This document shows positions 1 through 38,116 of a stretch of 38,116 nucleotides of DNA, piece by piece; position 1 is the stretch's first letter, and each line of letters opens with the position of its first letter. The DNA lies in assembly GCF_015155755.1 (NCBI RefSeq), contig NZ_VWPI01000118.1, positions 1 to 38,116 of the forward strand. Direction: 5' to 3'. Source of the DNA: Komagataeibacter sp. FXV3 (GTDB lineage: Bacteria; Pseudomonadota; Alphaproteobacteria; Acetobacterales; Acetobacteraceae). The notes beneath the pieces are model-generated. The model was not told the origin of the DNA. It worked only from the letters and a program-made list of their open reading frames with translations, and ran no database searches. Both the position numbers and the translations under genes were made by a program.

Positions 1-954
1 GATCTGGCCCGCCTGGTACCACCGGACCGGACGGTCACGATTGCAGGCGTGGCTGCGGTGCCGCTGCGGATCTGGCCCGCACGGGGGACGGAACGGGCCG
101 TCATCCTTGCCCTGCATGGCTTCAATGACAGCCGCGATGCATGGGAACACCCCGCCCCCGCGCTGAATGCAGCCGGCATGACCGTCATTGCCCCAGACCT
201 GCCCGGTTTTGGCCAGACGGCGCAGCGTGGCGGATGGGCGGGAACGGACGCCCTGCTGCATACCGCATCCGGCCTTCTGACCACGATTGGGCGTGAACAT
301 CCCGGCGTGCCCGTATATGTCATGGGGGAAAGCATGGGCGGCGCGCTGGCCATCGTGCTGGCCTCCCGGCCCGATACGCCGCCCGTGGCGGGGTATATCC
401 TGCTTGCCCCCGCGGTATGGGATCTGGATACCGGCACGCGCACGACCACGCACCTGATCGCAGCACTGGCCCCCCGGTGGCGGCTGAGCGGGCGTGAACT
501 GCCCGTCCATGTCACGGCGGCCGATGACATGCTGGCCCTGGCCCGCCTGTATTATGACCCGCTGACCCTGCGGGACACCAGCACGACGGCGCTGTCCGGG
601 CTGACAGACCTCATGCACCGCGCGGCACAGGCTGATGCGCACATGCACGGGCGCGTGCTGGTGATCTATGGCGGACATGACCAGATCATTCCCGCGCCAG
701 CCATGGCACAAGCCTGGCGGCACATGCCACAGGACACGCGGCATGATTACATTCCCGGCGGCTACCACCTGCTTCTGCGCAGCCGTGACGCTGACCGGGT
801 CACGGCGGACATGACCAGCTGGATCATCAGTCCCGACAGCTTCCTGCCTTCGGGCGGGGACATGGCGGCGGCAGCATGGATGGCGGACCAGAAAGGCCGC
901 GCGGCCCCCCTGCCCGTCCTGCCGGGGTGGATGGACTGGGTCGCGCCGCAATGA
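1..954 (+). CDS. Alpha/beta hydrolase (lysophospholipase-like), 5' partial
   Basis: This is a serine hydrolase of the alpha/beta-fold, monoacylglycerol lipase/lysophospholipase type. The oxyanion-side motif LALHGFNDS, the nucleophile elbow GESMGGA, the acid region YGGHDQIIP and a C-terminal GGYHLLLRS histidine together give a Ser-Asp-His triad in the right order. A GTG at 49 could serve as start, but the frame is open back to base 1 (reading DLARLVPPDRTVTIAG), so the gene most likely begins upstream of the window. It ends 58 bp before tRNA-Arg. No export signal is visible in the part present. The substrate cannot be told from sequence; a carboxylesterase is the main alternative. The family assignment is secure and the N-terminus is not. 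Confidence 0.85.
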   Translation, partial: DLARLVPPDRTVTIAGVAAVPLRIWPARGTERAVILALHGFNDSRDAWEHPAPALNAAGMTVIAPDLPGFGQTAQRGGWAGTDALLHTASGLLTTIGREHPGVPVYVMGESMGGALAIVLASRPDTPPVAGYILLAPAVWDLDTGTRTTTHLIAALAPRWRLSGRELPVHVTAADDMLALARLYYDPLTLRDTSTTALSGLTDLMHRAAQADAHMHGRVLVIYGGHDQIIPAPAMAQAWRHMPQDTRHDYIPGGYHLLLRSRDADRVTADMTSWIISPDSFLPSGGDMAAAAWMADQKGRAAPLPVLPGWMDWVAPQ

Positions 955-1012
955 ATTTTCCTGATTTCAGGGGTGGCATTCGGCCTGATCCCGATGTATG
1001 CAGAGCGGAAGT

Positions 1013-1089
1013 GGACTCGTAGCTCAGCTGGATAGAGCGTCGCCCTCCGAAGGCGAAGGTCGAAGGTTCGAATCCTTTCGAGTCCGCCA
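1013..1089 (+). tRNA. tRNA-Arg (anticodon CCG)
   Basis: A 77-nt cloverleaf can be drawn. The acceptor stem GGACTCG pairs with CGAGTCC, followed by discriminator G and an encoded CCA. The D arm is GCTC/GAGC, the anticodon stem is TCGCC/GGCGA with loop CTCCGAA, and the T-loop is GGTTCGAATCC-like. Anticodon CCG reads the arginine codon CGG. The DNA just after it is degenerate, as often seen at tRNA genes used as integration sites. Confidence 0.95.
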
Positions 1090-1650
1090 TATATCCTGAA
1101 AAATAACAGAAAACTGCGGTTTGATAATCGAGTTTGCCAATCTGTTCCAATCTTCGCATCGCATCTCCAGCCAGTTTCATCTGCCTGACAGCGCGCGCAT
1201 GGCGTTCGGTCTTGGCCAGCATTCAATGCCCAGTGATGGCGACAAGCTGAATCTCGCAAACAACGATACTATATTTTGGTACTGGCATAGGTAAGCCAAT
1301 TAAAGGCTTGGTATGTCGAATGAAACCCCGTCGCCGCAGTCGGCTGGCTCTTGCCGTCCAAAGACGCCTTCCAGAGCACTTCGTTACGGGCCATATGCTT
1401 CGGGTGCGATATTCCTTGAGCCTTATCCACAGGTTTTCAACCAGATGCCAATGTTCAATCCTGTACAAAATCAGGTGGAACGTCCCAGCCATCGCCTTGC
1501 GCGCAGGCCGGCGACAGGTGCTTGCATGGCGCCATGCACCCCGGACGAGGCAGGTGAAGGCGGGCTGATGGAAACGGGGCAGACAGGGATGCGTTGGCTG
1601 GAAGACACCTTACGGCATTCCCGTCATACGCAGTTCAGGGGCATCGTTTC
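1090..1650. other. Degenerate region without a confident gene
   Basis: These 560 bases after tRNA-Arg hold several mutually overlapping open frames on both strands, and none has convincing coding character. The only suggestive piece is on the minus strand at about 1380-1480. It reads YRIEHWHLVENLWIRLKEYR, which resembles the C-terminal block of IS5-type DDE transposases (the E-x-L-F-x-R-L-K-x-W/Y-R segment). The frame breaks immediately afterwards. It is best read as a possible insertion-sequence scar. Confidence 0.3.
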
Positions 1651-2112
1651 ATGGCAATACCACGCATACTCAGGATCACCCTTCTGGGGTCTATCATGTC
1701 ATCGGGCATGGCCATGGTACTGGGCCGTAGCCAGACGGGCGCATATGGTCCGGGCGTAAACTGCACCGCGCACTGGCTGTATGGCGACGGGGCCGCGCAT
1801 GTGGGCCGGGCGCGCGGACGGGTCACCCTCGTGGGGCTGGCCACCAACGCCGCCGCTACCATGTTCTGGGCATGGCTGTATGACAGGGCGCTGGGCAGGC
1901 AGCCGGGCCTTATGCGCAAGCTGGCTGTTACCGCAGCCCTCGGCCCGGTTGCGTATATGGTGGATTACAAGGCCACGCCAAAGCGCTTTACGCCGGGGTG
2001 GGAATTGGTAATGGCGCCGCGCAGGATGGCGCTGGTCTATCTCTCGATGGTTATCGGCATGGCGCTGGGCGCGCGCAGGCGCGGGGTAGATGCGGACGCT
2101 GTCCGGCCATGA
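1651..2112 (+). CDS. Small integral membrane protein, unknown function
   Basis: This is a predicted inner-membrane protein of about 153 residues with three to four hydrophobic segments, including GLATNAAATMFWAWLYDRAL, AVTAALGPVAYMVDY and MALVYLSMVIGMALG. The motif TPKRFTPGWELV between the last two helices has the look of a conserved signature; I recall similar small proteobacterial membrane proteins but cannot name a function. ATG 1651 was chosen because a purine-rich AGGGG lies about 10 nt upstream. ATG 1594 is an in-frame alternative and ATG 1696 a shorter one. Its stop overlaps the start of the next gene (ATGA), so the two are probably translationally coupled and may act together. Confidence 0.65.
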   Translation: MAIPRILRITLLGSIMSSGMAMVLGRSQTGAYGPGVNCTAHWLYGDGAAHVGRARGRVTLVGLATNAAATMFWAWLYDRALGRQPGLMRKLAVTAALGPVAYMVDYKATPKRFTPGWELVMAPRRMALVYLSMVIGMALGARRRGVDADAVRP

Positions 2113-2606
2113 CATTACGGATCCATGACGGATGCGAAGCCACCGCCACCCGCACCCCGCTAGAAGGCGGCCTGCTGGGCTGGGCTGCGGTATCCATGCT
2201 GGGAATGTGCCTGTTGGGTGTGCGCTTGGTGCCCCGGCCACTTGCGCCCCTGGTGCTGCGGTTTGCGCGCATATGGGTGGCAGGGCTGTTCTGCTTCTTT
2301 GGCGGGGTACATCGGGGTGCGAGTTTTTACAACCCGCGTGGGCCGCAACTGTCCGACCCGGTCATTTTCCTGGCCATGCACTTCATGGGGCTGGGCATCA
2401 TGATCCTGCCGCCGCAAGCCGCGTGGCGCCTGGCCGCGCCGGGCATGCTGGCCACGCTGGGCAGTGACCTATACCTGGCGCGTGGGCACAGGCTGCCGCG
2501 TTTTTTCCTGCGCCTGCGCCCGCTGCAGCTTATGGTGGCATCCGGCCTGATTGCACTGCTGGGCCAGATCGGGCAGGCGCATGCCGGGCGGGCGCAATCA
2601 GGTTGA
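2109..2606 (+). CDS. Membrane protein, DUF3429-like, unknown function
   Basis: This is a 165-residue polytopic membrane protein with about five hydrophobic segments: LGWAAVSMLGMCLLGVRLVP, IWVAGLFCFFGGVHRG, PVIFLAMHFMGLGIMILP, APGMLATLGSDLYLA and LMVASGLIALLGQIG. The FFGGVHRG segment recalls the GGVHWG motif of DUF3429 proteins; this is a resemblance from memory, not a searched match. ATG 2109 overlaps the TGA of the upstream gene, giving a coupled two-gene unit. Longer in-frame readings starting inside the upstream gene are less likely. No catalytic residues are recognisable. Confidence 0.65.
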   Translation: MTLRIHDGCEATATRTPLEGGLLGWAAVSMLGMCLLGVRLVPRPLAPLVLRFARIWVAGLFCFFGGVHRGASFYNPRGPQLSDPVIFLAMHFMGLGIMILPPQAAWRLAAPGMLATLGSDLYLARGHRLPRFFLRLRPLQLMVASGLIALLGQIGQAHAGRAQSG

Positions 2607-2815
2607 TTACGCCCTTGCGGCGGATTCAGGCAGGACATGACCTGTACCATCCTGCGTCCGGGTATGCCGGGAAAATAAACCGGCGTTCATCTCGTTAATG
2701 TTGCAGCATGGCTGTGCCCTGTGGTGACGGGTAACATCTCATTCCATGATATGGCACGGTTACACGCATGGCGGTTGCAGCCGTCATGACCGGTTCACGA
2801 ACACGGAGCATATCC

Positions 2816-3814
2816 ATGACCCAGGCGTCTGTTACGGAAACTACGACAATCCGGGGACTGAAACATCCCGTCTCGCGTATTGCGCTTGGCACATGGGCCA
2901 TTGGCGGATGGATGTGGGGCGGCCCGGATGACCGCAACGCCATTGCCACCATTCAGGAAGCTGTAGATCTGGGCATAACGCTGGTCGATACGGCCCCCGT
3001 CTATGGCTTTGGCCATTCGGAAGAAATCGTGGGGCAGGCCCTTGCCGGGCGGCGTGACAGGGTGGCGATCGCGACCAAGGTCGGGCTGGATTGGAAGGAC
3101 GACCACAAACCGTTCCGCAATACGTCACCGGCCCGTATCCGCAAGGAAATCGAGGATTCGCTGCGCCGCCTGCGCACCGATTACATCGACCTGTATCAGG
3201 TCCACTGGCCTGATTCCGCCGTGCCGATGGATGAAACCGCACGCACGCTGGAAGATCTGGTCAAGGAAGGCAAGGTTCTGGCGCTTGGGGTCAGCAACTT
3301 CACCATTGCCCAGATGGATGCCTTCCGTGCGGTCGCCCCGCTGGCTGCGGTGCAGCCACCTTACAACCTGTTTGAACGCGGGATGGAGCATGACATTCTG
3401 CCCTACGCACGCCAGCATGACCTGACCATCCTTGCGTATGGCCCGCTGTGCCGTGGCCTGCTGTCGGGCAAGATGACGGCGCAGACGAAATTTGGTGCAG
3501 ATGACCTGCGCAGTGCGGACCCGAAGTTCCAGCCACCCCGCTTTGCCCAATATCTGGAAGCCGTGCGCCAGTTGCAGGACTTCGCGCGCGAGAAACATGG
3601 CAAGTCGCTGCTGGCGCTGGCCATTCGCTGGGTACTTGATCAGGGACCGACCATTGCCCTGTGGGGCGCACGCCGCCCGGACCAGATCGCAGCGGTTGCC
3701 GACGCAATCGGCTGGCACCTGAGTGCCGATGACCTGCGCGAAATCGATACAATCCTCAGGACCTGCATCAAGGATCCGGTCGGGCCGGAGTTCATGGCGC
3801 CTCCGGGTCGCTGA
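2816..3814 (+). CDS. Aldo/keto reductase
   Basis: This is an NADPH-dependent cytosolic oxidoreductase of the aldo/keto reductase superfamily with a (beta/alpha)8 barrel, 332 residues. The complete catalytic tetrad is visible: Asp58 and Tyr63 in LVDTAPVYGFGHSEE, Lys88 in AIATKVGL, and His130 in YQVHWPD. The cofactor-side motifs GVSNF and YGPLCRGLLSGKM are also present. ATG 2816 is preceded by GGAG at 2805-2808. An in-frame ATG at 2768 would add a non-conserved extension. The fold resembles the YghZ/IolS-type bacterial members, so the substrate is probably a small aldehyde, ketone or sugar, but this is inference. A small gene follows 17 bp downstream. Confidence 0.9.
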   Translation: MTQASVTETTTIRGLKHPVSRIALGTWAIGGWMWGGPDDRNAIATIQEAVDLGITLVDTAPVYGFGHSEEIVGQALAGRRDRVAIATKVGLDWKDDHKPFRNTSPARIRKEIEDSLRRLRTDYIDLYQVHWPDSAVPMDETARTLEDLVKEGKVLALGVSNFTIAQMDAFRAVAPLAAVQPPYNLFERGMEHDILPYARQHDLTILAYGPLCRGLLSGKMTAQTKFGADDLRSADPKFQPPRFAQYLEAVRQLQDFAREKHGKSLLALAIRWVLDQGPTIALWGARRPDQIAAVADAIGWHLSADDLREIDTILRTCIKDPVGPEFMAPPGR

Positions 3815-3831
3815 CAAGGTTTCGTACCCCG

Positions 3832-4176
3832 ATGACCAGAGACAGGCTGCTCCGCCTCCATTTCATTGCCCATGAAAATGCTCAGGACGGGCTTCTGACC
3901 GCGCAACCGGATGGTACATATAAAAGCGGCGCGTGGGGCAAAATGCGGAAAATCCTGCCACAGGTCATCGGGGCCGAAATCCACCTGCACGAAAACCAGA
4001 GGGCGGCATCATGGTGCCGCGGGCGCATTACCGCATGGGAACATGCGGAAAATCATCCCGGCCGCATCACCTTCACATTCATGCCGGACAAAACCATCGC
4101 ACCCGCCACGGCCAGGCGATGGGGCATGGAACAGGCCCGCGTATGGGATGGTTGCGACAGTATGGAAAACACCTGA
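3832..4176 (+). CDS. Hypothetical protein
   Basis: This is a 114-residue basic, soluble protein with no signal peptide or membrane segment. I do not recognise a family. It is rich in His, Trp and Arg (for example EIHLHENQRAASWCRGRI), and a beta-strand-like GRITFTFMPDKTI lies near the C-terminus. It starts 17 bp after the aldo/keto reductase stop with a weak AAGG upstream, so it may be cotranscribed. Two alternative open frames overlap this stretch on the same strand. I prefer this one for its position and composition, but it could still be spurious. Confidence 0.5.
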   Translation: MTRDRLLRLHFIAHENAQDGLLTAQPDGTYKSGAWGKMRKILPQVIGAEIHLHENQRAASWCRGRITAWEHAENHPGRITFTFMPDKTIAPATARRWGMEQARVWDGCDSMENT

Positions 4177-4261
4177 CCATGACAGGCCACCCCGCATGGA
4201 AATGGATCGCACACGGGACGGCCGGGTTACCGAAATACCCACTCGGATCGGTCAGATACCA

Positions 4262-4282
4262 TAAGATCGCTGCCTGATCTTA
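4262..4282. promoter_or_regulatory. Inverted repeat, terminator or operator candidate
   Basis: Perfect 7-bp arms, TAAGATC and GATCTTA, flank a 7-nt spacer. They lie 85 bp after the hypothetical gene stop and 133 bp before the next start. There is no T-tract, so a protein binding site is as likely as a terminator. The surrounding gap 4177-4415 holds nothing else I can support. Confidence 0.35.
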
Positions 4283-4415
4283 CGAATAGCGCCCCCATGG
4301 TGTCTGCATTCATATTGACTGAACGGGCGTGTCCCGCAAAATCGGCATGAACAGAAAACGTCAGCCATGCTGATCGCAGCGATTCCCGACCCGGGCGGGG
4401 CAAATGGAGCGACCG

Positions 4416-4967
4416 ATGACACCCTTTCCCCTGCGGGGCATGCTTGTGGCCAGCGCCTGCGCGCTTGGTTTCTTCCACCTACCCTGCATCCTGCGCCCGG
4501 CCCATGCGCAGCAGGCGGAAGAACACCATGGCCCCACAGCGGAACAGCGCGCGGAAATCCAGCGTGCGGTGCATGAGGCCATCCAGCAGGACATACGCAA
4601 GGTGGCGCAGTACAAACTGCCCAAGGACTTCTTCGCCCGTATGCTGCCCCTGATCCGGCAGATCAGGCGGGCCAACATCATTCCCCCGACCCAGACCACC
4701 AACATGACGCTGGCCACCACCATCCGACGCACGCAGGCCATGCCACAGCTTCTGGCAATCCTGCAGCAGCATGACATGTCGGCGGAGGATTTTGTCATGA
4801 GCCTGACCACGTTCGAAATGACAAACGCCATGGTCCAGGCGCCCCCGCAAAAGACAAAAGACACACCGAAGCTTGATAAGGATAACGTCAGACTGATCCA
4901 GTCCCATCAGGCACTGGCGCAGGCGCTGGTGCATGATATGGATAGCGAAAGCGAACACCTGCAATAA
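4416..4967 (+). CDS. Secreted hypothetical protein
   Basis: This is a 183-residue protein with a Sec signal peptide: MTPFPLRG, then a hydrophobic core ACALGFFHLP, and a probable AHA|QQ cleavage. The mature part is charged and predicted helical, with runs such as EQRAEIQRAVHEAIQQDI and many Gln/Met residues, so it is probably a periplasmic all-alpha protein. I do not recognise the family. ATG 4416 has GGAG at 4406-4409, whereas ATG 4404 overlaps that ribosome site, so 4416 is preferred. A palindromic repeat begins 8 bp after the stop and may end its transcript. Confidence 0.7.
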   Translation: MTPFPLRGMLVASACALGFFHLPCILRPAHAQQAEEHHGPTAEQRAEIQRAVHEAIQQDIRKVAQYKLPKDFFARMLPLIRQIRRANIIPPTQTTNMTLATTIRRTQAMPQLLAILQQHDMSAEDFVMSLTTFEMTNAMVQAPPQKTKDTPKLDKDNVRLIQSHQALAQALVHDMDSESEHLQ

Positions 4968-4975
4968 AAGACCAT

Positions 4976-5054
4976 GAAACTTTCTGATGAAGCTTTTTTC
5001 AAAAAGCTTCAAGGAACACCGCATTTTTGGAAAAAGGCGGCACTCAAAAACTTT
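4976..5054 (+). repeat. Dispersed palindromic intergenic repeat, copy A
   Basis: This is a full-length copy. It has a left palindrome built on AAGCTTTTTTCAAAAAGCTT, a right hairpin (GCATTTTTGG...AAAAAGGCGG), and outer arms AAACTTTC and CAAAAACTTT that can pair. It sits immediately after a gene stop, where it could act as a transcription terminator. Copies C, D, E and F and half-copy B recur in this window. Confidence 0.85.
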
Positions 5055-5249
5055 TATCATTTCTTATCAATATTTTATTTTGCGGTTCTGTTTCCCGGGC
5101 AATGCCATCGCGACAGCATGGCAGATGTCAGGGTGCAGCTATTGCCAGTCGTGCAATCTTTCCGGATATGACCGGCATTACTGAACACATACCGTTGTAA
5201 AGGCTGGCGCGTGCCGGTCCGGTCGTGTGGATGATGGACGGTGTTGGTC

Positions 5250-6971
5250 ATGCAGACCGGAACAGGCAGATCGGACTCTGGGGCAACGACGGACGGCGTA
5301 CCCACCCGCAATGGGCTGCGTGCACGGCTGCATGATATCCTGGCCGGCCTGTCGCTTGCCTCCATGAACATTCCGCAGGTTCTGGGCTACACACGCATTG
5401 CCGCCATGCCAGCGGTAACGGGGCTGTACACGGTGTTGCTGCCGCTGGTGGCGTTCGCGTGTTTCGGGGCCTCGAAACATCTGGTCGTCGCAGCCGATTC
5501 CGCCACCGCCGCCATTTTTTCCAGCGCGGTGGGCCGCATGGCGACACCGGGCAGCACGCATTACATGGCGCTGGTCAGCATGGTTGCCCTGCTCAGCGCG
5601 GGCTTCCTGCTGGTGGCGCGCCTGTTCCGCCTGGGCTTTCTGGCGGATTTCCTTTCCCGCACTGTGCTCGTGGGGTTCCTTGCCGGGGTGGGGGTCCAGG
5701 TGGCACTTGCCATGACGCGCGACATGCTGGGCATTACCACCACGGCGCATAACCCGCTACTGCAGCTGTTCCAGACACTGGCACGGCTTTCGCATGTCAA
5801 TGTCCCGACCCTGCTGCTGTCTGCCTGCATCGTGGCCATTATCATGACAGGGGACCGGCTGATGCCGCGTGTGCCGCTAGCGCTGGTGACCGTGGTGGGC
5901 ACGATCGTGGCCAGCATGACCTGGGGCCTGTCGCGGTTCGGGATCGAGACCATCGGTCCGATTGCGGGGGGCCTGCCCCGCCTGTCCATCCCCGCGGTGT
6001 CATGGAATGACGTACTGGCGCTACTGCCGGCCACGACATCATGCGTTTTTGTCATCATTGCGCAAAGTGCCGCGACATCACGCGCCTTTGCCCTGCGCTT
6101 TCATGACCCGGTGGATGACAACGCAGACATACTGGGTCTGTGCGCCGCCAATGCGGCGGCGGGGCTGAGCGGGACATTCACCGTAAACGGCAGTCCGACC
6201 CAGACCGCGATGGCCGTGCGGGCTGGCGCGCGCAGCCAGCTTGCGCAGCTGACATTTGCCATTGTCACGATGCTGGTGCTGGTGTTCCTGACCACGCCGC
6301 TGCAGTACCTGCCACGCTGCGTACTGGCATCCATCGTCTTTACCGTGGCGCTGGGCATGATCGACCTGCGGGCGATGGCCGCCATCCGGCGTGAAAGCCC
6401 CGGCGAGTTCGGGCTGGCGCTGGTGACCGCCGCCGCTGTTGTGGGCATCGGGGTGGAACAGGGCATCTTCCTTGCCATCGCGCTGTCGCTGTTCCGCCAT
6501 GTGCGGCACAGCTACGAACCCCATACGATGATCCTGCGCCGCGATGGGCAGTCCGGCCTGCTGGAACCCTATGACGTAAGACCCGGACAGCAGACCGCGC
6601 CGGGGCTGATTGTCTATCGCTTCTGTGCCGATCTGTTCTATGCCAACGCCACGCGCTTCGCGCATGACATACGGGTGCTGGTTGACAATGCCCCCATCCC
6701 CGTCCGGTGCCTTGTGATCGACGCCAGCGCGATTACGGATATCGACTTTTCCGCCGCAAGCGACCTGCGCGACCTGTTCACGGCCCTGCGCGCCCGGCAT
6801 GTGACCGTAATATTTGGCCGCGTCACCCCTTACCTGCGGGCCGACATGGACCGCCATCGTATCACCCCGGTCATCGGGCCTGACAATATCCATGCGCAGC
6901 TCCATACCGCCATCGCAGCGGCGCGACAGGTGATGGCAGGCAGCGACATCCCCTCTCCCACGATACATTAG
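5250..6971 (+). CDS. SulP family inorganic anion transporter with STAS domain
   Basis: This is an inner-membrane SLC26/SulP permease of 573 residues. The N-terminal two-thirds is a polytopic transport domain carrying the family hallmarks LASMNIPQVLGYTRIAAMPAVTGLY and ASKHLVVAADSATAA (cited in parts). The C-terminal STAS domain includes LVIDASAITDIDFSAA and a regulatory-loop region. Relatives carry sulfate, bicarbonate or dicarboxylates; which applies here is not readable. ATG 5250 is taken as start; GTG 5241 in the same frame is possible. It is transcribed in the same direction as the levansucrase, with a 208-bp gap containing an inverted repeat. Sulfate would fit the sulfur theme of the right half, but the two are 15 kb apart. 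Confidence 0.9.
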   Translation: MQTGTGRSDSGATTDGVPTRNGLRARLHDILAGLSLASMNIPQVLGYTRIAAMPAVTGLYTVLLPLVAFACFGASKHLVVAADSATAAIFSSAVGRMATPGSTHYMALVSMVALLSAGFLLVARLFRLGFLADFLSRTVLVGFLAGVGVQVALAMTRDMLGITTTAHNPLLQLFQTLARLSHVNVPTLLLSACIVAIIMTGDRLMPRVPLALVTVVGTIVASMTWGLSRFGIETIGPIAGGLPRLSIPAVSWNDVLALLPATTSCVFVIIAQSAATSRAFALRFHDPVDDNADILGLCAANAAAGLSGTFTVNGSPTQTAMAVRAGARSQLAQLTFAIVTMLVLVFLTTPLQYLPRCVLASIVFTVALGMIDLRAMAAIRRESPGEFGLALVTAAAVVGIGVEQGIFLAIALSLFRHVRHSYEPHTMILRRDGQSGLLEPYDVRPGQQTAPGLIVYRFCADLFYANATRFAHDIRVLVDNAPIPVRCLVIDASAITDIDFSAASDLRDLFTALRARHVTVIFGRVTPYLRADMDRHRITPVIGPDNIHAQLHTAIAAARQVMAGSDIPSPTIH

Positions 6972-7081
6972 GACATGTCAGGGATAGGGCGCAGGATTCT
7001 TTTGTTTGATACCTGCATGCATTCTGAATATATTTCATATTGTCAGAAGCGAAAAATAAAATACCCGCCTGACAAAACATA

Positions 7082-7112
7082 AAATAACGCAAAATATAAT
7101 TGTGCGTTATTT
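7082..7112. promoter_or_regulatory. Perfect 10-bp inverted repeat upstream of levansucrase
   Basis: AAATAACGCA (7082-7091) and TGCGTTATTT (7103-7112) are perfect inverted arms separated by 11 nt. They lie 67 nt before the levansucrase start and 110 nt after the SulP stop. The AT-rich setting fits a promoter-proximal operator. A weak bidirectional terminator is the alternative. Confidence 0.5.
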
Positions 7113-7179
7113 GAAATAATACTCAAAATGCAACAAGCGGGGTGCTGGACTATTGCGCCCTGCCGACAGGATGAAAACC

Positions 7180-8472
7180 ATGGTTTCTTCCAATGCACGC
7201 ATTCCTTCCGCCTGGACCATTGCGGATGCACTGAAAGTGCATGCCGATGACCCGACCACCACCATGCCCGTCATTGCCCAGGATTTTCCGGTCATTGATG
7301 ATGCGCTGTGGCAGTGGGACACCGGCGCCCTGCGCCGCATCACGGGCGAGACGGTTACCTTCAAGGGCTGGTACGTCATGTGGTCGCTCGTAGCCGAGCG
7401 CGCCCAGACCGGCAATGATGCCGCAGGCTGGCACAACCGCAACGCCTTTGCCTTTATCGGCTATTACTACAGCCGTAATGGCATTGACTGGACATTTGGC
7501 GGCCGTCTGCTCAACAAAAGCGCTGACCTGCGGCCCGATGAATGGTCGGGCAGCCTGATCATGCGCAAGGGGAGCGAGAACGTGCTCGACATGTTCTACA
7601 CCTCCGTCAACACCGATACGAACCAGAGCGTACCTTCGGTTTCCTCCGGTCGCATCTATGCCGATGATACCGGTGTCTGGTTTGACGGGTTCGAAACCAC
7701 GACCGAGATGTTCTCGGCCGATGGGCTGCATTACGCCAATGCGTCGCAGGACCCGTATTTCGACTTCCGTGATCCCCATCCGTTCATCAACCCGGCAGAC
7801 GGACAGGTCTACTGCCTGTTTGAAGGCAACGTACCGGGCATGCGCGGTGAGTTTGTCATTACCGACCGTGAGGCGGGCAAGCTGCCGCCGGGCTACAATA
7901 TTGGTGAAGGTGCCCAGTACGGGGCGGCTGCCATCGGCATTGCCCGCCTGGTTTCCTCTTACGAGAAAGGCGATTTCTCACGGTGGGAAATGCTGCCTGC
8001 GCTGGTTACCGCCCTTGGGGTGAATGACCAGACCGAGCGGCCACATGTGGTGTTTCATAACGGGCTGACCTACATCTTCACCATCAGCCACCATTCCACC
8101 TATACCGGCGGGCTGGAAGGGCCGGACGGCGTATATGGCTTTGTTTCGCGCCATGGTATTTTCGGTTCCTATACACCCCTGAACAGTTCGGGGCTGGTAC
8201 TGGGTAATCCGTCATCCGCGCCATATGAAACGTACAGCCACTTCGTAGATCCGATGGGGTATGTGCAGTCCTTTATCGATACGCTGCCTGCACCGGGCAC
8301 AGACCCGCAGAACCCGGCAACTTACCGTATTGGTGGCACGCTTGCCCCCACAGTGCGCATTGCACTGGTGGATGACCGGACATTCCTGACGGAAGTGCAT
8401 GATTACGGGCAGATCTTTGCCTTTGACGAATGGGCCGATAGCCGCCAGCCGGATATCCGTCCCGCCACCTGA
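7180..8472 (+). CDS. Levansucrase (GH68), Zymomonas type, no signal peptide
   Basis: This fructosyltransferase cleaves sucrose and builds levan or fructo-oligosaccharides. At 430 residues it closely follows the Zymomonas mobilis extracellular levansucrase pattern. The nucleophile is Asp47 in WDTGAL, the transition-state stabiliser Asp198 in RDPHPF, and the general acid Glu286 in DQTERP. Conserved blocks WSGSLIMRKG, FEGNVPG and LTYIFTISHHSTY are present. In the nucleophile motif, GA replaces the usual WP. ATG 7180 has AGGA eight bases upstream and gives an N-terminus that aligns with Zymomonas (AWTIADALKVH). No Sec or Tat signal is visible, so export would need a non-classical route. A terminator hairpin follows. 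Inulosucrase activity is a less likely alternative. Confidence 0.95.
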   Translation: MVSSNARIPSAWTIADALKVHADDPTTTMPVIAQDFPVIDDALWQWDTGALRRITGETVTFKGWYVMWSLVAERAQTGNDAAGWHNRNAFAFIGYYYSRNGIDWTFGGRLLNKSADLRPDEWSGSLIMRKGSENVLDMFYTSVNTDTNQSVPSVSSGRIYADDTGVWFDGFETTTEMFSADGLHYANASQDPYFDFRDPHPFINPADGQVYCLFEGNVPGMRGEFVITDREAGKLPPGYNIGEGAQYGAAAIGIARLVSSYEKGDFSRWEMLPALVTALGVNDQTERPHVVFHNGLTYIFTISHHSTYTGGLEGPDGVYGFVSRHGIFGSYTPLNSSGLVLGNPSSAPYETYSHFVDPMGYVQSFIDTLPAPGTDPQNPATYRIGGTLAPTVRIALVDDRTFLTEVHDYGQIFAFDEWADSRQPDIRPAT

Positions 8473-8495
8473 ACATCATGTTCCAAACTTTGGGG

Positions 8496-8521
8496 AAGGT
8501 CGCCATGCGTGGCGGCCTTTC
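8496..8521 (+). terminator. Rho-independent terminator after levansucrase
   Basis: AAGGTCGCCA and TGGCGGCCTT form a 10-bp stem with one T-G pair and a TGCG tetraloop, ending in a short T run, 23 bp after the levansucrase stop. The T-tract is short, so efficiency may be moderate. Confidence 0.7.
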
Positions 8522-8539
8522 CTGACGGAAATCTGTGCC

Positions 8540-8872
8540 ATGGATTACCCGATCTCACTTCAGAACATCCTTTCCCTGTTACCTACGCAATATGCGGGAG
8601 ATGCTGTTGTCATCCTCTCTTTCATCATTTCGACCTGTGCATTACTGGCGCGTTTCTGTCGTGGGCCTGCACCGGGGTCGAAATGGGCCGTGGCATGGAC
8701 GCTTGTAACGGCCCTGGCACAGACGCGCGGCGCAAACCCGCTTTCTGACCGTACGACAGTAGCCCCGCCTGAACAGAACACACCCCCTTCTTCAGATGGA
8801 AGCCATCAGGTCAAGCCATGCCTTCCCAAACCACCATCCGTACCGATCACCCCACGACACCAGCAGAAATGA
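8540..8872 (+). CDS. Small membrane protein, phage holin-like
   Basis: This is a 110-residue protein with one clear transmembrane segment (DAVVILSFIISTCALLARF), then the motif RGPAPGSKWAVAWTLVTALAQ, and a proline-rich hydrophilic tail. I recall the combination of a helix followed by R-x-PAPGS-x-W in small proteins beside lysis genes of Acetobacteraceae prophages, so it may be a phage remnant. No other phage gene is visible nearby. ATG 8540 is preceded by ACGGAA. An in-frame reading from 8399 would overlap the levansucrase end and its terminator and is rejected. Confidence 0.5.
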   Translation: MDYPISLQNILSLLPTQYAGDAVVILSFIISTCALLARFCRGPAPGSKWAVAWTLVTALAQTRGANPLSDRTTVAPPEQNTPPSSDGSHQVKPCLPKPPSVPITPRHQQK

Positions 8873-9305
8873 TAACTGGCGAGCAGATCCAGTTTTTACT
8901 TCAGAATTATTTAAAACATTCAAAAAAAGTAGATGAAACATATTGATCATGCCCGGCCATTCCCCTGTCCCGGGATATGGATCTGTAATGATTTCGTGCC
9001 GGCCCGGAGCCGATCGGCGCGGCCGCAGTTCTGGCAGGCCAATATGGCGTCAACACCCAAGATCTGTAGTCGCGTGAGCATGACCATAGGGAATCGCGCC
9101 TGAAGGGTGAATGTTATGTTGGCTGCCTTTTTGAAAACGCGGCATTCAAAAACTTTTTTTTATTCAGTCATTTCCAAACAGCTTCCGCAGCCCACCCATG
9201 ACAGGTGCCACCACCGGTCATGGCCGCCATCGGTTGTCCATACCGTACCAAGGCGATACGATACCCGCTGTCGCACATCATTTCCGGACAGGATGGGAAC
9301 AGGTC
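8873..9305. other. Intergenic region with half repeat and a possible gene scrap
   Basis: These 430 bases carry half-copy B of the dispersed repeat. On the minus strand at 8947-9087 a 46-codon frame contains ILACQNCGRADRL, a lone CxxC that could be the remnant of a zinc-ribbon protein. It has no partner CxxC and no ribosome site, so I do not call it a gene. Confidence 0.3.
9122..9158 (+). repeat. Dispersed palindromic repeat, copy B (right half only)
   Basis: Only the right half is present: GCTGCCTTTTTGAAAACGC, then GGCATTCAAAAACTTTT. The AAGCTT-containing left palindrome is missing. It lies in the leader upstream of the cardiolipin synthase gene. Confidence 0.7.
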
Positions 9306-10751
9306 ATGCAATGGGGTTGGGTCAGTGCGGCAACCACCATCACTTTCCAGATCCTGTTCATCATCCGCGTCCTACTCCGGCCCCACCGGCAGCCTGCATC
9401 ACGCGTGGCATGGGTGGCCATTATCGGCTCCCTGCCCATCCTTGGCATGCTTGCCTACCTGATGCTGGGCGAGACCCATCTGAACGTGCGGATCCTCCAG
9501 CGTATCCGTACGGCGATAAGGCAGCTGCCCATTCCCGGCAAGACCAGCAACGCACTGATCGATGCCGAACATGATTTCGGGCTGCATCCGCGTCTTGCCC
9601 CGCTGTTCCGCGTTGGACAGTCCATCAGTGGTTATCCCCCCATGGGGGGCAACAACGCAGCCCTCATGGCGGATTCCGACGCCGCCATCACCGCCATGGT
9701 GGATGATATCAATGCGGCGCGGAAGCATGTGCATATCAGTTTCTATATCTGGCTGTCCGACAATAACGGCATGAAGGTGGTCGAGGCCCTGAAACGCGCG
9801 GCAGGGCGTGGCGTGACGTGTCGCGTCATGGCGGATGACCTGGGATCACGGCGCCTGATCCACAGCCATCACTGGCGGGACATGCAGGCGGCGGGTGTGC
9901 GGCTGGTGCGTGCGCTACCCATCGGCAACCTGCTGCAACGTCCCTTTCGCGGGCGGTTTGACATGCGCAACCACCGCAAGATTGTCGTCATTGACAACCG
10001 TGTAACCTATTGCGGCAGCCAGAACTGCGCCGATGCGGCGTTCCGGGTCAAGCCGCGCTTCGCCCCATGGGTTGACTTGGTCACACGGTTTGAAGGCCCT
10101 GTCGTGCTGCAGAACCAGCACCTGTTCGCAACCGACTGGTTCGGCCATACCGATGAAGACCTGACCGAACTGCTGGCCACGGCAGACATGCCGGCAGGGG
10201 ATGGCTTCGTGGCCCAAGTCATCGGGACAAGTGCCGCCGTGCGCTATGCCGCGATGCCGGAAATTTTTGTATCCCTGATGAATGCGGCGGCACGGGACCT
10301 GACGGTGACAACACCCTATTACGTCCCTGACGAACCCATACAGGCCGCCCTGTGCGCGGCCGCGCGACGTGGCGTGAACACAACACTTACTGTTCCCACC
10401 CGCAATGATTCATGGATCGTCGCTGGCGCCAGCCGTAGCTATTACCGTGAATTGCTGGAAGCGGGGGTCAAGCTGTATGAATACCCGCACGGCCTGCTGC
10501 ATACCAAAGCGCTGACAGTGGATGGGAAAATGACCATGATCGGGTCCGCCAACCTGGACCGGCGCAGCTTTGACCTCAATTTCGAAAACAATATTCTGTT
10601 CGTTGACCCTGCGTTCACGGCTGACATCCATGCACGCCAGCAGACCTATACCAGTGCCGCCACGCCCATCACGCTGGATATGGTCATGAACTGGCCGAAA
10701 TACCGCATCCTGTGGAACAATGTGCTGGCGATGGTCGGCCCCGTTTTGTGA
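9306..10751 (+). CDS. cls: Cardiolipin synthase (phospholipase D family)
   Basis: This is a membrane enzyme that condenses two phosphatidylglycerols (or PG with PE) into cardiolipin. It has 481 residues, the usual length. Two N-terminal membrane segments (TITFQILFIIRVLLRP and VAWVAIIGSLPILGMLAYLML) precede two phospholipase D domains. Both HKD motifs are intact: HRKIVVIDNRVTYCGSQN starting near residue 223, and HTKALTVDGKMTMIGSAN near residue 399. ATG 9306 was chosen because the membrane anchor begins just after it and the length then matches the family. ATG 9198 in frame would add a 36-residue extension. It appears monocistronic, with a small gene 118 bp downstream. Confidence 0.93.
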   Translation: MQWGWVSAATTITFQILFIIRVLLRPHRQPASRVAWVAIIGSLPILGMLAYLMLGETHLNVRILQRIRTAIRQLPIPGKTSNALIDAEHDFGLHPRLAPLFRVGQSISGYPPMGGNNAALMADSDAAITAMVDDINAARKHVHISFYIWLSDNNGMKVVEALKRAAGRGVTCRVMADDLGSRRLIHSHHWRDMQAAGVRLVRALPIGNLLQRPFRGRFDMRNHRKIVVIDNRVTYCGSQNCADAAFRVKPRFAPWVDLVTRFEGPVVLQNQHLFATDWFGHTDEDLTELLATADMPAGDGFVAQVIGTSAAVRYAAMPEIFVSLMNAAARDLTVTTPYYVPDEPIQAALCAAARRGVNTTLTVPTRNDSWIVAGASRSYYRELLEAGVKLYEYPHGLLHTKALTVDGKMTMIGSANLDRRSFDLNFENNILFVDPAFTADIHARQQTYTSAATPITLDMVMNWPKYRILWNNVLAMVGPVL

Positions 10752-10869
10752 ATAGGCATGATATAATATCAGCCCTTGAAAATTCTCCTGCCGGAACCGA
10801 CATCTAGGACAAGAGCCCGACCGATTGCACGGGTAACCTGCATCGAATGGTAACAGGAGAAACCGGATC

Positions 10870-11121
10870 ATGAGTGCCGCTGAAAACCTTCGCAAGCTCA
10901 GCCCTGAAGACATTCAGGAAATCACGAAGCATTTTGAAAAATCCCTGCACCAGCACAAATCTGAACTGCACAAGCAGATTACGGATCATCTGGCTGGCCT
11001 GAAGGGGGAAGTCCGCCTGCATGAAAACAAGATCCCGACCTACTGCAAGGTGTTCGGTTTCCTGATTCTCGCGGCAGCGTCCGTGGTCAGCTATGCCTTT
11101 GGTCGCAAGTCCGCGGAATAA
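10870..11121 (+). CDS. Small tail-anchored membrane protein
   Basis: This is an 83-residue protein with a charged, predicted coiled-coil N-terminal part (EDIQEITKHFEKSLHQHK and onward) and one C-terminal transmembrane segment, GFLILAAASVVSYAFG, followed by RKSAE. No signal peptide is seen, so a tail-anchored inner-membrane topology with a cytoplasmic helix is likely. A good ribosome site, AGGAGA, lies about 10 nt upstream of ATG 10870. I do not recognise the family. It is convergent with the lipoprotein gene downstream. Confidence 0.7.
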   Translation: MSAAENLRKLSPEDIQEITKHFEKSLHQHKSELHKQITDHLAGLKGEVRLHENKIPTYCKVFGFLILAAASVVSYAFGRKSAE

Positions 11122-11136
11122 TCCGCCCTATCCCAT

Positions 11137-11168
11137 CTGACCTGCCGCATATCCATGTAGCGGGTCAG
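11137..11168. terminator. Possible bidirectional terminator between convergent genes
   Basis: CTGACCTGC and GCGGGTCAG (one T-G pair) form a 9-bp stem with a 14-nt loop, lying between two converging genes. There is no T-tract on either side, so this is only a candidate. Confidence 0.35.
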
Positions 11169-11182
11169 GAACGGGAAACAGG

Positions 11183-11818
11183 TTATTTATCAGTCTTGGC
11201 TGTCGTAATGGAAGCCGGCACCGGTGTCGCTGTCGTAATGGATGTGGGCGCTGGTGTGGTTTCTTCTGCAGGTACTGCCGGCGTTCTGGGGGGATGGAAC
11301 GCGGAAATCGGCCCCAGCGGGCCACGCTTTACATGCCGCATTGACGCAACCGGTTTGCGTACGCATCCACGTGTCACAATTGAACAGACCCCGTCAGAGC
11401 CGATGATTTCGTCATCATCGCCGCTGTAATGCAGGTCCACCACCTTGTCATCCTCGATCCGGATATCCGCGACACAGGTCTTGCCTGCGCCGCCTACGGT
11501 TGTTTCCGTCAGGTTGACCAGTGTCTGGAGGGGGACGAACGTTGAATCGTTCGTGGACGGGATATTTAGCGTGCGCGAATATTCAAATATCTGCACGTGA
11601 TCGTCTATTTTCTTGATCTTGTCGGGAATGCCCACACATGACTGCACATCCGTGCTGTTCATGCCGATCATGGCAAGCTGCGCACGGTGCGCGGTACGGG
11701 AATCCGTATAACCACACCCGGCAAGGCCACCGACAGGCAACAGGACAATACACACGCCACCGATACGCGACAGGAAAGCATGGAAAAGGCGGTTGCTGCG
11801 GTAGGTCTCAACTATCAT
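11183..11818 (-). CDS. Lipoprotein with BamE-like core, unknown function
   Basis: This is a 211-residue lipoprotein. A hydrophobic signal (GGVCIVLLPVGG) ends in lipobox LAGC, followed by GY, so lipid anchoring at that cysteine and outer-membrane sorting are likely. The stretch LAMIGMNSTDVQSCVGIPDK followed by VQIFEYSR has the spacing of SmpA/OmlA/BamE-type domains (L-x-x-G-M...G-x-P...Y), a resemblance rather than a proven match. Cys residues in the mature part (TCVADI, GVCSIV, RGCVRK) could form disulfides. The C-terminus is a Thr/Pro/Ala-rich tail containing two imperfect 30-bp repeats, TPAPTSITTA and TPVPASITTA. It is transcribed away from the repeat-rich gap on its right. Confidence 0.75.
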   Translation of the reverse strand: MIVETYRSNRLFHAFLSRIGGVCIVLLPVGGLAGCGYTDSRTAHRAQLAMIGMNSTDVQSCVGIPDKIKKIDDHVQIFEYSRTLNIPSTNDSTFVPLQTLVNLTETTVGGAGKTCVADIRIEDDKVVDLHYSGDDDEIIGSDGVCSIVTRGCVRKPVASMRHVKRGPLGPISAFHPPRTPAVPAEETTPAPTSITTATPVPASITTAKTDK

Positions 11819-12238
11819 GCGGCTCAGTTACTCCGGGATGGGGACGGCAGTTCTGACAAGGCGGTTTCTGGTTCGGCCTTCATCAATCATCTTTCGCATA
11901 TACGAAACAAGAATTCATGAAGGAAATCCCGTTTTCATGCACCCTGTCCATTCAGTCACACCGAATGTATAGCATTACGGCGTATGCTGGTATGAGGTTT
12001 TGTGTAAACCGTCCGGAATCCGCTTTCCCTGTCCGGTCGATGAATTCAGTGCGCGATGCCGGATCTGTCATACAATCCTGATAGAATTTCCGGGTGAATT
12101 TTTCCAGACAGATCCAGAAAACGCTTTCTTTTTAAAAAAAGCGCTATCAGAAAATTTGTTTATTATTAACTGGTTATTTTAATCCGCTTCTTGAAAAGTG
12201 CTTAAAAAGTCAGGCTAGGACATATCTTACAATCATAA
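11819..12238. other. Intergenic region, no supported gene
   Basis: The gap from 11819 to the sulfotransferase stop at 12348 has no convincing coding frame. It becomes AT-rich toward the right and holds a degraded right half of the dispersed repeat at 12121-12158 (CGCTTTCTTTTTAAAAAAAG, then CGCTATCAGAAAATTT) and full copy C at 12239. Confidence 0.5.
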
Positions 12239-12321
12239 GAAAGTTTTTGATGAAGCTTTTTTCAAAAAGCTTCGAATACCGCCGCATTTCAAAAAAAAGG
12301 CGGTGCCTGAAAACTTTTTTA
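12239..12321 (+). repeat. Dispersed palindromic intergenic repeat, copy C
   Basis: This is a full-length copy. The outer arm GAAAGTTTTTGATG leads into the AAGCTTTTTTCAAAAAGCTT palindrome. The right hairpin GCCGCATTTC...AAAAGGCGG and the closing arm TGAAAACTTT follow. It lies 26 bp beyond the 3' end of the minus-strand sulfotransferase gene, again at a transcript end. Confidence 0.85.
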
Positions 12322-12347
12322 TCAATGAATTGTTTTCAAAAAATTTT

Positions 12348-13112
12348 TTATGCCAGATCGAAAGCGGACCGGCGTGGCAGGGATGATGATGTCATATCCG
12401 TCAGGCGGGGCAAATGATTGTGCATGACACTGGCAATCAGGTCATAATCCTGACCATAGATCTGGCGTATGCGTGCCATCTGGTCCGCACTGGGCATTTC
12501 GCTCCCACCGCCACCCACATTGGCATGACCGATGGGGGCAGGTGTATAATTCCGGACAAAATCCTGTATGCGGCACATGTCATCAAGCAGGAACAGGCGG
12601 TCCACCGCAACTTGCCCATGCTCATCGGTCAGGTACCAGGACTGGGGGCGGAAGATATGGTCCATGTCATACTGTGAATGGACATGGGCGATATGGTCCA
12701 AGGCGTCATCAATCCCGTTGAAGGCCATATAGGCCGGGCGGAATCCCTGCGCCACATGCCGCGCCGCGCTGCCACCCGCGCGGGCATAACGATAGGCGGA
12801 CATGAAACGCCGCACCGGATCGCGCAGGATGGCAAAGGAAGGGAAGCCCGTCAGGTCGGGCATGCGACGCCGGAAATACCGGATGGTTTCATGCCCGATA
12901 TCCATGCCGTACAGGGCACGCGCCACGGATGTCCCGGCATTCTTGGGCACATGGATAAACAGCACGCCCCGCGCACGTACCATATCCGCACGTTTAAGCC
13001 GCTTGGGACCAGGGGGATAGGGAATACGCAACGTCGCCAGACGTTCATGCACATCACTGGACATTCTGACCCGGAGGATAGGTTGCAGCAGCGTTTGCAT
13101 GAACACGTCCAT
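12348..13112 (-). CDS. Sulfotransferase family protein
   Basis: This is a 254-residue PAPS-dependent sulfotransferase-like protein. The 5'-phosphosulfate loop is FIHVPKNAGTS (residues about 53-62), and the 3'-phosphate-binding block is FAILRDPVRRFMSAYRYAR (about 93-111). Both are typical of the sulfotransferase-2/heparan-sulfotransferase-like branch acting on carbohydrates or surface polymers. No signal peptide or membrane segment is seen, so it is cytosolic. No glycosyltransferase or polysaccharide cluster is adjacent, and the acceptor is unknown. Start 13112 is kept; ATG 13100 has GGACG upstream and may be the true start. It is a solitary gene with AT-rich DNA on both flanks. Confidence 0.8.
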   Translation of the reverse strand: MDVFMQTLLQPILRVRMSSDVHERLATLRIPYPPGPKRLKRADMVRARGVLFIHVPKNAGTSVARALYGMDIGHETIRYFRRRMPDLTGFPSFAILRDPVRRFMSAYRYARAGGSAARHVAQGFRPAYMAFNGIDDALDHIAHVHSQYDMDHIFRPQSWYLTDEHGQVAVDRLFLLDDMCRIQDFVRNYTPAPIGHANVGGGGSEMPSADQMARIRQIYGQDYDLIASVMHNHLPRLTDMTSSSLPRRSAFDLA

Positions 13113-13781
13113 TCCACATGGGTTGATGTAATCAACAGGATCGGCACAGTATTATGCTGGCTGAAACCTTACGATGTATGAATAAAGGAAACGAAATGAA
13201 ACGATTGCGCGGATTGGGCGGAACATGCAGGCGGTCCGTACAAGGCAATTCACCTTTCCCCGGCAGGAATGGATCTGTGCGGAGGTGCTCCTGACACCTG
13301 TCCACAAGATCTGCAGTCCGTATATCCCAACCCCGGACAATTGCCTGTTATCGCGGCATGTCCTGTTTTCAAGACCGGATACCAGCACATCATCTGGATC
13401 GCCGCATGCATACGCCATGCCGCTGTCTGACATGGCGAGACGTATCAGACCTGCCATGTTGAGCCACATTCCTGTATTTTACAGAAAGTAAAATAAATGG
13501 ATTGCACTATTCAATAATTAATGAAATTTCCTGTCATTTCATTGATAATTTACTTACTGATAGCAATGGGCCGTCCACTCGTTCCAGCCAGGCTATCCGC
13601 ATGGTTTCCGATGCGGCGAAACAGGTAAAACAAAATATAAATAAATTGGATATAAGTATTTATTAAAAAGACAATGACATAATCCGTATCAGTCTCTTTT
13701 TGAAATTCTTTAGATCACGAAGGCGTCAATCCCCATTTCGTGTGTTGCTGACACGAAGGAATCAATTTTAAAAATCAATTC
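13113..13781. other. Long intergenic region upstream of the OprB gene
   Basis: No gene can be supported in these 670 bases. Open frames on both strands at 13150-13490 overlap each other and lack ribosome sites and recognisable motifs. The right half (13480-13780) is strongly AT-rich, as expected of a promoter. The only clear signal is the pair of CACGAAGG repeats listed separately. Confidence 0.5.
13716..13766. promoter_or_regulatory. Direct and inverted repeats upstream of OprB, operator candidate
   Basis: CACGAAGGCGTCAAT (13716-13730) and CACGAAGGAATCAAT (13752-13766) match in 13 of 15 bases at 36-bp spacing. The inverted pair TTCGTGT/ACACGAA (13737-13743 and 13751-13757) overlaps the second copy. 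The start of the porin gene is 15 bp further on. This looks like a regulator site, possibly acting on the leader. Confidence 0.45.
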
Positions 13782-15341
13782 ATGTTCCGCATCCTCAAAA
13801 TAACAGGACGCGCATCACCTGATGGATTGTATTTTTTATATAAAAAATTAGGACTATTACTATGCATAATGGCCTGTTTTTATTTAAACCCATCCTGGGC
13901 GCACAAACCTGTTGCAGATCAGCCTGCACGGGGACAGCCGTCTTTACTGGTGCCCCAACCCCATGCCGAACTGCATGAAACATCAACAGCATTGCATGCC
14001 ACGGTCTCGACACGCCTGAATACCATCTTCAGGACGGAAGGGCTGTCCATCCTGCTGAACAATCGCGAAGACGCGCTGCGCGTCCGTGACCTGTCGGCGG
14101 GATATTATGCCGCGTCCGAGGCACCGGGCCATATCCTGCCCCAGATCAGCGCTTTCCGTTCCCGCCTGCAGCGTCAGGGCATGACATTTTCGTTCACGTA
14201 CAAGGGCGAGGCGATGGCCGATGTGGGTGGTGGTATCTCCCGTGGCATGGATTACGTCCATGAACTGACACTGCAGACCCAGTTTGATCTGGGCCGCCTG
14301 TTCGGGTTCAAGGGCTGGACGATCCATACCCTGCTTATGGAACGCGTGGGACGCGAGGTCTCGCATGACCGGGTGGGCGATTACAATATCAGCCTTATGG
14401 AGGTATACAGCCTGTCCGGGCATTCGGTCGCGCACCTGACGGATATGTACGCGCAGAAATCATTCCTGCATAATTCCGTTGACCTCGCGTTTGGCCGCAT
14501 GGCGCTGACCCACGTATTCGCCACGTCACCGCTGCTGTGCAGTTTCATGATGACGTGTTCGGCGCCCGTTGCCATCAAGCTTGATGCAGGCTTCAGCGTC
14601 TATCCCAAGGCGACATGGGGCGGACGGGTGCGCCTGCGGCCAACACGCGATACGCTGGTACAGATCGGTGCCTACAGCGTCAGCCCATTGAATGAGGACA
14701 TAAGCGGTTGGGCGTGGGCTGGGGAAAAAAGCACCGGCCTCATGATACCGGTTGAATTCGCATGGCAGCCCTTTTTCGGACCACGGAAGCTGCCCGGTCA
14801 TTACGTGCTTGGCTTTGCGCATGACACTACCCGATATGCCGACAACCTTGGCGACATTCCGGCCAACAGCACCGTTCGCCGCCATGGTGGCGAAGCACGC
14901 GACACCTTCTATGTGGAAGCCGACCAGATGCTGTACCGCAAGGGTGGCCATAACCAGATGGCCGGTGGCTACGCACTGGCCGGTTACATCCACAATACGC
15001 CGGATGTATCGGTCATATCGGACGAATTCTATGTCGGGTCATCCCTGCTGGGCATCATTCCCCACCGCCCGCATGACCGCTTTGGCGTGATGTATTCCTA
15101 CTACCGCATAAGCCCGCGCACCGAACTGGGCCAGGAACTGCGCATGGATGCGGGCATGGCGCTGGGGCCGCATGTCAACGGCCCACAGACCCATGCTTCC
15201 GTGCTGGAAGCTTATTACGGCGTGCCGATCTATCCCGGCATTCTGGTCCAGCCGGAGTTCCAGTACATGATGCGCCCCGGTGAAACCGCGCACATTCCCA
15301 ATGCCGAAGTGGTGGGGCTGAAAGTTATCGGCACCCTGTAA
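13782..15341 (+). CDS. oprB: OprB-family carbohydrate-selective porin
   Basis: This is an outer-membrane porin of the OprB family that gives passive entry to sugars or other small solutes; 519 residues. The signal region (LGLLLCIMACFYLNPSWA|HK) is preceded by a long N-terminal stretch, so the true start may be ATG 13863 or nearby. The mature part shows alternating beta-strand sequence and family features such as GDYNISLMEVY, KSFLHNSVDLAFGRM and EAYYGVPIYPGILVQPEFQYMM. The sequence ends in a hydrophobic strand (VVGLKVIGTL), as expected for barrel assembly. It is 37 bp upstream of D-lactate dehydrogenase in the same direction, so cotranscription is likely. The solute is unknown; acetic acid bacteria carry several such porins. 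Confidence 0.88.
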   Translation: MFRILKITGRASPDGLYFLYKKLGLLLCIMACFYLNPSWAHKPVADQPARGQPSLLVPQPHAELHETSTALHATVSTRLNTIFRTEGLSILLNNREDALRVRDLSAGYYAASEAPGHILPQISAFRSRLQRQGMTFSFTYKGEAMADVGGGISRGMDYVHELTLQTQFDLGRLFGFKGWTIHTLLMERVGREVSHDRVGDYNISLMEVYSLSGHSVAHLTDMYAQKSFLHNSVDLAFGRMALTHVFATSPLLCSFMMTCSAPVAIKLDAGFSVYPKATWGGRVRLRPTRDTLVQIGAYSVSPLNEDISGWAWAGEKSTGLMIPVEFAWQPFFGPRKLPGHYVLGFAHDTTRYADNLGDIPANSTVRRHGGEARDTFYVEADQMLYRKGGHNQMAGGYALAGYIHNTPDVSVISDEFYVGSSLLGIIPHRPHDRFGVMYSYYRISPRTELGQELRMDAGMALGPHVNGPQTHASVLEAYYGVPIYPGILVQPEFQYMMRPGETAHIPNAEVVGLKVIGTL

Positions 15342-15348
15342 CCCGCAT

Positions 15349-15365
15349 CCGTTCCCATGGAACGG
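15349..15365 (+). promoter_or_regulatory. Hairpin abutting the dld ribosome site
   Basis: CCGTTCC and GGAACGG form a 7-bp stem with loop CAT between oprB and dld. Its 3' arm runs directly into the GGGAGGAG Shine-Dalgarno sequence (15364-15371). It could end part of the oprB transcripts or modulate dld translation. Confidence 0.4.
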
Positions 15366-15378
15366 GAGGAGAAACGAC

Positions 15379-17130
15379 ATGTTCACCACCCTGAAATCGC
15401 TGTTTTCGCGCAAATCCATACCGGATGCGGCGCATTCCCCCCTTATCGGCCAGTTACGCCAGATCGTGGGGGATGCCCATGTCCTGACCGATCCGGCGCA
15501 AACTCTGCCCTTCCGCCGTGGTTTCCGCTTTGGCATGGGTAACGCGCTGGCGGTGGTGCATCCCGGCACGCTGGTGGAACAGTGGCGGGTGGTGCAGGCG
15601 TGCATCCAGGCGGACAAGATCGTGCTGATGCAGGCGGCCAATACCGGCATCACGGGTGGTTCGACCCCCGACGGAAATGATTATGACCGCGACATTGTCA
15701 TCATAAGTGGCATGCGGCTGAAAAAGATATTTGTCATTGGCGGGGGCAGGCAGGTCATCTGCCTGCCGGGTGCGACACTGGATCAGCTTGAACGCACGCT
15801 GGCGCCACTGGGGCGTGAACCACATTCGGTGATCGGGTCATCATGCATCGGGGCAGCGGTGTTCGGCGGGGTCAGCAACAATTCCGGCGGCGCGCTGGTG
15901 CAGCGCGGGCCAGCCTTTACCCAGATGTCGGTTTTCGCGCAGGTGGATGACAGCGGCACGCTGCACCTTGTCAATCACCTTGGTGTCGAACTGGGCACGG
16001 ACCCTGAAGAGATACTGGGCAGGCTGGACCGTGGCGTGATCGCCGAGAACACCATCAACTGGCATGCCGGAAAGGGCCATGACGACAATTACGCAACCCA
16101 TGTGCGTGATGTGGATGCGGATACCCCTGCCCGCTACAATGCCGATCCTGCCCGCCTGTTCGAAGGGGCGGGCTGTGCCGGACGCATGGCACTGTTTGCC
16201 GTGCGGCTGGATACCTTCCCGGCAGAAAAAAATCCCGCCGTTTTCTATATCGGGACCAACAATCCCGATGAGCTTGAGGACATCCGCCGCCATATCCTGA
16301 GATCGTTTTCCGAACTGCCGATCGCGGGCGAATACATCCATCGCGACGCCTTCGACATTGCCGAGGAATATGGCAAGGACACATTCCTGATCATCCGCGC
16401 CATTGGCACGCGTCGCCTGCCCATGCTGTTTGCACTCAAGAACCGTTTTGACCGGCTGGCCGAACGGATTCCCTTCCTGCCCGGCAACATGAGCGACCGG
16501 CTGCTGCAGGCCGCAAGCCGCCTGTTTCCCCGCCACCTGCCCAGACGCATGTACGATTTCCGCGACCGCTTCGAACATCACCTGATGCTGAAGGTCAGTG
16601 GGCATCTGGCATCCGAAGCCCGGACCTACCTGGACGGCTTCTGCGCAAGGAACGGCACCCGCTATTTCGCCTGCACGCCGGATGAAGGGGCAAAGGCATT
16701 CCTGCACCGTTTTGCCGCAGCAGGAGCCGCCATCCGCTACCGCACCACGCATCACCGCACGGTGGAAGATATCGTCGCCCTGGATGTCGCGCTGCGCCGC
16801 AATGACCGCCAATGGTCGGAAACGCTGCCCTCCGACATTGATCGAAAGCTGATCGTCAAACTCTATTACGGGCATTTCCTGTGTCACGTCATGCATCAGG
16901 ACTACATCGTGCGCAAAGGCCATGCCTGCCCCCCGATCGAGGCGCAGATGCTCCCCCTTCTGGACCGGCGCGGCGCGCGGTACCCGGCGGAACATAATTA
17001 TGGGCACCTGTATGCCGCGCCGCCGGCATTGCAGCAGCATTACCGCACGCTTGATCCGTGCAACTGCTTCAACCCCGGTATTGGCAAGACCACCAAGCGC
17101 CGCAACTGGCAGGCGCAAAGCGTTTCCTGA
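15379..17130 (+). CDS. dld: D-lactate dehydrogenase, quinone-dependent, FAD
   Basis: This is a peripheral membrane flavoenzyme oxidising D-lactate to pyruvate and passing electrons to ubiquinone. Its 583 residues match the E. coli Dld type (about 570). The FAD-binding (PCMH-like) part contains LMQAANTGITGGSTP and the strongly conserved VIGSSCIGAAVFGGVSNNSG and GALVQRGPAFTQMSVFAQ. The membrane-binding region and C-terminal cap follow, ending with AEHNYGHLY and LDPCNCFNPGIGKTTK. ATG 15379 has an excellent GGGAGGAG site. In acetic acid bacteria, lactate oxidation feeds the respiratory chain. Pairing with an OprB porin suggests, but does not prove, that the porin serves the same substrate. Confidence 0.95.
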   Translation: MFTTLKSLFSRKSIPDAAHSPLIGQLRQIVGDAHVLTDPAQTLPFRRGFRFGMGNALAVVHPGTLVEQWRVVQACIQADKIVLMQAANTGITGGSTPDGNDYDRDIVIISGMRLKKIFVIGGGRQVICLPGATLDQLERTLAPLGREPHSVIGSSCIGAAVFGGVSNNSGGALVQRGPAFTQMSVFAQVDDSGTLHLVNHLGVELGTDPEEILGRLDRGVIAENTINWHAGKGHDDNYATHVRDVDADTPARYNADPARLFEGAGCAGRMALFAVRLDTFPAEKNPAVFYIGTNNPDELEDIRRHILRSFSELPIAGEYIHRDAFDIAEEYGKDTFLIIRAIGTRRLPMLFALKNRFDRLAERIPFLPGNMSDRLLQAASRLFPRHLPRRMYDFRDRFEHHLMLKVSGHLASEARTYLDGFCARNGTRYFACTPDEGAKAFLHRFAAAGAAIRYRTTHHRTVEDIVALDVALRRNDRQWSETLPSDIDRKLIVKLYYGHFLCHVMHQDYIVRKGHACPPIEAQMLPLLDRRGARYPAEHNYGHLYAAPPALQQHYRTLDPCNCFNPGIGKTTKRRNWQAQSVS

Positions 17131-17505
17131 CCCTGTTCCCATGCGCAGGAGCCCGGGCATGAGCGGCGCACAGGGCAGCGACCTGAACCGCAGCCCGGTC
17201 GCCTGGATCATGCCGAAGGCGCATCCATTCCGCTGCATTCATGCGTGCGTGAAGCCCGGCCACGTGGCGCGGTGATAAACGGCAATCACCCCATTGATCA
17301 GGCCGAGGCCGCCGAACGCCTCATTGCCGCTCCCGAACATGAACGCATGCATGACGCGCGCCTGTGGACCTGCGGCAGAAACGCGACCGGGGTGAACGCA
17401 GCCAGCAACTGGATGATGAAGAACCCAGCCATGTCATGGTACCTGCCGTGCACAAGCTGCGTTCGGTCGTGGCGGAAACCGGGCGCCGCTTTCCCCCCAT
17501 CCCCA
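17131..17505. other. Intergenic region between convergent genes, possible gene remnant
   Basis: These 375 bases lie between the 3' ends of dld (plus) and the MFS gene (minus). GC content stays high. Two frames on the plus strand give protein-like stretches that switch frame around 17360 (AERLIAAPEHERMHDARL, then HVMVPAVHKLRSVVAETGRR). This could be a frameshifted remnant. I recognise no family, so no gene is called. Confidence 0.3.
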
Positions 17506-18855
17506 TCATATGTGGGGATGCAGGGTCTGTTCCGGTTTCGCCACCACGGCGTGGGTGGCGCTGGTCAACGGGTGCGGCACGACTTCACGGGGCTTTTTCA
17601 CCTGCCGGCGGACATAGTATTCCGCCAGCCCCACCAGCCCGAACCCGATAAAGGCAAAACACGAGGACAGGACCGGCAGGCCGCCATACGACCAGTGGGT
17701 ATCCACGATATAACTGCCCGCCCACGCGCCGACCGCGTTGCCGAAATTGAAGGAACTCTGGTTCATGACGGCGGCAATGTTGGGCGCGGATCCGGCACAG
17801 GCAACCACGTATGTCTGTAGCGGGGCCATGGGCGCATAGATGAACACACCCCACAGGAACAGCAGCACAAGGCAGGCCCATGGATGCAGGCTACCGGGCA
17901 CCAGCAGCACCTGCACGATCGCAACAGCAGCCATAAGCCCGGCACATGATGGCAGCATCTTCCAATCCGCCAGTTTCCCACCCAGCAGGTTGCCCAGGCA
18001 CAGCCCACCCCCGATCATGAGCAGGATGACATCAATCGCATGCGTGCTGAAGCCGGATCGGGTCTGCAGGAACGGGGTGATGTAGGTGAACAGGGTAAAC
18101 ATGCTCGACGACGTGCACATTGAAACCAGCATCATGGTCACGACCAGCGGATGCAGCATGGCCCGGAACTGCGCCGATAGCGGAATGGCGGGACCACTGG
18201 CCCGGTCCTGCGGAATCCACAGCCACATGGTGGTCCATGCCAGCACGCCCACGGCACAGATCAGCCAGAACGCCATGCGCCACGATGTCATCTGCGCCAC
18301 GACGGTACCCATGGGCACGCCAAGGATCATGGCCAGTGTCAGCCCGATATAGACCAGCGACAGGGCTTCCGCCCGTCTGGCGGGGGGCACGACCTGCGCT
18401 GCCATGATGGACGCCGCGCCATAGAATGTCCCATGCGAAAATGATGTCAGCACGCGCGCCAGCATGAGGCTGGCATAACTCGGCGCCAGGGCGCTGCATG
18501 CATTGCCCGCGATGAAGATCGCCATGGTCAGCAGCAGTGTTGCACGGCGTGACAGGCTGTTGGTCAGGATCGCCACCAACGGCGATGCAATGGTCACCCC
18601 GATGGCGTAGCCCGATACCAGCAGTCCCGCCTGCGCGATGGAGACATGCAACCCGGCCGAAAGCTGGGGCAGCAGCCCCATGACGATGGTTTCCGTCGTG
18701 CCAAGGCCAAACGCCCCGATCGCAAGGGCCAGCAACGCAACAGGCAAGATACGCGTCCTTGAGTTTACGGTAGCGGCCCATGCCGCCACGCCGGAAGAAG
18801 GGTTGGACGCATCGGAAAACGGATGCGCCCTTTCCCATCCGTAACCGTCGATCAT
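17506..18855 (-). CDS. MFS transporter, AraJ-like sugar/drug efflux
   Basis: This is a 12-helix major facilitator of 449 residues. Signature segments are LLALAIGAFGLGTTETIVMGLLP (helix 1, cited for the TE motif), GYAIGVTIASPLVAILTNSLSRR (loop 2-3) and SFSHGTFYGAAS (helix 4). They match the DHA1/AraJ-YdhP group of sugar or drug exporters. ATG 18855 is chosen because conserved sequence begins about 30 residues after it. The open frame extends to 18981, but that extension is low-complexity and unlike the family. The ribosome site is weak. It lies alone between dld (convergent) and the lipoprotein pair, with 147 bp to the next gene. The substrate is unknown. Confidence 0.88.
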   Translation of the reverse strand: MIDGYGWERAHPFSDASNPSSGVAAWAATVNSRTRILPVALLALAIGAFGLGTTETIVMGLLPQLSAGLHVSIAQAGLLVSGYAIGVTIASPLVAILTNSLSRRATLLLTMAIFIAGNACSALAPSYASLMLARVLTSFSHGTFYGAASIMAAQVVPPARRAEALSLVYIGLTLAMILGVPMGTVVAQMTSWRMAFWLICAVGVLAWTTMWLWIPQDRASGPAIPLSAQFRAMLHPLVVTMMLVSMCTSSSMFTLFTYITPFLQTRSGFSTHAIDVILLMIGGGLCLGNLLGGKLADWKMLPSCAGLMAAVAIVQVLLVPGSLHPWACLVLLFLWGVFIYAPMAPLQTYVVACAGSAPNIAAVMNQSSFNFGNAVGAWAGSYIVDTHWSYGGLPVLSSCFAFIGFGLVGLAEYYVRRQVKKPREVVPHPLTSATHAVVAKPEQTLHPHI

Positions 18856-19002
18856 GGCGGTCTGTCTGCCCGGGTGGGAAAAGGCGGCTGTACCAGATTT
18901 CTGCGTTCCTGACCGCAGGGAAATGCAGGTAATTTGGAAATATATTTTATGCAGGGACCTGATACTCGTGCAGGAACACAAACTTAATACATATCTCTTA
19001 TT

Positions 19003-19647
19003 TTAATGTTTTCTGTCCGCATTACCGTATCCGTTGCCCCGCCGTAGGCTGACCAATGGCGTCACCGGTGCGATGGCCGCACACCGTGCGGCGTCCCATG
19101 AATGGATCAGGATACGAATGACCTGGCGCAACGCGTCACGATCCGCCATCAGGCGCTTTGCCTCCCCCTGTCTTACGCGATCATTCTGTCCGAACAGGGC
19201 TGTCTCATATCCCATCTGCCGCCCCATTTCGACATCGGGCAATGATGACAGCGGGGCGTAGGATAATGACAGGCTGACCTGCTGGCTGCTGGTGCGGCTG
19301 GCATCGGTGGCAAGGCCAATGGTCGGGGCGGTTGTCAGCGTCCCCACACTGAATTCACCGCCACGGGTAAAGCTGCCGGCAAGCTGCAGCATCACATCCC
19401 CCGCAATCGTGCCCATCACGGGGTCCGCTGTCTGCTGGGCGCACTGGGCAGCCCGCACCGTCTGGCTGAAACGGGCATCCTGCTGTGCGGTCCAGTCGCC
19501 TGCATGTGAAATAGGCACTGCCCCCGCCCGCGCCAGCGTGGACTGTATGCCCGCCATGGCGGCCGGGATCGTGGTCTGTACGGCCCGGCCATGTGTACAA
19601 CCGGACAGGCATGCGGCAATGACCAGCATGGGCATAAGGATTTTCAT
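19003..19647 (-). CDS. Lipoprotein, unknown function
   Basis: This is a 214-residue lipoprotein. The signal MKILMPMLVIAACLSGC has a textbook lipobox (LSGC), so the mature protein starts at that Cys with THGRAV. The remainder is polar, with Ala/Gln-rich helical segments (RFSQTVRAAQCAQQTA; ETALFGQNDRVRQGEAKR) and a Ser-rich strand region, SRTSSQQVSLSLSYAP. I do not recognise the family. ATG 19647 has AGGA six bases upstream and gives the shortest complete signal; reading on to 19806 would run into the upstream gene. It begins 34 bp after the papain-like gene, so the two form an operon and may work at the cell surface together. Confidence 0.75.
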   Translation of the reverse strand: MKILMPMLVIAACLSGCTHGRAVQTTIPAAMAGIQSTLARAGAVPISHAGDWTAQQDARFSQTVRAAQCAQQTADPVMGTIAGDVMLQLAGSFTRGGEFSVGTLTTAPTIGLATDASRTSSQQVSLSLSYAPLSSLPDVEMGRQMGYETALFGQNDRVRQGEAKRLMADRDALRQVIRILIHSWDAARCAAIAPVTPLVSLRRGNGYGNADRKH

Positions 19648-19681
19648 GATCATCCTGCAAACGGGAACGTTGATGGCGCTT

Positions 19682-20497
19682 TCAGCGGGCGATGGAGGAG
19701 GGCATGCCTGTAAGGTAGGCTTCATTGCTGGCAACAAGGGCATCCCAATCCTGCCCCGTGGGGGCCAGGATCCCGCCCGGCAGCAACTGCCGCCATGCCA
19801 GACCATGGGCTTCCATCAGGCGGCTGCGCAGCCACCGCCACGTCGCCTTCTGCAGGCTGCCCCATGTCAGCAGCGTGACAAGGTCGGTATCCGCCGTGCC
19901 GTCATAATCCCATAACAGCAGGCAGTGACCACCCGCGCTACCCGGTGTCGGGTCACCATGGCTGGCGGGCGTGACAGCATCCCATACCCGGGCAAGGTTG
20001 CCCGTGGTATCTTCCCACATATCCGCCTGCGCAAGCCGCACCCCCAGATAGGCGGCGGACAACCCCGCCGTGATATTGCGGATGCCATTCAGGTCACCAG
20101 TATCCACGCTGCCCCATAACGGGAACAGCGTCTGGTCAGCCAGGGCATATCCGTCCCGCAGCGCGGTGGCCAGGACATCCACTTCCACCCCACCCTGATC
20201 CGTCTGCGGATGACCCGGCACATACCCGGTTGAACGGGCATAAAAACGCACCGCATTGTCCGTATTCACCGCAATCTGGTAACCCGCCAGCGCCGCCGTG
20301 GCACGGATATGGTTACCGATCCCCGCCGCCGTGCAGTCCCCCAGCACGTCATTGCCCAGCATATGTGGCGCGGGATCAATCTGCTCGCGCCCCAGTCGCG
20401 GCGGGGCCTTGCGGGCCATGAAATTACGCATGCCCGATAGCAGGGGCTGGCGCGCCTGTATTCGGGCGGGAAGGCAGCCAAGTTTGCGCAGCGTCAT
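19682..20497 (-). CDS. Papain-like-fold (C1/C39-like) protein
   Basis: This is a 271-residue protein with a cysteine-peptidase layout. Cys55 lies in NDVLGDCTAAGIGNHI, His191 in SAGGHCLLLWDYD, and a downstream LLTWGSLQKATW could supply the Asn/Asp-side region. I recall uncharacterised bacterial and phage proteins with the same GDCT...GGH...WG order. Activity is inferred and not certain, since inactive relatives exist. No signal peptide is evident. The open frame continues upstream to 20758, but that extension is encoded by copy D of the dispersed repeat, so ATG 20497 is taken as start. A lipoprotein gene follows 34 bp downstream in the same direction. Confidence 0.75.
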   Translation of the reverse strand: MTLRKLGCLPARIQARQPLLSGMRNFMARKAPPRLGREQIDPAPHMLGNDVLGDCTAAGIGNHIRATAALAGYQIAVNTDNAVRFYARSTGYVPGHPQTDQGGVEVDVLATALRDGYALADQTLFPLWGSVDTGDLNGIRNITAGLSAAYLGVRLAQADMWEDTTGNLARVWDAVTPASHGDPTPGSAGGHCLLLWDYDGTADTDLVTLLTWGSLQKATWRWLRSRLMEAHGLAWRQLLPGGILAPTGQDWDALVASNEAYLTGMPSSIAR

Positions 20498-21023
20498 TGC
20501 CTGTATCCATGTCTGACCGGAGGGGCACAAAACCCCTTCATTTGGTGCATCGTGAAAATTACAGAAAGTTTTGGTAAATATTTCTTCAAAAAGCTTCAGT
20601 AAAACGCTGCCTTTAAAAAAAGGCCGCATCCAGAAACTTCCATTATTCAGGGAAAGTATTTTTACTGTTTCGCAATAGAGAAAAATATAGATGTGAAGGA
20701 TGCAGGCAGCAAACAAAACGACACGATCCTGCCCGACACGGCAGGCTGGCCGTACCATCCGTGATCATCTGTAACGAATTGCAAGGACAGGACGTGCGCA
20801 CATGCCTTTCCGTAACAGGAAAGGGCTGTAAAAACAGGAAATTACAGGAAAAAATGGCATTTTCCATGCCATGTGCCGCCGTGTTGTTCCTGAGGAAAAA
20901 AACAAGAATACCCTATTTTACCAATTGACAGGAAAGTGTGTTATTTTTAAGGCAATGTTGTCGTTTTACGGTCAAGATCTGAATTGTGTTGCGTCGTATT
21001 TCAGCAAAAGGTTTTTCTGGATC
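20498..21023. other. Intergenic region between divergent genes
   Basis: These 526 bases hold copy D of the dispersed repeat and a perfect small hairpin at 20728-20745 (CCTGCC...GGCAGG, 6-nt loop). The right part, 20820-20990, is AT-rich and probably contains the promoter of the small gene at 21024. Open frames here have no support. Confidence 0.45.
20562..20640 (+). repeat. Dispersed palindromic intergenic repeat, copy D
   Basis: This is a diverged copy. It starts with AGAAAGTTTTGGTAA and continues with TTCTTCAAAAAGCTTC, in which the left half of the first palindrome has decayed. The right hairpin CGCTGCCTTTAAAAAAAGGC and the closing AGAAACTTCC are recognisable. It lies 65 bp upstream of the papain-like gene start, so here it sits at a 5' side rather than a gene end. 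Confidence 0.75.
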
Positions 21024-21185
21024 ATGTCACTTGAAAGCATTGCCCTGTCACAGACAGGCCAGCACCATGACGATCGTCCCGCCAGCAAGCCGGCAGGATA
21101 CCACCACACGCCAATCCGGGGCATCCTGTTTGGCCTAATGTTCAGCGTGCCACTATGGGCGCTGGGGTTTTTTCTGTTTCGATAA
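21024..21185 (+). CDS. Small single-span membrane protein
   Basis: This is a 53-residue protein with a hydrophilic His/Gln-rich N-terminus and one C-terminal transmembrane helix, RGILFGLMFSVPLWALGFFLF. Very small proteins with a GL-x-FS-x-PLWAL helix seem familiar from acetic acid bacteria, but I know no function. ATG 21024 is preceded only by a weak CTGGA. Reading from 20871 in the same frame adds an unlikely extension. The repeat copy E begins 43 bp after the stop. Confidence 0.5.
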   Translation: MSLESIALSQTGQHHDDRPASKPAGYHHTPIRGILFGLMFSVPLWALGFFLFR

Positions 21186-21487
21186 GAGACCGTTTGAAAA
21201 GCCAGATCGGAAACATCCCGCAACCACAAGGAAGTTTTTGGTGAAGCTTTTTTCAAAAGCTTCGAAAGAACGCCCCCCTTTTTGAAAAAAGGCGGCACTC
21301 AGAAACTTTTCCATGATTTACAGGCATCACCTACCGATATAACGAGGACGGGTATCATGCTGCCGGGCCGTTTGCAGTCCTGACCTGTAATCCGATGGGA
21401 TGTTTTTTGGGGGGAAGGGCAGATGGTATCCCCCTGCCCTGTCATGCGCCATGATTTCTGCTGGCAGGTCCGGCCTGCCCCCGGTGA
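21186..21487. other. Intergenic region holding repeat copy E
   Basis: This 302-base gap lies between two converging genes. It contains copy E at 21229-21310. At 21427-21455 a GGGCAG...CTGCCC inverted repeat might end the minus-strand receptor transcript, though no T-tract follows. No gene is supported. Confidence 0.45.
21229..21310 (+). repeat. Dispersed palindromic intergenic repeat, copy E
   Basis: This is the cleanest copy. The outer arm GGAAGTTTTTGGTG leads into GAAGCTTTTTTCAAAAGCTT, then CGAAAGAACG, the right hairpin CCCCCTTTTTGAAAAAAGGC, and the closing arm CTCAGAAACTTTT. It lies between converging genes. Confidence 0.85.
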
Positions 21488-23803
21488 TCAATTGAACCCG
21501 ATGGACACACCCGCAAAAATGCCGAACCCGTCACCTGACAGCATGGCGGCAGGCTGCTGCCCGTTGCTGGTGGAATAGACCGGCACCACACCTGTTGCGT
21601 AGTGTTTATTGGCAAGGTTGTGCAGGCTCAGGAACACCTGCCGGTGTTTGTTTGGCCACAGGTAACCGATATCAAAATTGTAGATATGATAGGGCGCGGC
21701 CTTGTACTGGTTATCATATGAAGCCAGCACGGAAGACGAGACTTCCACATCGAATGAAGTATAAAATCCGTTCTTCATATCAAGATGCAGTTCCCCCTGA
21801 TAAAAATGGCGCGGAATGCCGGGAATGTAGTTGTGTCCCCATGTTGCGTCATGATTGAAGCGGAAGCTCTGGAATGTATAGGCCTGACGTAGGGAAATGA
21901 TGTTGCCCTGCCATTTGTACAACGTTGAATGGAACGATGTTTCAACCCCCTGATGCGTTGTGGGTGATGCATTGCCGTAAGTGGAGTTGTTGTACAGGAT
22001 GGAATTGGGGGTCGCGACCGCCAGTAATTCATTATGCACGGCGGAGTGGTAGTAGGTGACACTCCATTCCGTACCGGCAAAATGACCGCTTGTCCCCACT
22101 TCAAACGTGGTGGCGGTCTGGGGGCGCAGGTTGGCCCAATCCTTTGTCAGGCCCGTGGCGATCCCCGATGTATAATTGGCGCCCGAAAGGTACTGCCAGT
22201 CCTGCGGACTCTGCACACTGCGGCTGACATTGCCATACACCTCGACATTGGGGGTAATGACGTAACGGAACCCCGCACGCGGTGCGAAATACAGCGCATT
22301 CTGGCTGAAGGAACTTGTCTGCGGGTACGTCTGTGACCCCGAACGCGGGGTATAGCTCAACGCGCCGGCTGCAGTCAGCCAGAAGTTGTGGAAGAGTTCG
22401 GTATTGTTGCGCACATGAAAAACCGTATCACTTCCCCCCAGGTGTGAACGGGTCACAAGAGTACCAAGCGCATAACCGGGATAGGCCGCCTGGCGACGCA
22501 CCCGGTTGTCAATGGTGGCGTCAAGGTCGTGCGATGTATAGATGCCGATATCCGTATCGCTGGCATGGCCCAGCAACTTGTCCTGACGTGTGTAATTCAC
22601 CATGCCGGTGGCATAGTCGATATTGTACAGTGACGAGGTATTACCCAGTTCATGGTCCATCGGCGCGTTCAGGTAGGCAAAACCAACAGTCAGCCTGGAC
22701 TGGTCGTCAATGCGGATCCTGAGCCGGTCGGCAGCATATTTGGTGCCGGGTTCAATGGTTTTTGTGCCCCATGTCGCGTATTCAGGCTGCATCTGGCGCG
22801 GATTGTCACGGATCTGGTCACGTGTCAGGTAATAGGGGTTGCCTTCCCATGTCTGGCGATAGCGGAAGAAAAAGCGGTTATCGACATTGTCGCTGAATTT
22901 GTAACCGTAATTGAAGTTCACGCCGAAATTCGTGGTCTTGGTATTGTCCTGATAGCCACCGCGATAGGAATTGGTCACACTGAGGTAATAGTCGGACCTG
23001 CCGATGACGGTGCCCGAACTCAGCTGTTCCTTGACATACCCGAAGCTGCCGGCTTCGACACGGGCCTGGTAACGCTGTGAATTATATCCCGTCTGCGTGA
23101 CGTAATTGATCGCGCCACCCAGCTGGGTGGAGCCGAAGTCAATGCCATTCCCGCCGCGCATGATCTCGGTATAACGAATGCCAAGTGGTTCCTGCAGCTC
23201 ATTGACCGTGCCGATAGGCGTAGTCAGCGGAATATCATCAAACAGAAACATGATGCCTGCACGCGTGGCGTTCAGCCCCGTCTGGATACCGGAACCCCGA
23301 ATGGAGATACGCAGGTCGTCCGATCCGCAGGGAGCCTGTGCGAAGACACCGGCCTGATACTTGAATGCATCCGCGTTGGTGGCGTTACGTCCCTTAAGCA
23401 CGGTGGCCGCGTCAATGACGCTGGTGCCCCCGGGAATGGTTTTCAGGTACACCTCCGCCTGATGCGTTGCCGCACTGTGATGATGTACGGCGATATGTTC
23501 GACCGTATTGGCATTCAGCCCGCTGCTGTCCGCATGCCCATCATGCTGGCTGGCCGCGTCATGCCCCCCTGCGGCATGCCGGACGGGGCGGTGGGGAATA
23601 CGATGCGCGGTCATGGCATCCGGCACGACAGATGTGGCTGCCACTGCATGATGGGAAGCAATCAGCGCACCAAACAGCCCACTGGCAAGGACGAAGGTAA
23701 GTCTGTTTGGCGCCTCCACGGCAGGAATGCGGCCACGATACTGGGCGTGATGGATATAGGGTGGTGATACGGTGGGGGACAGAAATAATTCACTTCTAAT
23801 CAT
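21488..23803 (-). CDS. TonB-dependent outer-membrane receptor with His-rich N-terminus
   Basis: This is a 771-residue TonB-dependent receptor for active uptake across the outer membrane. The signal peptide (LASGLFGALIASHHAVA|AT) is followed by a histidine-rich linker (about residues 65-115, 11 His) containing a possible TonB box, EHIAVHH. The plug begins at TIPGGTSVIDAATVLKGRN and includes ISIRGSGIQTG and LGGAINYV. A 22-strand barrel follows, ending in GIFAGVSIGFN with the terminal aromatic/Asn of barrel proteins. It is a clear paralogue of the receptor at 35180, sharing for example ARVEAGSFGYVKEQLSSG exactly. The two bracket the organosulfur genes, so a sulfur compound or its metal complex is a plausible ligand; iron-siderophore uptake is the default alternative. 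Confidence 0.92.
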   Translation of the reverse strand: MIRSELFLSPTVSPPYIHHAQYRGRIPAVEAPNRLTFVLASGLFGALIASHHAVAATSVVPDAMTAHRIPHRPVRHAAGGHDAASQHDGHADSSGLNANTVEHIAVHHHSAATHQAEVYLKTIPGGTSVIDAATVLKGRNATNADAFKYQAGVFAQAPCGSDDLRISIRGSGIQTGLNATRAGIMFLFDDIPLTTPIGTVNELQEPLGIRYTEIMRGGNGIDFGSTQLGGAINYVTQTGYNSQRYQARVEAGSFGYVKEQLSSGTVIGRSDYYLSVTNSYRGGYQDNTKTTNFGVNFNYGYKFSDNVDNRFFFRYRQTWEGNPYYLTRDQIRDNPRQMQPEYATWGTKTIEPGTKYAADRLRIRIDDQSRLTVGFAYLNAPMDHELGNTSSLYNIDYATGMVNYTRQDKLLGHASDTDIGIYTSHDLDATIDNRVRRQAAYPGYALGTLVTRSHLGGSDTVFHVRNNTELFHNFWLTAAGALSYTPRSGSQTYPQTSSFSQNALYFAPRAGFRYVITPNVEVYGNVSRSVQSPQDWQYLSGANYTSGIATGLTKDWANLRPQTATTFEVGTSGHFAGTEWSVTYYHSAVHNELLAVATPNSILYNNSTYGNASPTTHQGVETSFHSTLYKWQGNIISLRQAYTFQSFRFNHDATWGHNYIPGIPRHFYQGELHLDMKNGFYTSFDVEVSSSVLASYDNQYKAAPYHIYNFDIGYLWPNKHRQVFLSLHNLANKHYATGVVPVYSTSNGQQPAAMLSGDGFGIFAGVSIGFN

Positions 23804-24177
23804 TGTAGTTTTTCCATTATGACCGCAAGAAACGCATTAATTTGTTAGCGGTCATGATGGACTTTTCATACAGGCATGATGGCCCAGAATCTTAAAAATA
23901 CGGAACAGTTGTACTGAAACAACATATACACATATATTATAGTTAATTATGGACATCCTCACGCTACAACCCGGCGCGAACATTCCGAAAATATCAAAAC
24001 AATATTGTTTCTTATCAGCGTATTAATTAAAATTATGATCGGGATAATTTTACAACCCTTAGTTGCAGCCAGCTTTTCAAAAACGGAAATCTGCTTTCCA
24101 TCAACGCAAAGGATCGCATATACGGCAGGAAGACGTCCGCCACTCGGCCCGGATAATTAACAGCTCATAATTGTTGT
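23804..24177. other. AT-rich promoter region of the TonB receptor
   Basis: No gene is visible in these 374 bases. They carry an 8-bp inverted repeat in the receptor leader (23819-23855) and a perfect 14-bp palindrome, AAACAATATTGTTT (23997-24010). Both are candidates for regulator binding. A classical Fur box was looked for by eye and not found. Confidence 0.5.
23819..23855 (-). promoter_or_regulatory. Inverted repeat in the receptor leader
   Basis: ATGACCGC (23819-23826) and GCGGTCAT (23848-23855) are perfect 8-bp arms with a 21-nt spacer, ending 15 nt upstream of the receptor start codon. It could be an operator, or a leader hairpin that affects ribosome access. Confidence 0.5.
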
Positions 24178-24899
24178 TTATGGAGCCATCTTCCAATTCC
24201 ATGCATGTAACGACGGGAAGGCATGGTTAAGGTAGTCATTCCCCACAATCAGATATTTCCAGAGTACCGGATCATACAGTGTATGCGTGCGCGCATTACG
24301 CCGCAGGTCATCAAGGTTCGGCTTCCGGTCCGTGGCGGTTGTGCCGACCAGATCGATTGTCATATCGACGGCCGCCTGTATGAACTGCGATATGACACTG
24401 TCAGCAAAGGGCGCGCCGGACCTGCAGGCTTTCCAGACCGGGACGATACGACAGCACGGTACCTGCACGTCCGTCAGTTGCACGGTGCCGCTTGCCGTTC
24501 CTTTCCGACCCGTCATTGATGATGCTCAGGTCCGGCGTATTACGGTCGGCAATGGCAAGGCGGCTGTACCCGTCTTTATCAAGCGCCACGATCTGCACCA
24601 GATGCGTCAACAGTGCCGCCGTGCAGTAATGGTTGACGCCTTCCAGGGTAACGGTATCGCCATAGGCACACGGCACGGTCATGCTCCACAGCCCCGAATT
24701 GGAACAAATGCCCAGTTCACACGCGGCAAAACGGTTTTCATGGTCACGCCGCGCGAGGTCCGGCACGATCTGCCAGGCGACTTCGGCTGCAATGTGCAAT
24801 GCCTCCGGATCGTTCGCAATGACGGGCACACCCGCAGGCAGCAGGAAAAACGAGGCGGATATCAGCGTCGCCCATGCCAATAAATTCCGTAAGGGTCAT
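24178..24899 (-). pseudogene. Frameshifted secreted hypothetical protein
   Basis: Two adjoining minus-strand frames look like one broken gene. The first part (24880 down to about 24500) has a signal-like N-terminus, LLAWATLISASFFLLPAGVPVIA, then ELGICSNSGLWSMTVPCAYGD. The second part, in another frame (about 24510 down to 24178), reads VWKACRSGAPFADSV through DPVLWKYLIVGND. The natural ATG at 24899 is also out of frame by one base within a CCC run (24893-24895): dropping one C would give MTLRNLLAWAT. That suggests two frameshifts. The protein family is not recognised. It lies 40 bp beyond the stop of the leftward acyl-CoA dehydrogenase-like gene and was probably once part of that operon. Sequencing error is an alternative. 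Confidence 0.55.
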
Positions 24900-24938
24900 G
24901 ATATATCCGGTCTGGATGGGATCAGGGATGATCGGAAT

Positions 24939-26090
24939 TCATGACAGCACCCGCTGGCCCGCGACCCGACGCAGCAATTCGCCATGGGGCGCATGGATGC
25001 GGCCACACAGCGCGTCACGATGGGCACGTTCCAGCGGATTATGGGTGGACAGCCCGGCATTGCCCGCAAGACCCAGCAGGGCGGATGTAAAATCGGCCGC
25101 TGCATCGACCACGCGTGATTTTATCACGGCTGCATGTGCATTCAGTTCGGGCGGCGGGCATGTGGCCGTGACAGCCGTAGCGTAAAGCCGCAGCAGCATG
25201 GTGTTCATGTGCAGCGTAATGGCGAAGCCCCCTACGGCGTCGCGCATGGCGGGCAGGGTCGAAAGCGGCGCGCCCAGATTGGATGGCACGCGGTTTTTCA
25301 GGAATTCCCCAAACCATGTCAGCGCGGACGTGGCGATGCCATTGTACAAGGCCCCCAGCAGTCCCGTATTCCAGAGCATGAGGATATTGCGTTCTGCCGG
25401 TGGCGTATCGGGCGCATGCAGGGCCAGCGCCGCATCGGGCGGAAGCACAACCTGCGTAAAGGTGACTTCATGGCTGTTGCTGGCGCGCATACCGATATGG
25501 TCCCAGTTTTCAATGACATGAATGCCTTCTGCAATGGTCGGGACCATGAACGTGCCCACCCTTGCCGGGTCTTCATCCGTGCGGGCGCGCACCAGCAGCC
25601 ACGACAGGCCGGGAATGCCGGTGACATAGGCCTTGCGTCCGTTCAGCACCCATCCCCCGGGTGTGCGGGTCGCCACCGTGCCGGGCAGACCGCCGCGCGA
25701 TGCGGAGCCAAGATCGGGTTCCGCCAGCAGGATATTGGTCAGCCGGTCATGCTGTTCCTCTTCCATCCAGCGCACGAAATCACCGGAACCGAATTCATGG
25801 TGGGCAATCGCGGCCCGCACCATGTAATGGTTGACCATGACCAGCGCGGTGGAGGCATCACTCTGCGCAATCCGGCCCACGATTTCCTGCGCAACGCCAA
25901 GGGTAAACGGCGTGGGGCGATCGGGGGTGGAAATGCGCAGCGACAGCAGTCCCGCCTGACGCAGGTCGTCAATATTTTCCTGTGCAAAAATCCCGGTGCG
26001 GTCATGATGCGCCGCACGGGTGGCAAGGCGCGCCTGCAGATGCGTTGCCGCATCAAGGGCGTCATGTGCGGTATGTCGTATCAGGCCCAT
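24939..26090 (-). CDS. Acyl-CoA dehydrogenase-fold flavoenzyme (DszC/SfnC-like)
   Basis: This is a 383-residue protein with the acyl-CoA dehydrogenase fold. The N-terminal helical domain is followed by the beta-domain segments AEPDLGSASRGGLPGTVA and GGWVLNGRKAYVTGIPG, then the C-terminal helices. In sulfur-scavenging loci, members of this fold (DszC, SfnC) act as FMNH2-dependent monooxygenases rather than dehydrogenases. The context (SsuA-like gene 3 bp upstream, monooxygenases across the divergent promoter) supports that role by inference. Its start follows the ssuA-like stop almost directly, so translation is probably coupled. It is a distant paralogue of the enzyme at 27583. True acyl-CoA oxidation cannot be excluded. 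Confidence 0.85.
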   Translation of the reverse strand: MGLIRHTAHDALDAATHLQARLATRAAHHDRTGIFAQENIDDLRQAGLLSLRISTPDRPTPFTLGVAQEIVGRIAQSDASTALVMVNHYMVRAAIAHHEFGSGDFVRWMEEEQHDRLTNILLAEPDLGSASRGGLPGTVATRTPGGWVLNGRKAYVTGIPGLSWLLVRARTDEDPARVGTFMVPTIAEGIHVIENWDHIGMRASNSHEVTFTQVVLPPDAALALHAPDTPPAERNILMLWNTGLLGALYNGIATSALTWFGEFLKNRVPSNLGAPLSTLPAMRDAVGGFAITLHMNTMLLRLYATAVTATCPPPELNAHAAVIKSRVVDAAADFTSALLGLAGNAGLSTHNPLERAHRDALCGRIHAPHGELLRRVAGQRVLS

Positions 26091-26093
26091 GGC

Positions 26094-27053
26094 TCATGCC
26101 CCCCGCACAATGGACCGGATGTCCGGCACGGTCGGGATCAGATGCGCATGGAACAGGGTTGCCGCAATATCCTGCTGTTCTGTCACAACGGTCTGATCCA
26201 GCGGTGCGGGCTGCAACGCCAGTCGCGCCAGTGCATGGGTAATGACGGGACGGGACAGACCGGTACTGGCGGCAATATCCGCCGTCAGCGTATCGGCATG
26301 ATCCGCCGCCCATTGCACGCAGTCCTGTCGCGCCTGCGCTAGCGCAATGAAGAAGTTACCCGGATTACGGTCCGCAAACGGCCGGCTGGCAATCAGGAAC
26401 TGCCGGTTGGTCGTCACACCCTGTGCATCCACCAGCAGACGACTTTGCGTGTCCACCAGGGCCGCACTTAAATACGGATCCCATATCGCCCATGCATCCA
26501 CCCGCCCGGTCTCGAACGCGGCGCGACCGGCGGCGGGCGGCAGATAGACAGGGCGGATATCTGCCCATGCAAGCCCCGCGCGCTGCAACAGCGCCAGCAG
26601 CAGGTAGTGCACGTTGGACCCACGATTCAGGGCAATCGTGCGTCCCTTCAGGTCTGCTGGCGTCTGAATGGGACTGCTGGCGGGCACCAGCACGCCTTCG
26701 CCATGCGGGGCAGGCGCCGAACAGCCGATATAGGCCAGCCCATCAGGCCATGCGGCCTGCGCCATGACCGGGGGTGCATTGCCGGTTTCGCCAATGTCTA
26801 TGGCATCCGCCGCAAGCGCCTGCAGCAGTTGGGGACCGGCGATAAATTCGGACCACTGCACCCGCATCCCGTGCGGAGCAAGGGCGCGTTCCAGCAGCCC
26901 GCTATGTTTCAGCACCACCAGCGTACCGTACTGCTGGTAGCCTATGCGGATCGTGGCGTCCTGTGCCGCATGCGCCCGGCGGGACATCCACACGGGGCAT
27001 GACAGCGCCATGCCAAGACCGGTCAGGAACGCGCGACGTGAATACCGTTTCAT
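26094..27053 (-). CDS. SsuA-like periplasmic sulfonate-binding protein, Tat signal
   Basis: This is a 319-residue substrate-binding protein of the nitrate/sulfonate/taurine class. The N-terminus has a twin-arginine signal, SRRAFLTGLGMA, ending near RAHA|AQ. The mature part shows the family pattern: IRIGYQQYGTLVVLKHSGLLE, then VQWSEFIAGPQLLQALAADAIDIGETGNAPP (cited as a pattern), then DLKGRTIALNRGSNVHYLL and VDAWAIWDPYLSAA. In E. coli, SsuA hands aliphatic sulfonates to the SsuBC ABC transporter. No ssuB or ssuC gene occurs in this window, so the partner must be elsewhere or the protein has another role. It is the first gene of the leftward operon. Confidence 0.9.
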   Translation of the reverse strand: MKRYSRRAFLTGLGMALSCPVWMSRRAHAAQDATIRIGYQQYGTLVVLKHSGLLERALAPHGMRVQWSEFIAGPQLLQALAADAIDIGETGNAPPVMAQAAWPDGLAYIGCSAPAPHGEGVLVPASSPIQTPADLKGRTIALNRGSNVHYLLLALLQRAGLAWADIRPVYLPPAAGRAAFETGRVDAWAIWDPYLSAALVDTQSRLLVDAQGVTTNRQFLIASRPFADRNPGNFFIALAQARQDCVQWAADHADTLTADIAASTGLSRPVITHALARLALQPAPLDQTVVTEQQDIAATLFHAHLIPTVPDIRSIVRGA

Positions 27054-27582
27054 TGCAGGCTTACCTGTAACAGGGGTGGGGCGTATGCCGTCCGATGAAT
27101 CCCAGCCGGTCGATGAATCGGGCCGGAGATGAATGGCATATTTAACAATATTAAACCGTTAATATGTATTTATGACATTATAAACGTAAATTCATATGTC
27201 AACGGGATATTCTCCTTCCGCCCGGGTTTTTGGCATGAGCATGCCGTGCGGATCACGCGCCGATTCAGGGGCGATGCGGTCAGGATATTATATAACGATA
27301 GAATTTGTATAATTTAACGGCTATGTGCTTGTCACGTATAATACGATTTTTTATGTTATATTTTCCTGAAAAATATCATTTTAAAACAGCGTTATAATAA
27401 AATTCAGGCGCTTTCTTTAAACTATTTTTATGTGAAATTGACCAGAATTTCCCCTTAATCCCCCATATAAAATCACATGATGTCGTTGTTATTTTATTGA
27501 CTCATATATTGTCGTTGTTAGTGTTTGTGAAATGTAAATGCGCATACAAAATAGTTTAAATATGCACGCAATCGAGGTCGCC
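27054..27582. promoter_or_regulatory. Divergent promoter region of the organosulfur operons
   Basis: About 530 bases separate the two divergent operons and are much more AT-rich than the genes. No gene is visible. TGTCGTTGTTA occurs twice (27481-27491 and 27510-27520), 29 bp apart on centres, 63 bp before the rightward start. A perfect inverted repeat GAAATT-6-AATTTC lies at 27434-27451. TTGACT (27497-27502) and TATATT (27505-27510) resemble promoter hexamers but are too close together to form one promoter. A CysB/Cbl-type or sigma-54-linked control would fit the gene content, but no regulator gene is present. Confidence 0.5.
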
Positions 27583-28854
27583 ATGACAGATCCGGTCCAT
27601 CCTCCCCACGGTTTTTCCCCACGGATTGATGCGCTTGCGCACAGGCTGCGCCCGGTTTTCGCGCGCATTGCCGATGGCGCCATTGACCGCGAAGAAAACC
27701 GTATCCTGGCCCATGACGCGGTACGGTGGCTGCTGGATGCCGGTTTTGGCGCGCTGCGCGTGCCGGTGCGTTATGGCGGCAGCGGGGCCAGCCTGCCGGA
27801 AACCTTCGCGCTTCTGGCCGAACTGGCCGAAGCGGATTCAAACCTGCCGCAGATCTTCCGTGCCCATTTCGCCTTTGTCGAAGGACGCCTGCATGAGGGG
27901 GACAGTCCACGCGCCGCATACTGGCTGGAACAGGTGGCGCAGGGTGCGCTGTTTGGCGCTGCCATGGCGGAACTGACGGACAGTACCGGCACCACCACCA
28001 CCCTTGCGCCCGATCCGCAGGGGCAGTGGCTGCTGGATGGCACGAAATACTATTCCACCGGCACGCTTTATGCGTCGTGGATTGTTGCCGTCGCAACCGA
28101 TGGAACGGACCGCATCCAGCTTGTCGTACCTGCCGACGCCCCCGGCGTGACCCGCATTGATGACTGGGATGGTTTTGGCCAGCGCCTGACCGGCAGCGGC
28201 ACGACACATTTCAAAAATGTTGCCGTGCCCGATGATCACATCATCAACCGCACGCCGCTTTCCGAATTCCCCACCAACGAATATTTCACCACCTATTACC
28301 AGCTTTTCCACCTTGCCACGCTGGCGGGGATCGGGCGGGCTATCGTGCGCGATGCGGTGGCCTTCGTGCGTCCGCGCACACGTACATTCGGCGTTCCCGG
28401 GCAGGTGGCGCAGCGCCATGACCCGCTGGTGCAGGGCGTGGTAGGACGCCTGTCTGCCCTGTCATTTTCAGCCGATACACTGGTGGAAAAAGTGGCATGG
28501 ACGCTGGAAGCAGCCTTCCCGCAATGGGCGGCGGGGCACGAAAATGGCCCGGCCTTCGATACGGCGCAGTTACGCGCCTATCAGGCGCAGCAGATCGTGG
28601 CAGGCCAGGTGCTGGAAGCAGCGACGCTGCTGTTTGAGGTGGGCGGGGCCTCGGCCACCAGCACGTCACGGCGGCTGGACCGTCACTGGCGCAACGCCCG
28701 CACGCTGGCGTCGCATAACCCATTGGTCCACCGGCAGCGTGAACTGGGTGACCTTGTGCTGAATGGCACGGCATTCGGTTCGCGCTGGCGCGATCGGACC
28801 GCGACCGTCACCCAGCCTGTCTCCACCAATGCGCAGCAGGAACACGCAGCATGA
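27583..28854 (+). CDS. Acyl-CoA dehydrogenase-fold monooxygenase (DszC/SfnC-like)
   Basis: This is a 423-residue enzyme of the same fold and length as DszC, the FMNH2-dependent sulfur oxygenase. Recognisable blocks are FGALRVPVRYGGSGASLPET, LPQIFRAHFAFVEG, the beta-domain GQWLLDGTKYYSTGTLYA and DDWDGFGQRLTGSGTTHF, and the C-terminal ASATSTSRRLDRHWRNARTL, typical of this monooxygenase branch. ATG 27583 has GAGG five bases upstream, while ATGs at 27538 and 27562 lack one. It is first in the rightward operon and overlaps the next gene by four bases. Its likely role is oxygenation of a thioether or sulfoxide-like sulfur, or of a carbon next to sulfur; the substrate is not known. It needs reduced flavin, presumably from the reductase at 34403. 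Confidence 0.88.
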   Translation: MTDPVHPPHGFSPRIDALAHRLRPVFARIADGAIDREENRILAHDAVRWLLDAGFGALRVPVRYGGSGASLPETFALLAELAEADSNLPQIFRAHFAFVEGRLHEGDSPRAAYWLEQVAQGALFGAAMAELTDSTGTTTTLAPDPQGQWLLDGTKYYSTGTLYASWIVAVATDGTDRIQLVVPADAPGVTRIDDWDGFGQRLTGSGTTHFKNVAVPDDHIINRTPLSEFPTNEYFTTYYQLFHLATLAGIGRAIVRDAVAFVRPRTRTFGVPGQVAQRHDPLVQGVVGRLSALSFSADTLVEKVAWTLEAAFPQWAAGHENGPAFDTAQLRAYQAQQIVAGQVLEAATLLFEVGGASATSTSRRLDRHWRNARTLASHNPLVHRQRELGDLVLNGTAFGSRWRDRTATVTQPVSTNAQQEHAA

Positions 28855-30281
28855 CAACGCAGCCCAAGCAGTTGCACGTCAACCTGTTCGAAATGGCCTG
28901 TGTCAGCCATATCGTGCACGGCATGTGGCGTGCGCCGGGTAACAACCGGCACCGGTTCGGGGAAATGGCGTACTGGCTGGAAGTGGCGAAACTGGCGGAA
29001 GAAGGCCTGTTTGACGCGATCTTCCTGGCGGATGTCATCGGCACCTATGACCGCTTTGGCGATGGCACGGCCGCCGCCCTGCGTGAAGGGTTGCAGATTC
29101 CCAACCTCGATCCCCTCATGCTGGTGCCCGCCATGGCGGCGGTGACGAAAAACCTCGGCTTTGGCGTCACGTTTTCCACAACGTATGAACCGCCCTTCGC
29201 CTTCGCCCGGCGCATGGCGACACTTGACCTGCTGACCGAAGGCCGCGTGGGGTGGAACATCGTCACATCCTACCTGCGCAGTGCGGCGCGCAATTTCGGC
29301 ATGGAGGACGAAATCCCCCATGACCAGCGTTACGCCATCGCGGATGAATACCTCGATGTCCTGTACAAGCTGTGGGAAGGCAGCTGGGATGATGATGCCG
29401 TCGTCAATGACGTGGCATCCGGTATTTACGCCAATCCCGATGCCGTCAGGCCCATCAACCATGACGGGCGACACTTCCGCGTGGCGGGACCGCATCTTGT
29501 CTCGCCCGGTCGGCAGCGCACGCCAGTACTGTTTCAGGCAACCGGGTCGCCAGCGGGACTGGAATTCGCGGCCCGTCATGCGGAAGTCGTGTTCATTGGC
29601 GGCCAGACAACGGAAGCAGTGCGCGAAAACATTGCCCGCACGCGCGAACGCGCGCGCGCCCATGGCCGTAATGGCGATGACATCCGTTTTATTGTCATGG
29701 CTGGCATCATTGCCGATACAACGCAGCAGCTTGCTGAAAAGAAACTGGAAAAATACCGCCAGTATTACAGCGTCGAGGGCGCGCTGATCCACGCACAGGC
29801 CGAGATTGACCTGCGCCGCTATCCCGAAGATGCGCATATTGGCGACATCCTGAAACGTGAGGGCGTGCCATTTGGCAATATGGGCCGGCGTTTTCGCCCC
29901 GAACAGACGGTTGGCAGCGCGCTGCGCCAGATCGCATCGTTTGATGAAGGGCGCTTCTTTGTCGTGGGCACGCCTGACAAAATTGCCGATGAAATCGAAC
30001 GCTGGCTGGATGTTGACGGAATCGATGGCATCAACCTACGCCAGTACCACACATTCGAGACCGCGCGTGATTTCATTGACCTGATCGTGCCCGAACTGCA
30101 GCGGCGCGGACGGTACCGCACGGCCTACACCCCGCGCGAAACCCTGCGCGAACGCCTGTTCACGCCGGGGCAGCCGCATCTGCCCAACCGTCATTTCGGC
30201 AGCCGGTACCGTGATCCCGCAGCGCTGCATGCACCGGCTGAACCGCTTTTTCCCCACGAAACATTTTCCAAGGCCTCGTAA
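28851..30281 (+). CDS. LLM flavin-dependent monooxygenase (NtaA/SnaA/DszA family)
   Basis: This is a 476-residue luciferase-like monooxygenase of the NtaA/SnaA/DszA/SoxA family, two-component enzymes that use FMNH2 and oxygen. The family pattern is clear: [20 protein letters not shown], then [27 protein letters not shown], then [40 protein letters not shown] and [12 protein letters not shown]. DszA cleaves a C-S bond in a sulfone, and others hydroxylate aminopolycarboxylates or sulfonates. Next to DszC-like and SsuD proteins, a sulfone or sulfonate step is the best inference. It overlaps the preceding gene (ATGA) and is 2 bp from ssuD. A decayed relative lies at 37485. Confidence 0.92.
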
Positions 30282-30283
30282 CC

Positions 30284-31447
30284 ATGTCCCATGCAGTTCC
30301 TGACAAGATCAATGTGCTGTGGTTCCTGCCCACCCATGGCGACAGCCGCTACCTTGGCACGCAGAAGGGCGGCAGGCCGGTTGACCTGCCGTACCTGCAG
30401 CAGGTGGCAAAGGCTGCCGATACGCTGGGATATTACGGTGTCCTGATCCCGACGGGACGCAGTTGCGAGGATAGCTGGGTTGTCGCCTCTGCCCTCGCCC
30501 CCGTGACCGAACGGCTGCGTTACCTGATCGCGGTCAGGCCGGGCCTGCTGTCACCCACACTGGCCGCGCGCATGACCGCGACACTGGACCGTTTTTCCAA
30601 CGGACGGCTGCTGATCAATATCGTGACCGGTGGCGACCCGGCGGAAAACGCAGGCGACGGCCTGTTTGCCGACCATGCCACGCGCTACGAAATCACGGAC
30701 GAATTCCTGGATATCTACCGCGCGCTACTGCGCGGCGAGAGTGTCAATTTTGAAGGAAAGCACTTTACCATAAAGGACGGCCGCCTGCTGTTCGCGCCGT
30801 ACCAGAATGACGGGCCGCCGCTGTATTTTGGGGGATCATCGGAAGCGGCTGCCCATGTCGCCGCAAAATCGGTGGACAAATACCTGACATGGGGCGAACC
30901 CCCGGCACAGGTGGCGGAAAAGATCAGTCATGTGCGCAAACTGGCCCATGCGCAGGGGCGCGAGGTATCATTTGGCATCCGGCTGCATGTCATCGTGCGT
31001 GAAACGGCGGAGGAGGCATGGCATGAAGCCGACCGCCTGATCAGCCATCTCGATGATGCCACCATTGCCAAGGCCCAGAAGGTCTTCGCCCGCATGGATT
31101 CCGTGGGTCAGTCACGCATGAGCGCCCTGCACGGCGGCCAGCGCGACAGGCTGGAAATCAGTCCCAACCTGTGGGCAGGCGTGGGCCTGGTGCGCGGTGG
31201 AGCCGGGACCGCGCTGGTAGGTGATCCCGATACGGTGGCGGAGCGGATTGATGAATACCGCAGGCTGGGCATCGATACGTTCATTTTCTCCGGCTATCCG
31301 CATCTGGAGGAAGCCTACCAGTTCGGTGAACTCGTGCTGCCCAACCTGCCGACCACACACCCCGTGCGCGGGGCGTCGGACCTGAACAACATGGGGCCGT
31401 TTGGCGAAACCATCGCGGGTGACCATCGTCCGACCCGCGCCGCCTGA
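30284..31447 (+). CDS. ssuD: Alkanesulfonate monooxygenase SsuD
   Basis: This FMNH2-dependent monooxygenase desulfonates alkanesulfonates to aldehyde plus sulfite, which the cell can assimilate. Its 387 residues align along the E. coli SsuD sequence I remember. Shared features are [14 protein letters not shown] at the start, the active-site Cys in [10 protein letters not shown], the flavin-side [15 protein letters not shown], the arginine in [13 protein letters not shown], and the mobile-loop region [17 protein letters not shown]. It requires a flavin reductase, most likely the one encoded at 34403. It starts two bases after the upstream stop. The SsuD assignment is strong, although the exact chain-length preference is unknown. 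Confidence 0.95.
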
Positions 31448-31463
31448 TGACAGGAGCCGTGCC

Positions 31464-32900
31464 ATGCCCGTTTCCCCCCACATTCCCCATATCGCCATTA
31501 TCGGCGGCGGGTTCAGCGGTGCGGCGCTGGCGTGGCACCTTGCGCGCGACACCAGCACGCCAAGGCGTATCACCGTGTTCGAACCGCGCCCCTTTCTTGG
31601 CGCGGGGCTGGCCTATGGCGCGACCGACCCACAGCACCGGGTAAACGTGCCAGCAACCCGCATGAGCATCGATACCAGCCAGCCCGATGATTTCGCCAGA
31701 TGGATCGGGCAGACGGATGCGCTGGCCAATGACCCGGCAGCCTTCAGGCCGGATGGCAGTGCGTTTCCCGCCCGTGCCATATTCGGTCGCTACGTGGCCA
31801 ACCGGCTGGCACCGGTGCTGCATGCGGGTGTGGTGACGCACCTGCGCCACAAGGTGGCGGGCGTGTACAGATCGTCTGTTGGCCACTGGATCATTACGGA
31901 TGTCATGGGGCAGGCTACGGCCGCTGATATTGTGGTCATCGCCACCAGTCACCCTGCGCCACAGCCTCCGAAGCTGCTGCGTGACCTGCACCTGCATGCG
32001 GGCCGTCATCCCGTTCTGGTCACCAATCCATGGCAGGCTGGGGCGCTGGAGGATATCCGTACGTCTGACCGTGTCCTGATCGTTGGCACGGGGCTGAGCA
32101 TGGCGGATGCCATCGTCACACTGACGGCACGCGGGCATGATGGCAAGATTACCGCCATTTCCCGGCGTGGGCAGCGTTCGCATGGACATGCGGCACATGC
32201 CGTTGACCCGGTGGGGCAATTCATCTCCCCACCGTCGCGCACGGTCGGCCATCTGCTGCGTCGCGTGCGTCATGCGCTGGCCGCCCATCCTGACCAGCCA
32301 TGGCAGGCCATATTTGACCGGCTGCGAGAACAGGCGCCCGATATATGGGCCGCCCTGCCACTGCCTGAACGCAGGCGGCTGATCCGGCACCTGCGGCCGT
32401 TCTGGGATACGCACCGTTTCCGTATCGCGCCACAGGCTGAAGACGTGCTGCATGCGCGCGAACGTGCCGGAACGCTGGACATCACGGCCGCACGGCTGGC
32501 CGCCGTACAGGTGAAGCGGGACCGTTTTGTCACGACCCTTCGCCATGGCGACACCGTGTGGGGCGGGACGTATGACACCATCATCACCACGACGGGACCG
32601 GCGCATGACGCCATCATCCATACCGTGCCGTACATACGCGAACTGGCGGCTGCCGGTCTGGTGGAAATGGATGCAACCGGGCTGGGCCTGCATGTGGATG
32701 CGCTGGGACGCGCCTGTGTCGGCAGCGGGCATGAAGACACCCTGTTCGTGGCGGGACCACTGGCGCGCGGGCGGTTCGGGGAACTGATGGGGCTGCCCGA
32801 AGTCACGCGTCATGCCGAAAAGCTGGCTGTCATCATAAGCGCGCTGTCGGCGTCGCTTCCCATTGTCCATTACCCTGAAAAAGAACGGGCAACGACATGA
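31464..32900 (+). CDS. FAD/NAD(P)-binding protein (NAD_binding_9 type)
   Basis: This is a 478-residue flavoprotein. The N-terminal Rossmann motif IAIIGGGFSGAALAWHL binds FAD, followed by GAGLAYGATDPQHRVNVPA, characteristic of the FAD-NAD(P)-binding family. A second dinucleotide motif, VLIVGTGLSMADAIV, lies mid-protein. Such proteins occur in several sulfur-scavenging loci, and their function is not established. It may oxidise or dehydrogenate an intermediate, or regenerate a cofactor. ATG 31464 has AGGAG seven bases upstream. In-frame reading from 31401 would overlap ssuD and is rejected. Its stop overlaps the next gene's ATG, placing it firmly in the operon. Confidence 0.85.
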   Translation: MPVSPHIPHIAIIGGGFSGAALAWHLARDTSTPRRITVFEPRPFLGAGLAYGATDPQHRVNVPATRMSIDTSQPDDFARWIGQTDALANDPAAFRPDGSAFPARAIFGRYVANRLAPVLHAGVVTHLRHKVAGVYRSSVGHWIITDVMGQATAADIVVIATSHPAPQPPKLLRDLHLHAGRHPVLVTNPWQAGALEDIRTSDRVLIVGTGLSMADAIVTLTARGHDGKITAISRRGQRSHGHAAHAVDPVGQFISPPSRTVGHLLRRVRHALAAHPDQPWQAIFDRLREQAPDIWAALPLPERRRLIRHLRPFWDTHRFRIAPQAEDVLHARERAGTLDITAARLAAVQVKRDRFVTTLRHGDTVWGGTYDTIITTTGPAHDAIIHTVPYIRELAAAGLVEMDATGLGLHVDALGRACVGSGHEDTLFVAGPLARGRFGELMGLPEVTRHAEKLAVIISALSASLPIVHYPEKERATT

Positions 32901-34396
32901 CTACATTGGCGCAGACCCATCATGACCGTCCCGTCGTGCGCGATGCGGATGACATATCCGCCCTTGTAAATGCGGGCCCGCGGGCGGGCAGCCATGCACG
33001 CATGGTTGTAGCCCTGGCACTGGGGGGTGTGTTTCTGGATGCATATGACCTGACCACCCTGTCATGGGGCATTTCGGATGTGCAGACGCATTTTGGCCTG
33101 TCCGCGTTCCAGACCGGGCTGGTGGCAGCCGCACTGAATGCCGGAACCATCGTGGGCAGCCTGGCTGGCGGATGGCTGACGGACCGCATCGGGCGGTACG
33201 CCGTGTTCATGGCCGATATGGTGTGCTTTGTCATTGCAGCCCTGGTGGCGGGGGCAGCACCCACGGCCGGCATCCTGATCGCGGCGCGTTTCGCCATGGG
33301 GTTCGGGGTGGGCATGGACCTGCCGGTGGCGATGGCGTTCCTGTCGGAATTCTCGCGGCTGGAGGGACGGGGCAGCAAGGCGGCCCATGCGGCAGCGTGG
33401 TGCCCGACATGGTACGCCGCGTCATCCGCGTGCTTCGTGATCGTATTTGCCCTGTCTTATGTGCTGCCAGCGGGCCATCCCGACTGGCTGTGGCGGGCAT
33501 CGCTGGCGTTTGGCGCGGTCCCGGCACTGGTCATCATTGCGGTGCGCGGGCGATACATGAGTGAATCCCCCGTATGGATCGCCCGCCGGGGTGACCTGCA
33601 GCGTGCGGCTGACATCCTGCGCCGGTCGTACGGAATTAACCCTGTCGTCCGTGCCATGCCGGGACAGGCGCCGGTGGTCATGCAGGCCGATCCATGGCGG
33701 CTGGCACGACGGCCGCTACTGCAACGCGGACTGATGGTTGTCAGCATGACGCTGATCAGCAGCATGTCCTACAACATCATCATATTTGGCCTGCCCACGC
33801 TGCTGGTATCCATCATGCATGCCAGTCCGGTGCAGGTCGTGGTGATTTCCATCATCCTCAACCTGGCCGTGGCCTTTCCCGGTGGCCTGCTGGGCGTGCG
33901 CCTGACGCGCAGTGTGCGCTCCCGGCCCATTATCCTGGCGGGATATCTCATGCAGGTGGCCGGGATCGGGGCGCTGGCCCTGACCGGCATGCCGCATGGG
34001 ACGACGGGCATCATCGTTGCCCTTGCCGGTTTTGCCGCCTTCCTGTTCGCGCAGGGATTCGGGCCGGGATGCCAGCTTATGGTCTATCCCACCCTTAGCT
34101 ATCCCACTGAACTGCGGGGACTGGGCATAGGTATCGCACGGCTGGTTTCGGGCATTGGCGGCACGCTTATCCTGCTGTCCTTCCCGTGGATGAATATACA
34201 CCTTGGCCCCGCGCTGTTCTGGGTGGTGCTGGCGGCGCCGCTGGCGGGTGTGGTGATTGCCTTTTTCTCGCGCTGGGATGTGTTCGGCTACGACCCCGAC
34301 ATGGACCCCGCATTGCGCCAGCAGGTCCCACCCGTACGGCGGAACACGGTTCCGGATACGAGCGACCTGCTGTTTTCCACTGATATCAGGAACTGA
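32897..34396 (+). CDS. MFS transporter, metabolite:H+ symporter type
   Basis: This is a 499-residue, 12-helix major facilitator. Helix 1 has VFLDAYDLTTLSWGI, the D-x-x-D arrangement of the aromatic-acid:H+ and sugar symporter groups. The loop 2-3 motif is GGWLTDRIGRYAVF. Helix 4 has ARFAMGFGVGMDLPVAMAFL, and the repeated motif after helix 10 is YPTLSYPTELRGLGIG. These point to an importer rather than a drug exporter. Within the operon it is the only inner-membrane transporter and so could bring the organosulfur substrate into the cytoplasm in place of SsuBC. It could equally export a desulfurised product. It overlaps the previous gene by four bases. Confidence 0.88.
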   Translation: MTTLAQTHHDRPVVRDADDISALVNAGPRAGSHARMVVALALGGVFLDAYDLTTLSWGISDVQTHFGLSAFQTGLVAAALNAGTIVGSLAGGWLTDRIGRYAVFMADMVCFVIAALVAGAAPTAGILIAARFAMGFGVGMDLPVAMAFLSEFSRLEGRGSKAAHAAAWCPTWYAASSACFVIVFALSYVLPAGHPDWLWRASLAFGAVPALVIIAVRGRYMSESPVWIARRGDLQRAADILRRSYGINPVVRAMPGQAPVVMQADPWRLARRPLLQRGLMVVSMTLISSMSYNIIIFGLPTLLVSIMHASPVQVVVISIILNLAVAFPGGLLGVRLTRSVRSRPIILAGYLMQVAGIGALALTGMPHGTTGIIVALAGFAAFLFAQGFGPGCQLMVYPTLSYPTELRGLGIGIARLVSGIGGTLILLSFPWMNIHLGPALFWVVLAAPLAGVVIAFFSRWDVFGYDPDMDPALRQQVPPVRRNTVPDTSDLLFSTDIRN

Positions 34397-34402
34397 TTGA
34401 CC

Positions 34403-34942
34403 ATGACCAATGTCATTGCGCCGTTTGGCTATGACTCATCTGACGAAGCGGCCGTCAGTGCCGACCTGTTTCGCAACGGCATGGCGGCGTTGCCGGGCGC
34501 GGTTACGGTCGTGACGACGGACGGCCCGCATGGACCACACGGCTTTACGGCATCGGCGGTATGCAGCGTATCGGATACGCCCCCAACGCTGCTGGTGTGC
34601 ATCAACCGCACCACCAGTGCACATCCTTATATCCTGAAACATGGTGTGCTGGTCATCAATGTCCTGCATGAGGCGCAGCACGAACTGTCAAATACCTTCA
34701 GCAGTCGGTCGCGGTCCATGGCGGAACGTTTCGCGACAGGCAAGTGGCATACGGGCCTGACCGGTGCGCCAGTTCTGGATGATGCGCTGGTCAGCTTTGA
34801 CTGCCGCATCCGTGAAATCCGTGATGTGGGAACGCATACGGTCGTCATTGCGCATGTGGTTGATGTCATCGTGGGCAATGATGATGTCCGCCCGGCCCTT
34901 GTCTGGTTCAACCGGCAGTACAGCCGCGTCATTCCCAAATAA
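34403..34942 (+). CDS. Flavin reductase (NAD(P)H:FMN oxidoreductase)
   Basis: This is a 179-residue protein of the flavin-reductase-like domain family (small component of two-component monooxygenases, DszD/HpaC type). Typical blocks are LPGAVTVVTTDGPHGPHGFTASAV, then CSVSDTPPTLLVCINRTTSAH, then VLVINVLHEAQHELSNTFS and the C-terminal RPALVWFNRQYSRV. It would reduce FMN with NAD(P)H and supply FMNH2 to the operon's monooxygenases. ATG 34403 is six bases after the MFS stop, with AGGAA ten bases upstream. TTG 34397 in frame is less likely. It is the last gene of the operon. A truncated repeat copy follows 15 bp downstream. Confidence 0.92.
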   Translation: MTNVIAPFGYDSSDEAAVSADLFRNGMAALPGAVTVVTTDGPHGPHGFTASAVCSVSDTPPTLLVCINRTTSAHPYILKHGVLVINVLHEAQHELSNTFSSRSRSMAERFATGKWHTGLTGAPVLDDALVSFDCRIREIRDVGTHTVVIAHVVDVIVGNDDVRPALVWFNRQYSRVIPK

Positions 34943-34957
34943 AAATAAAATTTCCCG

Positions 34958-35018
34958 GGTGCTGCCTTTATTCAAAAAGATAACGTTTTCTGAAAAAAGC
35001 TTCACCAAAAAGCTTCCT
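34958..35018 (-). repeat. Dispersed palindromic repeat, copy F (inverted, internally deleted)
   Basis: In reverse orientation this copy shows GTGCTGCCTTTATTCAAAAA, then CTGAAAAAAGCTTCACC and AAAAAGCTTCC. The region between the two palindromes is partly lost. It sits 15 bp after the operon's last stop, so it may mark or cause the transcript end. Confidence 0.7.
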
Positions 35019-35036
35019 TACGATTTCCGGAATATT

Positions 35037-35066
35037 CCATGGACAATATTTCGAAATAGTCCATGG
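35037..35066. promoter_or_regulatory. 30-bp palindrome upstream of the second TonB receptor
   Basis: CCATGGAC (35037-35044) and GTCCATGG (35059-35066) are perfect arms around a perfect inner palindrome, TATTTCGAAATA (35047-35058), with two unpaired bases between. It lies 113 bp before the receptor start. It could be an operator or form a strong hairpin. Confidence 0.55.
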
Positions 35067-35179
35067 GACGTTTCCGTTCAGGAAACAGTAAAATGTGTAC
35101 ACGATAAGAACTAATGAAATGAAGAAAAAATATTCACAAAATAATCATGCACATGCATGCATTCATGGAATCATTCCCA

Positions 35180-37453
35180 ATGACACGGATATCCGTACGC
35201 CCCCCGTCTGACAGATATCTTTTCCGATCCCGTCTCCTGTCGCGTCGGACGACAGTCTTGGTCGGTTCCTCCCTGCTGGGTCTTGCGCGTGGCGCGTTTG
35301 CAGCAGACACCGTGGCGCCGTCCGCCTTGCCACATAGCCATGAAACGCAGCATGTCCGGCCCGCGCGGCAGAACGTGGCGCCCGCCGCGCCCGATCAGGC
35401 AGCCCCTTCACCTGCACGACCGGAAGTCATTTCCGTCTCGCGCCATCGCCTGTCACCCGCATCCCGGGCAGAGTCACGCCTGGCATCCATTCCCGGCGCA
35501 ACCAGCGTGATTGACGCGCAGAAAGTGCTGAAGGGCCGTAACTTCACCAATGCGGATGCCCTGTCATTCCAGCCCGGCGTATTCGCACAGTCCTCGGGCG
35601 GGGGGGATGGCATACGCCTGTCAATTCGCGGGTCGGGCATTGCCACCGGCACCAATTACTTCCGCTCCGGCCTGCTTATGATGTTTGACGGTCTGCCAGT
35701 AACCACGCCCGCTGGCACGCCCTATGAACTGTTTGAGCCGCTGGGCCTGCGTTATACCGAGGTACTACGCGGGGCGAATGCTTTCGATTATGGTGGCATG
35801 CAGCTTGGTGGCGCGCTGAATTACGTGTCCATGACCGGATATGACGCACAACGTTATCAGGCCCGTGTCGAAGCGGGCAGCTTTGGCTACGTCAAGGAAC
35901 AGCTCAGTTCCGGCGGCGTATTTGGCAAGTTTGATTATTATATTAGCGCCACCAATTCATATCGCGGCGGCTATCAGGACAATACAAAGGCAACCAGTTT
36001 CGGGCTGAACGCCAATTTTGGCTACCGTTTCAATGACCGCGTATCAACACGGGCGTTTTTTCGCTACCGGCAGACTGAAAACGGCTATCCCGGTTACCTG
36101 ACGCGCGACCAGATCCTGTCCAACCCCAGACAGGCGCAGTCACCGTATTATGCATGGGGATCACACCGTATCCAGCCTGGCACGAAGTATTACGGATCCA
36201 TGACCACCATACGAATTGATGACAAATCAAGGATCGAGGTCGGCGGCAATTATCAGGACGCCCCGATTGATATCCAGAATACCGCATCATCCCAGATATG
36301 GGGATACAAGACGATAGCAGGCGTGCTGAATTACGACCGGCATGATGTACTGGCAGGCCACAGGAGCGACACGCAGTTCGGTATCCTGAGCTATACCGAT
36401 ATCGAGGCATGGCAACGCAACCGCATTCGCGTCAGCAGTGTATTCGGTGGCGTGCCGGACGGTACGTTGCTGCGTAATATAAAGTATGGCGGCACGGAAA
36501 ACTATTTCCATCTGCGCAACAATACCGAGGTCGCGCACAACCTGTGGCTGACGGCGGCGGGTGCGGTCGCCTTCATCAAACGCACATCGGATGTCACCTA
36601 TCCCAACCGCAGTGATCTGCACACCACTTCGGTCAACTTCATTCCGCGTGGTGGGTTCCGTTATATTCCGGACAAGCATGTGGAGATATACGGTAATGTC
36701 AGCCGCAGCCTGCAGCCGCCCAATGACTGGAACTACAATTATGCCGGTAATTACTATAACGCGGCCAGTTATCCGTTACAGGCGGCAGCAGGAGAGAATT
36801 CTACATCGGGTCGCCTGCGCAACCAGACTGCGACCACGTTTGAAATCGGAACGACAGGGCATTATTTCCATAATAAATGGAGTCTGAGTTACTATCATTC
36901 CTCAGTCCATAATGAACTGCTTACGGTAACAACACCGGCATCGCTTGCGGCGGGTACATCGATTTACGGTAATGCCTCGTCCACCATGCATCAGGGTGTC
37001 GAGGTTTCGCTGGAAACGGAACTGCTGAAATGGGCGGGCAATACGCTATCGCTGCGGCAGGCCTATACATATCAGGATTTCCGTTACAGGCATGATGCCG
37101 TTTTTGGCAATAATCACCTGCCCGGAATTCCTGAACATTTCTATCAGGGTGAAATCCACCTGGATATGCGCAACGGGTTTTACGCCAGTTTCAATGCGCA
37201 GGTTTCGTCCAGGGTGGGCGCATCCTATGACATGACGTATTTCGCCCCCGCCTACCACATCTATAACGCCAATATCGGTTATTCCTGGCCGCACAAACAT
37301 CGTGAAGTTTTCATAAGCTTCAACAACCTTGCCAATACACATTACGCGGCCATTGTCGTGCCCGGTTATCAGGCAGCGGGCAAGCAGTTGTCGGTCATGC
37401 AACCGGGGGATGGATTTGGCGTGTTTGTCGGCGCGTCAATCGGGTTTGACTGA
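35180..37453 (+). CDS. TonB-dependent outer-membrane receptor
   Basis: This is a TonB-dependent receptor of 757 residues from ATG 35180. The signal peptide (TTVLVGSSLLGLARGAFA|AD) precedes a Pro/Ala-rich linker and a likely TonB box in EVISVSRHRLSPA. The plug starts at SIPGATSVIDAQKVLKGRN and includes LSIRGSGIATG and LGGALNYV. The barrel ends in VFVGASIGFD. It is a full-length paralogue of the receptor at 21488, and the alignment runs through plug and barrel. ATG 35180 has GGAA ten bases upstream, while ATG 35147 lacks a site. It is transcribed alone after the organosulfur operon. Uptake of the operon's substrate is inferred from position only. Confidence 0.92.
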   Translation: MTRISVRPPSDRYLFRSRLLSRRTTVLVGSSLLGLARGAFAADTVAPSALPHSHETQHVRPARQNVAPAAPDQAAPSPARPEVISVSRHRLSPASRAESRLASIPGATSVIDAQKVLKGRNFTNADALSFQPGVFAQSSGGGDGIRLSIRGSGIATGTNYFRSGLLMMFDGLPVTTPAGTPYELFEPLGLRYTEVLRGANAFDYGGMQLGGALNYVSMTGYDAQRYQARVEAGSFGYVKEQLSSGGVFGKFDYYISATNSYRGGYQDNTKATSFGLNANFGYRFNDRVSTRAFFRYRQTENGYPGYLTRDQILSNPRQAQSPYYAWGSHRIQPGTKYYGSMTTIRIDDKSRIEVGGNYQDAPIDIQNTASSQIWGYKTIAGVLNYDRHDVLAGHRSDTQFGILSYTDIEAWQRNRIRVSSVFGGVPDGTLLRNIKYGGTENYFHLRNNTEVAHNLWLTAAGAVAFIKRTSDVTYPNRSDLHTTSVNFIPRGGFRYIPDKHVEIYGNVSRSLQPPNDWNYNYAGNYYNAASYPLQAAAGENSTSGRLRNQTATTFEIGTTGHYFHNKWSLSYYHSSVHNELLTVTTPASLAAGTSIYGNASSTMHQGVEVSLETELLKWAGNTLSLRQAYTYQDFRYRHDAVFGNNHLPGIPEHFYQGEIHLDMRNGFYASFNAQVSSRVGASYDMTYFAPAYHIYNANIGYSWPHKHREVFISFNNLANTHYAAIVVPGYQAAGKQLSVMQPGDGFGVFVGASIGFD

Positions 37454-37484
37454 ATACTGTACAGTTCTGAACGAATATGTTGAA

Positions 37485-37912
37485 ATGAAAGAAATCTGCC
37501 GCAACGCATTTAGCATGCACTGCGTATCCCATCAGACCAGTGACCTGCAGCGGCGCTTACGTGACCGATCGGACCATTATCATACCCAGTAATACTGGAT
37601 AGATCTGACTTGCATGCTTGAACGCGATCTGTTTGATGCCCTGTTCCAAGCAGATGTACTGGGCATGTATGATGTATATGGTGCGTCGACCAATATGGCA
37701 TTGCGCAATGCGGCACAAATTCAGGTCCATGAATGATCCTGCGATGCTGATTTCGGCCATGGCGTCAGTAATGCGTAATCTGGGCTTTGCCTGACAGCAA
37801 CCCTGTCGTACGGATATCCGTTTCCCTTTGCGTAGCGCATGTCCACGCTGGATCATCTGACACAGGGACGCATCGAGTAGAATATCGTCACAGGTTACAT
37901 AAAACAGCTGTG
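37485..37912 (+). pseudogene. Decayed NtaA/DszA-family LLM monooxygenase
   Basis: Reading across frames recovers the N-terminal third of a flavin-dependent monooxygenase. It runs ICRNAFSMHCVSHQTSDL from ATG 37485, then LRDRSDHYHTQ, a stop at 37590, and YWIDLTCMLERDLFDALFQA plus DVLGMYDVYGASTNMALRNA. A frame change near 37730 leads to NDPAMLISAMASVMRNLGFA. A second shift near 37791 restores the first frame with TATLSYGYPFPFA, a stop, RMSTLDHLTQGRIE, a stop, and NIVTGY. The intact enzyme at 28851 has the matching order ([35 protein letters not shown]). At least three in-frame stops, two frameshifts and loss of the last two-thirds show an old, dead copy. It is cut off just before the rRNA operon terminator. 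Confidence 0.85.
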
Positions 37913-37937
37913 TTTCCTGCGCGTATGTCCCAAACGC

Positions 37938-37962
37938 AGAAAGCCGCCCCTACGGACGGCTT
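37938..37962 (-). terminator. Terminator of the minus-strand rRNA operon
   Basis: On the minus strand, AAGCCGTCC and GGGGCGGCTT form a GC-rich hairpin with perfect AAGCCG/CGGCTT ends, followed by TCTG. It lies 28 bp downstream of tRNA-fMet, the position expected for the end of an rRNA operon. Confidence 0.7.
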
Positions 37963-37989
37963 AACATGCTGATTATATTGGATAAATCT

Positions 37990-38066
<77 letters not shown>

Positions 38067-38084
38067 GTGGTGAGGGGTGACTGG

Positions 38085-38116
38085 AAGACCTGGCGGCGAC
38101 CGACTTTCCCGTGCCT
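38085..38116 (-). rRNA. rrf: 5S rRNA, 3' end only
   Basis: The minus strand at the window edge reads AGGCACGGGAAAGTCGGTCG followed by CCGCCAGGTC. This matches the conserved 3' end of alphaproteobacterial 5S rRNA (the GGTCGCCGCCAGG tail pairs with the 5' end). The rest, and presumably 23S and 16S, lie beyond the window. The exact 3' end is uncertain by a few bases. Confidence 0.8.

Follow-up and report, generated by a model that had tools for sequence, protein, structure and literature searches.

A probable sulfur-scavenging gene island with two TonB-dependent receptors in Komagataeibacter sp. FXV3

For bacteria that live with plants and fruit, much of the available sulfur is in organic form. 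Among the described systems that release it, the Pseudomonas sfn/msu system (SfnG, MsuC, MsuD and MsuE), which handles dimethyl sulfone, resembles the locus described here in pairing group C and group D two-component monooxygenases with a reductase and in ending with a sulfonate-cleaving SsuD/MsuD. A likeness by enzyme class also extends to DMS assimilation in Acinetobacter baylyi ADP1 (Dms1-3, MsuD, MsuC, SsuD and MsuE), where several flavin monooxygenases served by one reductase lead from a thioether to sulfite. The ssuEADCB operon shares an SsuD equivalog and an SsuA-family protein with our locus, and the 4S desulfurisation system dszABC shares its LLM and acyl-CoA dehydrogenase folds. As for uptake across the outer membrane, the main text of the Acinetobacter paper makes no mention of TonB, and no TonB receptor for organosulfur compounds in sulfur starvation was found in the excerpts of PMC2996968, PMC12581299 and PMC5443232.

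The locus lies in the window, a whole stretch of 38,116 nucleotides (contig NZ_VWPI01000118.1 of Komagataeibacter sp. FXV3), and is set out in Table 1. Each of the ten genes named in the initial annotation proved to be an open reading frame carrying the domains expected of it, as judged from the ORF listing and profile searches. SsuA, ACAD2 and TBDR1 form a left arm that diverges from a right arm comprising SfnB1, LLM, SsuD, the FAD protein, MFS, flavin reductase and TBDR2, the genes of which are spaced like an operon. Judged from sequence, the island is probably a sulfur-scavenging module; uptake of an organic sulfur compound and release of its sulfur as sulfite are very probable.

Table 1. 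Genes, pseudogenes and promoter-like element of the island, in window positions.
Feature	Position	Strand	Evidence
TBDR1, TonB-dependent receptor, 771 aa	21488..23803	-	Pfam plug and barrel above cut-off
SfnB2 pseudogene, SfnB-family group D monooxygenase	24196..24899 (about)	-	tblastn with intact K. swingsii gene as query
ACAD2, acyl-CoA-dehydrogenase-fold flavoprotein, 383 aa	24939..26090	-	Pfam PF02770, PF08028, PF00441
SsuA-like sulfonate-binding protein, 319 aa	26094..27053	-	TIGR01728 above cut-off
Conserved promoter-like element ATTGACTC-N10-GTTGTTAR, before right-arm operon	27496..27521	+	Conservation among loci
SfnB1, SfnB/MsuC-like group D FMNH2-dependent monooxygenase	27538..28854	+	SfnB model below cut-off; MsuC best structure
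LLM, NtaA/DmoA-family LLM flavin monooxygenase, 476 aa	28851..30281	+	TIGR03860
SsuD, FMNH2-dependent alkanesulfonate monooxygenase	30284..31447	+	TIGR03565
FAD/NAD(P)-binding protein (FAD protein), PF13454, class B N-hydroxylase-like fold	31464..32900	+	Pfam; AlphaFold2; Foldseek
MFS transporter, Sugar_tr/MFS_1	32897..34396	+	Pfam
Flavin reductase, PF01613 family, RutF/HpaC-like	34397..34942	+	Pfam; RutF/HpaC cut-offs not reached
TBDR2, TonB-dependent receptor, 768 aa	35147..37453	+	Pfam plug and barrel above cut-off
LLM2 pseudogene, truncated	37485..37901	+	Homology to intact 448-aa gene

SsuD, named as such from the outset, scores above the curated equivalog cut-off for alkanesulfonate monooxygenases (TIGR03565; 621 versus 518 bits) and matches the solved structures of MsuD (7jv3, 580 bits) and 1nqk/1m41 (536 bits). 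SfnB1 reaches 250 bits against the SfnB model TIGR04022, below the cut-off of 431, and its nearest solved structure is MsuC at 130 bits, a distant relationship, followed by TdsC (110) and DszC (about 90); MsuC and MsuD, the nearest structures of SfnB1 and SsuD, represent neighbouring steps of one known pathway. The start of SfnB1 is probably near 27583 rather than at 27538, because a GAGG and ATG there are kept in three related loci (L047, L048 and L088). For LLM the only cut-off reached is that of a broad subfamily model, NtaA/DmoA (TIGR03860; 485 bits, cut-off 280); its nearest solved structures are the alkane monooxygenase 3b9n (458 bits), which we take to be LadA, and the dimethylsulfide enzyme DmoA (381 bits), with DszA at 233 bits. 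ACAD2 displays a generic acyl-CoA dehydrogenase fold without an equivalog, with a desulfinase model as its best NCBIfam match (93 versus 600 bits) and 5gj7/5z8t as its best PDB match (135 bits), and the reductase belongs to PF01613 and is RutF/HpaC-like, not SsuE-type. SfnB1, ACAD2 and the reductase all lie below every NCBIfam equivalog cut-off listed. Dsz-type functional labels were dropped, as curated cut-offs were not reached or other relatives (MsuC, LadA, DmoA) fitted better: of the two flavoenzymes initially called DszC-like, SfnB1 is SfnB/MsuC-like (DszC model, 114 versus 850 bits) and ACAD2 is generic (51 versus 850 bits), and LLM, first labelled NtaA/DszA-like, is nearer to LadA and DmoA than to DszA.

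A comparison across Acetobacteraceae, proposed at the outset as a check on the island, revealed conserved linkage. Among 20 acetic-acid-bacterial loci that were found through the FAD protein, and are thus selected by that gene, LLM, SsuD and the FAD protein occur together in 19, the same three with SfnB1 in 18, and the same three with a TonB-dependent receptor in 16. MFS is present in 8, ACAD2 in 4 and SsuA in 3 of these loci, some of which are cut by contig ends, so these three genes cannot be essential everywhere. Receptors of the TBDR2 type were detected in 5/120 Acetobacteraceae genomes, that of FXV3 included, each time beside the island, which bears out the view that the receptors belong to it; in the four other genomes the receptor shares a contig with LLM and SfnB1 and lies ~1-7 kb from LLM. 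More broadly, the FAD-protein relatives of 60 other loci are accompanied in 46 cases by a relative of SfnB, LLM or SsuD. The right arm is also found on two Komagataeibacter plasmids, and on the three Pantoea/Chimaeribacter plasmids examined a rearranged version groups SsuD, the FAD protein, LLM, MFS and SfnB-like genes, the MFS homologues being 50-51% identical to ours. A genome of the same genus (G060) has no LLM, SfnB1, TBDR or FAD protein at the thresholds used. The island is conserved but patchy in distribution, and a make-up of this kind also occurs outside the acetic acid bacteria. Its presence in some members of the genus and absence from another, its plasmid-borne form in K. saccharivorans and its kin on enterobacterial plasmids make it a candidate trait for niche adaptation in acetic acid bacteria.

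The best reading, by analogy with Pseudomonas sfn/msu and Acinetobacter dms, would be a sulfur-starvation island leading from sulfone or sulfinate through sulfonate to sulfite, with TonB uptake added. TBDR1 and TBDR2 would serve TonB-energised uptake of an organosulfur molecule at the outer membrane, and the inner membrane may be crossed through MFS, or through SsuA working with an SsuC-like permease and an ABC ATPase encoded away from the island. In the cytoplasm, flavin monooxygenases would oxidise the sulfur and cleave C-S bonds: the FAD protein may first oxidise a thioether or an amine, LLM would convert a sulfone-level intermediate to a sulfinate by C-S cleavage, SfnB1 would turn the sulfinate into a sulfonate, and SsuD, given its equivalog match, is predicted to release sulfite and an aldehyde, with the flavin reductase presumably supplying FMNH2 to LLM, SfnB1 and SsuD. 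An organosulfur island, as originally proposed, agrees with the SsuD equivalog, the SsuA and LLM family matches, the conserved linkage and the clusters of enterobacterial relatives, which hold an SfnG equivalog or genes annotated as SfnB, and the enzyme families support the suggested multi-step route of S-oxygenation and C-S cleavage that would end in SsuD. The order from the FAD protein through LLM and SfnB1 to SsuD is the likeliest one, but more doubtful than the function and short of an even chance. Equally tentative is a dedicated outer-membrane-to-sulfite route, in which the island-linked receptor subfamily would import one bulky or amino-bearing organosulfur molecule, the FAD protein, as a class B N- or S-oxygenase, would prime it, LLM, SfnB1 and SsuD would dismantle it, and MFS would replace SsuABC. 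If the receptors do import an organosulfur compound, TonB-driven acquisition of sulfur could be put to the test in this island, and sulfur assimilation would gain a new entry enzyme in the FAD protein.

A looser arrangement is a serious contender, if short of an even chance: SsuD and the reductase would act on ordinary alkanesulfonates, and LLM, SfnB1 and the FAD protein on separate small sulfur compounds, so that the function would still be sulfur scavenging, without a single pathway. Known organosulfur monooxygenases are promiscuous and redundant, and the variable gene content among relatives, many of which do without MFS, SsuA or ACAD2, is in keeping with this. However, the co-occurrence of SfnB1, LLM, SsuD and the FAD protein in nearly all of the loci selected by the latter, and the grouping of homologues of these four and MFS on the three enterobacterial plasmids, argue for a closer association.

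With regard to transport, the two receptors were described at the outset as paralogues at the island's edges, and indeed both score above the Pfam cut-offs for the TonB barrel and plug and are 55% identical in a search of their own genome; the nearest solved structures to TBDR2 are YncD (87 bits) and a PQQ transporter (86 bits). SsuA upholds its designation as an SsuA-like binding protein by passing TIGR01728 (194 versus 163.5 bits), does not reach the cut-off of PRK11553 (253 versus 299 bits) and is the sole match of its kind in its own genome at E 0.01. No SsuB or SsuC ABC genes are present among the island's ORFs. A PF00528 profile search of the genome for permeases gave 17 matches, 11 of which, corresponding to 10 proteins, were classified, the remainder being those behind L130, L136, L139, L141, L142 and L144. 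An SsuC-like permease (255 versus 347 bits) and an ABC ATPase reside on contig C90, unlinked to the island and with no SsuA-like gene there, and two weaker sulfonate/taurine-type permeases, on C175 and C184 (the latter adjoined by an ABC ATPase), may be partners of SsuA. An ORF of locus L077 was discarded as an SsuC probe: it has no NCBIfam match, and its counterpart in the FXV3 genome reads as an alpha/beta hydrolase, not a permease.

That SsuA is not part of a transporter but senses a ligand, or is an enzyme sharing the fold (DszB), seems unlikely. The lack of ABC genes in the island would fit such a role, as would a weak match to DszB (23 bits) and the fusion of an SsuA domain to a sigma-54 activator in the Pantoea and Chimaeribacter clusters, an arrangement for which our literature search found no published example. 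Yet the N-terminus bears a twin-arginine-type leader, SRRAFLT, presumably a Tat motif, which places the protein outside the cytoplasm; the permease and ATPase on C90 lack an SsuA-like gene of their own; and the match to the solved sulfonate-binding protein 2x26 (202 bits) led us to disfavour the DszB reading.

Less likely still is a route for DMS, DMSO and dimethyl sulfone like the dms-msu-ssu route of Acinetobacter, with the TonB receptors present by association only. The enzyme classes held in common with Acinetobacter, including one shared reductase, point in this direction, as does a true SfnG in one relative's cluster, which scores 598 bits against a cut-off of 383. Nevertheless, none of the window enzymes tested is an SfnG equivalog (LLM at 78 and SsuD at 165 bits, against the same cut-off), solutes so small should not need a TonB receptor, and the link between receptor and island is strong.

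The FAD protein, whose start is likely near 31464 because the annotated start in K. saccharivorans matches, yielded an AlphaFold2 model with a mean pLDDT of 87.8 and invariant glycines of two motifs in 40 sequences. Its top Foldseek matches are the amino-acid and diamine N-hydroxylases FzmM, DesB, SidA and PvdA (TMq 0.58-0.74, 13-18% identity, rmsd mostly 5-10), and the model, which combines FAD and NAD(P) Rossmann sites, resembles class B N-hydroxylases in fold. A locus for a siderophore or metallophore, where MFS would serve for export beside the TonB receptors and the N-hydroxylase-like FAD protein and the sulfur-type genes would be passengers, would suit these matches and the frequency of TBDRs and MFS in siderophore loci, but is highly improbable, given that no siderophore synthetase domain was found in the proteins scanned from 7153 to 37453 of the window, that SfnB1, LLM, SsuD, the reductase and SsuA point to sulfur, and that most other FAD-protein loci have sulfur-type enzymes nearby.

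Returning to the sulfur-scavenging island, no regulator gene was found within it. The core of the promoter-like element is exact in L026 (on K. saccharivorans plasmid p221732), L047, L048, L049, L052, L054 and L088, that is, in 6/20 acetic-acid-bacterial loci plus L026; the other 14 have none, some being without upstream DNA. At <=2 mismatches the full element ATTGACTC-N10-GTTGTTAR has a single match in its own genome, and a reversed control likewise gave 1, so rarity by itself is no proof, and the case for the element lies in its conservation. A sigma-54 promoter ahead of the right-arm operon was dropped, the best candidates agreeing at only 7/11 scored positions, and a scan for sigma-70 promoters and terminators gave counts on a par with shuffled sequences (9 vs 9.4; 14 vs 13.5).

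Two pseudogenes that escaped the initial annotation, SfnB2 and LLM2, are intact in relatives. Homologous pieces of SfnB2 are spread over three reading frames, with residues ~81-161 and ~284-357 of 416 lacking a counterpart, and the intact K. swingsii protein passes TIGR04022 (541 versus 431 bits). LLM2 corresponds to residues 1-138 of the intact gene, has in-frame stops and ends shortly before a tRNA-Met (37990-38066). With an SfnB and an LLM lost, the pathway of FXV3 itself may be reduced or decaying.

Set against the described systems, the island differs from ssuEADCB in lacking SsuB, SsuC and SsuE and in having several further oxygenases. Unlike in dszABC, SfnB1 and ACAD2 score far under the DszC cut-off and LLM is closer to structures other than DszA; no DszB model appears among the NCBIfam matches of the island proteins. 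Compared with Pseudomonas sfn/msu, it has no SfnG equivalog or regulator gene, uses a PF01613 reductase, and adds an NtaA/DmoA-family LLM, the FAD protein, MFS and two TonB receptors. Most of the enzyme types are known; joined to dedicated outer-membrane receptors and to an unusual FAD enzyme, they form what looks like an undescribed combination. In line with the initial annotation, no acetic acid bacterial system of such make-up came to light in the titles and abstract openings searched. The K. saccharivorans plasmid cluster, which has no left-arm gene within the 31-kb stretch examined, shows an identical seven-gene right-arm order, with 79.7% identity at the DNA level across 99% of the query from SfnB1 to the reductase and a TBDR2 protein that is 87% identical.

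The contig that makes up the whole window (C22, one of 208 in a 3.6-Mb draft genome) carries all ten genes named in the initial annotation as open reading frames with the expected domains, and the island is confirmed; the interpretation built on it, a single pathway from the outer membrane to sulfite, is partly supported. Two divergent arms are separated by 484 bases. The right arm, on the forward strand, comprises SfnB1 (an SfnB/MsuC-like group D monooxygenase), LLM (an NtaA/DmoA-family flavin monooxygenase), SsuD, an FAD protein, an MFS transporter, a flavin reductase and the TonB-dependent receptor TBDR2, with ORFs that overlap or almost touch as far as the reductase and a gap of about 0.2 kb ahead of TBDR2. 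The left arm, on the reverse strand, comprises SsuA, ACAD2 (a flavoprotein of acyl-CoA dehydrogenase fold), a pseudogene and TBDR1, which is 55% identical to TBDR2. The nearest island relatives are those of the Komagataeibacter species K. europaeus, K. swingsii and K. diospyri, whose LLMs are 97-99% identical, so the source is most likely a Komagataeibacter too. Two overlapping ORFs that match no Pfam family at E 0.001 (267 and 358 aa) directly adjoin the island on its left. Beyond them come a gene of the sulfotransferase family, where GC content is low (48-53%), and a levansucrase-family gene.

Coordinates of features in the window and in related loci
Feature	Location	Positions	Strand
GH68 levansucrase-family gene	window	7153-8472	+
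Sulfotransferase-family gene	window	12348-13112	-
Two overlapping ORFs	window	19003-20758	-
SfnB2 pseudogene	window	24196-24899	-
Space between arms	window	27054-27537	
LLM2 remnant	window	37485-37901	
tRNA-Met gene	window	37990-38066	
Phage-integrase gene or IS transposase-like ORFs	A. pomorum (L048)	971-2461, 17392-17820	
Phage-integrase gene or IS transposase-like ORF	K. diospyri (L088)	17656-18663	
Nitroreductase-family gene	A. pomorum (L048)	3939-4559	
SsuC-like permease, ABC ATPase, nitroreductase-family protein	own contig C90, ~61.9-64.2 kb (L145)	3907-6155	
Activator-SsuA fusion	enterobacterial plasmid (L027)	5789-7690	-
Activator-SsuA fusion	enterobacterial plasmid (L028)	5800-7689	-
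Activator-SsuA fusion	enterobacterial plasmid (L029)	3774-5705	-

The gene-order comparison that the initial annotation proposed shows linkage to be kept across relatives. An FAD-protein alignment was scanned against named genomes and the best 80 of 518 relatives were retained, 20 of these loci belonging to acetic acid bacteria by organism name; genes were counted at per-gene identity thresholds, and contig ends truncate some of the loci. The trio of LLM, SsuD and FAD protein is present in 19 of the 20, with SfnB1 as well in 18 and with a receptor of either type in 16, while the reductase is present in 18, MFS in 8, ACAD2 in 4 and SsuA in 3; because loci were picked via the FAD protein, its own count is not evidence. 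At the same thresholds, LLM, SfnB1, MFS, reductase and receptor were found in none of the other 60 loci, SsuD was found in 5, and a weaker SfnB, LLM or SsuD relative lies nearby in 46. A second sample, independent of the FAD protein, comprised 120 Acetobacteraceae genomes including our own, and held LLM (at least 65% identity) in 6, SfnB1 (at least 55%) in 7, SsuD (E 1e-130) in 25, the FAD protein (E 1e-60) in 15 and a TBDR2-type receptor (E 1e-80) in 5. SfnB1 directly adjoins LLM in all five other genomes with that LLM, and SsuD and the FAD protein come next in four (the exception being G071). Receptor and LLM share a contig in four of the five, the operon reaching the contig end in G117, and no TBDR2-type receptor was found away from the island among the initial candidates scored, at most 8 per genome. 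Since a genome of the same genus (G060) has only SsuD (75%) at these thresholds, the island is patchy. A gene of the phage-integrase family and ORFs resembling IS transposases, the latter read by inspection of ORF starts, lie around it in two relatives, in line with this patchy spread.

Two pseudogenes were absent from the initial annotation. SfnB2, between ACAD2 and TBDR1, survives as five pieces across three frames, 64-73% identical to an intact 416-aa K. swingsii protein that exceeds the curated SfnB cut-off (541 vs 431 bits), with no counterpart of its residues ~81-161 and 284-357. LLM2, 3' of TBDR2, contains in-frame stops and corresponds to residues 1-138 (63% identity) of a second LLM that is intact in A. 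pomorum (448 aa). Shortly after it, where the contig ends, comes a tRNA-Met gene that may have served as a site of recombination. Full-length LLM2 alignments (at least 441 residues, at least 68% identity) were obtained for 13 of these 20 loci of acetic acid bacteria, and in one more the contig stops within LLM2. In K. swingsii and K. diospyri the genes run TBDR1, SfnB2, ACAD2, SsuA / SfnB1, LLM, SsuD, FAD protein, MFS, reductase, TBDR2, LLM2, with TBDR1 extending to the end of the fetched DNA in both.

Ahead of the right arm lies an element, ATTGACTC-N10-GTTGTTAR, which looks like a core promoter of the operon. Exact copies of the element's core occur in 6 of the 20 loci and in K. saccharivorans plasmid p221732 (K. 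swingsii, K. diospyri, K. saccharivorans on both L049 and the plasmid, A. pomorum, A. tropicalis, A. senegalensis); sequence farther upstream differs in the plasmid. With up to 2 mismatches the island site is the only match in our genome, a reversed control also giving 1. None of the island's genes was recognised as a regulator.

The island enzymes are ordinary members of well-known folds. SsuA bears a twin-arginine-type leader, and no further gene of this type is matched in the genome at E 0.01. SsuD can clearly be assigned as an equivalog (621 vs 518 bits). Among solved structures it is slightly closer to 7jv3 of P. fluorescens (580 bits), named MsuD in PMC8234197, than to 1nqk/1m41, E. coli SsuD (536 bits). 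SfnB1 falls under the SfnB cut-off (250 vs 431 bits), with the methanesulfinate monooxygenase MsuC as best solved relative (130 bits) and TdsC next (110); its initial DszC-like label is dropped, the score lying far under that cut-off (114 vs 850 bits). LLM exceeds the NtaA/DmoA subfamily cut-off (485 vs 280 bits), nearest to an alkane monooxygenase (458), DmoA (381) and a hexachlorobenzene dehalogenase (333), with DszA more distant (233). ACAD2 has no equivalog assignment among curated models, and the reductase is of PF01613 type.

The FAD protein has no PDB sequence match at E 0.001. A model built from a 40-sequence alignment (mean pLDDT 87.8) matches the class B N-hydroxylating monooxygenases FzmM, DesB, SidA and PvdA (TMq about 0.58-0.74, 13-18% identity, rmsd mostly 5-10). 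Because ferredoxin-NADP reductase and dihydrolipoamide dehydrogenase are likewise among the top 50 structural matches, the general two-dinucleotide fold of the model can be taken as secure, whereas assignment to the N-hydroxylases is a lead.

Two K. saccharivorans plasmids carry SfnB1 to reductase (79.7% DNA identity across 99% of the query), TBDR2 following in the one fetched. Homologues in different order occur on the three enterobacterial plasmids examined, of Chimaeribacter arupi, Pantoea deleyi and Pantoea dispersa (SsuD 68-69%, FAD protein 40-43%, LLM 40-41%, MFS 50-51%, SfnB-like 44-45%), one of which has a true SfnG (598 vs 383 bits). The make-up given in the initial annotation is thus one variant of a wider module and not exclusive to acetic acid bacteria; receptors are absent from all three clusters. 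Next to these clusters is a gene for a sigma-54 activator with AAA+ and Fis HTH domains and a fused C-terminal SsuA-like domain, which would appear to sense sulfonates in the cytoplasm and regulate accordingly; the L029 copy is identified solely from annotation and tblastn. Sigma-54-like sites (9 of 11 scored positions) precede ssuD in L027 and L028.

By analogy with the Pseudomonas route from sulfone through sulfinate and sulfonate to sulfite (PMC8234197) and the comparable pathway by which Acinetobacter ADP1 assimilates DMS (PMC13352529), SfnB1 and SsuD may perform the final two reactions, following an initial C-S cleavage by LLM; the FAD protein would act earlier than all three. The receptors would imply a solute too big or too scarce for porins. 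Inner-membrane entry could use the operon MFS, or SsuA working with two proteins encoded on contig C90, unlinked to the island: an ABC ATPase and an SsuC-like permease (255 vs 347 bits); weaker permeases of this type lie on C175 and C184. On C90 permease, ATPase and a nitroreductase-family protein stand in series, and another nitroreductase-family gene adjoins ACAD2 in A. pomorum.

The points of main interest are the association with receptors and the FAD protein. TonB-linked sulfate-ester genes (sftP) occur in Pseudomonas. PMC4501297 describes ABC systems for sulfonates in X. citri, and the word TonB is absent from its main text. Within mostly open-access literature excluding bioRxiv preprints, no work joining Komagataeibacter, sulfonate and TonB-dependent receptor was found, and the only match for acetic acid bacteria with alkanesulfonate monooxygenase, as far as the records showed, concerned Gluconobacter osmotic stress. 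By title and start of abstract, no Komagataeibacter organosulfur paper treated sulfur assimilation by the organism, and Gluconacetobacter had no mention among the matches listed. The Pseudomonas sfn/msu and ADP1 DMS pathways parallel the chemistry proposed for the island: in PMC8234197 and PMC13352529, S-O bond formation falls to enzymes of group D, C-S bond cleavage to those of group C, and a single reductase serves several oxygenases, msuE and dms1 of ADP1 rising more than 1000-fold on DMS (PMC13352529).
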